A stretch of DNA of 64,000 bases from Paenibacillus sp. NAIST15-1. GTDB taxonomy: Bacteria > Bacillota > Bacilli > Paenibacillales > Paenibacillaceae. The translations under genes and the position numbers were made by a program. Of this stretch, positions 1 through 64,000 are shown one piece after another. The DNA is taken from NCBI RefSeq assembly GCF_001894745.1, contig NZ_BBYF01000015.1:62001-126000 (forward strand), written 5' to 3'. Every line of letters begins with the position of its first letter. The stretch's first letter is position 1. Under the pieces are notes generated by a model. It was not told the origin of the DNA and did not search any database. It worked only from the letters and a program-made list of their open reading frames with translations.

Positions 1-117
1 ATTGAACCATGCATATAGGGATGGCAGGGCGATAAGGCCAGTGATGACAATGGCGGCAGCCCAGTTGCTCGTAATGCGTTTCAAATCAGTTACATACAGG
101 TTGATGAAGGATTTCAT
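1..117 (-). CDS. YhgE/Pip-like membrane protein, N-terminal 39 codons only
   Basis: This is the 5' end of a leftward gene that runs out of the window. Translation from the ATG at 117 is open to base 1. It begins MKSFINLYVTDLKRI, continues with a hydrophobic stretch, and ends LPSLYAWFN. A short amphipathic N-terminus followed by a first membrane segment ending in 'LPSLYAWFN' is typical of the YhgE/Pip family: large multi-pass proteins with a coiled extracellular region, related to phage-infection proteins and ESX-type exporters. A GGGAG stretch lies about 11 bases upstream of the ATG. Only the first membrane helix can be seen, so the family call rests on that motif and the function cannot be tested here. 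Confidence 0.7.
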   Translation of the reverse strand, partial: MKSFINLYVTDLKRITSNWAAAIVITGLIALPSLYAWFN

Positions 118-622
118 AGAAGGCTGTTCTCCCGTTCATTTCTAAAATTGACAGCATTGCTATCATTGTGCGTAGTTCGGGCAGGAAACATGCGATAAAG
201 GAGGTGATGCCCAAAATTAAGGACTAGAACGAACTGATGATGCGTTGATGAATCAAGGCTGAATCGAGCAGAGGAGTTAAGTTTAGACAATTTAGTAAGC
301 GCTTGCATACGGAGGTGACGGATTATCGGTAAATTTACGTGAGCCTGTTGAGAGAGGGAGGTATCGATTGCGAATGATGGAAAATCGAAGAGTGCGTGCG
401 GCAGTTTTTTTGTATAGATGCATGTAATCAATAGTAGACATAAGGAAGGGGATCATCAAGCACCATATGGAACACTTTATAAAAGAAGGGAATGAAAGGG
501 GGACGGGTTTGCGCCTAACTATTAAGATTTGGATAAGATTGGGGTGAACATGACCAGATTGCAACGGACTATGCTAACGTTGATTACCAAGTAGAAGTAG
601 CGAAGGAGGGACATTGATATTG
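118..622. other. Divergent intergenic region, no supported gene
   Basis: About 500 bases separate the leftward YhgE-like gene from the rightward regulator gene. The short open frames here lack ribosome binding sites and recognisable protein sequence, so I treat the stretch as regulatory DNA. It contains a cre-like element at 293-307 and several purine-rich GGAGG-like runs that precede no convincing start codon. Confidence 0.5.
293..307. promoter_or_regulatory. cre-like (CcpA) element
   Basis: TAGTAAGCGCTTGCA agrees with the consensus WTGNAANCGNWNNCW at all but one fixed position (A instead of T at position 2) and has the central AAGCGCTT dyad. CcpA control of one of the flanking genes is possible. 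The site is about 300 bases from the downstream start codon, and one match to a loose consensus is weak evidence. Confidence 0.3.
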
Positions 623-1624
623 ATGTTGCGGGTCATGCTGGCGGATCAAGATGTTATTGAGCGCAGGCAAGCCGTGCAGATGGTGGAAGAGGGAGGATAT
701 ACAGTCATTGGACAAGCAGGGAGCCAGCCGGAAGCGTGGGAACAGGTTGAGAAATTATGGCCTGAAGTCATAATAGCGGATACGTCAGGAAACGGGGTAG
801 ACGGTCTGACTCTTGCTAGAGGGTTATCTGAGAGGGAGCATCCGATCGTGGTGGTGCTCACAGGACGTTCGTCGGATCACCAGCTCTTGCTTCAAGCGAT
901 GCGATATGGCGCCATTGCGTTCTTGCCGAAGCCTTGGAAGCGTGATGAGGTTAGTGATGCGCTCAGAAGAGCCAGCAAGCTGGCAGGATATTATCGTGTA
1001 TATCACACCCAATATGGGCACATCTATCGGTTCTTCCACCAACTCGGAAGCCTCACAGCTGTCGACATGCTGCAGGAGCAGCAACAACTGGTACAGGGTT
1101 TAATGCGAAATGCTCGTACCGCAGATGAGGCCGGATTCCAATGTTTACGGGAACTGGATGCCCAGTGGCGGTGCTTGTTCCGCAAGCATGAAATCACTTA
1201 CTTGGATCTGCTGCCAGAGCGGGAAGCGGATATTGGTCCCCATTTTCAGCGTATGGCTGAGCATTGGGCGGCTCGTACGAATATGTTGCGGAGGAACAAT
1301 GCAAGACTGCTTATCCAGCGGGCCGGCGATTATATACACGCTCATTATCATGAGGAACTGTCGCTGTCTGAATTAAGTGAACGATATGGGATGAGTATCT
1401 CTTATTTCAGTGCTCAATTCAAGCGCGGATATGGCTATTCCTTCGTTGATTATGTGAATCTGGTTCGTATACAGAAGTCGAAGGAACTTCTATTGAACCC
1501 ACATCTCAAAGTGTATGAGGTTGCAAATGCTGCTGGATATACGACGCTGCAGTATTTTAATCGAGTATTTAAGCAGATCGTGAATATGACGCCGCTTGAG
1601 TATCGGAAGCAGTTCGGTATCTAG
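623..1624 (+). CDS. Response regulator, REC plus AraC-type DNA-binding domain (YesN-like)
   Basis: Cytoplasmic transcription regulator of 333 residues. The N-terminal REC domain (about 1-125) has the acidic pocket start (ADQD), the phospho-acceptor Asp in VIIAD, a conserved T in VLTGRS and the Lys in LPKPWK. A linker of about 100 residues follows. The C-terminus (about 230-333) carries the two helix-turn-helix units of AraC proteins, ending in the usual MTPLEYRKQF. This architecture matches YesN-type regulators, which are usually paired with YesM-type kinases and control sugar uptake or surface genes. No kinase partner lies next to it. The giant surface protein gene starts 150 bases downstream in the same direction and is a plausible target. 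GGAGGG at 605-610 favours the ATG at 623 or the TTG at 620 over the TTG at 614. Confidence 0.88.
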   Translation: MLRVMLADQDVIERRQAVQMVEEGGYTVIGQAGSQPEAWEQVEKLWPEVIIADTSGNGVDGLTLARGLSEREHPIVVVLTGRSSDHQLLLQAMRYGAIAFLPKPWKRDEVSDALRRASKLAGYYRVYHTQYGHIYRFFHQLGSLTAVDMLQEQQQLVQGLMRNARTADEAGFQCLRELDAQWRCLFRKHEITYLDLLPEREADIGPHFQRMAEHWAARTNMLRRNNARLLIQRAGDYIHAHYHEELSLSELSERYGMSISYFSAQFKRGYGYSFVDYVNLVRIQKSKELLLNPHLKVYEVANAAGYTTLQYFNRVFKQIVNMTPLEYRKQFGI

Positions 1625-1772
1625 AAATCTTTATATTCCGTAAAGAGTAGAATCGGCGAAGAAATGATAAATGTGTTTCATTACTTTGCAGAGACAGCCG
1701 ACTATACTAGGTCATGTTATAGAGAGGACAAGGCCTCTCGAACATTTCGATGGTAGGAGGAACGCATTACGT

Positions 1773-4700
1773 ATGAAACAAATCCGACAACGGTTGGCGG
1801 TTGTTCTATCACTGTGTATGATCTGGTCCACGATTGCATCGACAGGGACTAGTATGGCAATGGCGTCAAGTGCTGCTCCAGGAAGCTTCGCCAAAGTTAC
1901 GGATGAGCGCAAGATGGAACTTGCACCAGGAGCGAATTATATTTGGAACAATATGGAGCTCCCACAAGGGCAAGAGAAGGTTCATTACGTGGAATTCGAT
2001 CCGAAGAATCCCTCCTTGGATTTGCAGCCTGGAATGACGGACGGAAAAGTGTACGGTATGGCGGGTGTTACGAAGATGGCCGATAATGCCGACAAGGCGG
2101 GCAATCGGGTCATCGCAGCCATTAACGGCGACTTCTATGATATGACGACAGGCGTGCCTCTTGGATTATTCATGGGTGACGGCGAAATATTAGTGAGTCC
2201 GCCGCCTAAATGGGATTGGTATGCTTATGGATTGAAGAAGGATGGAACGTCCATATATGGACTGAGTCCTGAGTTGAAGCGTACCCTCCACATTGGCGGA
2301 AAAGACTATGAAATATCAGAAATTAATCGGATGCGGGAAAATGCCGACAAGCTGTCCTTATTTACATCTGCATTCCATACTTCGACCAAAACAAATGATA
2401 TAGGCGACGAAGTTATCCTAGATGTATTGTCGGGAGAAGTAAAGAGTGGCAGCACTTTAAAACTCAAGGTCGCGGAACTACGCAAAGACAAAGGGGACTC
2501 GCCGCTTGCCCCGGGAAAGGTTGTGTTGTCTGCTTCGGGAACAGAGAACCGCAAAATCCTCGGTCAGCTGAAGGTAGGGGATGAAATCTCAGCGAGCTTC
2601 GAGCTGGAGGATGAGTGGAAGGACGTTAAAATGGCAGTCGGCGGTGTGTTCATGCTGGTCAAGGACGGCGTGGCACAAGAGCATCCAGATAAGGCACTCT
2701 ATCCACGAGTAGCAATTGGAACGAAGGCTGACGGCTCCATTATCATGATGGTGATTGACGGTCGTGCACCTGGATTTAGTGAAGGTGTATCCTATGATGA
2801 TTTCGGCAAGGTGCTGAAGGACATGGGTGTCGTCAATGCGCTATGCCTAGATGGTGGCGGCTCGTCCACGTTCGTAGCGAAGCTGCCGGGCGAACTAACT
2901 CGCAAGGTGCTGAATCGCCCATCTGACGGCAGTGAGCGCAAGACGGCAAACGGATTGCTGCTCGTAAATAAGGCACCAGAGCAAGGGACTGCTTCGAAGT
3001 TAGTCGTACAGCCAAATATGGAGCGAGTGCTCGTTGGCTCAACCTTCAAATTCGCAGCAGCTGGGGTAGATGCCAATGGGCATCCTGCTCCATATACAGG
3101 TGCATTGCAGTGGGCTGTAGATCCCCCATTTGGAGTGATAGCAGGGGATGGTAAGTTTACGGCTGGATCTACTGCAGGGATCGCAAATGTGGAAGCGGCA
3201 ACAGGTAACGTAAAGGGGCAAGGTCAAGTCGAGGTTGTGAAGGATTTGACAGATCTCATACTGCCTGACAAGGTAAAGGCTTTCTCTTCTGGCGAACAAG
3301 TGAGCATGCAGGTAACGGCTGTTCGAGATGGGCAGGTTGTTATCTCCGATAATCGCCAGTTTGAGTGGAAGGTCGAGGGCCCGATCGGTTCTATTGATGC
3401 TAACGGTTTATTTACCGCGACGTTAGAAACGGATAAGAATGGCAAAATTATCGTCAAGTACGGTAATGTCGAGGCATCAATGGAAGTAAATATAGGGCTG
3501 AAGCCTGTCGTGTTGGAAGATTTCGAGAATGGTCTGGATCGTTACTTGGAAGAAAGTGGTGCAAGATACAAGCGCGTGAATCTCAGTGAGACGACGGATG
3601 AGGAATTCGTTCGGTTCGGCAGCAAGGCTGCAAAGCTGGAGTATGACTTCACGGATACAGTGGGGATATCAGGCGCATACATCAATACGAAGAGCAAGGA
3701 TCAGTATATTGATATTCCTGGCTATCCGGAAAAAATAAGCGTATGGGTGTATGGTGACGGTCAAAAGCACTGGTTGCGCGGCCAGCTGCGAGACGGCAAT
3801 GGGGCTGCAGTAGATATTGATTATACGGATGAGAAGACGGGTCTTGATTTCAAAGGATGGAAGTATATCGAGGCAGCGGTTCCAAAGGGAAGACCTCTTC
3901 CGCTTCAAATTTCCATGCCGATTCGATATATGGAGACGAAAAATACAAACAAGAACGATGGGACTCTCTATATCGATCAAATCCGAGCGCTGTATGGCCC
4001 GAACATGGATGACATGGATCCTCCAGTGCTAAAGGACTTCTCTCCAGTTGACGGCAGCACGATTCATACCTCGACTCCAAGAATTCATGTGTACGGTGAA
4101 GATTTCGGATATGATCCGATTAAGCATCCGGGAACAACATTAATTGATCCTGATAAGGTACGCATGTATGTGGACGGACAGCTGGTGCAGCATGGATTTT
4201 ATCCACCTAAGGGTGAAATCCACTACACACCAAATGTACCTTTGGCAGACGGTGTTCATGTCGTGATGGTCAAAATTCGTGACCTAAACGGGAATCGAGC
4301 AGAGAAAGAATGGATGTTCACAGTCGATACTGGGGCATCGAGGCTGGTATATACGGGAGCAGACAATGCATATGCAGGCAATGTTTATAAGGTAGAGGTC
4401 AAAGGATATAAGCCTTCCAATATTAAACGTGCTGAAGTCGGATTTAAGGTTGACCCGAATTTGATAGAAAAAATAGAAGTAGTTGCAGGCGATAAACTTG
4501 CTCCCGCTAATATCGAGCATCATATTGCCCCGGATGGGAAAGTGAACCTGAAGCTGTCTGATGTGAATCAGTTGAACTTGAAGGATGACGAATCGCTTGC
4601 ACGGATTGAATATCACCTGAAATCGGATGTGTCGGGCACATTTAAGGTTGAATTTCAATCCGGAAGCATTGCATTGGCAGATAAGGGAAATACCGATTTT

Positions 4701-7700
4701 AGCTTCTTCGGTCTGCCTATGCACGCAGCTATTCAGTATCATTTACGCTTGAATTGGAATGCAGACGGTGTAGCTGAGGGGCAAGACACTGTGCTTGGGG
4801 TTGTAGATGAGGCTGGTGCTCCGGTGCAGGGAGCGCGTATCGTGACACGTGATGGAATAGAGTTAGGTGTAACGGGCGCTGACGGCAAGCTTACCACGAA
4901 TAAACTGACGGGGACGGTACGCGAATACGAGCTGCAAGCGAACGAGGGAGTACGCTTCAGTCCGGTTGTGAAGTTCAAGGTATCCCCGCTAGCGGGCAGC
5001 GAATTGCCTTACAACATCAGTGTGTCGATGGGAGAAGATCCTGCAACTTCTCGCGGCTTTACATGGCATTCGAAGATTAACGTGGATGCTTCAGTAGTAG
5101 AGATCGTGAAGAAGAAGGACTTCGTCGATTTTCACAATGCGAATGTCATTCGTGCGAACGGTACGAGCAATATGCTCCATACGTGGGATATCGGTACAGT
5201 TCGTGTACACAAGGCAGTTGTGCAAGGACTTGAGCCGGGAACGGAATATGTATACCGTGTTGGCAACGGCAGCGATAAGGTGAGTGAGCAGGGCGCATTC
5301 AAGACGGCTGAGCTGGACGGTACACGTACGAAATTCCTCTTCTTCGGCGATTCCCAATCCGAAGATGAGGCAGGATTCAAACTCTGGAGCAATATTGTAC
5401 GAAAAGCAGTGACCGATCAACCTGATTATGACTTTATCCTTCAGGCTGGCGATATGGTAGAGAACGGATTTAAAGAGGCCGAGTGGAATATGTGGTTCAA
5501 GGCCGTACAGGATACGTTCTTGAAGACGACAGTTGTATCGGTGGTCGGCAACCACGAGGTAACGGGTACTCGGAAAAATGATGATTTCCTTGCCCATTTC
5601 AACAATCCTCAGAATGGAATAGACAGCTTAAAGGGCAGCAATTATTCATTTGATTATCATAACGCTCATATTGCAGTGCTGAATAGTGAGTACGACTTCG
5701 AGGAGCAGAAGGAATGGCTGCGCCGTGACTTGGCTGCAACGGATAAAACGTGGAAAATCGTCACGTTTCATCGTGGTCCATATGGCAGCAAGAATAATGA
5801 GAAGCGTATTCGCGAAGCTTGGACATCCGCATTTGATGAACTTAATGTGGACGTAGCCTTGAATGGCCATGATCATGTTTACCTGCGTACGTATCCACTC
5901 CGCGGTGGCAAGCCCGTCGGGGAGGGAGAGGGCACCACTTACATCATTGCAGGCTCCTCTGGGCCGAAGTTCTATGAAGTTGTGCCACAAGATTGGCAGT
6001 ACAAAATAGATGGAACGAAGGCGCAAATCTATGTAGCCGTTGAGGTTGTTGGCAACGAGATGAAGTTTCTCGTGAAGAATAGTAATGATGTAGTCATTGA
6101 TGAATTCTCGATACGAAAACTAGAGAGTAAGCCTCCTACTTCGGTAGTGCTTGATCAGCCGAGTGTAAACTTGGCTGTGAACGAAAGCGTTAAGCTGAAT
6201 GCAAAGGTTCTGCCAGACCAAGCGTATGATCGTTCTGTTACGTGGTCGGTCTATGGATCGTCAGAGGATGGCGTTGCGGCGGTAAGCGCAGATGGAGTGG
6301 TAACCGGACTTAAGCTGGGGACTGCAATCGTACGGGCGACGAGCGTCGTGGAATCGGTGTATGCAGATAGTCTTATTACGGTCGATCGATTGCCAGAGGT
6401 TCGCATTGACGAAGTTCGAATTGACCGTAACGAAGGAACGTTGAAAATCGGAGATACGTTGCAATTGAATGCAACGGTATTGCCGGACAACGCAAGCAAT
6501 AAATCCGTTGTATGGTCTGTGTATGGTTCTTCTTCAGAAGGAGTTGCAAGTGTAACGCTGAGCGGGCTTGTGAAGGCATTGAAGCCGGGAACAGCCGTCA
6601 TTCGGGTGATGAGTGCGGCAGATGCAACGAAGTATGCAGACTTCCAACTGAAGGTAGAACTAGAAGATAAGCCAAATATTCCGGATCCGTCAACGGACAA
6701 TTCGAGTTCGAACAGTTCCAAGGAAGAGAACAAGCGTCCAGAGCCGCCGAAGCCAGATCCAGGAGCAGCGAAGCTGGAGAATGGCAAGATTGTGGTACAA
6801 GCGAAGCGGGATGCAGGTAGTACAACAGCGAAGGCAGTCATCCCTGCTGAGGTATTGGGGGAAGCTGCTGACAGCTTGAAGCCGGACTCGAATGGTGTGA
6901 AGAAGGTTCGGATTGAAGTGTCGGCAGACAAAGAGGTACGGGATATTCTTGTATCCATGCCATCTTCGGCACTGACAGATGCTTCTCTAAAGCAGCAATA
7001 TGAGGTTGTTACACCTCATGCAGGTGTGACGCTTCCTTCGAATGTGGCGAGTGGGAAAACTCCACAAGGAGCGAAGACGATTGATGTCGCCATCGTTCAA
7101 CCGGATCGCAGTGCATGGGGAACAGAGTTGCTTGGACGTACTGCAAATCGTCCGGCCGTTCAGTTGGAACTGCGCGTAGATGGAAAAGCGCTGAAGGACA
7201 TTGCAGTCGGAGCAGCTATGCAGGTAGCGATTCCGTATCAGCCAAGCACAGATGAGTTGACTCGTCCACATGCAATCGTTGTATGGGGTGTAGATGAGCA
7301 AGGACGCCCTACTATCATTCCAAATGCAAAGTATGATGCAAAGACAGGAACGGTACAATTTGCAGTGAAGCAGCTTGGTACGTATGCAGTTGGCTTCTCT
7401 GCGGTAACGTTCCATGACATCAATAAGCTGGAATGGGCGAAAACGGCTATTGAGTCGTTAGCTGCCAGAGGAATCATTCAGGGTCTTGGAGCGGATCGCT
7501 TTGCTCCGAATACGCAAGTTACACGTGCAGACTTCATCGTCCTGCTGACACGCGTGTTGAATCTGCAATCTGTGCAGTCGATGAGCGGATTTGAGGATGT
7601 TCCTGCGAATGCCTATTACGCAGATGCTGTTGCTGCTGCGAAAGAGCATGGAGTTGTGCAGGGTAGGGACGCACGGACATTTGGCCCGAACGATAAGATT

Positions 7701-7958
7701 ACACGGCAGGAAATGTTCACGATTACGGCGCGTGCACTTGTGCAATTCAGCAAGTTGAGCGCGACAGGGGATGCAGATGCGCTTCAGGCGTTTACAGATT
7801 ACCGTGAAATTCAGGATTATGCGAAGGATAGCTTGGCAAGTCTGCTTCGTGAGCGATTGATCCAAGGCAACGGACAGAAGCTTGTTCCGCAGGGACATGC
7901 TACGAGAGCAGAGGCTGTTGTCTTCTTGGAGCGAATCATGAACCATGTATCTGAGTAA
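1773..7958 (+). CDS. SLH-anchored surface protein with NAGPA and purple-acid-phosphatase-like domains
   Basis: Exported 2061-residue mosaic. Order: signal peptide (1-32); NAGPA/phosphodiester glycosidase domain (about 100-400) with NGDFYD and the diagnostic DGGGSST near 360; Ig-like region (405-575); jelly-roll-like module (580-745); Ig-like (750-855); cohesin-like beta-sandwich (855-985); Cna-B-like module (990-1080); fn3-like plus calcineurin-type metallophosphatase (1090-1445) with GDSQ, GDMVENG, GNHE, HRGPY and GHDH metal motifs; two Big_2 repeats (1455-1630); Ser/Pro/Lys-rich linker; and three SLH repeats (1880-2059) that would bind pyruvylated cell-wall polymer. Start chosen at 1773 (MKQIRQRL) because TAGGAGG lies at 1754-1760 and a proper signal peptide follows; the open frame reaches back to 1671 without signal features. 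The likely role is release of sugar and phosphate from phosphodiester-linked glycans at the cell surface. The substrate is not deducible. Confidence 0.88.
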   Translation: MKQIRQRLAVVLSLCMIWSTIASTGTSMAMASSAAPGSFAKVTDERKMELAPGANYIWNNMELPQGQEKVHYVEFDPKNPSLDLQPGMTDGKVYGMAGVTKMADNADKAGNRVIAAINGDFYDMTTGVPLGLFMGDGEILVSPPPKWDWYAYGLKKDGTSIYGLSPELKRTLHIGGKDYEISEINRMRENADKLSLFTSAFHTSTKTNDIGDEVILDVLSGEVKSGSTLKLKVAELRKDKGDSPLAPGKVVLSASGTENRKILGQLKVGDEISASFELEDEWKDVKMAVGGVFMLVKDGVAQEHPDKALYPRVAIGTKADGSIIMMVIDGRAPGFSEGVSYDDFGKVLKDMGVVNALCLDGGGSSTFVAKLPGELTRKVLNRPSDGSERKTANGLLLVNKAPEQGTASKLVVQPNMERVLVGSTFKFAAAGVDANGHPAPYTGALQWAVDPPFGVIAGDGKFTAGSTAGIANVEAATGNVKGQGQVEVVKDLTDLILPDKVKAFSSGEQVSMQVTAVRDGQVVISDNRQFEWKVEGPIGSIDANGLFTATLETDKNGKIIVKYGNVEASMEVNIGLKPVVLEDFENGLDRYLEESGARYKRVNLSETTDEEFVRFGSKAAKLEYDFTDTVGISGAYINTKSKDQYIDIPGYPEKISVWVYGDGQKHWLRGQLRDGNGAAVDIDYTDEKTGLDFKGWKYIEAAVPKGRPLPLQISMPIRYMETKNTNKNDGTLYIDQIRALYGPNMDDMDPPVLKDFSPVDGSTIHTSTPRIHVYGEDFGYDPIKHPGTTLIDPDKVRMYVDGQLVQHGFYPPKGEIHYTPNVPLADGVHVVMVKIRDLNGNRAEKEWMFTVDTGASRLVYTGADNAYAGNVYKVEVKGYKPSNIKRAEVGFKVDPNLIEKIEVVAGDKLAPANIEHHIAPDGKVNLKLSDVNQLNLKDDESLARIEYHLKSDVSGTFKVEFQSGSIALADKGNTDFSFFGLPMHAAIQYHLRLNWNADGVAEGQDTVLGVVDEAGAPVQGARIVTRDGIELGVTGADGKLTTNKLTGTVREYELQANEGVRFSPVVKFKVSPLAGSELPYNISVSMGEDPATSRGFTWHSKINVDASVVEIVKKKDFVDFHNANVIRANGTSNMLHTWDIGTVRVHKAVVQGLEPGTEYVYRVGNGSDKVSEQGAFKTAELDGTRTKFLFFGDSQSEDEAGFKLWSNIVRKAVTDQPDYDFILQAGDMVENGFKEAEWNMWFKAVQDTFLKTTVVSVVGNHEVTGTRKNDDFLAHFNNPQNGIDSLKGSNYSFDYHNAHIAVLNSEYDFEEQKEWLRRDLAATDKTWKIVTFHRGPYGSKNNEKRIREAWTSAFDELNVDVALNGHDHVYLRTYPLRGGKPVGEGEGTTYIIAGSSGPKFYEVVPQDWQYKIDGTKAQIYVAVEVVGNEMKFLVKNSNDVVIDEFSIRKLESKPPTSVVLDQPSVNLAVNESVKLNAKVLPDQAYDRSVTWSVYGSSEDGVAAVSADGVVTGLKLGTAIVRATSVVESVYADSLITVDRLPEVRIDEVRIDRNEGTLKIGDTLQLNATVLPDNASNKSVVWSVYGSSSEGVASVTLSGLVKALKPGTAVIRVMSAADATKYADFQLKVELEDKPNIPDPSTDNSSSNSSKEENKRPEPPKPDPGAAKLENGKIVVQAKRDAGSTTAKAVIPAEVLGEAADSLKPDSNGVKKVRIEVSADKEVRDILVSMPSSALTDASLKQQYEVVTPHAGVTLPSNVASGKTPQGAKTIDVAIVQPDRSAWGTELLGRTANRPAVQLELRVDGKALKDIAVGAAMQVAIPYQPSTDELTRPHAIVVWGVDEQGRPTIIPNAKYDAKTGTVQFAVKQLGTYAVGFSAVTFHDINKLEWAKTAIESLAARGIIQGLGADRFAPNTQVTRADFIVLLTRVLNLQSVQSMSGFEDVPANAYYADAVAAAKEHGVVQGRDARTFGPNDKITRQEMFTITARALVQFSKLSATGDADALQAFTDYREIQDYAKDSLASLLRERLIQGNGQKLVPQGHATRAEAVVFLERIMNHVSE

Positions 7959-7990
7959 GCAATAAAACCTAATAGGGAAGCACAAATAAA

Positions 7991-8014
7991 GGGGCTGGAT
8001 ATCCAGCCCCTTTT
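7991..8014 (+). terminator. Intrinsic terminator after the SLH protein gene
   Basis: A perfect 20-base palindrome (GGGGCTGGAT and its complement) followed by TTTT, 32 bases after the stop codon. Confidence 0.85.
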
Positions 8015-8039
8015 GCATGTCAATTTAATGATTGCTAGG

Positions 8040-8207
8040 TTACAGTTGGCCCGACAAGAACACGATGAAGCAGAATGCCGACATCACGGATGCGTAGGTG
8101 ACGGAGTATTGTGTTCTCTTCTTATTGTTGTCGAGCAGGTTGAACAGAAACAGGAAGCTGAGTACGGGAATAAGCAGGTAAGCCATGTACAGAATGATCG
8201 TCGCCAT
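8040..8207 (-). CDS. Small two-helix membrane protein (55 aa)
   Basis: Short leftward gene starting MATIILYMAYLL with a strong GGAGGTG site eight bases upstream of the ATG at 8207. The open frame extends further upstream but only this start has a ribosome binding site. The product has two hydrophobic helices (about 3-24 and 36-54) separated by a polar DNNKKRTQ loop, so it is a small integral membrane protein. I recognise no family. It converges on the terminator of the SLH protein gene. Confidence 0.65.
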   Translation of the reverse strand: MATIILYMAYLLIPVLSFLFLFNLLDNNKKRTQYSVTYASVMSAFCFIVFLSGQL

Positions 8208-8347
8208 TCTTAACACCTCCAAGTAGTAGTTGTTGATAAATACCATGTAAATATTTGCATAGACGTATTCTATCATGCTTTTACGCGTTTGGGTACAAAA
8301 GTTTTTATTTTTTTGTGAATGAAGGGCAAAGCTTTTTAATTTGCATA

Positions 8348-8364
8348 TTGACCAAAATGGTCAA
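8348..8364. promoter_or_regulatory. Inverted-repeat operator, probably for the adjacent TetR regulator
   Basis: TTGACCAAAATGGTCAA is a perfect dyad (7-base arms, 3-base centre) about 60 bases upstream of the TetR gene start. Position and symmetry are typical of TetR-family autoregulatory operators. Confidence 0.6.
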
Positions 8365-8424
8365 CGTGATTATGATAATAATTACCAAATATTTGAAGTA
8401 AACAACTAAAGGGTGACAGTCGCG

Positions 8425-9048
8425 ATGAATTCGAAGTTTATAACCCTATCTACAGAAAAGCAGGATCGAATCATAAACGCAGCCATGAAGGAATTTGTAC
8501 GAAAAGGATATGAGCATGCATCCACCAATGAGATGGTGAAAGGGGCTGGGATATCGAAAGGATTATTGTTCCATTATTTCAATAACAAGCAGGAGCTGTT
8601 TCTCTCTTTGTATGATTATGGGGTTGAGAAGGTTATGAGCCTTTTTTACGGCAGAATCAATCTAGAGGAGAAGGATTTCTTTATTCGATTTAGGCAGGTT
8701 CAACAGGTGAGATGGGAGCTGCTTATGCAGTATCCGGAGCTGTTCGAATTTCTAAACGCCGCATATATCGAGACGGCAAGCGACATTAGGCCGCACATCG
8801 AGCAGCGAAATAAGGGACTGACGCAGGAAGCGTTCGGCAAAGTGCTTGCAGGGTTCGATCGTTCTAAGTTCAAGGAAGGCTTGGATATCGACAAAGCAAT
8901 TAATATCATCGTCTGGACGTTCCATGGATTTCTAAAGGATAAGATGAAACGTGCAAATGCAATGCAGATAAACTCTGATGATTATGTGCATATGGTGAAG
9001 GAAGCGGACGAATATATCGACATGTTTAGACAGAGCTTTTACAAATAA
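8425..9048 (+). CDS. TetR/AcrR family transcriptional regulator
   Basis: 207-residue repressor-type protein. The N-terminal TetR helix-turn-helix is clear: IINAAMKEFVRKGYEHASTN, then MVKGAGISKGLLFHYFNNKQ and ELFLSLYDYG. The helical C-terminal ligand domain (about 60-200) is not diagnostic of a ligand. The ATG at 8425 is preferred to the GTG at 8413 because AGGGTGAC sits at good spacing in front of it. A perfect inverted repeat lies just upstream, and the PEP-synthase-like gene follows in the same direction, so the regulator probably controls itself and that enzyme. Confidence 0.9.
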   Translation: MNSKFITLSTEKQDRIINAAMKEFVRKGYEHASTNEMVKGAGISKGLLFHYFNNKQELFLSLYDYGVEKVMSLFYGRINLEEKDFFIRFRQVQQVRWELLMQYPELFEFLNAAYIETASDIRPHIEQRNKGLTQEAFGKVLAGFDRSKFKEGLDIDKAINIIVWTFHGFLKDKMKRANAMQINSDDYVHMVKEADEYIDMFRQSFYK

Positions 9049-9155
9049 GGGAGAAAGCGATATTTCTCGAATAACGATTATCATCAATCGCCATCATGAG
9101 GTTCAATCAGCATCCGTATGTATTCGGGGAAAGCATATGGGAGGAGCAGCTGCTC

Positions 9156-11516
9156 ATGGGAAAAATGGTTGTGCATTTCGAGGAATTAACGCCAGCATTG
9201 CAAGCAGATGCCGGAGGCAAAGGAAGCATGCTGGCTTGGATGTATCAGCATAAATATCCTGTGCCGGAGGGTATCGTCGTACTGACGTCGGCTTTTCAGG
9301 ATGGGGAGCTACATGTACAGGCTTGGTCAGCCGTGCAAGTCTATGTGAAGCGTATGCGCAGCCACCATGGGGAGGTGGCATTCGCGGTAAGATCTTCGGC
9401 GCTTAGCGAAGATTCTGCGCAAGCATCTTATGCAGGGGAGTTCGAGACGGTACTAAACGTAACGACGGATGAGCAAATCCGAGAGGCAATTAGGAGGGTA
9501 TATGACTCCAAAAGCTCTGAACGGGTGGAGGCTTATAGTGCCGTAAAAGGAATGGAGCAGGCGCATGAAATCGCGGTCGTCATTCAAATCATGGTTCGTT
9601 CCGAGCTATCGGGTGTCCTTTTCACTGCTGATCCGATTACAGGCAGCTATGCAGCTATGGTAGGCAATTATGTGCATGGATTGGGTGAGCAACTCGTATC
9701 GGGTGAGGCCAACGCTTTCTCATTTGCACTCCGAAGACCAAAAGGGAGGTACGAAGGGCCCGAAGAGTTTAAGCGGTATGCACCTAAACTCTATCGACTA
9801 GCGTCTAAGCTGGAGGAAGAACTGGGAAGTCCGCAGGATATCGAGTGGGCTGTAGCGGAAGGTAAACTATATATTCTCCAGACGAGACCGATCACTACGC
9901 TAGTGCTGGGGAATCTGGATACGTATGAATGGAATGACACGAACTCCGGCGATTTCTTATGGACGAATACGAATATCGGCGAAGCCACTCCAGACGTCAT
10001 GACGCCGCTGACATGGTCCGTATTAAGGGCACTTGATGAGGAATCAAATATGATATCGGGCTTCCGCATTATGTCGGGCAATATATGTGGGAGGGCATAT
10101 ACAAATATAAGTTTGCCGGTGTCTATATTTCCGGCACTGGGAGTACCGCTTGCAAAGAGTCTGGATAAATTGTCCCAAACACTTGGCAAGATTCCAGAGG
10201 GAATGGAATTTCCCGTATATCCTTATTCTCGGTGGCATGTGTTTACAAAAATAACTCCGTCTATTTTTCGTTTTGCGAAGAAGGTCAAGACTACGCTTGA
10301 GGATATCGAGCAGTACCTCGCTGACAATCCCGATTGGTGTGCGAGGATGACAAATCGTATTCAGGCAACAAGTTCGCGTAAGGAACTGTGTAGCATATGG
10401 AGTGATGAGCTGTGGCCTTATACATGCAAGTCATGGTGGGGCTTAATAGCAGGTGGACGGAAATTTGGGGATGCGAGTTATAAGCTGAATAAGGAACTTA
10501 CTAAGCTCTCTGGTATGGAGACTGCGAATGCGTTAATGTCGAATTTGCGAGGAAAGTCCGGATTGGCCAGCCTTGGGCCGGTTATCGGCATATCGCAGGT
10601 GCTCCAAGGGACGATGAGTCGCGAAGAATACCTGAAGCAATACGGCCATCGCGGCCCGCATGAATTTGAACTATCTCTTCCTCACCCGGGAGAGGATCCG
10701 AAGTGGCTAGAGATTCAAATCGAAGAATATGAGAGATCGGACACGAATGTGGAGCAGCTTCTGAACCGTCAGAGGTCGCAATATGAAGATGCCTGGGAAC
10801 GGTTTGAGCAGAAATATCCGCAAAAGGCGAAGCACATAAAGAAGCAGATTGCCAAGGCATCGGAGTATGCTCATCTAAGAGAGGAGACGCGATCCGAATT
10901 TGTGCGGGTGTACCGCGTCATTCGTGCATTTGCATTGCAGGTGGGGAAAATCAGCGATGTGAGGAGCGATGTGTTCTTTCTGTATAAGGAGGAAGTGCAG
11001 AGGCTGCTTGCTGGAGATGGCGCAGGCATGAAGCATGTTGCTGCCCGTAAGGAGACATACGAGAAATATTTGACGCTGCCGCCGCTGCCTACGTTGATTC
11101 GTGGGCGGTTCGATCCGTTTCAGTGGGCGAACAATCCAGAGCGAAGAGTCGATGTCTTCGATGCATCCATGCCTACAGTCGTGGAAGATGGGACTGGGCT
11201 CACAGGATTTGCCGGCGCTTCCGGCAGAGTAGAAGGGACTGTCCGTGTTCTGAACCGGCCTGAGGAAGGCAACCAACTGCAATCGGGCGAGATTCTAGTG
11301 GCATCTACGACAAATGTTGGCTGGACGCCATTGTTCCCAAGAGCCGCTGCCATTATTACGGATGTCGGGGCACCTCTCTCACACGCGGCTATTGTAGCAC
11401 GGGAATTGGGCATCCCCGCTGTCGTAGGCTGCGGCAATGCAACAACGAGATTGCGGACAGGGGATCGGGTCATCGTGGATGGGGGCCATGGCATCGTACA
11501 CATATTGAGGGGGTAG
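9156..11516 (+). CDS. PEP synthase / rifampin phosphotransferase-like dikinase
   Basis: Soluble enzyme of about 786 residues. The N-terminal ATP-grasp domain resembles pyruvate phosphate dikinases (GGKGSMLAWM, AVRSSALSEDSAQASYAGEF, SGVLFTADPITG, ILQTRPITTL). The middle region carries GHRGPHEFEL. The C-terminal swivelling domain (about 705-786) has the catalytic His in PLSHAAIVARELGIPAVVG. Order and length match PEP-utilising enzymes such as PEP synthase and the rifampin phosphotransferase RPH, which transfer a phosphate from ATP through the His to a substrate. Whether the substrate is pyruvate, rifamycin or something else cannot be told. The start at 9156 has GGGAGGAG nine bases upstream; the frame is open back to 9096 without a site. 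It follows the TetR gene by about 107 bases. It is shorter than typical RPH (about 860). Confidence 0.82.
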   Translation: MGKMVVHFEELTPALQADAGGKGSMLAWMYQHKYPVPEGIVVLTSAFQDGELHVQAWSAVQVYVKRMRSHHGEVAFAVRSSALSEDSAQASYAGEFETVLNVTTDEQIREAIRRVYDSKSSERVEAYSAVKGMEQAHEIAVVIQIMVRSELSGVLFTADPITGSYAAMVGNYVHGLGEQLVSGEANAFSFALRRPKGRYEGPEEFKRYAPKLYRLASKLEEELGSPQDIEWAVAEGKLYILQTRPITTLVLGNLDTYEWNDTNSGDFLWTNTNIGEATPDVMTPLTWSVLRALDEESNMISGFRIMSGNICGRAYTNISLPVSIFPALGVPLAKSLDKLSQTLGKIPEGMEFPVYPYSRWHVFTKITPSIFRFAKKVKTTLEDIEQYLADNPDWCARMTNRIQATSSRKELCSIWSDELWPYTCKSWWGLIAGGRKFGDASYKLNKELTKLSGMETANALMSNLRGKSGLASLGPVIGISQVLQGTMSREEYLKQYGHRGPHEFELSLPHPGEDPKWLEIQIEEYERSDTNVEQLLNRQRSQYEDAWERFEQKYPQKAKHIKKQIAKASEYAHLREETRSEFVRVYRVIRAFALQVGKISDVRSDVFFLYKEEVQRLLAGDGAGMKHVAARKETYEKYLTLPPLPTLIRGRFDPFQWANNPERRVDVFDASMPTVVEDGTGLTGFAGASGRVEGTVRVLNRPEEGNQLQSGEILVASTTNVGWTPLFPRAAAIITDVGAPLSHAAIVARELGIPAVVGCGNATTRLRTGDRVIVDGGHGIVHILRG

Positions 11517-11670
11517 TGTACGTAGCTATCAAGCAGCGAGAACACCGACATGGACGAAGGAAGCAGATGTCGGGTACACTAGAGGCATAATGGCTGTATC
11601 AAGGGAGGGCGTGCGCTGCTCTCCTTTTCTATATTACGATCAAGATCAGGAAACGGGGTAAACGACAACA
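11517..11670. other. Short intergenic region before rlmH
   Basis: No gene or convincing terminator seen. Only a weak purine-rich site precedes the rlmH ATG. Confidence 0.4.
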
Positions 11671-12150
11671 ATGAACATTCAATTGGTATGCGTAGGGAAA
11701 CTGAAGGAGAAATACTTGGTGCAGGGCATTGCGGAGTACAGCAAGCGGCTCGCACCGTATGTGAAATTCCAAGTGTCCGAGGTACCGGACGAGCAGGCAC
11801 CAGAGAAAATGAGTGATGCCGAACTGGAGCAGGTTAAGGATCGTGAGGGCGAGCGTATTCTTGGTCATATTAAGCCGGATGCCCATGTCGTGGCACTGGC
11901 GATTGACGGACAGCTCTGGTCGAGCGAGGACTTAGCCTCGCAGCTCGATCGATTGGCGACGTACGGGACAAGCAATGTAGCCTTTGTGATTGGTGGTTCC
12001 AACGGGCTATCTGATGCTGTTCTCCGCCGTGCCAATTCGAAGCTGTCCTTCGGGCGTATGACGCTGCCGCACCAGTTGATGCGCTTGGTACTCGTGGAGC
12101 AAATTTACCGTGCCGTGAAGATAAACCGAGGTGAACCGTACCATAAGTGA
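11671..12150 (+). CDS. rlmH: 23S rRNA (pseudouridine1915-N3) methyltransferase RlmH
   Basis: 159-residue SPOUT methyltransferase that methylates pseudouridine 1915 in helix 69 of 23S rRNA. It shows the family hallmarks: N-terminal [16 protein letters not shown], the knot region [13 protein letters not shown], the [14 protein letters not shown] motif and the invariant C-terminus RGEPYHK. Length equals the usual 159 residues, so the gene is intact. It is a core gene, also known as orfX in staphylococci, where its last codons are the attachment site of SCC elements. Here too its 3' end is repeated downstream (see the repeat entries), and accessory genes follow directly. Confidence 0.97.
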
Positions 12151-12154
12151 CGGC
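12132..12154 (+). repeat. rlmH 3'-end direct repeat, copy 1 (att-like, within rlmH)
   Basis: The core GAACCGTACCATAAGTGA encodes E-P-Y-H-K-stop at the end of rlmH and is followed by CGGC. It is the reference copy for three further copies downstream. Immediately after it lies a 19-base near-perfect dyad (12151-12169; CGGCGAAAA and its complement), comparable in position to the inverted repeat beside the SCC attachment site of staphylococci. Confidence 0.7.
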
Positions 12155-12305
12155 GAAAAATTTTCGCCGGAGATGGAACAATTGGATGCAGCCGAAACCT
12201 TTGCTGCTCCCTCGTTCCGATAAAATTCATTCTTGCTTTCAAACAATCCCTCTACTATTTCATCCAGATGGGCCAATAGAACGTGCTTTCCCTTATGAAG
12301 AGCGT

Positions 12306-12527
12306 ATGGGAACATGGAGTGCTGAGGTTTTTGGTAATGACACCTCGTGTGAGATCAAGGAATATTTCTATGAGAAGTACAATCGGGGTTCCGAAGTTAC
12401 TCAAATTGTAAGTATGTACACCCAACGCTTACTATCTACAGTTGGCATTGGAGTTCAATACAATCTTGCTTATCCTCAGTTCACGATCTCTATGAAAAAG
12501 GGCATTGCTACACTGGAAGCAAAATGA
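12306..12527 (+). pseudogene. DUF4259-like fragment
   Basis: Reading from the ATG at 12306, the product starts MGTWSAEVFGNDTSCEI and continues with an acidic/aromatic helix. This resembles the N-terminus of DUF4259 proteins (typically MGTWG...FxNDxAxD), small proteins often found in immunity-gene clusters. After about 45 residues the similarity fades and the frame ends early at about 73 residues, compared with roughly 120-140 for the family, so a truncation or frameshift is likely. The open frame extends back to 12147 through sequence with no coding character. The ribosome binding site is poor. The call rests on the N-terminal motif only. Confidence 0.45.
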
Positions 12528-12641
12528 AGGCCTATACAGTGAAAAAATTTCTAAGGAAACGATTACTAGATTATATAGCTTAATAGTCCTCAACAAGTAG
12601 CTGTATATATTAGTAACTTAAGATATAAAGGGGGATTTATT

Positions 12642-13130
12642 ATGAATATTGTTGTTGCGGAACATTGGAATCTTGAAAAGCATGAACTGCCCGGCATTAA
12701 TAGCATCATCTTTCCAAATGGCACTGTAACAATCTTAAGTTGTTACAGCGCATATAACCCCAACACAAATGAAAGTAAATTTTATTGCTCTCCCTTGTGT
12801 GACACAACCATTGAAAGCATATCAAAGTATAATGTTGAATGTTGGACGATCGTTGATGAATGGGTCAGTATTGATTATCAAGACAGGAAAATCTGTGGCG
12901 GTGATGGTCAAATGGGAAATGAAGGATTTATTGCTTGTACGGATGCTGAAGACCGTTTGGTATGGGGAATATTTTTTGAAAATTCAAACCCTATAAAAAG
13001 CTTAGAAATTAAAGATAAAATCCTAATCGCTATTAATGAGCATACCGAATTACAAATTGAAATCAACTTAGAAAACCTCACCCAAATTAAAATGACTTCC
13101 ATTAAACCCAAAAACGAGCCAACTAATTGA
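12642..13130 (+). CDS. Uncharacterised 162-aa protein
   Basis: A well-formed AAAGGGGG site precedes the ATG at 12642. The protein is acidic and cytoplasmic, with no signal peptide or membrane helix. It is rich in Asn, Ile and Glu, with three Cys in the first half and WTIVDEWVSIDYQDRKICGG in the middle. I recognise no domain. Its A+T-rich composition differs from the rlmH side. It sits in the accessory region behind rlmH beside the DUF4259 fragment, and its size would suit a small immunity-type protein; that is inference from context only. Confidence 0.6.
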   Translation: MNIVVAEHWNLEKHELPGINSIIFPNGTVTILSCYSAYNPNTNESKFYCSPLCDTTIESISKYNVECWTIVDEWVSIDYQDRKICGGDGQMGNEGFIACTDAEDRLVWGIFFENSNPIKSLEIKDKILIAINEHTELQIEINLENLTQIKMTSIKPKNEPTN

Positions 13131-13316
13131 TGAAACAAATACCAAGCACGAAATTTCCTTTGAACAACAAACTCGCGTAATTCCAAGTAGGTATTTCTAT
13201 TTAATAGACATAAAGATGTCTCTATCGTCCGTTTTTCTGCTATATTAACTGTGGTAAATTATGGAGAGTGTTTATTTAAATGTCTTAGAAGAAAATGACT
13301 AGGGGAGAAATACTTC

Positions 13317-16300
13317 TTGGAAACTCACTCATCCAAATATCAAATGAAAAAGAGCTATATTATATTATTGCTAGTGTTCATATTATTTGTTTTAACCGGT
13401 TTGCGCATTTTATGGATGGAAGCGTTTCATGTTCCCAAACAGGCGTCAATTCATAATGGGCAATTCGTTGATTTGCGCAATTGGAATGCAGAAGATGGCA
13501 GCATTCTCTTACTTGATGGGGAATGGGAGTTTTATCCCTCGCAATGGTTGATAGATGGTAGTCGGCAACAATTGTTAGGCGATAATGCGCCAATGCATAT
13601 TCAGGTACCGGGAGGATGGAATGAAGCTTTGCATGCTGACAAGCCATCTCCATACGGATATGGCTCTTATCGTTTGCGTCTTTATGTAGACCCTGCAAAG
13701 CATCCTAATTATAGTATTCGTGTACCCAGCGTACGCACTGCATCAGAATTATATGTAAACGGTCGCTTGCTTATTAAATCTGGACAGGTGGCGACAACAA
13801 AGGATGAATATATTTCGAAGGACCTACCTTATTCTACAGCCTTTACAGCAGATGACAACGGTGTAATCGAAATCGTCATTCAGGCGGCGAATTATGTGGA
13901 TAGTCGAAGCGGGGGCATTGTCCGATCCATTAAATTTGGTTCAGAAGAAGCTATAGCCAAAGAGACGAATGCTTCCGTTTTTATGCAGTTTTTGGCAGCG
14001 ATTATATTTATTATGCATGCTGTCTATGCACTTATTTTGTATGTACTAGGAAATAAGGAAAAGAAGCTGCTTTATTTCAGTTTGCTTGCATTATGTGTAA
14101 CGATCACGAGTGTCTTTAGTACGGATGAGAAGTTGTTCCATCAATTATTTTATATTGGAAGTAATTGGGATTTTAGGCTGACTAATATTGCTTTCGTTAT
14201 TGCAGCCTATGCTTTGCTCCAGTGTATGAATCATCGCGAGCTTCCATATTGGCGTAGGATGTACCCTATCTATAAAGTAATGAATCTAGGGACTGCCGGC
14301 ATCACGTTGTTTTTAGATCCACCTCAAGTGATTATGCTCTTTCCGGTTTATTATTTATTAGTTGTTGTTGCTGGAGTTATCACGTTAATTACAATGTTTA
14401 AAAAAGTAATCAAAGATTTAAAGAGCAATCTTTTACTGCTTTTCTCTTTTCTAGCGTTGGTGAACCATTCTCTTTGGTCGTTAATCTTGCTGAATAGCGG
14501 TTTGAGTCTTGTCTACTATCCGTTCGATATGATTATTGCGATGGGTTGTTTAGCCTCTGAATGGTTTAAGGGTTACTTTATCATGCATGCGAACACCAAA
14601 GAGCTTGCTGCAACCTTGCAAAGAATGAATGACCATAAGGATCAATTTCTGGCAAACACTTCACATGAATTTAAAAATCCGCTGCATACCATGCTTAACA
14701 TGTCACAATCCGTTTTAAAAAGGGAACAGCATTTATTGCAGGAACGGAGTATCAAGGAGCTTGAAACGGTTTTATCTGTAGGACGTCGGTTGTCATGGAT
14801 ATTAAACGACTTGATTGACGTGATGAGTTTACGGGAAGGCAATCCACGTTTACAAAGGAAAGTAATATTTATCCAGCCAATTGTGACTGGAGTAATGGAT
14901 ATGCTGCAATTTAACGCAGAAGTAAAGTCTATCACAATTGCAAATCAGATTTCGGAAGATTTTCCCCCGGTAATTGCGGATGAGAATCGAGTGATCCAAA
15001 TCGTGTTCAATTTACTTCATAATGCTGTGAAATATACGAATGAAGGGACAATTTCGATACAAGCTTTTGCCAAAGGCGGCAGAGCGTATATTGTGATTGC
15101 CGATACGGGGATCGGAATGGATGAGCACCTGCTTAAGCGCTTATTCCGTCCGTATGAGCAAGGCAGTACGAGTGTGACGATGATAGAAGGCGGTTTTGGG
15201 TTAGGTTTAAGCATAAGCAAGCAGTTGATTGAGCTTCATGGAGGTACGTTAGATGTATCCTCTGTTGTAGGGGAAGGCTCGAAATTTACATTTTCGTTAA
15301 ATCTGGCGGATGAGGAAGCGGAGGAAGAAAGTGAAGGTTCGAACCGATTGGAACCGTTCGTATTACAATCGATGGCGATGCAAAAAATAGCCTCTACTGA
15401 TGATTTGGACCAAATGGAACTTCCGCTAGCTGCGAAAGGGGCAACACCAACAACTCCATTCCAAATAAATCGTACTCGTCCGCTTGTATTAATCGTCGAT
15501 GATGATCCTGTCAATCTTCAAGTGCTTGAAGCCATAATGCCACCTGACGAATACGAAGTAACGATGGCAACGAGCGGTAAAGAAGCGTTGGCTTTGCTGG
15601 ATACCAAGGACTGGGATCTGGTCATCTCCGACGTTATGATGCCGCAGATGTCCGGTTATGAGCTGACGCGCATGATTCGCGAGCGGTTTACACTCACAGA
15701 GCTTCCCATTCTGCTCCTTACCGCAAGAAGCCAACCGAAAGATATTCAGAGCGGTTTTATAGCGGGGGCAAACGATTATGTGACGAAGCCAGTGGAAGCA
15801 ATAGAAATAAAATCACGGATCGAGGCGTTAATTACGATTAAACAATCCGTTCGGGAACAACTGCGATTAGAAGCTGCATGGCTGCAAGCGCAAATCCAGC
15901 CTCATTTTATATTTAATGCGTTGAATGCTGTAGCAGCTTTAAGCGATATTGATTTGGATAAAATGCGTAATTTGCTCGATGAATTCAGCAATTTTTTGAG
16001 GAATAAATTTAAATTTCAAAATATGGATAGGCTTGTTCCTATCGAAGAGGAATTAAGTCTAGTGCGTTCTTATCTATATATTGAAAAGGCTCGGTTTGAA
16101 GAAAGGTTACAGGTTATTTGGGAGATAGATGGCTACGGGGGCATAAAAGTCCCATTTCTTACGATCCAGCCTCTCGTTGAAAATGCGATAAGACATGGCA
16201 TAATGAAGCGCAATCGTGGAGGAACGATTCTTATTCGGATTTTTGTCTATGAGACGCATGCAGAGATAACCGTTGAAGACGATGGGGATGGAATAGACGA

Positions 16301-16487
16301 GGTTCAATTGCAACGAATATTAGAAAGAAAAGTGGATAGTCGTTCAGGTGTAGGATTGATTAATACGGATCAGCGATTAAAAAGGCACTTCGGAACAGGA
16401 CTTCATATCACAAGTACGTTAGGTACAGGGACAAAGGTAACTTTTCATGTACATAACAGGTTGAATAGCAGGGATAAAGCTAGGTGA
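13317..16487 (+). CDS. Hybrid sensor: 7TM sensor, HisKA kinase, REC, then LytS-type kinase
   Basis: Membrane signalling protein of 1056 residues. Order: TM1 (about 13-31); extracytoplasmic 7TMR-DISM-like domain (about 45-215); seven predicted helices (about 220-420); HisKA with phospho-His in NTSHEFKNPL (about 447); HATPase_c (545-665) with N box, DTGIGMD and GFGLGLSIS; REC domain (720-835) with VDDDP, Asp in VISDVMMP (about 771) and VTKP; then a second, LytS/YesM-type kinase core with QIQPHFIFNALN (about 861) and a second HATPase (950-1050) with DDGDGID and GVGLINT. Two kinase cores around a receiver suggest an internal phosphorelay. AGGGGAG nine bases before the TTG at 13317 favours that start; an ATG at 13344 is the alternative. 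No response regulator gene is adjacent. Confidence 0.85.
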   Translation: METHSSKYQMKKSYIILLLVFILFVLTGLRILWMEAFHVPKQASIHNGQFVDLRNWNAEDGSILLLDGEWEFYPSQWLIDGSRQQLLGDNAPMHIQVPGGWNEALHADKPSPYGYGSYRLRLYVDPAKHPNYSIRVPSVRTASELYVNGRLLIKSGQVATTKDEYISKDLPYSTAFTADDNGVIEIVIQAANYVDSRSGGIVRSIKFGSEEAIAKETNASVFMQFLAAIIFIMHAVYALILYVLGNKEKKLLYFSLLALCVTITSVFSTDEKLFHQLFYIGSNWDFRLTNIAFVIAAYALLQCMNHRELPYWRRMYPIYKVMNLGTAGITLFLDPPQVIMLFPVYYLLVVVAGVITLITMFKKVIKDLKSNLLLLFSFLALVNHSLWSLILLNSGLSLVYYPFDMIIAMGCLASEWFKGYFIMHANTKELAATLQRMNDHKDQFLANTSHEFKNPLHTMLNMSQSVLKREQHLLQERSIKELETVLSVGRRLSWILNDLIDVMSLREGNPRLQRKVIFIQPIVTGVMDMLQFNAEVKSITIANQISEDFPPVIADENRVIQIVFNLLHNAVKYTNEGTISIQAFAKGGRAYIVIADTGIGMDEHLLKRLFRPYEQGSTSVTMIEGGFGLGLSISKQLIELHGGTLDVSSVVGEGSKFTFSLNLADEEAEEESEGSNRLEPFVLQSMAMQKIASTDDLDQMELPLAAKGATPTTPFQINRTRPLVLIVDDDPVNLQVLEAIMPPDEYEVTMATSGKEALALLDTKDWDLVISDVMMPQMSGYELTRMIRERFTLTELPILLLTARSQPKDIQSGFIAGANDYVTKPVEAIEIKSRIEALITIKQSVREQLRLEAAWLQAQIQPHFIFNALNAVAALSDIDLDKMRNLLDEFSNFLRNKFKFQNMDRLVPIEEELSLVRSYLYIEKARFEERLQVIWEIDGYGGIKVPFLTIQPLVENAIRHGIMKRNRGGTILIRIFVYETHAEITVEDDGDGIDEVQLQRILERKVDSRSGVGLINTDQRLKRHFGTGLHITSTLGTGTKVTFHVHNRLNSRDKAR

Positions 16488-16505
16488 TAAATAAGTGATT
16501 GAATG

Positions 16506-16530
16506 AGGAGCATCCTTGGCTGCTCCTTTC
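16506..16530 (+). terminator. Terminator after the hybrid kinase gene
   Basis: Stem AGGAGCA / TGCTCCT with a short loop followed by a pyrimidine run, 18 bases after the stop codon. Confidence 0.6.
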
Positions 16531-16558
16531 TTCATTTTCGCTGATAGACCCGTTAAGC

Positions 16559-16581
16559 TGAACCGTATCATAAGTAACGGC
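16559..16581 (+). repeat. rlmH 3'-end direct repeat, copy 2 (att-like)
   Basis: GAACCGTATCATAAGTAA again encodes E-P-Y-H-K-stop and is followed by CGGC. It matches the end of the real rlmH at 21 of 23 positions; the two differences are synonymous (TAC to TAT) or stop-for-stop (TGA to TAA). There is no rlmH gene in front of it, so this is a stand-alone scrap of the gene end. It shares a further 25 or so bases upstream with copy 3 (CCGTTAAGCTGAA and the stretch before it). Confidence 0.72.
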
Positions 16582-16781
16582 AAGTTTTTATTGTACAACT
16601 CAAATGAAATGGAACAGCTAGGCTATTCGTCAGGAAGCAGAATGGAACTTTTTACCGATATTCCAAGCGATGGGATTCAAATGGTTTGAAGTTGGTTGTA
16701 AACAGTGTTACACTCAAAATCTATATTTTGTAATACACCTAAGAATAGACACTATTTTAGTTATAAAGGAAGGTAATACTT
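16582..16781. other. Intergenic remnant between att-like copy 2 and the ABC-F gene
   Basis: No gene seen. A short ATGGAACA... stretch near 16609 resembles bases just after the end of rlmH (near 12173), suggesting that more of the rlmH flank than the core is duplicated. Confidence 0.35.
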
Positions 16782-18521
16782 GTGATAAAGGTTGATAACT
16801 TATCCTTCTCATTCCCGCAAAAAGAACTATATAAAAACATTTCATTTACGCTTGAAGAGGCACAGCATTGTGCTTTTATAGGAACGAGTGGCAATGGGAA
16901 AAGTACATTAATAGATATACTGATGGATCCAGAAAGATATTTGTTCGAGGGCAAATTAGAAGTTGACCCGACTTGCAAAATTGGGCATGTAAGTCAATTC
17001 TCTCAACAAGACAAAACAAAAGAAACAACAGTTTTTGAATATATAGCGGAAGAATTTATTAAGATACAAAATGAAATAACAGCTATTTGTACAGAGATGG
17101 AAACATCATCGGATATTGATTCATTATTAGAAAAGTATCAATTAGCTTTAGACGCATTTGATTCAATCGGTGGGGATGATTTCGAGAGCAAAATTAATAA
17201 GAAACTAAATCTAGCAAACCTCATGAAGCTAAAAGATGTTAGGGTATCCGATCTGAGTGGTGGGGAATTCAAACTTATTCAAGTGATGAAGGAAATGCTT
17301 AGTAGTCCAGACTTAATGATTATGGACGAACCCGATGTATTTTTAGATTTTGAAAACCTAAATGCGCTCAGAAATCTTATTAATTCTCACAAAGGAATGC
17401 TGCTAGTTGTTACGCACAACCGATATCTATTGAATCATTGTTTCAACAAAATTATACACCTTGAAAATAAAGAGATCCAAGAATTTGATGGGCGATATAT
17501 TGATTATAACTTCTCATTACTTCAGACTAAAATTGAGTTGCAAGAAATCGCAGTCGCTGAACAAGAAGAAATTGAGAGATACGATAACATCATTGATAAT
17601 CTTAGAGCTATCGCGACTGTTAATGCAGATGCATCTAGAGGGAGAGCACTAAAAGCCAGAGTTAAGTTTCAAGAAAGATTGGAAGCACGTAGAATTAAAG
17701 CGCCATTTGTTGATATGAAGCAACCGAATATTCGTTTTGATATGGATCATGAAATGGAAGATACCGTTGTTGTAAATGTTAATAATTATCGCGTTGCCTT
17801 TGATGAGCTGCTGCTAGACCATGTTAACTTTGAGATAAAATCTACGGATAAAGTAGCCATTATCGGTCCAAACGGTACCGGAAAAACGACTTTACTCCGA
17901 GATATCTTTAACAATAATCATGATTCCATTGAAATAAATGCAGATGCTAAAGTGGCTTATCTATCTCAGCTTCAAGGCGAAGTGTTAAAGGATTCTAATA
18001 CAATACTAGAAGAATTCATTGATGCTGGGTTTAGCACTTATGATGAGGTTAGATCGTATATATCACACTATGGCTTTGAAGGAGAAATCGTTAATCAGAA
18101 GATAGCATCTTTATCTGGTGGAGAAAAAAATATGCTTCAATTGGCCAAAGTTGCTGCCAGTAAAGCAAACGTATTGCTTCTAGATGAACCGACAAGCCAT
18201 TTAGACACCTATTCACAAATCGCATTGGAGAAAGCCATTGAAGACTATAAAGGTGCGATTCTCATGATTTCTCATGATTTCTATTCTGTTGTAAATGGTA
18301 TGGATTATGTTTTAATCATCGGCGATAAGACGATAAGAAAAATGAGTATGCGTAAATTTAGACAGATGATTTATGCTAGTCATTTTAATAAAGACTATTT
18401 AGAAGCGGAACAAAATAAAAAAGCAGTTGAAATGAAAATAGAAATGGCTTTAAAAAATACTGATTTTGAATCCGCAAAGATATTGGTTGATGAGCTAGAA
18501 GAGCTGATTAAGTTGCTTTAA
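16782..18521 (+). CDS. ABC-F family ATPase
   Basis: Soluble protein of 579 residues with two ABC ATPase domains and no membrane segment. Domain 1 has Walker A GTSGNGKST, signature LSGGE and a modified Walker B LMIMDEPDVFLD (Asp in place of the usual Thr after DEP). A helical linker (about 240-330) includes the basic SRGRALKARVKFQERL segment. Domain 2 has GPNGTGKT, LSGGEK, LLLDEPTSHLD and an H-loop ISHD. This is the ABC-F layout, whose members act on the ribosome as translation factors or antibiotic-protection proteins. Neither class can be assigned here, though a cassette location fits resistance types. GTG start at 16782 with AAGGAAGG upstream. Confidence 0.88.
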   Translation: MIKVDNLSFSFPQKELYKNISFTLEEAQHCAFIGTSGNGKSTLIDILMDPERYLFEGKLEVDPTCKIGHVSQFSQQDKTKETTVFEYIAEEFIKIQNEITAICTEMETSSDIDSLLEKYQLALDAFDSIGGDDFESKINKKLNLANLMKLKDVRVSDLSGGEFKLIQVMKEMLSSPDLMIMDEPDVFLDFENLNALRNLINSHKGMLLVVTHNRYLLNHCFNKIIHLENKEIQEFDGRYIDYNFSLLQTKIELQEIAVAEQEEIERYDNIIDNLRAIATVNADASRGRALKARVKFQERLEARRIKAPFVDMKQPNIRFDMDHEMEDTVVVNVNNYRVAFDELLLDHVNFEIKSTDKVAIIGPNGTGKTTLLRDIFNNNHDSIEINADAKVAYLSQLQGEVLKDSNTILEEFIDAGFSTYDEVRSYISHYGFEGEIVNQKIASLSGGEKNMLQLAKVAASKANVLLLDEPTSHLDTYSQIALEKAIEDYKGAILMISHDFYSVVNGMDYVLIIGDKTIRKMSMRKFRQMIYASHFNKDYLEAEQNKKAVEMKIEMALKNTDFESAKILVDELEELIKLL

Positions 18522-18544
18522 AATACACCTCTCTTATTGAAAAG

Positions 18545-18569
18545 AAGACCCCTCGAAAAAGGGGTCTTT
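18545..18569 (+). terminator. Terminator after the ABC-F gene
   Basis: Stem AAGACCCC / GGGGTCTT with loop TCGAAAAA, then TTTG, 23 bases after the stop. Confidence 0.8.
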
Positions 18570-18749
18570 GTACTAGGTCAAGAATATATGGCGCGATAAG
18601 CCCAGCGCCTTTTCTGCCTTGAAACTAAGTACCTTACCATCGAACTTCCTGCATGGAATAGACAGGTATGTCCATAATAGATAGAATATAACCTAGACTC
18701 GAGAACATGAGGCGAACCGAAAATAACAATGACACAGAAGAGAGAGTGA

Positions 18750-19112
18750 ATGTTTATGATACAAATAACGATTCCAACACCGGATGTCACGATTTACAAA
18801 CAGATTGATCCTAAATTAAGCCATATATACGGGTTTACGGATTTCATTCAGATTCCTAGAGATAAAGCGGGGATCTTTATGTTCTACAATGATAAGGATG
18901 AACTCCTATTCGTCGGCAAGGCGCGGAAGCTAAGACCTCGGATCAAGAAGCATTTCGAGGATACGGTGTCGGTCATCAAAGATAATCGGGAGGAAGTAAC
19001 CAAGATCGAGGTTTGTTTGGTTGAGGATGCCGTCCATAGAGAAATATACGAGACGTACATTATTAACGAATACAAGGCTAAGTACAATGTAGATAAGGTA
19101 TTATACAAATAA
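18750..19112 (+). CDS. GIY-YIG nuclease-domain protein (120 aa)
   Basis: Single-domain GIY-YIG fold protein similar to the N-terminal nuclease of UvrC. Visible are AGIFMFYNDKDELLFVGKAR (the degenerate GIY...YIG core with Lys/Arg following), RIKKHFED, and the C-terminal EIYETYIINEYKAKYNVDK with the metal-binding Glu and closing Asn. The first motif is GIF and the second LFVG, so catalytic Tyr positions are partly replaced, and activity is uncertain. It could be a nuclease of a mobile element or a repair protein. Purine-rich AGAAGAGAGAG precedes the ATG at 18750. It stands alone between two terminators. Confidence 0.82.
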   Translation: MFMIQITIPTPDVTIYKQIDPKLSHIYGFTDFIQIPRDKAGIFMFYNDKDELLFVGKARKLRPRIKKHFEDTVSVIKDNREEVTKIEVCLVEDAVHREIYETYIINEYKAKYNVDKVLYK

Positions 19113-19162
19113 TAGACAGAGCTCCTATCGCCCAAAGAGCCGTGAAATGATAAGATAACGCA

Positions 19163-19205
19163 AAAATGCCTTTAACCCGCTGAATGTGGATTAAAGGCAT
19201 TTTGA
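19163..19205. terminator. Bidirectional terminator
   Basis: Perfect 13-base stem AAAATGCCTTTAA / TTAAAGGCATTTT between the rightward GIY-YIG gene and the leftward hydrolase gene. The A and T runs on both sides suit termination from either direction. Confidence 0.8.
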
Positions 19206-19317
19206 TATATGTGCCGAGCTACATGTGTAAGTTGGTTGCGGGGGCAGAACTTCAACCCATCGCCAAAGAACGTGGGTCACTGTGGAGAGCATGCGACGTA
19301 AGAATCGATGCTATGGA

Positions 19318-20763
19318 TCAGTTGTTCACCTTGAAATTCACTTCTGGGTACTTGGCGGCCAGAACTTGCAGCGCAGAATCGTCCTTCCCTTTTAAATACC
19401 GATCGAAGAAGGCAACACTGAATTCGTTCACGATGCGGTGATCCCGCCGTGGGTTTTCGTCGCTGAGGCCAAGCAGGGGAGAGAATAACGCAAGATCGGT
19501 GTAGCTTGCATGCTTTGAACCCGGAATAAGGATCGACATCCCTCCGCCTGCCAGAGCATAGCCCGATTTTTGGATATATTCTTTCCTCGGGGCTTCGAAC
19601 GCTTCACGGCTTACCCCACCTAACTGTTTGGCGACATCATCGTAAGAAATCATTACATTGCTGTACGTCTCGTCTGAATACATCATGAAGAAAGGCTTTC
19701 CGAATCCTTTGACCGAAACCGGCGGACCATAAAACCCTCCATCCATACTAAGGGCAGCCTTCACACGCGAATCATTCTGTAACATTTGCACCGTAACGGC
19801 TCCACCGAATGAATGTCCAAGCATGCCGATTCGTTCAAGATCGATTCTGCCTGTAAATCGACCCGCAGTATCCTTCTGATTGAGCTTCTCCACTTGATTG
19901 AGCACAAACGCAGCGTCGCTGGTCCAAAGCGGGATATGCCCCCCATACTGAGCAATCGAAGTCAAGTTAGGGTCGGTCTTACTCACGGCGACTCTTCCGT
20001 CAGGGTAAACGGAGGCAGCAGCTTCGTAGGCATAATCGATAGCGATTACGATATAGCCGTGGCTGGCCAACTCCTCTAGCTGGTACATATTCTGATTGCG
20101 ATACCCGTTCATCCCATGGGAGAAAATCAGAACCGGATACCGGCTCTCCGAGTCCGAGAGCCTAGCCTCCACCAAAGCATGCGTCTTGATCAACCCTAGA
20201 TGGCTTAGCACAAAAGCCGGAAGACCCATCATTTTGCTTGATATGGCTGTCGTCATCTTAGATGCGTTCCGGAGATATGGGCTTCTCTCTTCTCCGACGC
20301 CTTTGGCGGCCGGATACCAAATCTGCGCCATCAGCTCGCGCTTATCAGCAGTGTTATCCGAATATGTTTCTCGCCGCTCATCGTCAACCCAATGATAAAC
20401 CGTCGTTCCGACCGCATAGGGCCCCGTGGGTTGTTCAAACGAGAATACTGGCAGCATCGCAGGTGGCACGACCGAGACCAACAAATATACGGTCAATAGC
20501 ATCGCTTGAACGGTAACAGCAATCCGGCTTTTACTGGCTTTCTTCCGCTTGTTAATGAAGAAATAAGCCATCAATAAGAGTGGCGTCAAGTAGGCCGGAA
20601 CCATCTCCCACCGTCCACCTTCCACGACAATCTGCACAATTACCAAAGTGTAGGCGATCCCTAAAGGGATGAACCATCCCCGTCCGCCTTTCTTGTTCGC
20701 GATTACCGTCCAGTACAACAGGCCAAAATTAACAACGATCAAGCCTATTTCCCAAAACCTCAT
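19318..20763 (-). CDS. Membrane-anchored alpha/beta hydrolase, PAF-acetylhydrolase-like
   Basis: Leftward gene of 481 residues. The first 120 residues hold about four membrane helices. An alpha/beta-hydrolase domain of the PAF-acetylhydrolase/dienelactone type follows: YPVLIFSHGMNGYRNQ (oxyanion loop), the nucleophile elbow GMLGHSFGGA, an Asp region in ALSMDGGFYG, and a late His in GSKHASYTD. The reaction is probably ester or phospholipid acyl hydrolysis outside or at the membrane; the substrate is unknown. ATG at 20763 with GGGAGGGA just upstream on the minus strand. Confidence 0.82.
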   Translation of the reverse strand: MRFWEIGLIVVNFGLLYWTVIANKKGGRGWFIPLGIAYTLVIVQIVVEGGRWEMVPAYLTPLLLMAYFFINKRKKASKSRIAVTVQAMLLTVYLLVSVVPPAMLPVFSFEQPTGPYAVGTTVYHWVDDERRETYSDNTADKRELMAQIWYPAAKGVGEERSPYLRNASKMTTAISSKMMGLPAFVLSHLGLIKTHALVEARLSDSESRYPVLIFSHGMNGYRNQNMYQLEELASHGYIVIAIDYAYEAAASVYPDGRVAVSKTDPNLTSIAQYGGHIPLWTSDAAFVLNQVEKLNQKDTAGRFTGRIDLERIGMLGHSFGGAVTVQMLQNDSRVKAALSMDGGFYGPPVSVKGFGKPFFMMYSDETYSNVMISYDDVAKQLGGVSREAFEAPRKEYIQKSGYALAGGGMSILIPGSKHASYTDLALFSPLLGLSDENPRRDHRIVNEFSVAFFDRYLKGKDDSALQVLAAKYPEVNFKVNN

Positions 20764-20932
20764 GCCGATATCCCTCCCTTTACCACAAATACGAACTTGC
20801 TCCAGATTACAAAAAAATTATAAAGATGAAAGGGGGAATATTATAAATTTTTTATGAATGTCGTGGGCAGACATGGCAAACGCACCGAAATTAAGAGGAA
20901 TGGTTATTTTCGCTCATTTTCAACGTTCCCCA

Positions 20933-21505
20933 TCAAGAACTCTTTGTTGTATAGTAGAACTCCCCTAAGAGATCCCCTATTTCATAACTTCCTGGTGCAA
21001 GTTCTTTTTCAACAAAAGCGTTGATCCCCGACTTGTCGATCTCATACATCACTTCAATTTCTTTAGAAAATAATAGCTTTTCTTGCGAAAGTAAGTTCGA
21101 AAGTGATGGTTGTTGCCTTGGCTTAATTTCTCCCGTATTTAACACTTGCTGAAGGCCCTCAACATAAGACTCCAACGGACGACTACCTACGATTTTGGCT
21201 CCTTTATTCTCTTCATTGATCATGACGATCGTTGGGAAGCCTCGAACACCAAGGCTTCTAGCGAGTCTAAAATCCTCATTCAATAAGGATTGTCCGGATT
21301 GATGTTCAGCATCTTGAATGATCGCTTCTCCATCCAGTCCAAGCTGATTTACGATGTCAATCATGACGGATTCCTTCGCGATATTTCGATTAAATGCGAA
21401 TAAAGCTTCTCGCGATCGTCTTAAGCAATCATAGGCTACTGTATTGCCATGATGTTGCTGAATCACTTTAAATACAATCATCACTGGGGCGAGGCTTTTA
21501 TCCAT
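20933..21505 (-). pseudogene. DsbA/SpxH-like thioredoxin-fold gene lacking its N-terminus
   Basis: 190 codons matching the C-terminal two thirds of the DsbA-like Thioredoxin_5 group (FrnE/SpxH type): LRRSREALFAFNRNIAKESV, then LARSLGVRGFPTIVMI. The family normally opens with a beta strand and a CxxC or related motif about 40-60 residues before the point where this frame begins (MDKSLAPVMIVFKV). No such sequence is found upstream in any minus-strand frame, so the redox site is missing and the gene is probably beheaded. Its 5' edge abuts the small non-coding stretch before the chemoreceptor gene. An active short protein cannot be excluded. Confidence 0.6.
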
Positions 21506-21760
21506 ACATGATTACGCAAAACGCGTCCATGACTTCAGCGTCTAGCGCATAACTAACACTCCAGCAAGATTCATGAATGGAAACCAACTTCATAAAGATG
21601 TCTGGGTGAGCATCATTCCAGCGTTTCAAGAGAAATGGCTTCATCCTATTTATCTGCTAGAAAAGGTTGCTGGCTATGATATTTATCACAAGTGTTTGGT
21701 AAACTTCATCGGTAAAATATACTGGACATCTAAGAGAATACATCATGGGGGTAAGAAAGT

Positions 21761-23890
21761 ATGTTAGAAAGATTATTAAGTCCATTTACTTCGATTCTAT
21801 CGAGGCTAAAATATGGGCAAAAGTTTATGCTCATCAGTGTACTATTTATTATTCCAATAGTAGTCCTTCTATATAATTGGAACGCGACACAGCAAACTCA
21901 AATAAAATTCATCAAAGGCGAACAAGCTGGGGTTGAGCAGATCAGTGAAATAATGCCCTTCATGCTACAAGTACAACAACAACGTGGGCTTATTAATGGT
22001 TACTTGAATGGAAATAAAGAAGCAAAGAGTGCTATTGAGGCGAAGCTACAAGAAATTGCTCAATTGATTGAAAACATCGAAACAAAATTCCAGAAAAAAA
22101 ACCTGCCCCAGTCATATGAAAAATGGGCTTCTATTCATAGAGAATGGATTGAACTGCGTGATTCTTATGAAAGCTTAAAGGCATCAGATAGTTTTGTTCG
22201 TCATTCAAAACTGGTGGAGCAGATAGAAGAACTTATTGTCAGCAGTGCCGATGAGTCTGAATTATCACTTGATAATGAAATTAATTCATACTATTTGATG
22301 AGGCTGGTCGTTCAGGAACTGCCTGCATTGATCGAAAACTCCGCTTTTATTCGGGGAACTGGCAATGGTATTCTTGCATCGAGAACACTAACGGATGAGT
22401 TGAAAATCCAGCTACTCCTGAGAGAATATGAGAGTAAGACTGCTCTTGTCAGTCTAAATAAATCCCTTTCCAAAATTGCGGAATCTCAGAGTAACATTAA
22501 TGTGAATCTGGTTGAGAAGGGAGGGCAGGTTGCACAAAATATTCAAAACTATCTTGTTTTACTTGAACAAGAAATTATACATAAGCAAGAGATGAGCATG
22601 AATCCTGATACCTTTTTCACTCAAGGGACGGTTGCGATCACAACAGCGGATGAGGTATTCAAACTAGCCATAATGGAATTAGATCATATTCTTCAAGAAC
22701 GTATTGATGACTACACTGCTGAGCGCAATGTAACATTAGTGATCATGGTAGTAGTCTTGCTATTAGTAGTCATATTTTATGTAGCATTCTTTAGGAGTGT
22801 TATGGATACAGTGAGTATCTTAAAGCAAAGAGCGGAGTCGATGGCGAAGGGGGATTTCTCCCAAGACATTGTACTGAATACTAAGGATGAGCTGCAGCTT
22901 GTAGGTGCGGCCTTTAATGAAATGCAAAAATCGATGAATCGAGTGCTTAGCTTAAATCAACAAATTTCCTTAACAACATTTCAATCCTCCCAGCAACTAA
23001 CTGGAATCTCAGATCAATCTATACAGGATATGAAGAAAGTTGCCGATTCTGTGCAGAAAGTATCGGATGGGACAGCTTCACAAAAGAGAACGACAGTGGA
23101 AGCGTCATCTGCAATGAATGAGATGGCGATTGGGATTACACGAGTTGCGGAAGCGGCATCTGAGGTTGCTTCGGTTGCCATTCGCGCAAGTGAAAATGCA
23201 GTAATTGGGAATCAGCAACTGATAGAAACCATGGATCAAATGGAGAGTATTAAGAAGACTCAGGCCGACTCTGCCCAGATTGTAGCTAAGCTTGATGAGC
23301 ATTCAGTACGTATAAGTCAAATTATAGAGTCAATTTTGGAGATTGCAAAGCAAACAAAGCTGCTTGCCTTAAATGCAAATATTGAAGCAGCACGCGCGGG
23401 AGAGCATGGTCGTGGATTTAGCGTAGTTGCACAAGAGATAGGAGAGCTTGCTGAAGAAACATCAAGCTCTGGGAAATCCATTTCTGACCTATTGATTGAT
23501 ATTCGATCTCTTGTTGGAGCAACGGTATCCGCTATGGATTCGATACAAATCGAGACGAATATGGGAATGGAATCTATTGAGCGAACGAAGGAGACCATTG
23601 ATTGCATTCTTAGTGAGGTTAAGCTTGTAAGTGAACAAATTCAGGACGTATCCGCAACCACTGAGGAAATGTCAGCTGGAATGGAGGAAGTGGTGGCTTC
23701 TATTGCAGATGTATCCGATATTTCTCATCGTACATCGAATGAAGCTGAGGTAATGGCTACAGGTACAGCAGAACAACTAGTTTCCGCGGAGAAAATCCAA
23801 ATTTCCGCCAAAGAGTTAAGGGATATGTCACAGCAATTGCAGAATGACTTAAGCAAATTTGTATTGCGCGATGACGTTAAAATAAATTAA
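21761..23890 (+). CDS. Methyl-accepting chemotaxis protein
   Basis: Membrane chemoreceptor of 709 residues. TM1 is at about 24-42. A large extracytoplasmic all-helical sensor region (about 45-320) begins with [20 protein letters not shown], resembling nitrate/nitrite-sensor-type helices, though the ligand is not assigned. TM2 is at about 325-346, HAMP at 347-400, then the signalling coiled coil with the conserved tip [20 protein letters not shown] and [16 protein letters not shown]. Flanking helices carry Glu/Gln-rich methylation-type segments. It would signal through CheW/CheA. GGGGGTAAG lies upstream of the ATG at 21761. The single-gene location in the accessory region suggests an acquired receptor. 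Confidence 0.9.
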
Positions 23891-23904
23891 TTTCGTATGT
23901 AATT

Positions 23905-23930
23905 CAGGGCACCGATCTCAGGTTGCCCTG
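23905..23930 (+). terminator. Possible weak terminator after the chemoreceptor
   Basis: Stem CAGGGCA / TGCCCTG 15 bases after the stop, without a clear T-run. Confidence 0.35.
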
Positions 23931-24017
23931 ATTGATACGCTCTTTATTTCTGCCAGAGTAACACTTCCGCTTCGCCTACAATATGATGAGTCTAGAGAAA
24001 TCTAAAGAGGTGAGCAA

Positions 24018-24461
24018 ATGGCAGTCGTAAAAGCCAGGCAACAGGATATTGATATGTTGGCAAGATTGCTTCGAGCTGAAGCTGAGACCGAAGGCGAACA
24101 GGGCATGCTCCTTGTTGGAAATGTTGGCATTAACCGAGTAAGAGCGAATTGCTCTGATTTTAAAGGCATCCGGACAATTCCCCAAATGATCAACCAGCCG
24201 CATGCGTTCGAAGCGTTGCAACATGGTTTGTACTATCAAAACGCAAGAGATAGGGAACGGCGTCTGGCGCGACGGGCTGTGAATGGAGAGCGGAGTTGGC
24301 CAGCTAAATTCTCCCTATGGTATTTCCGTCCAGGAACGTTCGAAAATCCCGGGCCATGCCCGGACACTTGGTATAATCAGCCACTCGCAGGACGATGGAA
24401 GAAGCATTGTTTTTATGAACCTACTGCAGAAGAATGTGAAGAGGTATACAATACGTTTTAA
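24018..24461 (+). CDS. cwlJ: Spore cortex-lytic / cell wall hydrolase, CwlJ-like
   Basis: 147-residue Hydrolase_2 (SleB/CwlJ) catalytic domain without signal peptide or peptidoglycan-binding domain, as in CwlJ. Recognisable features: the catalytic Glu region MLARLLRAEAETEGEQGMLL, VGNVGINRVRANCSDF, AFEALQHGLYY, FSLWYFRPGTF and the closing CFYEPTAEEC. CwlJ degrades cortex peptidoglycan during germination and is deposited in the coat. AAAGAGGTGAGC gives a strong ribosome binding site for the ATG at 24018. Location within the rlmH accessory region suggests it may be an additional copy rather than the core gene. Confidence 0.87.
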   Translation: MAVVKARQQDIDMLARLLRAEAETEGEQGMLLVGNVGINRVRANCSDFKGIRTIPQMINQPHAFEALQHGLYYQNARDRERRLARRAVNGERSWPAKFSLWYFRPGTFENPGPCPDTWYNQPLAGRWKKHCFYEPTAEECEEVYNTF

Positions 24462-24507
24462 TTTTATAGTAGGGCGAGCATGTAGAAGATGTGGAATCGT
24501 TCAAAAG

Positions 24508-24553
24508 AGGGTGTCTCGAAGTCCTGAAATGACAGAGAGACACCCTTTTTTTT
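24508..24553 (+). terminator. Terminator after cwlJ
   Basis: Stem AGGGTGTCTC / GAGACACCCT followed by eight T. Confidence 0.85.
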
Positions 24554-24705
24554 CATGAGGGGATGACTCATGCGCACTTCCAGAATTCAGGTAATAAGTA
24601 GGTGGATTCAGGACAAGCGATCATTATAATGAAATTAAGATACATATTATATAGGGCTATATTAGCTAATGAGCATCAAACATGTAATCAAAGGTAGAAG
24701 AAAGG

Positions 24706-25920
24706 ATGACGGAAGTGCCAATTCATAACCAAGCTCACTCTTCTGATTCTGTTACAGAAGATGGTAGTTATCCCATTGACCTGACGGGCCCTCACAGCCA
24801 CACGCTTGTCCTTCGGCCCGGCGTGGGCAGCCTATCAATCGGACCGCCGCAACTGGGGAAAAGGGTGGATCTTCACGTCGAGCCAGACGCGCGCATCGAT
24901 TGGACCGTATTCGATGCCTTTTCTACGCCAGCGGGCTCGCCTTGGCCGCGATTTTTGTACTATTCAGGCAGTGACACGGGCTTCTTGGACTGGGCGCGGA
25001 CACGTCCTATTGAAGAGATGACGTGGGCTCCAATCCTGTCTGCAGATACGGTGGTGGACGCCAGTCAGTCCATTGTGCATGGCTTGCATATCGAGCTGGG
25101 CCAGTCCGCAGAGCGTCTGAGCTTGAAGCTTCCGAAGGGATCTTTCCGCCTGAACGTGTCTGGCGATCTATTACGCTTATCGGCTACTGGAAATATGCCG
25201 TATTCTCTGACACTGGCGCCGCGCACCGGCCGACGCAAGAATGATCCTCCTTTCAGACTGCCCGACCTCGGTGAATTGCACCAGGTGACGAGCCTGACGC
25301 TGCAAAACACGCCGCTGGGACAGCCCATATCGCTGGACTGTCTAGACCGGTTCCCCAATCTTGACTCACTGAGCTTATGGGGGAACTTTTGCGACATGGA
25401 CTTGTTGGCTCGTCATGCCCGGTTAACGAATCTGGAGCTGCGCTTCATGTCTGATTTAGAGGACATGCCCTCCTTGGACACGTGGCCGTTGCTTGAAGGA
25501 TTTATCGCCTACAATGTGGAAGAGGCCGCGGGCAAGCGCTTAAGGCAGCAAGTGAAAACACGCGCCAAGACACGCCCATGGGCCGGCTATGCTTCAGTGA
25601 GCCAATTGCGAAAGCCTGAGTGGTGGGAGAGCGAATACGGCCGCCCGTTCTCGTCTTGGCCTAAACGTCTGGCCAAACTGGCTAACGAAGCTTACAATGC
25701 TGCACAGGCATCCTTGGCGCAGGCTCGCAGCCTTGCTGATGCCGAGGCAGCCATTACCACCTTCACCATGCGCTTCAATACCCTCAAAGGCATCGAAACA
25801 ACCGAAAGAGAAGATCTTGGCGAAGCAGTATGGCAACTCAGCCAGTCCGATCACCTGATCGGCCAGCCTATAACGGAGGAGATGGCCGGGCGCTGGTTCG
25901 ATGCAGCTCGCGATTACTGA
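24706..25920 (+). CDS. Uncharacterised leucine-rich-repeat-like protein (404 aa)
   Basis: Soluble protein with no signal peptide or membrane helix. The first 190 residues look like stacked beta strands (SHTLVLRPGVGSLSIG; LHIELGQSAERLSLKL). Residues about 195-275 read as irregular leucine-rich repeats (VTSLTLQNTPL, FPNLDSLSLWGNF, ARLTNLELRFMSDLEDMPSL). The last 120 residues are helical and charged, with PWAGYASVSQLRKPEWW. I cannot name the family. The gene is visibly richer in G+C than its neighbours (long C/G-rich stretches throughout), which suggests separate origin. It lies next to a SUKH-type immunity gene, so a part in a toxin/immunity neighbourhood is possible but unproven. ATG at 24706 after GGTAGAAGAAAGG. 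Confidence 0.7.
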   Translation: MTEVPIHNQAHSSDSVTEDGSYPIDLTGPHSHTLVLRPGVGSLSIGPPQLGKRVDLHVEPDARIDWTVFDAFSTPAGSPWPRFLYYSGSDTGFLDWARTRPIEEMTWAPILSADTVVDASQSIVHGLHIELGQSAERLSLKLPKGSFRLNVSGDLLRLSATGNMPYSLTLAPRTGRRKNDPPFRLPDLGELHQVTSLTLQNTPLGQPISLDCLDRFPNLDSLSLWGNFCDMDLLARHARLTNLELRFMSDLEDMPSLDTWPLLEGFIAYNVEEAAGKRLRQQVKTRAKTRPWAGYASVSQLRKPEWWESEYGRPFSSWPKRLAKLANEAYNAAQASLAQARSLADAEAAITTFTMRFNTLKGIETTEREDLGEAVWQLSQSDHLIGQPITEEMAGRWFDAARDY

Positions 25921-25990
25921 TTGAAAGGAGATTGTAAACGGGGAACAACTGCTGAACTAAACTGGGGAATTATTGAGAAGGGGATTACCT

Positions 25991-26434
25991 ATGAAGGATG
26001 CGTTAATGGAGAGATTAAAGATTTTTCTTCATCAGGAAGTTAATGAAACACTAGTAGGCATTCCGGCAAGCCAAGAGGAAATTGTTAGTGCGGAGCAACG
26101 GCTGAATGTAAACTTTCATGAGGACTACGTACACTTTATCAAGACGTTTGGAGGAGCATATGCAGGTCTTGCGATACATGCATTCTCTAATGGCTCTAGT
26201 CTCGGCAATGAAACGGTTGTCGATTTGACGTTGGGGTTTCGAGAGCAATTCAAGGGACATCCCTTTGCAGAGGTTTTACGAACCAGTTATGTCATTTCCA
26301 TAGATGGATCCGGCGATCCGATTTTCATGAATCAGACAGGAGAGGTTTTCATCGGGTATCACGATACCGGGGAGATCAAGGTATTAGCCAATTCATTCGA
26401 GGAAATGATCGAAGAGAATTTTTATGAATGGTAA
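25991..26434 (+). CDS. SMI1/KNR4 (SUKH) family protein
   Basis: 147-residue cytoplasmic protein with the SUKH-1 fold: GIPASQEEIVSAEQRLNVNF, then DYVHFIKTFGGAYAG, and the C-terminal half ISIDGSGDPIFMNQTGEVFI with SFEEMIEENF. SUKH proteins commonly act as immunity proteins against contact-dependent or polymorphic toxins; some have other roles. No toxin gene is adjacent, so this may be an orphan immunity gene, as often seen in accessory clusters. AAGGGGA seven bases before the ATG at 25991 decides the start; the open frame begins at 25973 without support. Confidence 0.87.
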   Translation: MKDALMERLKIFLHQEVNETLVGIPASQEEIVSAEQRLNVNFHEDYVHFIKTFGGAYAGLAIHAFSNGSSLGNETVVDLTLGFREQFKGHPFAEVLRTSYVISIDGSGDPIFMNQTGEVFIGYHDTGEIKVLANSFEEMIEENFYEW

Positions 26435-26467
26435 TTTGTTCAATTCGGCAGATTATGCTAATCAAAG

Positions 26468-26516
26468 AGGCCATCCCCCAAGTAGATTGCTCTACTTTTG
26501 GGACAGCCTCCTTTTA
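26468..26516. terminator. Bidirectional terminator between SUKH gene and chemoreceptor remnant
   Basis: Long stem: AGGC...CCCCAAGTAGA pairs with TCTACTTTTGGGACAGCCT, loop TTGC, followed by CCTTTT on the plus strand and CTCTTTG on the minus strand. Confidence 0.75.
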
Positions 26517-26556
26517 TCTGTTCAAGTCAGACCATTTATCAAGCATTCTGCTCCTG

Positions 26557-26700
26557 TTACAACTTAAACTGCCTTATTTTCTCTTGGAGTTCTTCTGCCA
26601 TGCTGGACAGTATATTTGCAGAAGAAGTAACCTCCTGCATAGAAGCTAACTGTTGCTCCGTTGCAGCAGCAATATTTTGTGTTCCGCCTAACATCACAGA
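26557..26700 (-). pseudogene. C-terminal scrap of a methyl-accepting chemotaxis protein
   Basis: A minus-strand frame of 47 codons ends in a stop at 26557-26559. It reads ...GGTQNIAAATEQQLASMQEV, then TSSANILSSMAEELQEKIRQ and FKL. This is the C-terminal end of the signalling domain of chemoreceptors. The coding similarity stops abruptly near 26700, where GMC-oxidoreductase sequence of the opposite strand begins, so the rest of the gene was deleted by a rearrangement. It differs in sequence from the end of the intact receptor at 21761-23890. Confidence 0.75.
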
Positions 26701-26702
26701 TA

Positions 26703-27434
26703 CTACCGGTAGTTGGTGATGATCCTAATCAACCGATTATTTTAGGCGCATTTACAGCTGAAAATAAGGATAATGTAGGGGAGGGCCGCCGCCTTCAAAT
26801 TCTAGGAGTCCCCGCACCACTCTTTATTCCAGCTTCAGATATAGCAAGCAATGGGTGGGAGCTGGATTTAGTAAATAAGCAAATCAATGTTATGAGTTTT
26901 GGTCTTATAGACCTTAATCCACGGAGTAAGGGTACGATTATGGCCTCCCACAGCGATCCCGAAGCACTGCCGTCCTTTTCCTTTAACCCATTGCAACAGG
27001 CAACAAATGATCTGGATTTCTTGGTGGATCAATATATTAATATGTACAACATTATTCAAGAGGCTAGAGTAAATAATAGCGGGATAAAAGCTGTGGTGTA
27101 CCCTCCGGAGGCAGTTTTCCAAATACCCGATTAGGCAGAAAAAAAGAAGCAGCTTAGTGATTTCGTAAGAGCATCGTATTCAAATTTCTATCATTATGGC
27201 GGGCAGTGCAAGATGGGGAAAAGCGTTCAAGATGGAGTTGTCAACGGACAGCTGGATGTATTCGGTACAACCAATCTTAAAGTCGCTGATCTTTCCATCG
27301 CACCTATTTTACCGGACGGCAATACTAGCCAAGCAGCTCAAATGATAGGATTAAATGCCGTACGCTTTATTCAACATAATTCTTGTTCTTACGTGCTGGA
27401 TGATGATGATTTTGAGGACGAATTAGAAGATTAA
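26703..27434 (+). pseudogene. GMC oxidoreductase C-terminal fragment with internal stop
   Basis: One continuous frame from about 26703 to 27434 matches the C-terminal substrate/FAD region of glucose-methanol-choline oxidoreductases: NPRSKGTIMASHSDPEALPS, then a helix, then YHYGGQCKMGKSVQDGVV and TTNLKVADLSIAPILPDGNT followed by SQAAQMIGLNAVRFI. An in-frame TAG at 27132-27134 splits it, and the whole N-terminal FAD-binding half is missing (family members are about 500-600 residues). The TAG could be a genuine nonsense mutation. The product ends in an acidic tail DDDDFEDELED. The gene is dead by truncation alone. The left edge is fused to the chemoreceptor scrap. Confidence 0.82.
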
Positions 27435-27470
27435 TAGGTGTAATGCCAGACTGGAATGGACCCAAATCGG

Positions 27471-27498
27471 AAAGAGCTGGAGGCGCCAGCTCTTTTTT
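27471..27498 (+). terminator. Terminator after the GMC remnant
   Basis: Stem AAAGAGCTGG / CCAGCTCTTT, loop AGGCG, then TTTT. It is immediately followed by the third att-like repeat. Confidence 0.85.
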
Positions 27499-27523
27499 AT
27501 TTCCGCCGATATGACCGTTAAGC

Positions 27524-27545
27524 TGAAGCGTATCTAAGTGGCGGC
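27524..27545 (+). repeat. rlmH 3'-end direct repeat, copy 3 (att-like, degenerate)
   Basis: GAAGCGTATCTAAGTGG matches the rlmH end with one base lost from the His codon and a changed stop. Restoring one A would give E-A-Y-H-K, the version seen in staphylococcal rlmH. The preceding CCGATATGACCGTTAAGCT stretch is nearly the same as the one before copy 2, so the two share about 45 bases. Confidence 0.62.
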
Positions 27546-27689
27546 GGGAAATTTTATTTGTGTTAATTGCTTTTGTTGGGAATAGAAGGCTGGTTGTCCC
27601 TCTATAAGGTATGAGCTAGGCGACTTGGAAGCATGTTGTTCAGTCGATGGCCTTGAACAGACAAATTGGATAATGGGGGAGGATAAGAA

Positions 27690-27871
27690 ATGAGCTTTAC
27701 GGTAGACCAGATAGTCCATAAAATAGATAAGCCCTTCCTTGGGACGATATTATTGTTGAAGGTGTATGTATTCTAAATAAAACCGGATATTTCAATCATG
27801 TAAAATGGGTGCTGAAAATCGATGACAAAGGAATACGGTACATAAGTAATATTTTAGAGAAAGGATGGTAA
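27690..27871 (+). pseudogene. Frameshifted small gene of unknown function
   Basis: GGGGGAGG seven bases before the ATG at 27690 starts a frame MSFTVDQIVHKIDKPF. Near 27736 the frame must shift to continue as PWDDIIVEGVCILNKTGYFN and onward to EKGW-stop at 27871; unshifted it ends after 28 codons. The two halves together would give about 60 residues and look like one protein by composition and junction. I recognise no family. It is either a recently broken gene or a sequencing indel. Confidence 0.45.
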
Positions 27872-27984
27872 TAGTCGTAGGGTGTGATCTATGCCCGGTA
27901 TTCCTATGAAAAAAATAATCGTTCATGAATGACACCCCTATAATGATGTAAATTTTATCCTTGCCATGCTTCAGGTTGAGCTTG

Positions 27985-28194
27985 TTATTGTACATGCCTA
28001 TGCTTCAATAGCACTGAAATATAGAAAGTTTCTTTTTCTACAATTAGCTCTGTATGAACTACATTATAATTGATTCCTTCCATTGTTATCCCGTTTACTA
28101 ATTTTGTGAGACGAAGAAATTCTCCAATTTCGGAAACATAGACATCCGCAGTTGAGCTATCGGGGAATATGCATTGCACTCTAATAGGACTCAT
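27985..28194 (-). CDS. Uncharacterised 69-aa protein
   Basis: Leftward frame with AAGGAAGGA directly before the ATG at 28194. The product is MSPIRVQCIFPDSSTADVYV, followed by an alternating strand/helix pattern (EIGEFLRLTKLVNGI, HTELIVEKETFYISVLL), consistent with a small beta-rich cytoplasmic protein. No domain recognised. It diverges from the XRE regulator and shares an A+T-rich promoter region with it. Confidence 0.5.
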   Translation of the reverse strand: MSPIRVQCIFPDSSTADVYVSEIGEFLRLTKLVNGITMEGINYNVVHTELIVEKETFYISVLLKHRHVQ

Positions 28195-28340
28195 TCCTTC
28201 CTTGTTTATATATCATATATCCGATTCGATACGGGGACTTGTTGAGATGATTAAGTTTGTAAAGTTCTAAGTAGCGTTTCTTATTATGCCTTTTAGTTTA
28301 TTTTTTTTAAAACAGGGCAATCTTATTATATCAAAAATAA

Positions 28341-28380
28341 ATCCCTATAGGGTATATATTAATAAAATAAACCCTATAGT
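28341..28380. promoter_or_regulatory. Paired CCCTATAG operator-like elements
   Basis: A perfect palindrome CCCTATAGGG at 28343-28352 and a half-conserved copy ACCCTATAGTA at 28371-28381, 29 bases apart (close to three helical turns), in A+T-rich DNA 50-90 bases before the XRE gene. Probably the binding sites of that regulator. Confidence 0.45.
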
Positions 28381-28430
28381 ATCTTGGAGTGTGCAAATGG
28401 CTGGTCTATGGTTTGCTTAGGGTGATTGCT

Positions 28431-28772
28431 GTGAGTGATTTTATGAAGATGGTAGGGGAAGGCATTCGGCACTTTCGAAAACTACGCGGACTAAGCCAGG
28501 AGGAACTTGCAAGCAAGGCTGAGCTACACGAGACTTATATTGGCAAGTTGGAACGTTCTGAAAAGGTATGTTCCGTCGTAGTACTGGCTAGAATTACGAG
28601 TGCGCTCAACCTCTCGATGGTGGAGTTCTTTAGTTACATCCAACCTGTGAGTGGAGAGGGGAACGATTCTACACTTGCAGAAATTGTGGATAGGCTCCGA
28701 ATCAGAAGTCTAAATGAGCAAAAGAGGATATTGAAGGTCATTGACGCTATGTTGGACGATCAGTTGGATTAA
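28431..28772 (+). CDS. XRE-family transcriptional regulator
   Basis: 113-residue DNA-binding protein. The helix-turn-helix lies at about 8-65: IRHFRKLRGLSQEELASKAE, HETYIGKLERSEK, VLARITSALNL. The C-terminal 45 residues are a charged helix (LAEIVDRLRIRSLNEQKRIL) likely for dimerisation. The GTG at 28431, preceded by AGGGTGAT, fits better than the upstream ATG at 28389, whose extra residues look non-coding. It stands alone between a divergent small gene and a terminator, with two palindromic elements upstream that suggest autoregulation. Confidence 0.85.
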   Translation: MSDFMKMVGEGIRHFRKLRGLSQEELASKAELHETYIGKLERSEKVCSVVVLARITSALNLSMVEFFSYIQPVSGEGNDSTLAEIVDRLRIRSLNEQKRILKVIDAMLDDQLD

Positions 28773-28875
28773 GAGGGAAAATCCTAATACCGCTGAAGTT
28801 TGGATTAATGCCTTGAGTTGGTGAATTGTGAATTTACACGGTTGCAATTTTCCATCCTGAACTCTGTCAACTATA

Positions 28876-28905
28876 AAGGGTACCCAAATGGGTGCCCTTA
28901 TATTT
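28876..28905 (+). terminator. Terminator after the XRE gene
   Basis: Stem AAGGGTACCC / GGGTGCCCTT with loop AAAT, then ATATTT. Confidence 0.6.
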
Positions 28906-28924
28906 CGTACTATAGATATTACGT

Positions 28925-28947
28925 AGAACCGTATAACAAGTAGGTGG
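28925..28947 (+). repeat. rlmH 3'-end direct repeat, copy 4 (candidate)
   Basis: GAACCGTATAACAAGTAG reads E-P-Y-N-K-stop, i.e. the RlmH C-terminus with one His to Asn change. It agrees with copy 2 at 16 of 23 positions. It lies between the XRE terminator and the thioredoxin-like gene and would mark the right end of the accessory region. It is weaker than copies 2 and 3. Confidence 0.4.
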
Positions 28948-29001
28948 GAATATATCCCATCCCTTGTGGAACATGAGAGATTCCTACACTTGGAGGGAAC
29001 C

Positions 29002-29394
29002 ATGAGAGAATATGAACAATTAACGAGTGTCGAATCGGCAAATGAATTTATAAGGTGCCATCGATTATCGTTTCTCTATATCACCATGACAGGGTGCAGT
29101 GTGTGCCATGGATTGCGGCCGCAGGTACAGAAATTATTGACGAAATACCCGGATATCCAACTGGCGACGATCAATGCTCAAGAAGTTCCGGCGGTTGCCG
29201 GGAGTTTTTCTGTTTTCACCGCGCCCGTTTTATTGCTTTACGTGGAGGGGAAAGAATATATACGTGAAGCGAGAATCGTGCATCTGGATCTGCTGGACGA
29301 AAAAGTTCGTAAAATCTATGACTTAGTGAAAAACCATCTTCTGGAGGGGAATGACAGCCAATCATCGATGTCCTGCCCGTCGCAGCTTACGTAA
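29002..29394 (+). CDS. Thioredoxin-like protein with CxxC motif
   Basis: 130-residue cytoplasmic thioredoxin-fold protein. The active site reads TMTGCSVCHGL (CSVC), followed by INAQEVPAVAGSFSVFTAPVLLLY with the cis-Pro in the TAPVL loop. This resembles YtpP-type small thioredoxins of bacilli, likely a low-molecular-weight thiol reductase. GGAGGG six bases before the ATG at 29002 sets the start; an upstream ATG at 28966 lacks a site. The C-terminal tail LLEGNDSQSSMSCPSQLT is longer than in a minimal thioredoxin. Confidence 0.85.
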   Translation: MREYEQLTSVESANEFIRCHRLSFLYITMTGCSVCHGLRPQVQKLLTKYPDIQLATINAQEVPAVAGSFSVFTAPVLLLYVEGKEYIREARIVHLDLLDEKVRKIYDLVKNHLLEGNDSQSSMSCPSQLT

Positions 29395-29410
29395 CTTCCA
29401 ATATTTACAC

Positions 29411-29439
29411 TTGTTGATACTGATATATTTATTTATAAT
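29411..29439 (+). promoter_or_regulatory. Promoter of the codBA leader
   Basis: TTGTTG at 29411-29416 and TATAAT at 29434-29439, 17-base spacing, about 25 bases before the PyrR-like site. Confidence 0.6.
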
Positions 29440-29464
29440 AGTGACAATTTAATAAGATACCTTT

Positions 29465-29604
29465 AATTCAGTCCCGTGAGGCTGACAAGGACAGCGGAAT
29501 GTATGATCTTTATAGGGATACGTGTGTATATGCACGTGTACCTATTGTTTTACTGCGATCGTAAACGGCTTATTGTCAGGGCAACTGGGCAATAAGCCTT
29601 TTTT
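29465..29604 (+). promoter_or_regulatory. PyrR-type attenuator in the codBA leader
   Basis: GTCCCGTGAGGCTGACAAG at 29471-29489 matches the PyrR-binding loop known from pyr operon leaders (core GTCC..GAGRCT..AAGG). Downstream, an extended hairpin spans about 29514-29542 (AGGGATACGTG with CACGTGTACCT). An intrinsic terminator follows: stem GGCTTATTG / CAATAAGCC at 29567-29598 and then six T. This order (binding loop, antiterminator region, terminator, start codon) is the classic arrangement in which PyrR with UMP bound promotes termination. It predicts that pyrimidine sufficiency shuts down cytosine uptake and deamination. Confidence 0.75.
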
Positions 29605-29688
29605 ATTGCTCCTGAAAGCCATCGATCATTCCCGCCTGTTCCATCTGCTTGAGCATACTCGGTATCTAGACGATCTGGAGGATGGATA

Positions 29689-30969
29689 ATGGAAAAAGTG
29701 GATTTGGAATTCTCATTGCAACCTGTACCACAAGCACATCGGAATGGATTTTGGAAAATACTCGCCGTAATGCTTGGATTTACGTTCTTCTCGGCAAGCA
29801 TGTGGTCAGGCGGAGCGTTAGGAAATGGCTTAACGTTCAGTGCTTTTATCGGGATTGTACTGGCAGGGAATCTGATCTTGGGCATTTATACAGGAGCGCT
29901 TGCTTATATTGCGGCAAAGACGGGTTTATCGACTCACTTGCTGACGAAATATGCGTTTGGCACGAAGGGTTCCTATTTATCTTCAGGATTGCTAGGTTTT
30001 ACGCAAGTAGGCTGGTTTGGTGTAGGGGTAGCGATGTTCGCAGTTCCGGTTCAGAAAGTAACGGGAATGAACGTGTATGTCTTGATTGCGATTGCAGGAA
30101 TCTTAATGACGGTGACCGCGATCTATGGAATTAAAGCATTGGCGATACTCGGCATCGTAGCTGTGCCGTCGATTGCGATATTAGGAAGCTATTCGGTCTT
30201 CGAAGCAACTTCAACAGCAGGCGGATTGCAAGGATTAATGAATTATCAGCCGAAGGAAATGATGGGTCTTGCTACAGCATTGACCGTCTGTATCGGTTCC
30301 TTCATCAGTGGTGGTACGCTGACACCGGATTTTGCCCGATTTGCAAAAACGACTCGTTCAGCGGTTGTGTCGACGGTCATTGCCTTCTTCCTAGGAAATT
30401 CGTTGATGTTTCTATTTGGAGCAGTGGGCGCGATTGTATATGGGAAAGCGGATATCTCAGATGTTATGTTTTTGCAAGGTTTGATTATGCCGGCTATCAT
30501 TGTGCTAGGGTTAAATATTTGGACGACAAATGAAAATGCGCTGTATGCATCCAGTCTGGGCTTTGCCAATATTACGAAGCTGCCTAAGAATATCATTGTT
30601 GTCTTTAATGGAGCAGTAGGCACAATCATGGCGATGTGGCTGTACAATAACTTCGTAGGCTTCTTGACGGTACTTGGCTCGATTTTGCCATCGATTGGCG
30701 CGATTCTGCTAGCGGATTTCTATATTCTGAACCGTGGCTCCTATAAGAAGTTCGAAGAAATGAGCTTCAAATCCGTGAACTGGATTGCGATATTGGCATG
30801 GCTCGGTGGCATTCTGATTGCTCAGTTCGTCCCTGGCATCCCGCCTATTAATGGCTTGATCGGTACAGCTGTGCTGTATGTTATAGGTATGAAGTGTTTC
30901 CCGGAAAAACAGTTTAACGTAAACGAGAAAAGGGGAATGAACAGTGATTATACAACAAGCGAAGCTTAG
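29689..30969 (+). CDS. codB: Cytosine permease
   Basis: NCS1-family transporter of 426 residues with about 12 membrane helices. Characteristic stretches are [20 protein letters not shown] near the N-terminus, [19 protein letters not shown], and [20 protein letters not shown], which closely follows CodB. It would import cytosine with a cation. GGAGGATG lies just before the ATG at 29689. It overlaps the codA start by 26 bases, so the two are translationally linked. Expression is probably set by the upstream PyrR-type attenuator. Confidence 0.93.
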
Positions 30970-32212
30970 AGGTCGTGAAGGTTTATGGAATATCGAGATT
31001 GTGGATGGAGCATTCAAGACGATTACCCAAAGTCCGCTTCCCACAGAAGGACATGAGGTCATTGATGTGAACGGGAGCCTGGTGCTTCCTCCTTTTATTG
31101 AGCCGCATATTCATTTAGACACCACCTTAACAGCAGGGGAGCCAGAGTGGAATCAAAGCGGTACGCTATTTGAAGGTATCCAGCGATGGTCGCAGCGGAA
31201 GGAAACTCTTTCTGTAGAGGACGTCAAAACGAGAGCGAAGACGGCGCTTAAATGGCAAATCGCTCAGGGCATTCAGCATGTGAGAACTCATGTGGATGTG
31301 ACAGACCCTACTCTAGTAGCGCTTAAGGCGATGCTGGAAGTGAAGGAGGAGATGTCGCCTTATGTGGATCTTCAGCTTGTTGCTTTTCCACAGGAAGGGA
31401 TTCTCTCCTATCCAAATGGAGTAGAACTGCTTGAAGAAGCGATGAAAATGGGGGCCGATGTGGTTGGCGGCATTCCGCATTTCGAGTTTACACGCGAATA
31501 TGGCGTAGATTCGATGAGAATCGCATTTGATCTCGCCGAAAAATATGATCGCCTCGTCGATATCCACTGCGATGAGATTGACGATGAGCAGTCCAGATTC
31601 GTTGAGGTAGTGGCCAAGGAAGCTTACGAACGCGGCATCGGCGCACGTACAACGGCCAGCCATACCACAGCGATGGGCTCCTATAATGATGCATATGCGT
31701 ACAAGCTGTTCCGGCTGCTGAAGATGTCGGGGATCAATTTTGTATCCAATCCACTTGTGAATATTCATTTGCAAGGACGTTTTGATACGTATCCGAAGCG
31801 TAGAGGCTTAACACGGGTCAAAGAGCTTCAAGAAGCAGGACTTAATGTGTGCTTTGGTCATGATGATATTTTTGACCCATGGTATCCGCTTGGGACAGGC
31901 AATATGCTTCAAGTTCTGCATATGGGCATTCATGCTTCACAGCTTATGGGCTATGAGCAGATCGTGAACAGCATCGATTTGATTACGAAGAACAGCGCGA
32001 CGACGCTGCAAATTGAGGATAAATACGGGATTGAGGCAGGGAAGCCGGCCAACTTTATCGTATTGAATGCGGAGAATGAGTATGAGGCGATTCGCAAGCA
32101 GGCTGCCGTACGATATTCTTTCCGTAACGGTAAGGTCATTGCCGAGACTAAGCCGAGCGAGACGAGCGTGAAGCTGGGCAGTGTAAGTGAGACCATTACG
32201 TTTCAAAGATAA
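30944..32212 (+). CDS. codA: Cytosine deaminase
   Basis: 422-residue amidohydrolase converting cytosine to uracil and ammonia. Metal and catalytic residues are visible: [13 protein letters not shown] (first HxH), RTHVDVTDP, the [12 protein letters not shown] motif with the catalytic Glu, [15 protein letters not shown], and [18 protein letters not shown] with the metal-binding Asp, all as in CodA. Length fits the family (about 420). The GTG at 30944 is preceded by AAAAGGGGAATGA. It is the second gene of the codBA pair, and together they form a pyrimidine salvage unit. Confidence 0.95.
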
Positions 32213-32313
32213 AAAGAGAAGCGGACTCTAAGTATTATTAAAAATTGTGGAAGTCTAATATAGCCAATAATAATAAGTTGTTGAATTGATGTTAGATATT
32301 TTATTGGTGCAAT

Positions 32314-32367
32314 AAAATGGGTAGGGATTTTCAGAATACATCTGGATTTCTACCCATTTTTGTTTTT
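32314..32367 (+). terminator. Terminator after codBA
   Basis: Stem AAAATGGGTAG / CTACCCATTTT with a 25-base loop region, then TGTTTTTTT. Confidence 0.75.
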
Positions 32368-32629
32368 TTATAATTACATTATGAGTTAGCAAACAGTATT
32401 TTTCAGAGTAATCATAGATCTTCCCTCCGGGTCGAGGGACGGATGGCCCGATGCGTGAAATGGTGTTGATGCAACTGTCCTCTTGAATTACTACAAATTT
32501 GCTATGGTTTTCTGCAATAAGCTAAAACCACTCCATTGTCAGGAATGGCTTTGTCTTTATATACTGATGTATATCTTGTGATCAAAAGATGCTATCTTCG
32601 ACAGGCATTGGTCACTTGGATGAATATCT

Positions 32630-32660
32630 AGCCCTTAATATCGCTTAAGGGCTTTTTTTC
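32630..32660 (+). terminator. Orphan terminator
   Basis: Stem AGCCCTTAA / TTAAGGGCT, loop TATCGC, then seven T. No gene lies directly upstream. Confidence 0.75.
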
Positions 32661-32779
32661 ATAATAGCACCGCAGTCGCATCAGACAGCCAGTTGAGTAA
32701 TGTGGACGCGAAAATAGGCATACGTATCAGTCAGAATCAGTTCAAGCAAATACCCAAAATGATGGGGAGGACTTGATTT

Positions 32780-33469
32780 ATGCTTCGGAAATGGCTGGTT
32801 TTTGCAATTATCGTAACAGGTGTGATTCACTTGGCAACGCTGTCCTTGAACAGTAGCGTACTAAACTGGGTCTTCAAGCTTCTGCCGATGGTGCTGATCA
32901 TTGTGCTCGCAGTCAGTTCGCCGTCTGCGGACAAGTTGAAGATGTATAAGGTTTTGGTCGTGATTGGATTGGTTTTTAGCATAGTTGGTGACGCGTTGCT
33001 GCTGAACAACGGAAATGAGTGGTTTATGCTCGGATTGTTGTCTTTTTTGCTAGGGCATCTGTTTTATGTAGCGGCCATGATAAGGCGTTGGGAATTTTCG
33101 TTGTTAACGTTGGTGTGCGTGATACCAATCGGCTTATACTCGTGGCTTATCGGTTGGCAACTGAACAATGGAATCATGGCTAACAGCGATAATAGCGACT
33201 TATGGCTGTCGGTCGCCGTTTACGTGAGTGTCATCTCAGTCATGTGCTGGACCGCCATCATGAGCCGGAACTGGCATGCTTCGGTCGGGGCGATTTTGTT
33301 CGCCGTGTCGGACTCGATTCTGGCCTGGAATAAGTTCGTCAGCGCCGTGCCGGCGTCAGGCTTTTGGATTATGCTGACCTACTTCGCTGCGCAGTTGTTT
33401 ATTGCGGGCAGCATTGCGAATGTATTCGGTGGTAAGCAGTTATCGAAGGGCCGCGCCCTGAGGATGTAG
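32780..33469 (+). CDS. YhhN-family membrane protein (lysoplasmalogenase-like)
   Basis: 229-residue integral membrane protein with about eight helices. GLVFSIVGDALLLNNGNEWF and GLLSFLLGHLFYVAAM match the YhhN/TMEM86 family, in which the Asp after G (GDALL) and the later Asp (FAVSDSILAWNKF) are conserved. The characterised members hydrolyse the vinyl ether bond of lysoplasmalogens. The bacterial substrate here is unknown. GGGGAGGACTTG before the ATG at 32780. It is monocistronic, ending at an inverted repeat shared with the converging isomerase gene. Confidence 0.85.
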   Translation: MLRKWLVFAIIVTGVIHLATLSLNSSVLNWVFKLLPMVLIIVLAVSSPSADKLKMYKVLVVIGLVFSIVGDALLLNNGNEWFMLGLLSFLLGHLFYVAAMIRRWEFSLLTLVCVIPIGLYSWLIGWQLNNGIMANSDNSDLWLSVAVYVSVISVMCWTAIMSRNWHASVGAILFAVSDSILAWNKFVSAVPASGFWIMLTYFAAQLFIAGSIANVFGGKQLSKGRALRM

Positions 33470-33518
33470 TTGGAACGCTTTAACCATTGCACGTAGCTGG
33501 TGTTTTAGATGGAAGCAG

Positions 33519-33560
33519 AACAGGACATCGCGGCTAAATTACGTCGCAATGTCCTGTTTC
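33519..33560. terminator. Inverted repeat between converging genes
   Basis: Stem AACAGGACAT / ATGTCCTGTT (33519-33528 and 33549-33558), extended by CGCG/CG pairs, between converging yhhN-like and isomerase genes. T-runs are short, so terminator strength is uncertain. Confidence 0.55.
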
Positions 33561-33572
33561 GTGCCGATTCCG

Positions 33573-34361
33573 CTATGCGTATGACTGCACGCTTCCGAAT
33601 ACTGGCGTAAGAATGTCCTGCTTAAATTGCTCCACCGCTACGTCGGTGTCGATCGTATAGCCGCCTTCCAATCCGACGAACCCGGAGAATCCGGTTTCTT
33701 TAATTGCGCGCAGAATGTTTACGTAATTTAGCTCGCCTGTGCCAGGCTGATTGCGGCCGGGATTGTCTGCAATGTGGAAATGATTGATTCGGTCGATATA
33801 ATTGGTAGCGTTGCGAATGACATTGCCTTCGGTGACCTGCTGATGGTAGACGTCGAAGACGAGCTTGACGTTCGGGCTGTCTACCCGATCGATCACTTCC
33901 ACTGATTCATCCGAGCGCTGAAGGAAATGTCCGTAATGGTCGACGAGCCCGTTGAGCGGTTCCACCTCCAAGACGATTCCGGCTTCCTCGAGTAGCGGCG
34001 CGCAGCGTTTGAGCGTCTCCACCATTGCGGAGCGCTGAATCTCGCGAGGCACGCCTTCCAGCTCGTCGCCCGTCTGAGAAATAATTGAAGTGACATTCAG
34101 AATCTTGCACGCTTCAATCGTTTCACGTATCCCGGCAATGTAATCGTCCCTGAACGATTCATCGACTAGATTGAAGAACTTCGTGCATGTCGCGCTGATG
34201 CCAACCCCGATGCGCTCTTGCTCCTTCGCGATTTGTTTCAGATCATCAAGATTCCACCACGAATAATACTCCAATCCGTGCAGGCCATGCTCCTTAATTT
34301 TCTCCAAATGATAAATGACGTCTTTTCCGCCATAAGCGCCGATGCACAATGAGAACTTCAC
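33573..34361 (-). CDS. Sugar phosphate isomerase/epimerase (hydroxypyruvate isomerase-like)
   Basis: 262-residue TIM-barrel enzyme of the AP_endonuc_2 (xylose-isomerase-like) family: GLHGLEYYSWWNLDDL, ECEV-type metal residues in GIVLEVEPLNGLVDHYG, KLVFDVYHQQVTEGN, HFHIADNPGRNQPGTGELNY and FVGLEGGY. The HIADNPGR..PGTGE signature is that of hydroxypyruvate isomerases and related enzymes. The start is the GTG at 34361 with GGAGGGG upstream on the minus strand; the open frame continues upstream without coding sense. It is 19 bases downstream of the oxidoreductase gene, so the two form an operon for catabolism of a sugar or polyol derivative. Confidence 0.88.
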   Translation of the reverse strand: MKFSLCIGAYGGKDVIYHLEKIKEHGLHGLEYYSWWNLDDLKQIAKEQERIGVGISATCTKFFNLVDESFRDDYIAGIRETIEACKILNVTSIISQTGDELEGVPREIQRSAMVETLKRCAPLLEEAGIVLEVEPLNGLVDHYGHFLQRSDESVEVIDRVDSPNVKLVFDVYHQQVTEGNVIRNATNYIDRINHFHIADNPGRNQPGTGELNYVNILRAIKETGFSGFVGLEGGYTIDTDVAVEQFKQDILTPVFGSVQSYA

Positions 34362-34380
34362 AGTCGATCCCCTCCAATCA

Positions 34381-35358
34381 CTAGTATGAACCAAGCAATA
34401 CAGGTTTGCCGGAGACGGCAGATTCAGAGGCTGCAATCGTAATTTCGTGAGTTCGGAGCGCATCTTCATAATTGGACTTAATGCGGGAGGTGTCGCCAGT
34501 ACGGATCGCATGGATGAACGCTTCATCTTCAGCGATAGTGAGATCAATCCCATTGGAGTGGGTCTGAACGCCCTCAGTCTCGATCACCTTCAATGAGGTG
34601 TCACGCACCTCGAGCACACCTTCGTCCGTGTAGATATCGAGTCCGACGTGGTGGCCGACGGGCATCATACAGGTGTTGGAAATGGTGGCAACCATGCCGT
34701 TCGCAAGCTTCATCGTAACCGTCCCGACATCGGGAACATCGGTTCCTTCGACTTTCTTGCCCATTGCTTGAAGCGCGTATGCGGCATATACTTCGTTCAC
34801 TTCGCCGCACAAAAAGCGAAGCATGTCGACAATATGCGTCGTCTGTTCGACGAACTGTCCGCCTGATCCTGTCATCACTCTCCACCAAGGCACCATCGGC
34901 ATTCCGCCCATCCAGTATCCGAGTGCCATGCCGGGAGTCCTCTCAGCCAACAGCTTTTTAGCTATTTGTGCCGTTTCGCTGTATCGCCAGTGATACCCGA
35001 CGGACGTGATCAAATTTTTGTCCTTGATCGCCTGACTGATGGCAGCGGGGGTGTCGCGGTTGATGCCGATCGGCTTTTCTACAAGAAAAGGGATTGCCCG
35101 TTCGATTAATTGCCGTTCAGCATCCCCATGGGCCAGCGGTGGAACGCAAATGTAGACGCCATCGAGCTTATTGTCGTCCAGCATGTCGTTCAGCTTCGCG
35201 TATGCTTTCGCATCATTGTGCTCGGAAGCCGCTTTCTGTGCACGGCCAAGGTCAACATCGTAGAATGCAGTCAAGGATACGCCTTCGATTTGAGCTAAGC
35301 TGCGGATATGATGATTGGCGATTCCTCCGGTTCCGATAAATCCAAGCTTCACCGTCAT
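34381..35358 (-). CDS. Gfo/Idh/MocA family oxidoreductase
   Basis: 325-residue NAD(P)-dependent dehydrogenase. The N-terminal Rossmann fold starts VKLGFIGTGGIANHHIRSL, and the catalytic Lys motif is FLVEKPIG. The C-terminal alpha/beta domain contains GGQFVEQTTHIVDMLRFLCG and HIVD with the usual acid/base His. Substrates in the family are inositols, glucose derivatives and related sugars; the specific one is not evident. ATG at 35358 (MTVKLGF) is chosen from the Rossmann start, with GGGAG about 12 bases upstream. First gene of a two-gene leftward operon, divergent from an AraC regulator that probably controls it. Confidence 0.88.
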   Translation of the reverse strand: MTVKLGFIGTGGIANHHIRSLAQIEGVSLTAFYDVDLGRAQKAASEHNDAKAYAKLNDMLDDNKLDGVYICVPPLAHGDAERQLIERAIPFLVEKPIGINRDTPAAISQAIKDKNLITSVGYHWRYSETAQIAKKLLAERTPGMALGYWMGGMPMVPWWRVMTGSGGQFVEQTTHIVDMLRFLCGEVNEVYAAYALQAMGKKVEGTDVPDVGTVTMKLANGMVATISNTCMMPVGHHVGLDIYTDEGVLEVRDTSLKVIETEGVQTHSNGIDLTIAEDEAFIHAIRTGDTSRIKSNYEDALRTHEITIAASESAVSGKPVLLGSY

Positions 35359-35489
35359 AATCGTGATCACTCCCGTTTCAAGGATATAATAAATATCAAC
35401 TTTGTAAGTTATTCTAATCGAACCCAATCCGTAATAAAATATCATATATAGCGCTTTCAATATCGAAAAATGAAACTGGAGGAGCGGTT

Positions 35490-36326
35490 ATGGACATCAG
35501 CTATGGCAGACATTTCATAACAACGGAGCGTGACCGGGGACTGCCGCTTCACTTGGGTAGTGTTGGCTTAATGACGCACCAGGGAGCCATCTATCGGGAA
35601 CACGGCTATCACGCTTTTCACTGGCTGCATACGTTAGAGGGAGTCGGAGAATTCTCGGTAAACGGAACAACGGTGAAGCTGTATCCGAATCAGGGCATCT
35701 TGCTCAAGCCGAATGTGAGCCATAGCTATCGTGCGGACACAAGCGTCTGGTCAACATGGTTTATGACCTTCGATGGGGCGCTCGCCAATCCCATCACAGC
35801 GTCACTTGATCTTCAGCATATGCAGCCGCTGAGTTGGGGTTCTGATTCGCCGCTCGCAGAAATTCATCGGCAATACGATCATAAATGCAATCATAGCTTC
35901 GATCTTGCCGGGGTTAACGGTTCGCTAGAGGTATATACCTTCCTGACGCTTATCAAGCAGTTCGGACAAGCTGGCAGTGAACCCTCCTTATCTGAAGGTC
36001 ATGAGAGGCTAGCGCCTCTATATTTGCTTATTGAAGAAACGTACGGGAACCCTGATCTCGGGCTGGAACGGATGGCGAACACACTGCGGGTCAGTCCACA
36101 GCATCTGAATTCATTGTTCCGCAAGAGCTGGGGAATAAGTCCCTATCAATATTTACTGCAATTCCGCATTCAGAAATCGAAGGATATGCTCCTCTCTGGG
36201 AGATGCCCTACTGTGAAGGAGATTGCTGCATCTGTGGGCTTCCAAAGCGATAGTCACTTCGTCCATACGTTCCGTCGAGTGACCGGTATGACGCCGCTAC
36301 AGTTTCGAGCGCAATATGGGAAATAG
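35490..36326 (+). CDS. AraC-family regulator with cupin-type sensor domain
   Basis: 278 residues. The N-terminal arm (about 1-120) is a cupin-like ligand domain (YHAFHWLHTLEGVGEFSVNG, LLKPNVSHSYRA). The C-terminal 100 residues hold the two AraC helix-turn-helix units, including MANTLRVSPQHLNSLFRK and VKEIAASVGFQSDSHFVHTF, ending MTPLQFRAQYGK. It is transcribed divergently from the oxidoreductase/isomerase operon with 131 bases between the starts, the usual layout for a local sugar-responsive activator. CTGGAGGAG before the ATG at 35490. Confidence 0.92.
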   Translation: MDISYGRHFITTERDRGLPLHLGSVGLMTHQGAIYREHGYHAFHWLHTLEGVGEFSVNGTTVKLYPNQGILLKPNVSHSYRADTSVWSTWFMTFDGALANPITASLDLQHMQPLSWGSDSPLAEIHRQYDHKCNHSFDLAGVNGSLEVYTFLTLIKQFGQAGSEPSLSEGHERLAPLYLLIEETYGNPDLGLERMANTLRVSPQHLNSLFRKSWGISPYQYLLQFRIQKSKDMLLSGRCPTVKEIAASVGFQSDSHFVHTFRRVTGMTPLQFRAQYGK

Positions 36327-36482
36327 GTGGATCCAAATAATGGGGAATACTGTACAAGTCCCAGCGATAACGGATGAGATAGTTCTCTTTCTGATTTCAT
36401 TGGATCCAGGCTGCTTTATGATATATTGAAGTGAAGCCGAGCTTATTCCGTAAGACAACCCATTGCAAAGGAAGTATGAATC

Positions 36483-37190
36483 ATGAATCTAGAGACGGTC
36501 ATGCAAGAGCTTGAAGCTCTCGGCAAGGAACGCACCAAGAAAATATACCTATCCAATGGCGCGCATGAGCCGCTTTTTGGAGTAGCTACAGGTCAGATGA
36601 AGCCTATCTTCCGGAAAATAAAACGCAATCAGCCATTAGCGGAGGAGCTCTATGCTACAGGAAATTATGATGCGATGTACTTTGCCGGAGTGATCGCGGA
36701 TCCTGAGGCAATGACTGCGGCGGACTTCGAGCGGTGGATTGATCAAGCCTATTTCTATATGCTATCGGATTATGTGGTGGCCGTAACGCTGGCAGAGACG
36801 GATATTGCACAAGAAGTCTCCGATAAATGGATTGCAAGCGATATAGAGCTTAAAATGTCGGCAGGCTGGAGCTGTTATTGCTGGATGCTCGGAAATCGCC
36901 CGGACAGTGATTTCTCTGAAGCCAAAATTGACGATATGCTGGGACTTGTGAAAAATACGATTCATGATGCTCCTGAACGTGCGAAGTACGCGATGAATAA
37001 TTTTATCTACACCGTGGGAGTATCCTATCAGCCGCTTCATGATAAGGCAGTCGAGATCGCAAAGGAAGTAGGCCAGGTGGAGGTCAATCGCGATTCTGGA
37101 AAGAGCAAGTTCTTGAATGCATCCATGAATATTCAAAAGGCGGTAGAGAAGGGGCAGATCGGCTTCAAACGGAAATATGTAAGATGTTAG
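36483..37190 (+). CDS. DNA alkylation repair (AlkD-like) protein
   Basis: 235-residue all-helical HEAT-like repeat protein. The sequence pattern (SNGAHEPLFGVATGQMKPIF, GNYDAMYFAGVIADPEAM, SAGWSCYCWMLGNR, YAMNNFIYTVGVSYQPLHDK) matches the branch of AlkD-superfamily proteins common in Paenibacillus and other Firmicutes. AlkD enzymes excise alkylated bases without base flipping; members of this branch are annotated by homology and several lack the key Trp/Asp pair, so activity is uncertain. Ends in KRKYVRC. It is followed after 36 bases by a WYL regulator gene, probably in one transcript. AAAGGAAG before the ATG at 36483. Confidence 0.8.
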   Translation: MNLETVMQELEALGKERTKKIYLSNGAHEPLFGVATGQMKPIFRKIKRNQPLAEELYATGNYDAMYFAGVIADPEAMTAADFERWIDQAYFYMLSDYVVAVTLAETDIAQEVSDKWIASDIELKMSAGWSCYCWMLGNRPDSDFSEAKIDDMLGLVKNTIHDAPERAKYAMNNFIYTVGVSYQPLHDKAVEIAKEVGQVEVNRDSGKSKFLNASMNIQKAVEKGQIGFKRKYVRC

Positions 37191-37226
37191 TCCTTAAATC
37201 TTGAGTGAATTACGAAGGGTTATGCG

Positions 37227-38192
37227 ATGCCAAAAAACGATAATATGCTGGCAATATTGTGGCTGCTGAATTCGGGCGCTAAAATGACTGCCAAACAAAT
37301 ATCCGAAAAGCTAGAAATAAATATTAGGACTGTCTATCGATATATTGATGCACTATGTGCCAGTGGAGTGCCTATCGTATCTGATTCAGGTCATTATGGC
37401 GGATATAGCTTGCTCAATCATTTTATCAGAGCCCCTCTGCTATTTGATATGGAGGAGAAAAAGGCACTCCTTCATGCTGCCGTCTTTGCAAAAGAAGCTG
37501 GATATCCTCTGAGCGAAGTATTAGACAATGCGACATCGAAGTTGAAAAAGTATTCGAACCAGGAGCAGGAACGCAGACTTAATCGTCAGTTAGCAGGGTT
37601 TGAAGTAATCAACCAAGGGGGAGCTCCTTCTATTCAGCCGGTATTGCTGGAATTGGAGCAGGCTGTAGAACAGGAATGCTCTCTAGAAATCGATTACCGC
37701 ACAGTCCGGGAGGAGCAACCCAAGCATAGGGTCATAGACCCCTATGGGACAGTGAACTGGAATAATAAATGGTATACCGTTGCATTTTGCCACCTAAGGA
37801 ATGAGCTCCGCATCTTCCGGGCAGAACGGATTGTACAAATCAAGCGTACGTCCATCCGATTTAAGCGTCCCGAAGCCTTTTCAGCTCGTGAGTTTGTTAA
37901 GCAAAACTTGCTGCCTGATTTGGTGGGCAATGACAGAGCGTTTTCTGTAATTATCGAGGGCAGAGCAGAGGCATTGGACGACTTATGTCTGCACGGGTTC
38001 TTGGGGCACTATTTGCAAGAGAGGACGGCAAATCAAGCAATCTTTGTACTTGAGGAAGCATCAATGGATACTTATGTTCCTCATCTTCTCTTATCCTACG
38101 GGCAATCGATTCGAGTTATCGAGCCACAGCAGTTGAAGGATAGACTTATTGCTGTTGCATCGGAATTAATGGGATATTATCAACGAACATAA
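37227..38192 (+). CDS. HTH/WYL-domain transcriptional regulator (YafY-like)
   Basis: 321-residue regulator. The N-terminal HTH_11 domain (AILWLLNSGAKMTAKQISEK, INIRTVYRYIDALCASGVPI) is followed by the winged segment SGHYGGYSL. The central WYL domain (about 150-225) holds LEIDYRTVREEQPKHRVIDP and NKWYTVAFCHLRNELRIFRA. The C-terminal WCX-like extension runs to the end. WYL proteins sense nucleic acid or nucleotide-type ligands and often respond to DNA damage, which suits the AlkD-like neighbour upstream. AAGGG precedes the ATG at 37227 with good spacing. Confidence 0.88.
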   Translation: MPKNDNMLAILWLLNSGAKMTAKQISEKLEINIRTVYRYIDALCASGVPIVSDSGHYGGYSLLNHFIRAPLLFDMEEKKALLHAAVFAKEAGYPLSEVLDNATSKLKKYSNQEQERRLNRQLAGFEVINQGGAPSIQPVLLELEQAVEQECSLEIDYRTVREEQPKHRVIDPYGTVNWNNKWYTVAFCHLRNELRIFRAERIVQIKRTSIRFKRPEAFSAREFVKQNLLPDLVGNDRAFSVIIEGRAEALDDLCLHGFLGHYLQERTANQAIFVLEEASMDTYVPHLLLSYGQSIRVIEPQQLKDRLIAVASELMGYYQRT

Positions 38193-38226
38193 CTTCACTG
38201 ACAGCAGTTGTCAGTGAAGTTATTTT
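38189..38226 (+). terminator. Terminator after the WYL gene
   Basis: Long stem ATAACTTCACTGACA / TGTCAGTGAAGTTAT, loop GCAGT, then TTTT. It overlaps the last codon and stop of the gene. Confidence 0.85.
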
Positions 38227-38302
38227 ATGATGAAGACAATCATGGATTACCGATAGATGATGAGAATCCGTTGAATATTGGGTAGAGAAGGAGAACGTAC
38301 AC

Positions 38303-38929
38303 ATGAGTAATACGGTATATCTGTATGTATTTGACACAATGGCAGACTGGGAGATCGGTTATGTAACTGCCGAATTGAATTCGGGAAGATTTTATAAAAA
38401 GGGGATGTCCCCCTCAAAAATAGTTACTGTGGGGAATGAGAAGACTCCTGTGACGACGATGGGGGGGGTGAAGATACTCCCTGAAATCTGTCTGGAGGAG
38501 TGCAGCATGGCAAGTACAGATGTATTGATTTTGCCTGGTGGAGATACATGGACAGCACCCATTCACCAACCGATCTTACAAGTTGCCCAGAGATGTGTAG
38601 AGGAAGGCATACTGGTTGCCGCGATTTGCGGTGCCACAATAGGACTTGCTCAGACAGGATTGCTGAACTCACGCTGCCACACAAGCAATGATATGGAATA
38701 CCTGAAGATGGTCTGTCCCACTTATGCGGGCGAACAGTATTACAAGAGGGAGTCTGTAGTATCGGATGGGAAATTGATCACGGCATCTGGAGTAGCACCA
38801 TTGGAATTTTCTGCACACATCTTGAGAGCATTAGATGTATTTTCAGAAACAACATTAGATGCTTGGTATAGCCTAAATAAGACCCATAAACCTCAATATT
38901 TCTTCGAGTTGATGAACTCAATCCAATAA
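38303..38929 (+). CDS. DJ-1/PfpI family protein (YdeA-like)
   Basis: 208-residue class I glutamine amidotransferase-like protein. The nucleophile elbow AAICGATIGLA contains the reactive Cys, preceded by LPGGDTW and with the Glu-type acid region in the N-terminal strand (YVFDTMADWEIGYV). Related bacillus proteins (YdeA/YraA type) are suggested to act as deglycases or chaperones; the biochemical role here is unassigned. GAGAAGGAG before the ATG at 38303. A fragment of a flavin oxidase gene begins about 20 bases after its stop. Confidence 0.82.
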   Translation: MSNTVYLYVFDTMADWEIGYVTAELNSGRFYKKGMSPSKIVTVGNEKTPVTTMGGVKILPEICLEECSMASTDVLILPGGDTWTAPIHQPILQVAQRCVEEGILVAAICGATIGLAQTGLLNSRCHTSNDMEYLKMVCPTYAGEQYYKRESVVSDGKLITASGVAPLEFSAHILRALDVFSETTLDAWYSLNKTHKPQYFFELMNSIQ

Positions 38930-38944
38930 AGGTATCAGCATGAA

Positions 38945-39085
38945 ATAAATCGGCTTCGGGTGAAACGAAAGTATGATCCGCATTATATGTTTCGTTTTGC
39001 CCAAGACAAAGAGGCTGCACGCCGGCTTACCCGGGTGCAACCTCTTTGCTATTTTTATGCCCCAATATATTTCACTGCAAACCAT
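38945..39085 (+). pseudogene. C-terminal scrap of a BBE-like FAD oxidase
   Basis: In one plus-strand frame the stretch reads EINRLRVKRKYDPHYMFRFA, then QDKEAA. This is almost the same as the closing segment of the intact berberine-bridge-type oxidase at 48836-50314 (LKQVKRKYDPHNVFRFAQSI), and the DNA of the two is clearly similar across roughly 45 bases. Nothing of the remaining about 450 residues is present. The scrap therefore marks a deletion that removed a paralogue, leaving its last codons and terminator. The right boundary given is approximate: sequence after QDKEAA is no longer recognisable. Confidence 0.72.
39008..39056. terminator. Terminator shared by the BBE remnant and the converging ABC operon
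   Basis: Stem AAAGAGG-TGCAC / GTGCA-CCTCTTT followed by GCTATTTTT on the plus strand. It lies 35 bases past the end of the leftward permease gene. Confidence 0.7.
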
Positions 39086-39090
39086 GAAAG

Positions 39091-40242
39091 CTAAACGAAG
39101 TTTCTTGTATCGTTATTACGTCCGAATTTGTATGTTGCAATCAGGAAGAAAACAACCGCAAAGGCGAATAAAATCGTCAGGTTAAACCAGATATTGCCCA
39201 TCGCTTCTCCGGACTGTAGTTTGTCGATCGACTGCAGCGCCCAACTCTGTGGCATGAAGTCGGAAATGCGGCGCAGCATTTCAGGCATAATGCTTCTCGG
39301 GAAGAAGCAGCCCGCGAGCAGACAGGTTGGAGTCACAATCAGATTTTGAAGCGCTCCAGCCATCGCCGAGTTTTTGGAGAAAGCTACAATCACCAGCGAC
39401 ACGCTGACGGATACAAGCGCAAAAAGCGTTAGAATAATAAGCATTTCCCCCATTGAGATTCCTGGATCCAGATTAAACACGACCCGCATGAAGAACAAAG
39501 CGACGATAATTTGCGCGATCATGACGATAATATTCACCAAAACATTCGCCAGCACATAGGTCCTCGCATTGATCGGAGAGGAAAGAATGCGGTAATAGGT
39601 TCGGTTCTCCCGGTTTTTCAAAATCAGCTCCGATAGCCCGGTCGCAGAGTTCATCATAAACAAGAGCAGAAACCCGATGGATTGAAACGACATTGCTTTG
39701 GTTACAGATGTATCATTTACGGATTGGGACGTCAGCTTAAAGTCCGAGGAATGGTAAGTATCATACAGCTGCCGGAATTTGGTTTGGTCGCCTCCAGATA
39801 TTTTCGCCATTGCCGCGACATTATCGATATATCCGTGCAGCATCGATTTCATGTACGCCGTTACTTGAGCCCCTTTCACCGATTCGATGGAAATATGGCC
39901 TGGATTCCCGTTCAGCACGCTCTCCGAATAACCCGAGTCGATAATCAAGCCGCTGTCCAACTTGCTCGCAGCCAGCTGTTCCTTGAGCTCGCTTGCCGTG
40001 ACGTTTACGATTTGCACATGGTCGAGACGCTGCACAAAACCGATCGTATCCGCCGCAATCTGTTGACCCTGATCATCGTTAACCACGCCAACCCGTAATT
40101 GTGTCTGCCCTTGTTGGCCATACAACAGTATGGAACCCAAAATACCGATAATCGGCAGACCGAAGTATATTAATAGCGCACTGCGTTTGCGAAATGTCGC
40201 AATCAGCGTTTTGGTAGCTAGAAACCAGATCTCACTCCACAT
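39091..40242 (-). CDS. ABC-2 type exporter permease (LnrN-like)
   Basis: 383-residue ABC-2 permease. One membrane helix near the N-terminus (ALLIYFGLPIIGILGSILLY) is followed by a large extracellular loop (about 45-175) and five C-terminal helices (about 180-370), with the typical RENRTYYRILSSPI coupling segment. It is the last gene of the leftward exporter operon and starts two bases after the preceding permease gene ends. With the other permease and ATPase it should form a drug or lipopeptide/polyene exporter of the LnrLMN type known for linearmycin resistance in Bacillus. Confidence 0.85.
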   Translation of the reverse strand: MWSEIWFLATKTLIATFRKRSALLIYFGLPIIGILGSILLYGQQGQTQLRVGVVNDDQGQQIAADTIGFVQRLDHVQIVNVTASELKEQLAASKLDSGLIIDSGYSESVLNGNPGHISIESVKGAQVTAYMKSMLHGYIDNVAAMAKISGGDQTKFRQLYDTYHSSDFKLTSQSVNDTSVTKAMSFQSIGFLLLFMMNSATGLSELILKNRENRTYYRILSSPINARTYVLANVLVNIIVMIAQIIVALFFMRVVFNLDPGISMGEMLIILTLFALVSVSVSLVIVAFSKNSAMAGALQNLIVTPTCLLAGCFFPRSIMPEMLRRISDFMPQSWALQSIDKLQSGEAMGNIWFNLTILFAFAVVFFLIATYKFGRNNDTRNFV

Positions 40243-40243
40243 C

Positions 40244-41368
40244 TTACAATCCCTCCCGGCGTCTCATCACGATAATCGATGCACCTAGAAACAATACGGC
40301 GAAGCCGATGTTTATGCAAACAACCGGCCAGGCTGCCGATACGTCATTTCCGTAAATCACTTGCGTCAGACCATGGTTAGCCCAGCGGATGGGTGACAAA
40401 TTGATGAGGAACCCCATCAAGCCACTGCCGGAATCATCGCCGATTGGGAAATAGGCTCCTCCGAAAAAAGACATGAGCTGAACGATCAAACTGACGAAAT
40501 TGCGGCCTGCCCTGCCTTTTATCATATAGCCGCATGCAAGGCCAAGGCCCATCGCCATGATGACCACCGACAGCAGAACGATGGCAACTATCCCCATATG
40601 GCTGCCCCAATAAGCTTTAAACACATATTTGCTGAACAGGACCATCGCTATCACGCACAATACATTCGTCATCATTCCGCCCAAAATCTTGCCCGTAAAA
40701 ATTTCGCCTTTACTTACCGGAGCAATGATAAGCCGATTTCCTGTGCCGCGACTGATCTCGCTCTGGATCAGCCCGCCTGCTGACATGGCCGCCCACATAC
40801 CGACCATCACGGTCATGGCGAGCGCATAATAATCGACGGAGCTTGGCGTTCGGTTCGGCGTTATGGACATTTCTTTGATGTAGTCTGTTCCGCTGCTCGC
40901 GAATACCGCCTCGGTTTGGGCCGGTTCGATCTTGGCTACCGCCACAGCCGCATTATATTTATCCGTAAAAGAAGCCAGCATCCCCTGCACAATATTGCTT
41001 GCGATCGTATCGCGGCTGCTGCCGTAAAGGGAAATTCCTTGCGGAGTCAACTCGACATAATCCACATAACGGTTATTTTCAACTTCCGTCCGTCCATCCA
41101 TCCCAGGCTGAAGAGACTCAAATCTCACTCCCGTTTTGCCTACTTCCTTCGTAAAAGCGTTAAACGCTTGAGACAACTCTCCGCCGCCGGTTGAATCCTT
41201 TATCAAAACCTTCAGCTCTCCGATTTTGACATCGGAACTGAATGCATTGCTCAGCGCCATACCCAGGATTAACATAAGGACGATCGGGAAGCCCAGCATG
41301 AACACCAGCGTACGCCGATCGCGGAGATCCTGCTTTATTTCTTTTAATGCAATCGATAATATATTCAC
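40244..41368 (-). CDS. ABC-2 type exporter permease (LnrM-like)
   Basis: 374-residue ABC-2 permease, paralogous in layout to the next gene: helix 1 (LVFMLGFPIVLMLILGMALS), an extracellular loop (about 45-180), then five helices. EISRGTGNRLIIAPVSKGEI is the cytoplasmic coupling segment, and GGAYFPIGD..LINLSPIRWANHGL matches the ABC2_membrane_3 family. GGAGGTTACCACG upstream of the ATG at 41368. Between the ATPase gene (27-base gap) and the second permease gene (1-base gap). Confidence 0.87.
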   Translation of the reverse strand: MNILSIALKEIKQDLRDRRTLVFMLGFPIVLMLILGMALSNAFSSDVKIGELKVLIKDSTGGGELSQAFNAFTKEVGKTGVRFESLQPGMDGRTEVENNRYVDYVELTPQGISLYGSSRDTIASNIVQGMLASFTDKYNAAVAVAKIEPAQTEAVFASSGTDYIKEMSITPNRTPSSVDYYALAMTVMVGMWAAMSAGGLIQSEISRGTGNRLIIAPVSKGEIFTGKILGGMMTNVLCVIAMVLFSKYVFKAYWGSHMGIVAIVLLSVVIMAMGLGLACGYMIKGRAGRNFVSLIVQLMSFFGGAYFPIGDDSGSGLMGFLINLSPIRWANHGLTQVIYGNDVSAAWPVVCINIGFAVLFLGASIIVMRRREGL

Positions 41369-41395
41369 CGTGGTAACCTCCTTTTCCGCGATCTA

Positions 41396-42331
41396 TTAAT
41401 CCCGTAAATTGCGCCCGGTTAATGTAAGGAATACCGTTTCTAAATTAGGTTCCTGTTCTTCAACCGCGCGGATTTCTTTGCCATTATCCATAAGCTGCTT
41501 CAATATCCGGTTCAAGTTATCCACCGCGGCATCACTCTGAATCCGAATTACCTGTTCATCCTGAAGTACATTACGCACCCCCGGAATGGTCTTTAAACCT
41601 TCGCTTTCCCCGCCTTGGGCCGATTTCAATTCAATGCGAATATCTTTGACGTCGGTGACCGTCGATTTCAGCTGCTCCTTGGTTCCCTCAGCGATGATTT
41701 TTCCGTGATCCACAATAGCGATACGGGAGCAAATTTCCTCGACTTCCTCCATGTAATGGCTTGTGTAAATAATCGTACAGCCGGATTCGTTCAGCTTTCG
41801 CACCGAGGTTAAAATATAATTGCGCGATTGGGGATCGATCCCTACGGTCGGTTCATCCATAATAATCAGCTTCGGTTTATGCGCAATGGCACAGGCGATG
41901 TTAAGGCGACGTTTCATCCCGCCGGAGAAATTTTTCGGAAAACTCTTGGCCTTGTCGCCGAGACCGACAAACGTCAGCGCTTCCTCTGTCCGCTCCTTCA
42001 GCTCGGTCCCCCGTAAACCGTACAGCCCTGCAAAAAAGCTTACATTCTCATACGCAGTCATATCCTCATAAATCGCTAAATCCTGGGGGACAACGCCGAG
42101 GTTCAATTTGGCAAAGCGGCTATGCTTCATGATGTCCTTCTCCAGAATCCAGATTTCCCCACTGGTTGGACGCAGCAGCGACGAAACCATATTGATCGTT
42201 GTGCTCTTGCCAGCTCCGTTAGATCCGAGAAAACCAAAAATCTCACCTTCCCGAATGGACAGCGACATATTATCAACAGCGATAAAATCGCCAAATTTCT
42301 TTGTAAGCCCCCGGATTTCCAATACGTTCAT
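41396..42331 (-). CDS. ABC exporter ATPase (LnrL-like)
   Basis: 311-residue ATPase with Walker A GSNGAGKST, Q-loop VVPQDLAIYEDMTAYENV, signature FSGGMKRRLNIA, Walker B LIIMDEPTVGIDPQSRN and H-loop TSHYMEE, followed by a DUF4162-like C-terminal part (about 235-311). This is the drug-exporter type (CcmA/LnrL). It is the first gene of the exporter part of the operon and lies 147 bases downstream of the kinase gene, with a hairpin in between. Its promoter is a likely target of the response regulator encoded upstream. Confidence 0.93.
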   Translation of the reverse strand: MNVLEIRGLTKKFGDFIAVDNMSLSIREGEIFGFLGSNGAGKSTTINMVSSLLRPTSGEIWILEKDIMKHSRFAKLNLGVVPQDLAIYEDMTAYENVSFFAGLYGLRGTELKERTEEALTFVGLGDKAKSFPKNFSGGMKRRLNIACAIAHKPKLIIMDEPTVGIDPQSRNYILTSVRKLNESGCTIIYTSHYMEEVEEICSRIAIVDHGKIIAEGTKEQLKSTVTDVKDIRIELKSAQGGESEGLKTIPGVRNVLQDEQVIRIQSDAAVDNLNRILKQLMDNGKEIRAVEEQEPNLETVFLTLTGRNLRD

Positions 42332-42378
42332 CTATCATTCACTCCGTTTCGTTGTGCTATCGATGTCCTTATCATAAT

Positions 42379-42421
42379 AAAAAAGGATGCTCTTATATCA
42401 GTGCATAAGTTCATCCTTTTT
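42379..42421 (-). terminator. Hairpin between kinase and ABC genes (terminator/attenuator)
   Basis: On the minus strand AAAAAGGATG and an inner CTTAT pair with ATAAG and CATCCTTTTTT, giving a long stem ending in a T-run. It separates GNAT-RR-HK from the exporter genes and ends only about 48 bases before the ATPase start. Confidence 0.65.
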
Positions 42422-42478
42422 ACATGAGAAAATTCATATTTTGCTAGGTGAGGGATTAACGGCAAATGAGAAATTTCA

Positions 42479-43582
42479 TTAGTCACCGTACGGAATCAGG
42501 GTCGTGATGCTAAAACCGCGGGTACCGTCGGCGACGACCGTCCCGTTGACGTGTGCAGTCCGCTCTTCCATCCCGATCAAGCCAAGGCCCTTGACGATTT
42601 TGGGGGCACCTTTGCCGTTATCGGCTACGACGGCTTTAATAAAACGGTTCAATACCCGGACTTCCACATGAACGGCCGAAGCTCCAGAATATTTGGCACT
42701 GTTGGTCAAAGCCTCCGTGACATTTTCATAAATAATTTTCCAATGAAGCGGAGTGATCTGATCGATGTTTCCTTCATGGACGACCGAGGTCATGAGTCCC
42801 GTTTGGCCTGCAAAAGCTTCAACCGCGGTCTTCAAACGGCTGAACCCAAGCTGCTCCATGGGGGGCTTGTTATGTTTCAGCGTAATCCGGATTTCATCAA
42901 TTGCTTCCTTGGAGATGCCGATAGCGTTTTGCAGCAGCGTCTCCGCTGTTGCCGCATCGCTGCCCAGAAGGCGTTTGGCCGCTTCCATCTGAATCAGGGC
43001 GCCGGTCATCGCATGCCCGATGCCATCATGAATTTCCTGAGCCAGCCGGTTGCGCTCCTCCAGCTTGACCATATATTCCGAAGCTCTGGCGTATTCCCGG
43101 TTTTCGTTGAGGCTTTTCGCCAGCTTCTGCACGTCCTTGCGCATCCGTTCAAGCTCATCCTCCTGTTTAATGACCCTCCCTATATAATGACGAACCATCA
43201 CATAACCGAAGAAACTCCAAGCAGCTACAAAGGCATACAAAATCACCATTTCACCGCGCAAAAACAATATCGGAAGGAATACGGCGATCAGCAAATAACC
43301 GTTTTTCCGCGGATGAAAGGACGACAGCTCATTCATGCTAAACGGAAGCAGCAGTGCAAAATACGGATAGTGAACCGTGCAACCGACCAAATAGACAATA
43401 ATTCCCAAAATAATTATCTGCTTGGTGACGCTCTTCTTCACGATATGCAAGACTAGATTCAGCGCCAAATAAATTAGAAAATAGAATACAAACCATGGAT
43501 CAGCCGCTGCCGCCGTAAAATAAGAAGCGATGACAACAAACAGCAGCATGATCATTTTATTGCCAACCGTCCAAACTTCCAT
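42479..43582 (-). CDS. Sensor histidine kinase, NarL/DesK class (LnrJ-like)
   Basis: 367-residue membrane kinase. Four to six helices occupy the first 135 residues with almost no extracellular loop, an 'intramembrane-sensing' form. A coiled-coil linker leads to the HisKA_3 box EERNRLAQEIHDGIGHAMTG (phospho-His about 190). HATPase_c follows with ENVTEALTNSAKYSGAS, VADNGKGAP and GLGLIGMEER. The intramembrane sensor and the adjacent exporter suggest direct detection of membrane-active compounds. It starts 19 bases after the response regulator gene. ATG at 43582 behind AAGGGAAAGG. Confidence 0.88.
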   Translation of the reverse strand: MEVWTVGNKMIMLLFVVIASYFTAAAADPWFVFYFLIYLALNLVLHIVKKSVTKQIIILGIIVYLVGCTVHYPYFALLLPFSMNELSSFHPRKNGYLLIAVFLPILFLRGEMVILYAFVAAWSFFGYVMVRHYIGRVIKQEDELERMRKDVQKLAKSLNENREYARASEYMVKLEERNRLAQEIHDGIGHAMTGALIQMEAAKRLLGSDAATAETLLQNAIGISKEAIDEIRITLKHNKPPMEQLGFSRLKTAVEAFAGQTGLMTSVVHEGNIDQITPLHWKIIYENVTEALTNSAKYSGASAVHVEVRVLNRFIKAVVADNGKGAPKIVKGLGLIGMEERTAHVNGTVVADGTRGFSITTLIPYGD

Positions 43583-43601
43583 GCGATAGCCTTTCCCTTC
43601 T

Positions 43602-44330
43602 CTAACGGGTTTTGCCCGTCAGATAATAAATCGCAATCTGTGTCCGGTGCGATAGCCCGGTTTTATTCAAAATTGCTGTGATATAATTTGCCGTCGTTCC
43701 TTCGGAAATAAATATTTCCTTAGAAATCTCCTTGTTCGATAGGCCCTGCGCGATGAGCGACATGACATCCAGCTCTCGTTCCGTAAACAAACTGCGGTCG
43801 AAGGGCCCGTCATTGGGGGAACTCTGCTCCCTTTCAGGACTGATTCCTGCTTTCTGCTTTCCGAAGGATGCAGTCGGGACGGACACTTTACTCTCCGTCG
43901 ACTCCCGGCTCCCTGACATCTGGGATTTGAGCTTTTCCAGCACCACATCCTGCAGGACGCTCTGCCCGTTGTGTATGCTTTTGATCGCATCGCGGATCCG
44001 CTCCGGGTCGGTGTTTTTCAGCAGATATCCCTTTGCGCCGAAGCGGATGGCATCCAGAATATATTCATCGTCATCAAACGTCGTTAAAATGAGCGGTTTG
44101 GTCGCTGTCTGCTCGCTAATCAGCTTGGTGGCCTCAACCCCGTTCATATTCGGCATCCGTACATCCAGCAAGGCAACATCCACCTCTTGAGCTTGGCAGT
44201 ATTCGACGGCTTCTCGGCCGTCCTCTACTGTGGCGAGTACGTCGAATTCCCCGAATGTGGTTAAAATAATCTTCATCCCTTCGCGGATGAATGAGTTGTC
44301 ATCGGCGATTAGTACGCGAATTTTCATCAT
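43602..44330 (-). CDS. NarL/LuxR-type response regulator (LnrK-like)
   Basis: 242 residues. REC domain (1-120) with ADDN, phospho-Asp in VALLDVRMPNMNG, Thr in LILTTFDDD and Lys in YLLKNT. The linker (about 130-175) is unusually long and Ser/Pro-rich (ESTESKVSVPTASFGKQKAG). The C-terminal LuxR helix-turn-helix reads LFTERELDVMSLIAQGLSNK and KEIFISEGTTANYITAILNK. It pairs with the kinase encoded next and probably activates the exporter genes. It starts 13 bases after the GNAT gene, and GGAGGCG precedes the ATG. Confidence 0.9.
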   Translation of the reverse strand: MMKIRVLIADDNSFIREGMKIILTTFGEFDVLATVEDGREAVEYCQAQEVDVALLDVRMPNMNGVEATKLISEQTATKPLILTTFDDDEYILDAIRFGAKGYLLKNTDPERIRDAIKSIHNGQSVLQDVVLEKLKSQMSGSRESTESKVSVPTASFGKQKAGISPEREQSSPNDGPFDRSLFTERELDVMSLIAQGLSNKEISKEIFISEGTTANYITAILNKTGLSHRTQIAIYYLTGKTR

Positions 44331-44343
44331 ACGCCTCCTTGCT

Positions 44344-44856
44344 TTATTTCAGCATGATTTCATAAACGGCTTCTTCCTGCTGTGTATCTTCGAACCATTC
44401 CGTGCCGGCGTATGTAAAACCTATTTTTTCAAGAATCCTGCTGGAATCCGCATTTTGAGGGTCAACAGAAGCATGGATTCGCTTCACGCCGCCATGATTT
44501 TTGGCAAGCTCTAAGCAAGCCTTTGCCGCTTCTGTCGCATATCCTTTTCCCCAGCTTGACTTGGCAAAATGATAAATGAGTTCAACCTCATGGGCTTCTC
44601 CCGATATATTAAAACCGCCGGCTCCTATGACCATGTCCGTTTCTTTTTCCACCACCGCATAGACGGACAATCCCTTTGCCTGATGACATTCGCGGTAAGC
44701 TGTAAGAGTCAAAGGCAGCTTCTCATGGGCGGAGGCACCAAGACAGTACCGCATCACTTCCTCATCGCCCCAAAACCGCTTAGCAGCCTCAACATCCTCT
44801 TCTTCAAAAACGCGCAGAGCAAGACGCTCGGTTTCAATTTCATATGCGGATTTCAT
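44344..44856 (-). CDS. GNAT acetyltransferase (RimJ/RimL type)
   Basis: 170-residue acetyltransferase of the Acetyltransf_3 group: ETERLALRVFEEEDVEAAKR, VIGAGGFNISGEAHEVELIY, WGKGYATEAAKACLELA (acetyl-CoA pyrophosphate loop) and HASVDPQNADSSRILEKIGF. Substrates in this group are protein N-termini or small amines/antibiotics; none can be named here. It is the first gene of the leftward operon, only 13 bases before the response regulator, so it is coexpressed with a resistance module and might modify the same toxic compound. GAAGGAGATA before the ATG at 44856 is a very strong site. Confidence 0.87.
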   Translation of the reverse strand: MKSAYEIETERLALRVFEEEDVEAAKRFWGDEEVMRYCLGASAHEKLPLTLTAYRECHQAKGLSVYAVVEKETDMVIGAGGFNISGEAHEVELIYHFAKSSWGKGYATEAAKACLELAKNHGGVKRIHASVDPQNADSSRILEKIGFTYAGTEWFEDTQQEEAVYEIMLK

Positions 44857-44943
44857 GGTTTATCTCCTTCTTAATGGAATTCCATGGGCCTATCCCCAGA
44901 TCTTTTAATATTTATTGTACTCAAAGGATATTTTTATGGGAAG

Positions 44944-44985
44944 AAAAAAAGTACAGCCCCCATCTGACGATGAAATACTGTACTT
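44944..44985 (-). terminator. Terminator after the DUF4062 gene
   Basis: On the minus strand, stem AAGTACAG / CTGTACTT followed by TTTTT, six bases past the stop of the leftward gene. Confidence 0.75.
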
Positions 44986-44990
44986 CCATA

Positions 44991-45593
44991 TCATTGATTT
45001 TCTCTTTTAATTTTCTCTAACTCAGCAATTAATGCAGCATTCTCTCTCAATAAACTCGCATTCTCTTCCAATAACTTTTGTACGTCTGGGACATCCTTGG
45101 CAGAAATCCAGCCGTGCAGATCCTTTTTTCTTTCATACTTTGGCAATTGATCGCGCATAACCATCTTAATGTGCCGTATGTCTTCAACATAATAGGTAGG
45201 TACTTCCTCAAATACGGATTGTTTAAACTCTTGGAGCCTCTCATAATACTCCCCTACTACAAAGTCGTATGGCTTTTGTCTTAATGCTTCATCTGTGACT
45301 ACAAAAGCAAATCTGGGTTTACCAGCTTCTCCCGCATAATCATATTCCCAATGCGTATAACTCTTTGATTCATCATCAGGAAGCGTTAAACCATAGAATC
45401 CTCCGAGAATTAGGATATATATATCGGATTCATCGATCCATCTTTTCCTAATGTCCATTGAAGTTTCCTTGAAGAATAGCTCAACTCCTGCAGGAATATG
45501 CCCAGCTTTACGCACGGCTTCTACAGCGGTGTATCTTTCCTCAACCAAATCAGAAAAAGTAGACGATATGTAGATTTGTAGTTTTTTTTTCAT
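44991..45593 (-). CDS. Stand-alone DUF4062 protein with coiled-coil tail
   Basis: 200-residue cytoplasmic protein. Residues 1-90 are a clear DUF4062 domain: LQIYISSTFSDLVEERYTAV, IPAGVELFF, DESDIYILILGGFYGL, then SYTHWEYDYA. This domain has a TIR/SIR-like Rossmann fold and is usually the N-terminal part of STAND NTPases and other conflict-type proteins. Here it has no NTPase; instead residues 170-200 form a coiled coil (LLEENASLLRENAALIAELE). Function unknown; the family context hints at stress or phage-defence signalling. AAAGGTGG before the ATG at 45593. Single gene with its own terminator. Confidence 0.82.
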   Translation of the reverse strand: MKKKLQIYISSTFSDLVEERYTAVEAVRKAGHIPAGVELFFKETSMDIRKRWIDESDIYILILGGFYGLTLPDDESKSYTHWEYDYAGEAGKPRFAFVVTDEALRQKPYDFVVGEYYERLQEFKQSVFEEVPTYYVEDIRHIKMVMRDQLPKYERKKDLHGWISAKDVPDVQKLLEENASLLRENAALIAELEKIKRENQ

Positions 45594-45904
45594 AGGCCAC
45601 CTTTATGAACTGAAATGAAATTTATATGGATCATACCGTCCCATTACTTTATGTGTCAATATTGAACGATACTGTGTAGGTTACATGCGAAGGAAACGAG
45701 AGAGAGGGGTACATCGTCATCGTGATTTTGGGATGTAAAGAAGTGTATATCAAAGTAAACAACTATCTATTACTGCGGATAAAAATGTCTCATAAAATCT
45801 ATGGTGAAGAGGCTACTTGGAATAATTGGGCGTCAGGGTCAGGCTCATGTACCAGACTTGTACAAACGTAATTGTCATTTCAATCTAAGAAATGGGGATG
45901 AAAA
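45594..45904. other. Intergenic region, 311 bp
   Basis: Divergent promoter region between the DUF4062 gene and the secreted DUF4855 protein gene. No gene, repeat or clear operator seen. Confidence 0.4.
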
Positions 45905-48466
45905 ATGAAGCAGAGTCAAAGGTATCCAAGACGAGGTTCGTTGTTGTTATCACTTGTGCTAATCTTCTCGATTGTTTTTTCTGTCCATCCATCGGTACTG
46001 AATGCAGAGGGGGATATACCGCCGGAGGTTACGCAGGGGCAGGGAGATCAACAGCCTTTGCCTGAAACTCCTACTCAGCCGGAGCAAGGGGGAATTCCTC
46101 AGCCTGATCCCGATCTACAGCCACAGCCTGATTTCAATCAACAGCCCCAATCTGATCTCGAGCAACAGCCACAGCCTGCCATAGAGCAGCCTCTTGACCT
46201 TGCCGCTGCGACGGGATATTTTCCACCCAACACCGCGGCATCTGGAAACGTGAAAAATATGGCCTTGCTGTACACCGGATATTACGGAGGTCGAAACACA
46301 TACGAGGGGAAAGAAATCGGCACGTATGACAAAAATACATTGTTGCCTTATGTTGCGCACTACAACAGCAATAATGTGATGGACGACACCTTCTTTGACT
46401 CGTTCCTGTTCCTAGGAATCAATACGCCTGACTATCGGGATTTCGGCGATTCGGCTGACCCTGCCAAGTTTACCTACAAGACGGATTGGGAGTGGTACAT
46501 CAACCGTATTTTCACTGCCAATCAACAGCTGGACGCCCTGAATCAAGCTACCCAGCAGGTTGCAGCCACGCTAAACCAACCAAACTACAAATCCAAGGTA
46601 TATATTATGATACCTTATCCCAACAGTAGAATAACCAATTTCGGGGATGTCGATAACGACGGCATCAGTGAAAATTTAAAAACCAATCCCAGCAACTTGA
46701 CCAAGGTAACCAAATGGTATATCGACACCGTACGAAGCAAATGGAACCAAGCCCAATACAGCAACCTTGAATTAAAGGGTTTCTATTGGTTCCACGAAGA
46801 TATAGACACCGGCAATCAGGGTGAGGTTAATGCGATTAATAACACTGGAAACTATCTGCACTCGCTTGGCTTGAAATATTGCTGGATTCCATACTTTGGT
46901 GCAGGACAGAGCAAAAACGCGCATAACTATACCTTTGATTTCAGTATCCAGCAGCCCAACCACTACTTCGTCCCGAGTTCAGACTATTCGAGAATGACCG
47001 CTGTTACTACCCAAGCTCAAACCTACAATCAAGGCATCGAAATGGAATTTGACGAGAGAGCGATGTCTGACCCCGACTTTAAGAACCGGTTCGATAATTA
47101 CTTAAAGGCTGGCGCAGAATACGGGTACATGACAGGGGCGATCAAAGGCTGGTACCAAGATATCTTCGGTATATATAACTTCTATAAGAACAAGAACAAC
47201 AACGGCGTAAGCGGCATTTATGACGGCAGACAAATGTATGAAGACATCTACAAATTCACCAAAGGAACGTACACGATTCCGGGAAACCTGGCAAGCGGCA
47301 AGACGGCTGTAGCCTCTTCCAGCCAAAGTTCTTCTGTATCCGCCGATAAGGCGGTCGACAATAAGTTCGGCACCAGATGGTCAAGCCAGCAATATACAAA
47401 TACGGAGTGGATCTACGTTGATCTCGGGCAAGCCTATAACGTTAACCGAGTTAGACTGAACTGGGAGACCGCATACGGCAAGAGTTACAAAATTCAAGTT
47501 TCGAACGATGCTACCAATTGGACGGATGTCTATGCGACCACGACTGGCGTTGGCGGAGTCGACGATATTGGATTTGTGCCAACAACGGCAAGGTATGTGA
47601 GAATGTACGCTACGGAACGAGGGACGATCTATGGGTACTCCCTTTATGAGTTTCAGGTATATGGGGATAGCGTTGGGTCCGCCACCACAGCGAATCTAGC
47701 GTTAAATAAGACAGCTTCGTCATCTTCCAACCAAGACGCAACTCTTACGCCGAACAATGTGGTGGACGGCAATGCGACGACAAGATGGTCTAGTCAGTTT
47801 ACAGATTCAGAATGGGTAGCGATTGACCTCGGTCAGTCGTATAACATTAATCGAGTCCTATTGAATTGGGAGCTTGCTTATGGAAAAGGCTATAAAATCC
47901 AAGTATCCAATGATGCAGCCAACTGGACGGATGTATATACCACGACAACGGGTAATGGGGGCATCAACGATATATTCTTTACTCCGGTGAATGCAAGGTA
48001 TGTACGAATGTACGGGACGCAAAGGGCGTACACCTTCTACGGATACTCCTTGTATGAATTTCAGGTTTATGGCAGCAAACCAAATCTAGCGTTAAATAAA
48101 TCGGCAACAGCTTCTTCCAACGAGACAGCCGCATACACGGCTGATAAAGCGGTAGATGGCAATCCGACGACAAGATGGTCCAGTCTATATTCCAACCCGC
48201 AATGGATCTACGTAGACCTTGGACAACAGTATCGCGTCAATCAGGTGAAATTGAATTGGGAGTTTGCCTATGCGAAGGGTTACAGGATTCAGGTGTCGAA
48301 CGATGCCCTCAATTGGGCGGATATGTATACGACATCAACGGGCGATGGCGGCATTGACGATATCTACTTTGAACCAGTAAATGCGAGGTATGTCCGCATG
48401 TATGCAACGAACCAGGGTACCGACTACTGGTATTCGCTTTATGAGTTCGAAGTCTACGGCAGCTGA
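45905..48466 (+). CDS. Secreted DUF4855 protein with three F5/8C domains
   Basis: 853 residues. A signal peptide (about 1-31) is followed by a Gln/Pro-rich spacer (about 38-95) containing repeats like QPQPD. A DUF4855 domain (about 115-455; MALLYTGYYGGR, KGFYWFHEDIDTGN, WIPYFGAGQSKN, GIEMEFDE, GAIKGWYQDIFGIYNF) is followed by three tandem discoidin/F5-8 type C carbohydrate-binding modules (about 460-590, 595-720, 725-853), each with TRWSSQ...EW(I/V)..DLGQ and an ending YEF(Q/E)V(Y)G. DUF4855 looks like a glycoside-hydrolase-type barrel with conserved acidic residues (FHED, EMEFDE). The likely role is binding and hydrolysis of an extracellular polysaccharide. No SLH or sortase anchor is present. 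AAATGGGGATG lies upstream of the ATG. Confidence 0.87.
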   Translation: MKQSQRYPRRGSLLLSLVLIFSIVFSVHPSVLNAEGDIPPEVTQGQGDQQPLPETPTQPEQGGIPQPDPDLQPQPDFNQQPQSDLEQQPQPAIEQPLDLAAATGYFPPNTAASGNVKNMALLYTGYYGGRNTYEGKEIGTYDKNTLLPYVAHYNSNNVMDDTFFDSFLFLGINTPDYRDFGDSADPAKFTYKTDWEWYINRIFTANQQLDALNQATQQVAATLNQPNYKSKVYIMIPYPNSRITNFGDVDNDGISENLKTNPSNLTKVTKWYIDTVRSKWNQAQYSNLELKGFYWFHEDIDTGNQGEVNAINNTGNYLHSLGLKYCWIPYFGAGQSKNAHNYTFDFSIQQPNHYFVPSSDYSRMTAVTTQAQTYNQGIEMEFDERAMSDPDFKNRFDNYLKAGAEYGYMTGAIKGWYQDIFGIYNFYKNKNNNGVSGIYDGRQMYEDIYKFTKGTYTIPGNLASGKTAVASSSQSSSVSADKAVDNKFGTRWSSQQYTNTEWIYVDLGQAYNVNRVRLNWETAYGKSYKIQVSNDATNWTDVYATTTGVGGVDDIGFVPTTARYVRMYATERGTIYGYSLYEFQVYGDSVGSATTANLALNKTASSSSNQDATLTPNNVVDGNATTRWSSQFTDSEWVAIDLGQSYNINRVLLNWELAYGKGYKIQVSNDAANWTDVYTTTTGNGGINDIFFTPVNARYVRMYGTQRAYTFYGYSLYEFQVYGSKPNLALNKSATASSNETAAYTADKAVDGNPTTRWSSLYSNPQWIYVDLGQQYRVNQVKLNWEFAYAKGYRIQVSNDALNWADMYTTSTGDGGIDDIYFEPVNARYVRMYATNQGTDYWYSLYEFEVYGS

Positions 48467-48507
48467 TCCATTGGCCTCGCATAAATAGATTGGTGGTTCT
48501 CTAAATA

Positions 48508-48556
48508 ACAAAACAAGCCCATGCACAAGATACACCGTGCTGGGCTTGTTTTGTAT
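48508..48556 (+). terminator. Terminator after the DUF4855 gene
   Basis: Perfect stem ACAAAACAAGCCCA / TGGGCTTGTTTTGT with a 19-base loop. The stem itself carries the T-rich strand. Confidence 0.8.
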
Positions 48557-48579
48557 TGTTTACGATGTAATCAACGAAT

Positions 48580-48744
48580 CTACTGCTCAATTCCATCTAG
48601 TATCCTTGCGAGACCATAATCAAACTCGAAACCATAGGAGTTGTCATCTTCATCATCATCCTCAGCTGAATAAGCACCCGCAAGTACAACAGGCCACAAA
48701 TAGGGGAAACGTTCTGAAGTAACTTGATGCTTCGTGTACCATTC
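48580..48744 (-). pseudogene. C-terminal remnant of a TetR-family regulator
   Basis: A minus-strand frame of about 54 codons reads TKHQVTSERFPYLWPVVLAG, then an acidic insert AEDDDEDDNSYG, then FEFDYGLARILDGIEQ-stop. The ending F.FGL.RILDGIE is typical of the C-terminal ligand domain of a common TetR subgroup. An in-frame stop lies just upstream (48745-48747), and no helix-turn-helix region is found, so this is a 5'-deleted relic between the DUF4855 terminator and the flavin oxidase gene. Confidence 0.72.
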
Positions 48745-48835
48745 CTAATGAATGCCATGTTTAAGGCTGTCACGAAAATGATTGTAAAGGCGGCTAACGG
48801 AATGGAGCTAACGAATTATAAATGGTGAGGAAACA

Positions 48836-50314
48836 ATGCCTACAAGGCAGGTGCCGTTACCAGGTCAGATGTCCCGACATAGGAATAAGCAGATGAGTGT
48901 AGCTTACTCCATGGACGAGGATGGTGGACATTCGATGGCAAAGCAGAAGAAAAAAGGGGCAACCCGATTAACGGGAAGGATTGTGCGGCCGGGGAACCCT
49001 TCATATCATAAAGCAAGAATGGAGTACAACAGGCGTTTTTCCAAGTTTCCGCGGGTTATCGTCTTTTGCAGACGAACGCAGGATGTGATTAACGCAGTCA
49101 AGTGGGCTCGCGAGCGGGGGGTACGGCTGAGGGCGCGCAGCGGGCGTCACAGCTATGAGGGCTTTTCGTCTGTCAATGGCGGGATTATTATCGATGTGAG
49201 CGAGATGAATAAGGTTCAGGTGGATCGCAAGAGGATGGTGGCCCATGTGCAGACGGGCAATCCGCTTGCCCGTGTGTACAGGAAGCTGTGGGATAAGCGT
49301 GTGGCCCTTCCGGCGGGGACTGCACCCGATGTGGGCATTGCTGGGCTTGCCTCGGGAGGCGGAATTGGACTTCTGTCGCGCAAATATGGACTTACCTGCG
49401 ATAACTTGAAACAAGTAAAGATGGTTGTCGCATCAGGTCGGTATGGGGCGAAGACAATCGTAGCAAATAAGAAGAAACATTCTGATTTATTGTGGGCATC
49501 ACGAGGTGGTGGAGGAGGGAACTTTGGCATAGCTACAAGGTTTACATTTCGGGTACGCCCTATTCAGTCCGTCTCCATCTACAGCATAACCTGGAAGTGG
49601 CGCCATTTAGAGAGGGTACTCCCGGCTTGGCAGCGCTGGGCGCCTTCTGTCACGAACCGTTTAACCTCAACGATTGAGGTGGCTGCGAAGCAGGTAGGGA
49701 CGATCGTGTCTACTGGACAGTTGCTGGGCAGCAAAGAGGAATTGCGCCGTTTAATCAGACCTTTGCTCAAAGCAGGGACTCCGGTGAAGGTCATGGTGCG
49801 AACCGTGCCATTTATCGAGGCAACTAAGTTTTTTGCCGCTGGGGATCTGAATTTGGAGCCGAAGTTTAAAATAACTGGAGCTTACGGGTTTCACCCTTTG
49901 CCTCGCGAGGGGATTCGGATTATTCGGAAATTCCTGTCTCAAGCACCTAACCGGCATTCTACCGTATGGTCTCAAAGCTTAGGTGGTGCAGGAAGCGCAG
50001 TGAGCCGAGTATCACCGACAGCAACAGCCTATCCCCATCGGAAGGCGGAGACGATCTATGAGCTATCTGCGCGATGGAGGAACAATAGCGAGCAGCAGCG
50101 GAATATTCAGTGGGTGAAAAGATTTCGAAAAGCATTACGTCCCTTCGTTGTAGGGGATTATGTGAATTTTCCTGATTTGCAAATAAAAAATTGGCCCAAG
50201 GCTTACTATGGTGTGAACTTTCCTAGACTGAAGCAGGTAAAACGCAAGTATGATCCCCATAATGTGTTTCGCTTTGCCCAAAGTATTCCGGTGGGGAAGA
50301 AGCCTCGCCGTTAG
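48836..50314 (+). CDS. FAD-linked oxidase with BBE C-terminus
   Basis: 492-residue flavoprotein. The FAD-binding_4 domain (about 65-235) has VKWARERGVRLRARSGRHSY with the His that normally binds FAD covalently, GTAPDVGIAGLASGGGIGLL, and YGLTCDNL, whose Cys is the second attachment site in bicovalent members. WASRGGGGGNFGIATRFTF follows, and the C-terminal BBE element is FPRLKQVKRKYDPHNVFRFA. The family oxidises alcohols, sugars or alkaloid-like compounds with oxygen. The product is strikingly basic, with an N-terminal Lys/Arg-rich extension (MSRHRNKQ, MAKQKKKGATR) and no export signal. GGTGAGG before the ATG at 48836. Confidence 0.88.
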   Translation: MPTRQVPLPGQMSRHRNKQMSVAYSMDEDGGHSMAKQKKKGATRLTGRIVRPGNPSYHKARMEYNRRFSKFPRVIVFCRRTQDVINAVKWARERGVRLRARSGRHSYEGFSSVNGGIIIDVSEMNKVQVDRKRMVAHVQTGNPLARVYRKLWDKRVALPAGTAPDVGIAGLASGGGIGLLSRKYGLTCDNLKQVKMVVASGRYGAKTIVANKKKHSDLLWASRGGGGGNFGIATRFTFRVRPIQSVSIYSITWKWRHLERVLPAWQRWAPSVTNRLTSTIEVAAKQVGTIVSTGQLLGSKEELRRLIRPLLKAGTPVKVMVRTVPFIEATKFFAAGDLNLEPKFKITGAYGFHPLPREGIRIIRKFLSQAPNRHSTVWSQSLGGAGSAVSRVSPTATAYPHRKAETIYELSARWRNNSEQQRNIQWVKRFRKALRPFVVGDYVNFPDLQIKNWPKAYYGVNFPRLKQVKRKYDPHNVFRFAQSIPVGKKPRR

Positions 50315-50349
50315 GGAGGGGAATTTCCCCATACCACGAAACAGAAGAA

Positions 50350-50412
50350 AGCACCCCAAGGGAATGCTCCTATATCGTAAGATAGGGGAGATGATCTTGG
50401 GGGTGTTTGCCG
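50350..50412 (+). terminator. Terminator after the flavin oxidase gene
   Basis: Outer stem GCACCCCAAG / CTTGGGGGTG with an inner CTCCTAT / ATAGGGGAG stem, then GTTTGCCGTTCTTTT. Confidence 0.6.
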
Positions 50413-50759
50413 TTCTTTTCCCTAAACTACAACCTAAGGTAACGGAAATATCCAGTCAAGGAGAGTAGATTACCGGTTCTAAGAACGAAGGCTGTTATTA
50501 CTTTAATTTATGCAAAAAAGCCCTACAAGAATGTCGAGAGTGAACTCGTTGTTTACCTAAGCTGTAGCTACACACATGAAAGGTGGAGTGTAGGAACAAA
50601 ATTATATAAGATGTAATTCCGTAACAGAAAGAAGTTGATAGGTACTATGAGGAAACATATGAAGAGGTTGAATAATAAAAGTCAAACACTCAGATGAAGG
50701 GCGTTTTGGCATTTACAATACCTCGTCTTCTTATATCGCTTCTAGTTAATTTTTCATTC

Positions 50760-50789
50760 TAGACAGGGCTATACAAGTAACTGTATAAT
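50760..50789 (+). promoter_or_regulatory. Candidate promoter upstream of the tandem repeats
   Basis: TAGACA at 50760-50765 and TATAAT at 50784-50789, 18-base spacing. Transcription from here would run through the eight repeats to the small peptide gene. Confidence 0.45.
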
Positions 50790-50863
50790 AAAAATGTCGG
50801 TATGGAAAAAGTAGGGAAGGTGGTTATGATACAGGAGAGGATTGTATGCAAAGTTGGGGCATT

Positions 50864-51111
50864 AAAGTAGTAATTGGAACCCATAAGGGTTAATAAAGTA
50901 GTAAATGGAACCCGTAGGGGTTAATAAAGTAGTAAATGGAACCCGTAGGGGTTAATAAAGTAGTAAATGGAACCCATAAGGGTTAATAAAGTAGTAAATG
51001 GAACCCATAAGGGTTATTAATGGAGCAAATGGAACCCGAAAGGGTTATTAATAGAGCAAATGGAACCCGAAAGGGTTATTAATAGAGCAAATGGAACCCG
51101 AAAGGGTTATT
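50864..51111 (+). repeat. Eight tandem 31-bp repeats with internal hairpin
   Basis: Eight contiguous 31-base units at 50864, 50895, 50926, 50957, 50988, 51019, 51050 and 51081. Each contains AACCC-NNNN-GGGTT, a five-base stem. The stem is constant while the tetraloop changes (ATAA in units 1, 4, 5; GTAG in 2, 3; GAAA in 6-8). The other half of the unit shifts from AAAGTAGTAAATGG to AATAGAGCAAATGG between units 5 and 6. The unit length is not a multiple of three, so this is not a protein repeat, and there are no unique spacers, so it is not a CRISPR array. Confidence 0.92.
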
Positions 51112-51200
51112 AGAAAAAATGAGATCCGTTTGATGTACTTAGCCTTTCCTGATGTAATAACCTTACCCTCTGCCATACCGACATATGAGGAGGGTAAGAA

Positions 51201-51329
51201 ATGCAAAAACAACTTAGTTTGTTTGCATTTAGATGTGCTCGAAGAACTTTACGTATTATCAGTACAAAAGGGTTTTGGGTTGCAGTATTCGCAACCGTGA
51301 TATTTAAAATTATTGAGAAGTTCATGTAG
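51201..51329 (+). CDS. 42-aa cationic/hydrophobic peptide
   Basis: GAGGAGGGTAAG gives an excellent ribosome binding site six bases before the ATG at 51201. The peptide is MQKQLSLFAFRCARRTLRII, then STKGFWVAVFATVIFKIIEK, ending FM. The first half is basic (RCARRTLR) and the second a membrane-spanning stretch (GFWVAVFATVIF) with a charged end. Such small peptides occur as type I toxins, bacteriocin-like peptides or membrane regulators; none is recognised by name. An intrinsic terminator 15 bases downstream closes the unit, and the 31-bp repeats form its probable 5' leader. A longer overlapping frame starting inside the last repeat (51091-51300) lacks a ribosome binding site. Confidence 0.6.
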   Translation: MQKQLSLFAFRCARRTLRIISTKGFWVAVFATVIFKIIEKFM

Positions 51330-51654
51330 CAATATTAATGATTAGAGCAGGGCTTATCCCTGCTCTTTTTTCTTTGGCGAGGCGCTCGACGAACTGAATC
51401 GTACGGTAAGCTCTTTTATCTTTTCCACCCTTCTCCGACCCTCTGAATGAAGGAAGTAAAAAGGCTACAGGTATGAAGCAAAATAGATGAACGGGAATTT
51501 TTAATAGAGGATAAATCACACATACTTAAAAAAGCCAATATAACCAAACAATATTGTGAAGAGGTAAAAAACCATCTTTAGCACTATAAATGAGATCCTT
51601 GGAAAAAATTATGGTGGATTGGAATTAGGGTAATTATAGAAAAGGGATGATTTT
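51330..51654. other. Intergenic region, 325 bp
   Basis: Holds the peptide-gene terminator, then A+T-rich DNA with no supported gene. Confidence 0.45.
51344..51371 (+). terminator. Terminator after the small peptide gene
   Basis: Stem AGAGCAGGG / CCCTGCTCT, loop CTTAT, then TTTTT. Confidence 0.88.
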
Positions 51655-52914
51655 TTGAGGAATAGACAACACCAAAAGCAGAGAAAAAAATATGTAAATC
51701 AACTTTTAGATATCATTGAAAATAGTACAGAGTATCAAGACTACATTAACTCTAACGAACGTTATAGGGAATTTATTGAAGGGAAATCACTATTTAAAGT
51801 ATGGGAATTTACTATCTTAGAAACCTATGATAACAAAGCAATGAATCGACTCATTAAAAAGTTTTCTAAACTAAACAGGGAAAAATATCAAGTTGCATTG
51901 AATTATAAACCAAAAAAGATAAGAGATCTAAATTATTTTACTCTGCAATATGCAGGTTCGAGTCAATCAGCATTAGCAACAATAAAATTCTTAGATGACA
52001 AATTTATAAGAGAGATAACCGCATCTTTTTCACAAGTAAATAATAATCAAGCGGTAGTTGAGTTTAAGATCTCCTTTGTTAAAATAATGGATGATGTAAG
52101 ACTCCTTGAATTTATTAAGGATAATAAGAGACATTTGTATAATAAGAGGTTTGTTGGATATTACAATCTTGATAGTCTAATGAGAACAATGGATTTTAGT
52201 GATATTTATAGAATATTTGATGAATTGGTTGACTCGATGGTGCAATCAAAACTAATGGAGATAGCGGAACTTTGTTATGGTTTTACCTACAAACTACCTT
52301 CATTAAAGGTAATCAATTATCCTGAAAACGCTTTTGATAAAGAAGCGTTTAGGGATGTTTTTTTGAGTGCAACATATGAGATACGCAACGGAGAGCAATA
52401 CCTGATTACTGATATGACAGGGTATGGGGGATTAAAGATGGAGCTTTATTTTACGGGTAATACTTATTCCCCTCTAACCTTTACAAGCATTTTGAGTAGT
52501 TACAGAATGGATTTCTATTACTTTTTATTTGATAGAATTGAAGAATTTGAATTAAATCAAAAAATGAATAAGTACTTTAATGAAGGGAAAGACAAAATCA
52601 CTTCAAAAGATTATAAATGGCTTGTAAATAAAATTCGAGCAATTAATGATAACAAACTACATATGAGTTATCAAAAAAATGACAGGAGTGAGGTAAAGGA
52701 GTGGAAAGCATTTTATGAGGGAGAAGAAATTGAAATTTATTTCACAAATAATAAATACAATGAGAAATATAAAACAATCTATACTGAATGTTTAGATCAC
52801 ATAAAGGTTTTGTATGCAGTTGGAAAGGAAAATCTGATAATCAATATTGCATTGATGACTTTTGTTGTAACACTTTTAGGGATTGGTGTAACAGTTCTAA
52901 TGACATTTCTATGA
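51655..52914 (+). CDS. Uncharacterised tail-anchored protein (419 aa)
   Basis: Lys/Asn/Tyr-rich, A+T-rich gene. The product is hydrophilic over 390 residues, with a basic N-terminus (MRNRQHQKQRKKYVNQLLDI) and alternating helices and strands. It ends in one hydrophobic helix (IALMTFVVTLLGIGVTVLMTFL) at the very C-terminus, consistent with a tail-anchored membrane protein facing the cytoplasm. No domain is recognised. Composition differs from the neighbouring oxidase and VOC genes, suggesting acquired DNA. TTG start at 51655 with AAAGGGATG upstream. Monocistronic, with its own terminator. Confidence 0.65.
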   Translation: MRNRQHQKQRKKYVNQLLDIIENSTEYQDYINSNERYREFIEGKSLFKVWEFTILETYDNKAMNRLIKKFSKLNREKYQVALNYKPKKIRDLNYFTLQYAGSSQSALATIKFLDDKFIREITASFSQVNNNQAVVEFKISFVKIMDDVRLLEFIKDNKRHLYNKRFVGYYNLDSLMRTMDFSDIYRIFDELVDSMVQSKLMEIAELCYGFTYKLPSLKVINYPENAFDKEAFRDVFLSATYEIRNGEQYLITDMTGYGGLKMELYFTGNTYSPLTFTSILSSYRMDFYYFLFDRIEEFELNQKMNKYFNEGKDKITSKDYKWLVNKIRAINDNKLHMSYQKNDRSEVKEWKAFYEGEEIEIYFTNNKYNEKYKTIYTECLDHIKVLYAVGKENLIINIALMTFVVTLLGIGVTVLMTFL

Positions 52915-52924
52915 ATGGGAAAAG

Positions 52925-52962
52925 AAAATGGACAGGATACAGTTTAATCCTGCCCATTTTTT
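52925..52962 (+). terminator. Terminator after the tail-anchored protein gene
   Basis: Stem AAAATGG-CAGGAT / ATCCTG-CCCATTTT with one bulge, then TT. Confidence 0.8.
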
Positions 52963-53060
52963 CCTCTTAAAATAATCTACAGATCCTGCGATGTTTTTAT
53001 TTGGAATTTTCCTCGGTAGTCCCATTAATTTCATCGTACCGCAAGTAACGAGCCCCTTTG

Positions 53061-53543
53061 TTAAAATGCTTTGTTTCCATGGTTCTCCGACCCTCTGGAG
53101 GACACATCAAAATCTACATCTTCAATAAATTCGATAACCTCACCATTGGGACTGTGGATGAGAGCGTTTCTGACTACAAGCGGCGGTTCGCCAAGGGACA
53201 GACTCGCCGGCTCTATAAATGGCTTGGCTCCATATGCGAGTGCTTTCTGATACATATCCTCAACATCTTGGACATAGAAGGCGAGATGTAATAATGCTCC
53301 ATGAGTTACCTCATCATCAGAATGTGCTCTCTTTCCTTGAGCAGGAATGACCGCGTCGTTATCAAACACCTCAATACAAGTTCTTTGGTCAGGCGAAATC
53401 AGCATGGAAGCCTCTTTAATTTGAAAGGATGGCAAACTCCAGTGATGGCCGATCTTGAACCCTAATACTTCCGTATAGAACGCAATGGTTGCTTGATAAT
53501 CTTTAGCTTGGATGGCCACATGGGCAAGACCTTGTATACTCAT
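53061..53543 (-). CDS. VOC (glyoxalase/dioxygenase superfamily) protein
   Basis: 160-residue metal-enzyme fold: GLAHVAIQAKDYQATIAFYTEVLGFKIGHHW (first half, metal His in LAHVAI), HLAFYVQDVEDMYQKALAYG and SPNGEVIEFIE (second half, metal Glu). The two beta-alpha-beta-beta-beta modules and the metal triad are intact. Reactions in the superfamily range from glyoxalase to antibiotic binding, so the substrate is unassigned. GAGGAGG before the ATG at 53543. Divergent from an Lrp-type regulator, which may control it. Confidence 0.85.
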   Translation of the reverse strand: MSIQGLAHVAIQAKDYQATIAFYTEVLGFKIGHHWSLPSFQIKEASMLISPDQRTCIEVFDNDAVIPAQGKRAHSDDEVTHGALLHLAFYVQDVEDMYQKALAYGAKPFIEPASLSLGEPPLVVRNALIHSPNGEVIEFIEDVDFDVSSRGSENHGNKAF

Positions 53544-53703
53544 TTATAATCCTCCTCATCAGAGATGGTTCTAATTATAGGGGGATGAAATCGTAAAATG
53601 AATGCGAAAAGTGAGGGATATGTAGTAGAATGCATGTGAATATAAGGTTATGTAGGCTGGGGAGTTTATTTTATTAAAATTTCGGATTTGAGGTGTGCAT
53701 CGT

Positions 53704-54138
53704 ATGGAAAATGGGTTCGATGATATTGATCAAAAGATCATGCAATTACTTCAGCATAATGCGCGAATGTCGATTTCCCAGATCAGTAAGGAAGTGTCCA
53801 TGTCTCAGCCATCCGTGAAAGAAAGAATGATTAAGCTGGAAGAAAAAAATATCATTTCCGGATATACGGCTAAATTTAATTTGCGGAATTTGAACAGAGG
53901 GACGACCACGTTTATTCTGTTAAAAACGGAACGGTGCCAAGAAGTTGTAGATTTTTGTGAAAATGCCAAGGAAGTGACGGATTTATATCGCATTAGCGGA
54001 GAATACAATTATCTGATCAAGGTACAAACGGCATCCATCGAGGAGCTTGCCCAGTTTCAAGATGATCTTGCAAAAATCGGAGTTTCAAAATCCCATATTA
54101 GTATGAAAAACATTCTAGAGAACAGGGTATTGCTCTGA
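53704..54138 (+). CDS. Lrp/AsnC family regulator
   Basis: 144 residues. The N-terminal winged HTH (DIDQKIMQLLQHNARMSISQ, MSQPSVKERMIKLEEKNIIS) is followed by an RAM/AsnC effector domain (about 65-144; ISGEYNYLIKVQTASIEELA, SHISMKNILENRVLL). Such proteins respond to amino acids. The ATG at 53704 has GAGGTG about 12 bases upstream; a GTG at 53695 is too close to it. It lies divergent to the VOC gene and 37 bases before the MerR gene. Confidence 0.9.
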   Translation: MENGFDDIDQKIMQLLQHNARMSISQISKEVSMSQPSVKERMIKLEEKNIISGYTAKFNLRNLNRGTTTFILLKTERCQEVVDFCENAKEVTDLYRISGEYNYLIKVQTASIEELAQFQDDLAKIGVSKSHISMKNILENRVLL

Positions 54139-54175
54139 ACAGAGGAGAGTACGGACATCAGGAGGCCTACTTGAA

Positions 54176-54985
54176 ATGGAGGAACGAAACACATACCGAA
54201 CAAGCCAGTTATCAGATATCCTTGGAGTGACTAGGGATGCCCTGAGATACTATGAGGAACAAGGGATTGTGAGTCCAAAGCAAAATGAATCCAATCACTA
54301 TAGGCAATATGACTATTATGATATCTATACCTTGATGGTGGCTGACTTTTATAAAAAGAGAAATCTATCGATAAAAGAAGTAAAAAGGCTGCAGGTAGGC
54401 AGTGAAATCGAGGAGCTTGGAGCTTTATTAGAGGATAAAGCCAGCGAATTAGAAGAAACGATACGGCTGAATGCATACATGCTTCAAAAAATAAAGGAAA
54501 CCAAACAATTCTGTGAGGATATCAAACAACATCTCAACCAATATTCCATTAGGGAGTTCCCCGCTTATGAAGTAATGGGGGAGATATCTGATTTCACGGC
54601 CTTTCAGGAGTATCCGGTTATTTTGGAGCATATGGACTCGATGAAGGACGACATTCTAAGTAAAATCATGAGGCAGTTTACGTTTGATGAAACTGGGTTT
54701 CTGGATACGAAGATGTACATTGTGGAGAAGCGTGAAGCGAAGCCAACAGAAGAAGGGTGCTATTTGGAGTTTCCCACATGCATCTACACGATTGTTGAGG
54801 ATGGCAGATTCCAAAACGGGAGTGGGGATATTAAGCATCAGGTTTTTGAACAAACGTTAGCATGGGGACGGGAACAGGGGCTTGCACCCAAAGGAGTCGC
54901 CTTTGTGAATACTCGTCTGATCACGTATCTGGATAACATGGAGCGCGTATTTTTAGAAATTTATATTCCTGTTGAGGGAACATAG
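54176..54985 (+). CDS. MerR-family regulator with effector-binding domain
   Basis: 269 residues. The N-terminal MerR HTH (TSQLSDILGVTRDALRYYEE, QGIVSPKQNESNHYRQYDYY) is followed by a coiled-coil dimer helix (about 75-125) and a GyrI/BmrR-like ligand domain (about 140-269; EFPAYEVMGEIS, CYLEFPTCIYTIVEDGRF). It is a probable drug- or ligand-sensing activator. GGAGG about 11 bases before the ATG at 54176. It probably shares a transcript with the Lrp gene. The CPBP gene follows after 130 bases. Confidence 0.88.
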   Translation: MEERNTYRTSQLSDILGVTRDALRYYEEQGIVSPKQNESNHYRQYDYYDIYTLMVADFYKKRNLSIKEVKRLQVGSEIEELGALLEDKASELEETIRLNAYMLQKIKETKQFCEDIKQHLNQYSIREFPAYEVMGEISDFTAFQEYPVILEHMDSMKDDILSKIMRQFTFDETGFLDTKMYIVEKREAKPTEEGCYLEFPTCIYTIVEDGRFQNGSGDIKHQVFEQTLAWGREQGLAPKGVAFVNTRLITYLDNMERVFLEIYIPVEGT

Positions 54986-55114
54986 GGACTTATGATCGAT
55001 CTATTGACCTGGGTGTAACACCATAGTTTATAGTTGGAAACCAATGGAGCATGTGCGCGCAAATTGTTCTATTGTTTTTTTTTCTTTATAAACTAGTTAC
55101 AGGCGGGGATTAAT

Positions 55115-55891
55115 ATGAATGGCATATTAAAAAGATATATTCTATGGACCTATGGCATATTCTATGTGTTTCTTCTTCTCATCGGGTTATCCATGTTGGT
55201 TATCAAATCTCAACCATTAGCAGAAGTGTTAAAAGTGCTATCAGCATGGACAGCTACCCTTGTGTTCGTCGCGATGTTCCGCAAAATCAAGCCTCAAGAA
55301 AACCTGATGGACTTTATAAAGGGTCAATTTCGTGCAAGGATACGCCTATCAACGGTACTGAGCATTATTTTGCTCCAATTATTTGTTCTAATAGGGAGTC
55401 TCTTCGTAGTAACTGCAGTTTGGAATGTGCCCATACGCGAGCAATTAGCTGATTCCTGGACGACACTGCTTATCCTGTTTGGTTATAATCTGATTCTGGG
55501 GCCGCTTGGGGAAGAGCTGGGATGGAGCGCATTTGTACTCGACGAACTGCAGAAACGATTCAGTCCGTTAAAATCAGCTATTATAGTTGGAGTCACATGG
55601 GGATTCTGGCATGCGCCGCTATGGCTGATGACAGGCTATTCAGGAATGAATTTAGTGCTGTATATTGTCTGCTTCTTGGTCTCCATCATCTCTGTATCGA
55701 TCATGATAACGGTATTTTATAATTTGAATCACAATCTGATTATCCCTATTCTCATTCATCAGCTTTTTAATTACTTTATGGGGATTCAATTGGGAGATCC
55801 ATTGCGTATTATTGTCATTACGGCCCCATTCTATTTGATCGTTGCTGTAGGTTTGGTTGTATTGAATGATAGAAAGTGCTTGTACAAATAA
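55115..55891 (+). CDS. CPBP (CAAX-type) intramembrane protease family protein
   Basis: 258-residue membrane protein with about eight helices. The Abi/CPBP motifs are visible: GPLGEELGWSAFVLDELQKR (first Glu pair), GVTWGFWHAPLWLM (FxxxH) and ILIHQLFNYFMG (late His/Asn). In the first motif the usual EExxxR has Ser at the Arg position, so proteolytic activity is uncertain. Family members process peptides, give bacteriocin self-immunity or tune stress pathways. GGCGGGGA before the ATG at 55115. Stands alone. Confidence 0.85.
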   Translation: MNGILKRYILWTYGIFYVFLLLIGLSMLVIKSQPLAEVLKVLSAWTATLVFVAMFRKIKPQENLMDFIKGQFRARIRLSTVLSIILLQLFVLIGSLFVVTAVWNVPIREQLADSWTTLLILFGYNLILGPLGEELGWSAFVLDELQKRFSPLKSAIIVGVTWGFWHAPLWLMTGYSGMNLVLYIVCFLVSIISVSIMITVFYNLNHNLIIPILIHQLFNYFMGIQLGDPLRIIVITAPFYLIVAVGLVVLNDRKCLYK

Positions 55892-55992
55892 GTGAGGGGA
55901 ATACAGGTTCCGTCATGACTTGAAGGGTGAACCTTTTTGTAAGAAATGGTAAAGTGAAATGGAGATGACCTTTTCTACGAGGTGGGAGAAGC

Positions 55993-56577
55993 ATGAAGGA
56001 ATTATTGGTGAAGTACATGGCGAAATATACATCCCTTACTGAAGAGGAACAGCGGGCTGTTCTTGAAGATATTCATTTAGAGGAATATAAAAAAGGAACA
56101 GTGCTCCTTAGACAAGGAGATGTCCCTACGAATTGCTATTTTGTATTACAGGGATGTGTAAGGCAATACTTGATTCATGAATCGGGCAAAGAGGTTACGA
56201 TCAATTTCTATACCGAGGAGCAAGCCATCACCAGCATTAATGCTCACAAGCAGGATAAGTCGTCCGAGTACACCTTTATATGTCTGGAGGACACCGTGTT
56301 GGTTGTTGGTGAGCTGGCTGTTGAAAAGGACATGTTTCGAAAATATGGTCAATTGGAATCCTTAACGCGTCAGATGGTCGAAGAAAAGTTTGGCCAAGTC
56401 CAAGATGAATATGCTGCGTTTATCGCCTCGTCGCCGGAAGAGCGCTTCAAGGCATTGCTGCGAAATCGGCCCGGACTAATCGACCGTGTGCCGCAGCACC
56501 AGATGGCAAGCTATCTGGGCATTACGCCAGAGTCTTTAAGCAGAATCAAGAAGCGCGTCCATCAAGACAAGGAATAA
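55993..56577 (+). CDS. Crp/Fnr-type regulator
   Basis: 194 residues. The cyclic-nucleotide-binding-like beta-barrel (about 20-110; LRQGDVPTNCYFVLQGCVRQ, INFYTEEQAITSINAHKQ) is followed by a long helix and a short C-terminal HTH (PQHQMASYLGITPESLSRIK). The effector pocket lacks the Arg/Glu typical of cAMP binders, so another signal is likely. GAGGTGGGAG before the ATG at 55993. It converges on the DUF4386 gene with six bases between the stops. Confidence 0.87.
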   Translation: MKELLVKYMAKYTSLTEEEQRAVLEDIHLEEYKKGTVLLRQGDVPTNCYFVLQGCVRQYLIHESGKEVTINFYTEEQAITSINAHKQDKSSEYTFICLEDTVLVVGELAVEKDMFRKYGQLESLTRQMVEEKFGQVQDEYAAFIASSPEERFKALLRNRPGLIDRVPQHQMASYLGITPESLSRIKKRVHQDKE

Positions 56578-56583
56578 TCATAG

Positions 56584-57309
56584 TCAGGCCGCAATAGGGG
56601 TCTTTCCGTCCTTCCCACCTTTGAACAGCATCCATAAACCTAAGCCCAATTCGCCGACGATCATCGGTACCGTAAATACATAGGTAAGTATGGTTTTGAT
56701 CGCCTCATATTGTGGGAAAAACACGTTGCATAGGTGAACGAGGATGTAGCCTGTACCGGCAAGCAGCAGCAAGATACTGATGATTTTCGATATGTTGGCA
56801 GATCTCAGGGCCACACAACCGACAATCAACAGATGCCCGCCAAAAATAATTAGCCCAATTGACCAGATGGCGTCAAAAGCTCGTACATACAACATCGCCT
56901 GCGTCTGAAGCTGATCGGAGATTGCAGAATGATCTGGACTGCCCGTGAGCAACAGCACGAATAGTAAGTTTAGAATAGCGATCGCAAGTATTCCTGTATA
57001 GATGAGTCGGAACCATGCGCCGAGCAAGGAAAGTCCTTGATGGATAGGCTTTAGAACCATATAGAAAGCCCAGGCAACCACGATATCGGCAATGAGGATC
57101 ATCAGCCAGCCCAAGATTTCAACCTTGAATAGTGCGGTGGATGACAAGATGTTATGAATGGTGGCGCTAGCATCTCCTTGTACAACAAGGCTGGCATGGA
57201 CATAGCCGTACGAGAAAAAGGAAGCCAACGTCATGATGATCAGCGCTATGCCAGCAGTCAGGGCAGCTGTACGCTGATCGGTTCGTTGCATGTGTGTCGT
57301 AACCATCAT
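56584..57309 (-). CDS. DUF4386 membrane protein
   Basis: About 241 residues with six to seven helices, matching the DUF4386 pattern: N-terminal helix after TDQRTAALTAGIALIIM, ALFKVEILGWLMILIADIVV, AWFRLIYTGILAIAILNLLF, DAIWSIGLIIFGGHLLIVG and a C-terminal PMIVGELGLGLWMLFKG. Function unknown; the family is common in soil Firmicutes and Actinobacteria. GGAGGG on the minus strand favours the ATG at 57309 or the one at 57306. The frame is open to 57369 but has no site there. Confidence 0.82.
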   Translation of the reverse strand: MMVTTHMQRTDQRTAALTAGIALIIMTLASFFSYGYVHASLVVQGDASATIHNILSSTALFKVEILGWLMILIADIVVAWAFYMVLKPIHQGLSLLGAWFRLIYTGILAIAILNLLFVLLLTGSPDHSAISDQLQTQAMLYVRAFDAIWSIGLIIFGGHLLIVGCVALRSANISKIISILLLLAGTGYILVHLCNVFFPQYEAIKTILTYVFTVPMIVGELGLGLWMLFKGGKDGKTPIAA

Positions 57310-57411
57310 CAAATCCCTCCAGGTGTTCTTTATGAATCCTATTGTAAGCAGAGGGTGATGATGGAGCATTGACTTAAATCAAGAGGAAATGAAAAGTACC
57401 TAAGAGAACGT

Positions 57412-57457
57412 TTAAGCGCCTAAGCCAAGGAAAGAAGTCTTCGGCTTAGGCGCTTAA
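57412..57457. repeat. Perfect 15-bp inverted repeat
   Basis: TTAAGCGCCTAAGCC at 57412-57426 and its exact complement at 57443-57457, separated by 16 bases. No T-run on either side. It lies between the leftward TetR gene and the leftward DUF4386 gene and could act as a weak terminator or a regulatory site. Confidence 0.65.
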
Positions 57458-57573
57458 TGTCCTTGCCCCGCACTAATCCACCACAGAGTTTGGGCTGCTC
57501 ATGGAAAGCATGAAAGAAACGATCATAGAATGTTGTTCGATCGCTACTAGTTGGATGTTGCAGCAAATTCGGT

Positions 57574-58152
57574 TCAGATTGATCGGATTCCTTCAAATGC
57601 GTTGTTCACCAATTGTTGCACATAGGGCTCGTCCAACGCTTCGCCTGTTACAAGCAAGCGATAGAAAATCGGACCATAAATAAGATCAATGCATATACCA
57701 ATGTCGAGATTTTGTTTCAATTCCCCGCGTTGAACCCCTTTCTCCAAAATACCCCTTGCCTCAAGTCGACGGGGACGGAAAAACCGAGCTCGATAGGCCT
57801 CCGCCAATCCTGAATCAAACTGACCTTCGCCTAATAATTCCGTAATGATGATGCCCTCCCGACTTGTTAAAAACCGGGTTAAATTCGTAGCGTGAATTTG
57901 AATATCTTGAAATGTCGAGCCCGTATCAGGCACAGGCAATCTGGCCGTGGCGGCGTACAGGAAACCATCCATTACCACGGCAGCCTTGTTAGGCCACCAT
58001 TTATAAATCGTGGCCTTGCTGACTTGGGCACGATCAGCAATTTTATCGACTGTTACGGCTTGAAAGCCATTTTCCAACAATAATTCGTAAGATGCGGAAA
58101 GGATAGACTTTTGCGATTCTACATTACGCGGCCGGCCTCTTTTTCCGGTCAT
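57574..58152 (-). CDS. TetR-family repressor of the adjacent MFS transporter
   Basis: 192 residues. The N-terminal basic arm TGKRGRPRNVES and HTH (ILSASYELLLENGFQAVTVD, KIADRAQVSKATIYKWWPNK) are typical. The C-terminal ligand domain ends DLIYGPIFYRLLVTGEALDE, as in the TetR_C_16/AcrR-like group. It is divergent from an MFS exporter gene, and three near-identical operators lie between them. It is therefore very probably the local repressor that responds to an exported compound. Confidence 0.92.
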   Translation of the reverse strand: MTGKRGRPRNVESQKSILSASYELLLENGFQAVTVDKIADRAQVSKATIYKWWPNKAAVVMDGFLYAATARLPVPDTGSTFQDIQIHATNLTRFLTSREGIIITELLGEGQFDSGLAEAYRARFFRPRRLEARGILEKGVQRGELKQNLDIGICIDLIYGPIFYRLLVTGEALDEPYVQQLVNNAFEGIRSI

Positions 58153-58198
58153 CTAATCATCACCTTTCATCCATACATATCTTGCCCGAGAAAAATAA

Positions 58199-58215
58199 AC
58201 TATACGTTCAGTATA
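58199..58215. promoter_or_regulatory. TetR operator copy 1
   Basis: ACTATACGTTCAGTATA, containing the dyad TATAC-GTTCA-GTATA. Confidence 0.75.
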
Positions 58216-58259
58216 CCAATTATGAATAAAAAATAAAGTTGAGGCCACCTATTTACAAA

Positions 58260-58276
58260 ACTAAACGTTCAGTATA
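58260..58276. promoter_or_regulatory. TetR operator copy 2
   Basis: ACTAAACGTTCAGTATA, one base different from copy 1, 61 bases further on. Confidence 0.75.
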
Positions 58277-58299
58277 TTATTTGATTATCGAATTTATAA

Positions 58300-58316
58300 A
58301 CTATACGTTCAGTATT
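58300..58316. promoter_or_regulatory. TetR operator copy 3
   Basis: ACTATACGTTCAGTATT, 40 bases after copy 2 and 27 bases before the MFS start codon. Confidence 0.75.
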
Positions 58317-58342
58317 TAAAAGAGGAAGAGGAGGAGCCTATA

Positions 58343-59536
58343 ATGACTGCTTCAAAAAAACAAACAATCGAGAGAAATATTCCGACATGGTTAACCGTAC
58401 TCCTAGCTACCGCATGCGGTATCATTGTAGCCAATCTTTACTATGCGCAGCCCTTAGTTGGAGTAATTAGTTCTTCAATCGGGTTGTCTGAAAGCAGTTC
58501 CGGATTTATCGTGACGTTAACGCAGATTGGTTACGTAGTCGGGTTACTATTTGTCGTACCTATGGGGGATATTGTTGAAAATAAAAGGCTGATTGTCATA
58601 TCCTTGCTTCTTACAGCGGTTGCCCTTGCAATTACGGCATTGTCAAAGCAAGCTTTCCCGTTTTTAGCAGCTTCGTTTGTAATCGGTGTAGGATCAGTCG
58701 CTGCACAAGTGCTCGTACCTTTTGCGTCATACCTTGCATCTGAATCTTCACGCGGACGTGTTGTCGGCAATGTTATGAGCGGATTGTTGCTTGGGATCAT
58801 GCTCGCACGCCCTGTGTCTAGCCTGGTAGCTGACTTCTTTGGGTGGCATGCCGTATTCGCTTTGTCCGCTGCAGCTATTCTTATTTTGGCGCTCGTACTG
58901 TCAAAGGTGTTACCTACAAGAAAGCCTTCGTTAGACACTTCCTATACAGCTCTGCTTGGTTCGATGTGGCATTTGCTGCGAACAACCCCGATCTTACGAC
59001 GTCGGGCTGCTTATCATGCATGTGTGTTTGCGACGTTTAGCTTATTTTGGACAACAGTTCCATTACTTCTATCCAGCCCGATCTTTGGTTTTTCTCAGAA
59101 AGAAATCGCATTGTTCGCGCTTGTTGGAGTTGCGGGTGCAGTAGCTGCGCCTGTGGCAGGGCGTTTGGCCGACCGCGGCTGGACTAGACCCGCGACAGGG
59201 ATTGCACTCGTCACTGTCGTCATTTCGGTTCTGTTGCCGCTTATCATTCGTACGGGTTCACCTATCGGAGTAGCTGTTCTCGTCGTTTCAGCCATATTAT
59301 TGGATGCCGGTGTTTCCGCAAATTTGGTGCTTGGACAACGCGTGCTCTTCTCGTTGAATCCGGAAATTCGTAGCCGCCTGAATGGGCTTTTCATGGCCAT
59401 CTTCTTCTTTGGCGGTGCTATCGGATCCGCAATTGGAGGGTGGATATACGCTACGGGAGGATGGAGTGCCGCGTTATGGATCGGAATGGCTTTCCCGATC
59501 GTGGCCATCCTTTATTTTGCTACAGAGAAGAAGTAG
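58343..59536 (+). CDS. MFS exporter (DHA1-type)
   Basis: 397-residue major facilitator with 12 helices. Visible are the family motif between TM2 and TM3 ([20 protein letters not shown]), the N-terminal [15 protein letters not shown] and a second-half counterpart [12 protein letters not shown]. The opening helix pattern LYYAQPL resembles the YnfM/DHA1 efflux subgroup. It probably exports a drug-like compound under control of the divergent TetR protein. AGAGGAAGAGGAGG before the ATG at 58343 is strong. Confidence 0.9.
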
Positions 59537-59594
59537 GGGGACGATGAATCAACCGGTTAGCGGGGGAGGGTAAACATTTTACAATCTGGCCCAT

Positions 59595-59666
59595 AAAAAA
59601 TCCCCTTTCCGTTCACTCGTTTGCTCAGGGTGGCCTGACCTCACGTTGAGTGTGCGTAAAGGGGAT
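59595..59666. terminator. Bidirectional terminator between MFS and ImmA-type genes
   Basis: Stem ATCCCCTTT / AAAGGGGAT with an inner CACTC / GAGTG stem. The minus-strand side ends in TTTTTTA, serving the leftward ImmA-type gene. Confidence 0.75.
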
Positions 59667-59678
59667 ACTGATTCATAT

Positions 59679-60893
59679 CTATGCTTTTATTTTATTGGCA
59701 GAAATACGCTCCGTAATTTCGGTAACATTTTGCAGACCAAAATCTAAGTTCCTTTCCATATACTTCTCGAAAAAGCTTGGGTCGATTCCCGTCATATGAT
59801 GAAAGAAGGATACTTCAACCTTCCAATCGTGTTCGATCATGTGGCCAATATCCATAATTCCTTTCTTTGAAGCGAAATCAATGATTGTTTTGATTTTCAT
59901 TGGCTTCTGGATCGGAATGGTATCATCAAGCGGCTCCATTTTTAAATAACCTTTGCGGTGCAATGACGCATAGAAATTCCGATGTTCTTTGGCCCCAATG
60001 ATCCCTAGATTTGCGGCTCTATATCCTAACACTTGCAGCGATGTTTTCCATTTCTTCTTCAGATCTACGTAATCATCAGGATTGGTAAGACGGGACACAT
60101 CTTTCATATCTAGTGAGAACTCGTCCTCCGGCAATAACAAAGCTCCGGCAAACATGTTCGCTTCATTTTCAATATTTTTGTGTTCTTTTCGATCTAAGTT
60201 GACGAACTCAAGCTGGTAATGGAGCAGAAGATGACCGAGTTCATGGGCAAGATCAAAGTTCCTCCTAGCAGCTGAACGTTTCATATTTCCTAATATAATA
60301 TAGGGGCGGTCATTTCGAGTCCACAGGCTATAAGCATCGATCTCCTCGCCAATGGCCTTCTCGAACACAAACACGCCACTCTTCTCGATTTGGAACAGGA
60401 GATCATCATTGCTGGATATCGATAAGTCGAGCTGTTTCCTTGCTAAATGGGCAACACGGTTGATTTGGGCAGTTCTATCGTCATCCGTATGAATTACATA
60501 CTCCATCACTTCGTCCCGAAGCTTGATGATTTTAAGGGTCGGATGGCTAACATTAGCCGTTATATAGTTCACAAAAGAATCTAAATATTCGAGATGCTTT
60601 GCTTCGGCCTGAGTTTTTGAAATGACATTCAACACCTTGGAGCGATAAGCAATATTGATGACGTCGACATTCGCAGGTGAGCTATATTTTGCAAGCATGT
60701 CTTTCGAATAAAAGTATTTGCTTTTTACGTTAAAAATTATTTTCAATTCATTCACGATCTGCATTTTCGGTGTCGTATACGCGTTCTCGTATTGCCAGAC
60801 TGCTTGTTCGGTAACACCTAACATGTCGGAGAGCTGTTTGCGCGAATATCCGTGCATGATCCGTAAATTGGCCAGATTTTCGCCAATGAACAT
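59679..60893 (-). CDS. XRE-HTH fused to ImmA/IrrE-type metallopeptidase
   Basis: 404 residues. The N-terminal XRE helix-turn-helix (about 4-60; IMHGYSRKQLSDMLGVTEQA) is joined to an ImmA/IrrE zinc peptidase domain (about 155-260) with the motif FDLAHELGHLLLHY and a downstream Glu in NIENEANMFAGALLLPEDEF. The C-terminal 140 residues are a helical sensor-like part. Proteins of this build cleave or inactivate repressors in ICEs, prophages and stress responses. GGAGGGACAGG before the ATG at 60893. It lies next to a membrane protein and a DGQHR protein, all leftward, consistent with an island boundary. Confidence 0.9.
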   Translation of the reverse strand: MFIGENLANLRIMHGYSRKQLSDMLGVTEQAVWQYENAYTTPKMQIVNELKIIFNVKSKYFYSKDMLAKYSSPANVDVINIAYRSKVLNVISKTQAEAKHLEYLDSFVNYITANVSHPTLKIIKLRDEVMEYVIHTDDDRTAQINRVAHLARKQLDLSISSNDDLLFQIEKSGVFVFEKAIGEEIDAYSLWTRNDRPYIILGNMKRSAARRNFDLAHELGHLLLHYQLEFVNLDRKEHKNIENEANMFAGALLLPEDEFSLDMKDVSRLTNPDDYVDLKKKWKTSLQVLGYRAANLGIIGAKEHRNFYASLHRKGYLKMEPLDDTIPIQKPMKIKTIIDFASKKGIMDIGHMIEHDWKVEVSFFHHMTGIDPSFFEKYMERNLDFGLQNVTEITERISANKIKA

Positions 60894-60942
60894 GCCTGTC
60901 CCTCCTTTTTACTTATCGTTATTCCAAACGACGTTTCCCGTC

Positions 60943-62574
60943 TTATTGAATGATACTTCTTATGAACAACTTTATAAGGAAATACTCAACAGTAAGTATG
61001 AAAATCGAGAAAAAACTAGCAATAAAATAGAAAACTACTATATGAAAGCTCTTGCGATAGTACAAATGACTTACGGTAGCAATTATAAACATTGTGGTAA
61101 AGGCTATTGATAGTGAGTTAAATAATATTTTTAAAAATCGAAATATTTTATTGATTTCGTAATTCATTAAAATAAAATCTAGTAGTGCAAATGCAGCGAA
61201 CCCGCTAAAAGCAATACTTAGCAAAGTCAATTGAATTCGAAGATTGTAGTTATCAGCAAACTGTCGGAGTACAATTGGTAATTTTGTGATTTTGGATGTA
61301 ACGGATTTGGAAAATTCAGCAACTATCTTCGCTGCCAACAAAATACGACTGGAAACAGTACTAGTAAAACGTTGCCCCCAGGAACTATTAATTGGCTCAT
61401 TAGTTAATAATGAGTTGTAATAAGTAACAAAGCCATTGTTACTTCTGATAAGCAACTCATAGCTTTCTCCACCGTAGTAGACAGATTTTTTAAGATGAAT
61501 TATTACATCTTTTATGTTTTCATTACTATGAAGATGTAAAGCGGTTAAATAGTTATTTCTAGCTTTTTGCTGCAGGGCTGTTTCTTTCCGATCCAGCAGA
61601 AGTAATCCTATGAATGAACCTATGATATAGGGTATTAAAGTCACGTTAATAAACTTATCAAACAGCTCTTTAAACGTATGGTTATTTGTTTGATTGAGCA
61701 ATTCCTCAATACCTATTGAATGAAAACTTTTAATAGATGAATTAATACCGTTTATCACATCTTGTGACACAAATAATAGCAATAGTATCAAGGCATTAAA
61801 TATGTAATTCACAAAAGTGAGAGCATTTTTTGAGCGTTTCAACAAATATGGTGGTGTAATAAAGATAATAAGAACCTGAATTAAAACTGAAATTAGTAAG
61901 TTCCATATAAAATATGTCCTATCCGACGCAATGAAAATCAGCCCTATCCCTATTTTAATGAGGTTATCAATAATATCCTGAATCTCCGAAACAGCAAATA
62001 AAGGTGCGCCTGTTTTGAGAGACTTTAAGGATAGAGTAAATAGTGAAGCAATGAATAATAGCAGTACCATTAAAGAAATTAATAGAATCATAAGACCAAA
62101 AAACGTTGAAGCAAATATCATTAATAGTGGACTGACTTTAGAATGACTTAATACAAGTATTATGATGAAGGAAAACGAAATCAGGAAGATAAAGGGTATA
62201 ACATCTTTATTAACGAGTATAGATGGGCGATATGCTAACACTTCTACCTCATATAATAATGTAATTACTAATAAAAAACATCCAACCAACAATTTAATGA
62301 CATTGTGTAAAATACTTTTCCTGTGGTTCAAATCATAAGAGAAAGAGTTGATATAAAAATGCACTAATTCCTCCAATCCCTTTATCGACTTAAAAACTCT
62401 CCAACACAATACAAACATCGCATATATCGAGTAGCTTATAGATACGATCATTAGTAAATTGAAAATCAGGTATTTATGAGTCAATAGGATTAACATAAGA
62501 TTTATGAAATTAAAAAATATAAATCCATAGAAAGATAAAATTTTTTCATGAAACCACTTTAAAATAATTACCAC
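60943..62574 (-). CDS. Uncharacterised polytopic membrane protein (543 aa)
   Basis: About 12 hydrophobic segments: two early (ILSFYGFIFFNFINLMLILL and the following one), a cluster of six between residues 90 and 280, and three to four at the C-terminus (LTLLSIAFSGFAAFALLDFI, TTMFIIATV, VVFYFIASFFSIFILTVEYF). The large soluble part around 320-430 contains LDRKETALQQKARNNYLTAL and ESYELLIRSNNGFVTYYNSL. No family recognised. The gene is very A+T-rich. GTG start at 62574 with a weak TTGGAG site. A terminator separates it from the DGQHR gene, and the XRE-ImmA gene follows 49 bases on. Confidence 0.65.
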   Translation of the reverse strand: MVIILKWFHEKILSFYGFIFFNFINLMLILLTHKYLIFNLLMIVSISYSIYAMFVLCWRVFKSIKGLEELVHFYINSFSYDLNHRKSILHNVIKLLVGCFLLVITLLYEVEVLAYRPSILVNKDVIPFIFLISFSFIIILVLSHSKVSPLLMIFASTFFGLMILLISLMVLLLFIASLFTLSLKSLKTGAPLFAVSEIQDIIDNLIKIGIGLIFIASDRTYFIWNLLISVLIQVLIIFITPPYLLKRSKNALTFVNYIFNALILLLLFVSQDVINGINSSIKSFHSIGIEELLNQTNNHTFKELFDKFINVTLIPYIIGSFIGLLLLDRKETALQQKARNNYLTALHLHSNENIKDVIIHLKKSVYYGGESYELLIRSNNGFVTYYNSLLTNEPINSSWGQRFTSTVSSRILLAAKIVAEFSKSVTSKITKLPIVLRQFADNYNLRIQLTLLSIAFSGFAAFALLDFILMNYEINKIFRFLKILFNSLSIAFTTMFIIATVSHLYYRKSFHIVVFYFIASFFSIFILTVEYFLIKLFIRSIIQ

Positions 62575-62665
62575 TCCAATTAACCATATTGTTCGTGTAA
62601 ATTTTTTGTTGTGAATCGCGACATATTAGCAAGTAATACATAATTTTAAACATTTTATATGCCTC

Positions 62666-62701
62666 AAAAAAATAATTGGCGTTGGTCTCTACCAACGCCA
62701 G
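62666..62701 (-). terminator. Terminator after the DGQHR-type gene
   Basis: On the minus strand, stem TGGCGTTGGT / ACCAACGCCA, loop AGAG, then ATTATTTTTTT. Confidence 0.85.
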
Positions 62702-62736
62702 TTTCGCTTTATATGTACTATTTGAACAAGCGTTAG

Positions 62737-64000
62737 TCAAATTGGTAATCGATTAGCAAGGAGCCAATCATTAAGTGCTTTTAAAAATAGATATTCTTCT
62801 TCTGAGACACTATAGTTTGAGTTATTATTATTAGCGATGGTGGCTAATTTAGTAATCCATTCTGTTTTAGCTGTTTTTCCACCTGGTAGCTTTTTTTCTT
62901 CTGGACGAGTATAGGATGCTTCAAATAATTCCGTCCAGTTGGGGCCAAATATTGCTATATCTCTACAGTGTAAAATTGTAACACAGTCCCAAATAGAAAC
63001 GGACTTATTCACACCATTTATACTGTTATCATAATTTTGTTTTCCCATTACATTATTAGCTTGCTTATATACCTTTGGTGGTAGACCAGCAGTAAGCCAT
63101 CTTTCTCCATACTTGCTTTTTAATTTTGACTCAAAGTCTTGTTTGATTAAATTTTCAAGATCGTGGATCATTTCAAACGAAGTAACATTGTATTGTTTGG
63201 TATTATCTTTTATCCATTGATGTAATCCAAAAGGTTGGAAATCTATCCTGTGTTCTGAAATGATTTTTTGAAAAGTTCTCCAAACTTTTGTCCTCCCCCC
63301 ACTTCCGTAATTCGTTCTGATTTCTTTTCGACTTTCTTCAGAAATTGTGCTAAAAAAGTTTACTAGAGGGGCGAGATAATATTGGATTTCTTTGGCGACA
63401 TCATTAGGATTATCGACTTTTGGATTTATTTTGTTTGAAGTAAATAAATGGTTTACAATATCATTAAATATCTTAATAAGGCCATATATACTATTATTAA
63501 TTGTTAGTATCCCCTGGTCACTTTCTCCTTTGTTCCATTCTTCTGATAAGTTTTCCTTAATATAGTTGAAACATGCAGTAATAAAAGGGAAGAGAATTTT
63601 ACTAGTTGCTTCGTTGTTTCCCTTATCAAATGTTCCATCCACATCGATAATATTTCCTTTGCTATATCTGCTAAGGAAATCTGTAGATTTTAGAGATTTC
63701 TCAATAGTATCAATTGTAATACAGCAAGTAGAGCTGATTTCATTTTCCCCTATTATGATACGTCCAAAGAGAGGTGATGATTGTATTTCACCCAACTTTT
63801 GGGCAACATATAATCGTAGGGCCTTCCTTTGTTTATTCCAATCGTCAGACGACCATAAGAGATCAGCATTAAGTGTGTTTTGGAGGTTCTTGGATACTGA
63901 TTTTTGGTTTTCGTTAATTTCCATAAATAACTCTACTTGTTTTTCCTGGGCAAGGTTTACAAATGCGACCACAGGAATGGAGTTTGTACCTGCATATTTT
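62737..64000 (-). CDS. DGQHR-domain protein, C-terminal part (5' end outside window)
   Basis: The frame is open to the window edge, so the N-terminus is missing; the visible part is about 420 residues starting KYAGTNSIPVVAFVNLAQEK. The stretch IPVVAFVNLAQEKQVELFME, followed by INENQKSVSK, is the second half of the DGQHR domain found in DndB-like proteins (typical: PVV.F.......LF..IN..QK.V). The DGQHR motif itself would lie beyond base 64000. The remainder is a helical region without a known domain. DndB regulates phosphorothioate modification operons, and DGQHR proteins occur in several defence or mobile loci. A terminator follows its stop. Confidence 0.78.
   Translation of the reverse strand, partial: KYAGTNSIPVVAFVNLAQEKQVELFMEINENQKSVSKNLQNTLNADLLWSSDDWNKQRKALRLYVAQKLGEIQSSPLFGRIIIGENEISSTCCITIDTIEKSLKSTDFLSRYSKGNIIDVDGTFDKGNNEATSKILFPFITACFNYIKENLSEEWNKGESDQGILTINNSIYGLIKIFNDIVNHLFTSNKINPKVDNPNDVAKEIQYYLAPLVNFFSTISEESRKEIRTNYGSGGRTKVWRTFQKIISEHRIDFQPFGLHQWIKDNTKQYNVTSFEMIHDLENLIKQDFESKLKSKYGERWLTAGLPPKVYKQANNVMGKQNYDNSINGVNKSVSIWDCVTILHCRDIAIFGPNWTELFEASYTRPEEKKLPGGKTAKTEWITKLATIANNNNSNYSVSEEEYLFLKALNDWLLANRLPI

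Follow-up and report, generated by a model that had tools for sequence, protein, structure and literature searches.

The 3′ end of rlmH in Paenibacillus as a probable attachment site for SCC-like cassettes

The rlmH gene and its tail repeats

The window (the whole 64,000-nucleotide stretch of Paenibacillus DNA analysed here) contains rlmH and, downstream of it, further copies of the end of that gene.

11671-12150, + strand: rlmH (Pfam PF02590, E 4e-59); its 3′ end is the probable integration site
12133..12150, + strand: copy 1, the rlmH 3′ end (stop codon TGA) and the core at the junction with the first cassette
16560..16577, + strand: copy 2, GAACCGTATCATAAGTAA; profile score 48.6
27525..27541, + strand: copy 3, the core with one base deleted
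28926..28943, + strand: copy 4, GAACCGTATAACAAGTAG; orthologous site in P. alvei DSM 29 (G002, 16190)
55929..55946, + strand: weak fifth site, profile score 13.1, followed by TGGTAAAG

How exact are these copies? At up to three mismatches GAACCGTATCATAAGTAA is found at 12133 (2 mismatches), 16560 (0) and 28926 (3), all on the + strand; shuffles lead one to expect 0.03 such matches. Copy 3, which reads GAAGCGTATC-TAAGTGG, needs a one-base gap, its ungapped profile score being just 1.8. It has in common with copy 2 the 10 nt 5′ of the site (CCGTTAAGCT) and CGGC 3′ of it. The TATCATAA core is exact in copy 2, reads TACCATAA in copy 1 and is degenerate in copies 3 and 4. The score of the fifth site is exceeded by 1 in 1.5 million upstream control positions.

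The earlier note on this DNA had described tail repeats in one orientation, with no rlmH gene in front and with copies 2 and 4 still coding for the end of the protein. All of this stands: copies 2 and 4 read EPYHK and EPYNK, each followed by a stop, and the match of the internal copies to rlmH is limited to a tail of about 18 nt. The note also expected such sites at rlmH only. A whole-genome search with GARCCKTAYCAYAARTRR at up to one mismatch returned five matches, three of them in the window; the reversed control pattern returned four in total. Clustering at rlmH is strong in this genome, then, but perhaps not exclusive. At C3:88461 (minus strand), one of the two matches outside the window, we recognised by eye an apparent cassette right arm.

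Did the internal copies arise through repeated partial duplication of rlmH, or through IS or transposon insertions that copied its end? The conserved reading EPY(H/N)K plus stop in copies 2 and 4 is what such an origin would leave. On the other hand, identity to rlmH ends at the 18-mer: across loci the 10 nt 5′ of the core agree with the rlmH of the same host at 3.2 of 10 positions, where chance gives 2.5 (n=105), and longer rlmH fragments are absent there, which rules out duplication. Each internal copy is instead preceded by a terminator-like hairpin and a non-rlmH arm, and the internal copies have conserved arms of their own. No transposase was recognised by eye among the listed ORF clusters of four or more loci, the recombinase cluster being one of large serine recombinases (LSRs). 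We regard this explanation as scarcely credible. The internal copies, which the earlier note took for rlmH ends left behind, behave as attachment cores brought in by elements.

Segments between the repeats

12151..12200, + strand: left end of the first cassette, CGGCGAAAAATTTTCGCCGGAGATGGAACAA...; in relative G014 a near-identical sequence stands after an internal site (2478)
12151..16577, + strand: segment 1 (4.4 kb), the block 12296-13159 plus a hybrid histidine kinase, 13317-16487
16505..16528, + strand: terminator-like hairpin (hairpin scan) adjoining the right arm of copy 2
16535..16559, + strand: right arm of class A, TTTTCGCTGATAGACCCGTTAAGCT; inverted match to the segment 1 left arm, 8/10
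16578..18545, + strand: ABC-F ATPase cassette (CDS 16782-18521), left end CGGCAAGTTTTTATTGTACAACTC
18585..19221, + strand: block with a GIY-YIG domain gene; in G012 its counterpart (95% identity) lies 3′ of a site
19318..20763, − strand: alpha/beta hydrolase (PAF-AH like)
20933..21505, − strand: DsbA-like protein, second half of the profile only (positions 88-185 of 186)
21761..23890, + strand: methyl-accepting chemotaxis protein
24018..24461, + strand: cell wall hydrolase domain protein
25973..26434, + strand: SUKH (SMI1/KNR4) immunity-type protein
27473..27493, + strand: hairpin then T-run, 5′ of copy 3; read directly from the sequence, absent from the hairpin-scan list
27542..27946, + strand: mini-insert of about 404 bp with a degenerate site at its end
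28876..28899, + strand: terminator-like hairpin 5′ of copy 4 (hairpin scan)

Where else do these segments occur? The block 12296-13159 is 96-97% identical to G014 and G017, and part of it (12479-13131) is 96% identical to G004. The left end of the ABC-F cassette has a near-identical copy directly 3′ of rlmH in G013 (87% over 2.0 kb). With G013 and G014 the junctions are thus swapped: one and the same left end follows rlmH here and an internal site there, or vice versa. The DsbA-like gene lies near the start of a block common to P. alvei DSM 29. In that strain the mini-insert is missing at the same place, where one site stands.

The earlier note distinguished three segments between the copies. 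The arms of the 4.4-kb segment match at 8/10; the 11-kb segment 2, with an inverted match of just 5/10 between its left and right arms, is composite. The ABC-F protein, at 296.5 bits, falls below the cut-off of 380 for a named resistance determinant, and we do not claim it as one. PADLOC matches of array genes are apparently generic ATPase and HTH matches.

Might the array be old and static, entered long ago through an LSR and since reshaped by homologous recombination and deletion, with no mobilisation in trans? The composite nature of segment 2, the degenerate copies 3 and 4, the lack of any Ccr-like LSR in the window's genome and the weak tendency of alignment breakpoints to fall at sites (16 of 613 alignment ends versus 8.4 expected, about twofold) are all compatible with this. 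But cassette blocks are 93-98% identical between species whose rlmH genes are only about 74-77% identical (for the window's own blocks, 95-97% against 74-76%), sites are intact and junction swaps are seen. We consider a static array unlikely.

Sites, arms and stop codons across loci

At 81 loci we counted 108 (+) and 4 (−) sites downstream of rlmH, and 0 and 0 in 809 kb upstream. The same-strand sites belong to 55 of the 81 loci; at 26, the downstream stretch examined holds no further site. When the query was instead the rlmH end of the host itself (80 loci, up to four mismatches), the counts were 96 and 4 downstream, 2 and 3 upstream. Within the first 10 kb, neighbouring sites are mostly separated by 1.4-4 kb (quartiles), and no decay of sites with distance from rlmH was seen (Spearman −0.11, p 0.20, n=133).

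The arms sit about 25 nt 5′ of the core and directly 3′ of it. The left-arm motif is present at 127 of 204 sites versus 1.9% of random places and the right-arm motif at 69 of 119 versus 2.5%, both motifs having been chosen after the sites had been seen. At rlmH a GGCGA arm goes with a TAG stop in 27 of 28 cases and a CGGCGA arm with TGA in 10 of 11; the same pairings hold at internal sites (16/17 and 11/14). Stop codon and inserted arm vary together at rlmH, so the element apparently supplies the stop, and crossover apparently takes place inside the shared core.

For 141 elements between neighbouring sites, the match of left to right arms was not significant (equalled or exceeded in 54 of 1000 permutations), so many array segments may be composites. 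That TGGTAAAG is a native flank marking the right border of the array is doubtful: the proteins after such sites are not common between loci. Sequence similar to it also comes after rlmH in other Bacilli families.

Recombinases

Which enzyme might act at these sites? At the sensitivity of the genome search, whose best match reaches 78.7 bits, neither the window nor its genome (G000) shows a Ccr-like LSR; the earlier note had likewise seen no ccr-like gene. It had pointed to large serine recombinases beside rlmH in relatives, and there they are. In 295 Paenibacillaceae genomes, with up to four candidates scored per genome, at least 74 matches reach 250 bits or more against the LSR of locus L071. 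An rlmH position is available for 31 of these: 26 are located downstream of the gene at no more than 40 kb (24 of them convergent with it), five are on other contigs and none is far from rlmH on the same contig. Weaker LSRs (150-250 bits; 36 positioned, among the 68 matches listed) are near in five cases, far in seven and on other contigs in 24.

Some relatives have CcrB-like LSRs a short way 3′ of rlmH, often as two genes in tandem; those of P. pinistramenti are accompanied by a DUF1643 gene. Four rlmH-adjacent LSRs were scored, and their best NCBIfam model is CcrB, at 319-438 bits, below the equivalog cut-off of 900 in every case; S. epidermidis CcrA and CcrB, our controls, pass theirs (CcrB 1137). 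Both partners of the L066 pair, the sole pair scored, are nearer CcrB than CcrA.

The left and right arms of 12 LSR-associated elements are inverted repeats (0 of 2000 permutations are equally good). A single arm class accounts for six of the 12; when every class is represented by one element, the score is attained by the true pairing and by no other of the 720. The arms are similar within LSR clades; the left arm of the P. pinistramenti pair is unlike that of other pairs in its clade. None of the LSRs in the elements compared goes with right arms of class A, the class seen in the window.

Could host XerCD, a tyrosine integrase or an IntI-like enzyme move the cassettes instead? A CcrB-like LSR is indeed near in few arrays (in the 20 kb examined, none of 20 loci in Paenibacillaceae and 2 of 40 in other Bacilli). 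Yet serine integrases use extended sites, and arms about 25 nt before the core and directly after it make an extended site of that style. The matched arms of LSR-associated elements, similar within LSR clades, also speak against another recombinase. A motif search for tyrosine recombinases among ORFs of the 81 downstream regions gave one doubtful ORF. We judge movement by such an enzyme very unlikely. LSRs remain the preferred agents, and since the window's genome shows none, its cassettes would be remnants or have been moved in trans.

A proposed mechanism

The rlmH 3′ end is very probably the attB for SCC-like cassettes moved by Ccr-like LSRs, often in trans. SCC-like integration there, as the earlier note proposed, is borne out by the same-strand sites in relatives, the junction swaps, the filled and empty pair and the CcrB-like LSRs. 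The action of the enzyme, the circular form and mobilisation in trans we infer. A cassette circle would carry an attP in which a copy of the rlmH tail core is flanked by two inverted arms. Recombination in the core would let rlmH keep its last codons and take its stop codon from the cassette, whose far end would gain a fresh core copy. Each insertion would leave a usable site, so cassettes would stack in tandem, in one orientation. Many of them, the window's included, would be without a recombinase, be moved in trans by the LSR of a co-resident element and then decay.

The evidence supports the view that the Paenibacillus rlmH end is an SCC-like docking site for successive packets of foreign DNA, often without an insertion enzyme of their own. 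More tentatively, and with somewhat more doubt than confidence, we suggest that the rlmH 3′ end is an integron-like gene-capture platform throughout Bacilli. A few lineages of Ccr-like LSRs would serve, in trans, terminator-capped, recombinase-free cassettes of a few kb and several arm classes, the stop codon of rlmH being rewritten at each insertion; large SCC and ECC (the Enterococcus cassette chromosome) would be self-sufficient special cases.

Methicillin resistance reached staphylococci via SCC elements, and we know of no settled account of the origin of the rlmH cassette system. Dense Paenibacillus arrays with several LSR lineages and arm classes would make that origin, the rule of trans-mobilisation and the crossover point testable. 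The Paenibacillus LSRs are also candidates for serine recombinases whose attB is known and whose attP is predicted.

Comparison with known systems

Like SCC, the arrays have the last rlmH codons as insertion point, tail repeats that all face the same way, arms that form imperfect inverted repeats, the TATCATAA core and tandem composites. The LSRs of relatives are best matched by CcrB, and DUF1643 in P. pinistramenti recalls the gene beside staphylococcal ccr. Inverted end repeats, an SCC trait, are closer in segment 1 (8/10) than in segment 2 (5/10). Unlike SCC, the window lacks ccr, its relatives' four scored LSRs stay under the curated CcrB cut-off and sites are mostly 1.4-4 kb apart. In having accessory DNA bounded by rlmH tail repeats without ccr, the window resembles pseudo-SCC (ccr-less SCC-like) elements.

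SCC-like elements at rlmH outside staphylococci, the theme of the earlier note, were already known in enterococci and one Paenibacillus (PMC6222049, PMC10061031). ECC likewise uses the rlmH 3′ end, with the TATCATAA core, attR inverted repeats and two LSRs; its circles and transfer have been demonstrated in enterococci, and complete ECCs, defined by ccrAB, measure 21-78 kb (PMC6222049). The Paenibacillus arrays are denser and often without a recombinase. Among the tabulated Bacillota rlmH islands that carry Pol-SSB pairs, one is from Paenibacillus, that of P. pinistramenti, with two LSRs and tandem rlmH repeats (PMC10061031). This record is locus L066 of the present survey, where the 20 kb examined hold no further site of profile score 20 or more. 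In the parts of that account consulted, neither arrays throughout the genus nor arm classes, terminators or a link of stop codon to arm are described (PMC10061031). As far as the literature searched goes, array density, the many recombinase-free cassettes and the cassette anatomy are new.

What of integrons? A serine and not a tyrosine recombinase is proposed here, and no integron integrase was noticed in the 81 regions by motif search or among the ORF clusters inspected by eye. In integron arrays, cassettes without a recombinase gene stand in tandem and in one orientation at a fixed site. The rlmH arrays share each of these features, and they work like integrons without being members of that family.

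Repeats of the rlmH tail

How often does the tail of rlmH recur behind the gene, and on which strand? In the window, whose genome lies near Paenibacillus alvei by RlmH similarity, we located the following features:

11671-12150: rlmH, intact
16560, rlmH strand: copy 2 of the 18-nt rlmH tail, an exact match to the earlier note's pattern
27525, rlmH strand: copy 3, one base deleted
28926, rlmH strand: copy 4, three mismatches
55929: a fifth site, weak

With 0.03 matches expected by chance, the repeats claimed downstream of rlmH in a single orientation are real. Across the whole genome the degenerate site (at most one mismatch) occurs five times, and a reversed control pattern four times. Three of the five lie in the window. 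One of the other two, on another contig (C3:88461-88478, minus strand), looks arm-bearing, with a class B-like right arm by eye. It is possibly a secondary insertion or a rearranged array end.

We surveyed 81 rlmH loci: the window (52 kb) and the 80 named GTDB records with the most similar RlmH, about 10 kb downstream of rlmH being covered for most and much less for a few. Allowing two mismatches, the site occurs downstream 108 times on the rlmH strand and 4 times on the opposite strand; upstream, in 809 kb, it occurs on neither strand. At least one downstream site is present in 55 of the 81 loci, and none further within the stretch surveyed in the other 26. With each host's own rlmH end as the pattern (at most four mismatches, 80 loci), the counts were 96 and 4 downstream (same and other strand) and 2 and 3 on the two strands upstream. 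Over the first 10 kb the spacing between adjacent sites has quartiles of 1.4, 2.3 and 4.0 kb (n = 133), long elements being under-counted because the stretch is short. There was no decay of the sites with distance from rlmH.

Within 20 kb behind rlmH, 14 of the 20 Paenibacillaceae loci examined carry sites, 36 in rlmH orientation and 3 opposed to it over 399 kb. Among 40 loci from other Bacilli families 15 do, with 23 and 3 sites over 767 kb; two of these 40 stretches are only 2.7 and 6.2 kb long. The rlmH end fell outside the pattern in 3 of the 60 loci. A TGGTAAARC-type sequence directly follows the rlmH stop in several Bacilli families (loci L237, L252, L253, L272, L287, L051, L072 and L092); it also stands behind some internal sites and behind the weak site at 55929.

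Are the internal copies fragments of rlmH?

The earlier note held that the copies descend from rlmH ends. This we correct: likeness to the host gene ends at the 18-mer, the 10 nt before it matching the host's rlmH at 3.2 positions where chance gives 2.5 (n = 105), and arms are found instead. The right-arm motif, before the core, is present at 69 of 119 sites (against 2.5% of random positions) and the left-arm motif, directly after it, at 127 of 204 (1.9%), both motifs having been picked after inspection of the sites. Since identity is confined to the 18-mer and arms flank it, the internal copies behave as attachment cores that elements would have brought in.

The stop codon and the crossover

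The stop codon of rlmH varies together with the left arm next to it: GGCGA arms go with TAG in 27 of 28 cases and CGGCGA arms with TGA in 10 of 11. These counts are drawn from the 52 of 85 rlmH ends whose arm fitted a class, the rest being dropped. Host kinship could inflate these figures; internal sites (52 of 119 fitting a class) give the same link, at 16 of 17 and 11 of 14. Left-arm class is tied strongly to positions 17 and 18 of the core (0 of 300 shuffles for each set) and weakly to positions 15 (1 and 41 of 300) and 9 (7 and 18 of 300). Right-arm class, at 56 internal sites, is tied to positions -4 and -2 (0 of 300) and -1 (4 of 300), and shows no link to the stop codon. A left-arm link to the stop and a right-arm link to positions upstream place the crossover within the shared core, on the 5' side of the rlmH stop codon. 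It is placed no more finely because most core positions scarcely vary. Each insertion thus appears to swap the stop codon of rlmH.

Apparent exchange of units between relatives

CGGCGAAAAATTTTCGCCGGAGATGGAACAA, the first left end in the window, lies behind rlmH here and behind an internal site in relative G014. Conversely, copy 2 with its ABC-F left end is internal in the window, and its counterpart lies directly behind rlmH in G013. One cassette stands directly behind rlmH in four relatives (G007, G016, G017 and L053) and at other places in the L062 and G018 arrays, at 93-97% identity; its L062 copy encodes a Pfam Beta-lactamase-family protein (PF00144; 482 aa, 13760-15208, minus strand), and the ORF cluster occurs in seven loci.

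Although rlmH is only 74-76% identical, the block at 12296-13159 shares 96-97% identity with two relatives, that at 12479-13131 shares 96% with a third and that at 18585-19221 shares 95% with a fourth. When all pairs are taken together, 208 of the 412 stretches of at least 500 bp that they share exceed rlmH identity by at least 5 points. Only high-identity blocks were used as evidence, because protein conservation alone could explain the excess in ABC-F. The ABC-F ATPase cassette (16782-18521) has DNA matches of at least 500 bp downstream of rlmH in 18 of 85 other loci; its best NCBIfam model is ribosomal protection-like ABC-F, below cut-off. Alignment ends hit sites only about twice as often as expected by chance.

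P. alvei DSM 29, whose RlmH is 99% identical to the window's, has a single site at the place where the window has copy 3, a degenerate site at 27946 and about 404 bp between the two; the difference may be either gain or loss. It also has a site orthologous to copy 4. Nothing in 12151-20915 matches the 60 kb behind its rlmH over 150 bp or more. Gene order in the arrays varies among relatives; an identical order in all of them had been named as evidence against cassettes. An HTH and Peptidase_M78 (ImmA/IrrE-type) gene at 59679-60893 stands 47 kb behind rlmH in the window and about 0.9 kb behind it in G003. The DNA lying between rlmH and this gene is a plastic zone. Immediately to the right of copy 4, at 29456-29607, is a PyrR binding site RNA (Rfam RF00515, 59.7 bits), upstream of cytosine/purine permease and amidohydrolase genes.

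Terminator-like hairpins

At 24 of 119 sites a terminator-like hairpin stands before the right arm; the rates elsewhere are 1.5% at random positions, 4 of 119 immediately downstream of sites and 42 of 523 after gene stops. By the scan measure most sites have none. In 19 of the 24 the hairpin's 3' end falls between -31 and -24. In the window the scan detects hairpins at copies 2 and 4, and reading the sequence reveals one at copy 3. Cassettes thus seem to be capped by terminators, which would insulate neighbouring cassettes.

Recombinases and their arms

Which enzyme might move such elements? The earlier note was right that the window has no visible ccr-like gene: we saw no large serine recombinase (LSR) in it, and the best match to a Ccr-like LSR in the whole genome scores 78.7 bits. 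In the 20-kb survey, 0 of 20 Paenibacillaceae and 2 of 40 other Bacilli loci contained a CcrB-like LSR with an E-value of at most 1e-25. Relatives do carry LSRs beside rlmH, where the earlier note had proposed to look. Among 295 Paenibacillaceae genomes there are at least 74 matches of at least 250 bits to the L071 LSR, a lower bound, as up to four candidates were scored per genome. Of the 31 with an rlmH position (the other 43 have none listed and are outside this count), 26 are found no more than 40 kb downstream of it, and 24 of these 26 are convergent with rlmH; 5 are on other contigs, and none is distant on rlmH's own contig. Weaker matches (150-250 bits; 68 among the matches listed) divide into 5 near rlmH, 7 far from it, 24 on a contig other than that of rlmH and 32 without a position.

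Four LSRs adjoining rlmH (loci L066, from P. pinistramenti, L071 and L060) score best with NCBIfam CcrB (319-438 bits, below its cut-off of 900), next with CcrC and weakly with CcrA; CcrA and CcrB of Staphylococcus epidermidis, as controls, exceed their cut-offs. The 549-aa LSR of L066 is 46% identical to S. epidermidis CcrB over 418 residues. There are 15 tandem LSR pairs, each gene at least 1300 nt; five further neighbouring entries are split or truncated genes. In a tree the partners fall in two clades, the placement of CcrA and CcrB being unsure because of long branches.

We examined 15 entries (14 loci; L060 is also G163) in which an LSR, or what remains of one, lies near rlmH. A far site (profile at least 20) is present in 12, and in these the left arm matches the right arm in inverted form; none of 2000 permutations pairs as well and, with one element per arm class, the true pairing alone of 720 reaches its score. 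No far site was found in P. pinistramenti or L060 (10 kb examined for the latter), and G211, whose rlmH end was not recognised, is outside the pairing set. For 141 elements between neighbouring sites the arm pairing was not significant. Arms are alike within LSR clades: most tandem-pair LSRs have GGCGAAAT-like arms, P. pinistramenti being the exception with CGCAAATTT; the 556-aa type has GGCAAGTTTTT in all five loci with a site; and the 520- to 698-aa type has GGTAAAATA (two loci). No LSR matching the window's class A arms was found. This counts against the SCC-like reading, as do the unpaired arms of the 141 neighbouring-site elements, the weak enrichment of alignment ends at sites, the lack of decay with distance and the 26 loci with no further site.

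Relation to known cassettes

The earlier note's framing, an SCC-like site outside staphylococci, is not the first. The enterococcal cassette ECC at rlmH has been described with ccrAB, circles and transfer (PMC6222049). Bacillota rlmH islands with Pol-SSB pairs have also been described, and the one in P. pinistramenti has two LSRs and rlmH repeats in tandem (PMC10061031; its record NZ_VAWG01000004 is our L066). An SCCmec without known ccr is on record as well (PMC8407400). A DUF1643 protein (PF07799) is encoded near the L066 LSR pair (10924-11496), a family also annotated beside ccr in an S. epidermidis stretch (L196). In the open-licence PMC literature, subscription journals being outside this scope, we found no report of genus-wide Paenibacillus arrays. 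Given these reports, the kind of rlmH cassette is already known; within that same literature the array form, the arm classes, the stop-codon exchange and the terminator caps appear to be new.
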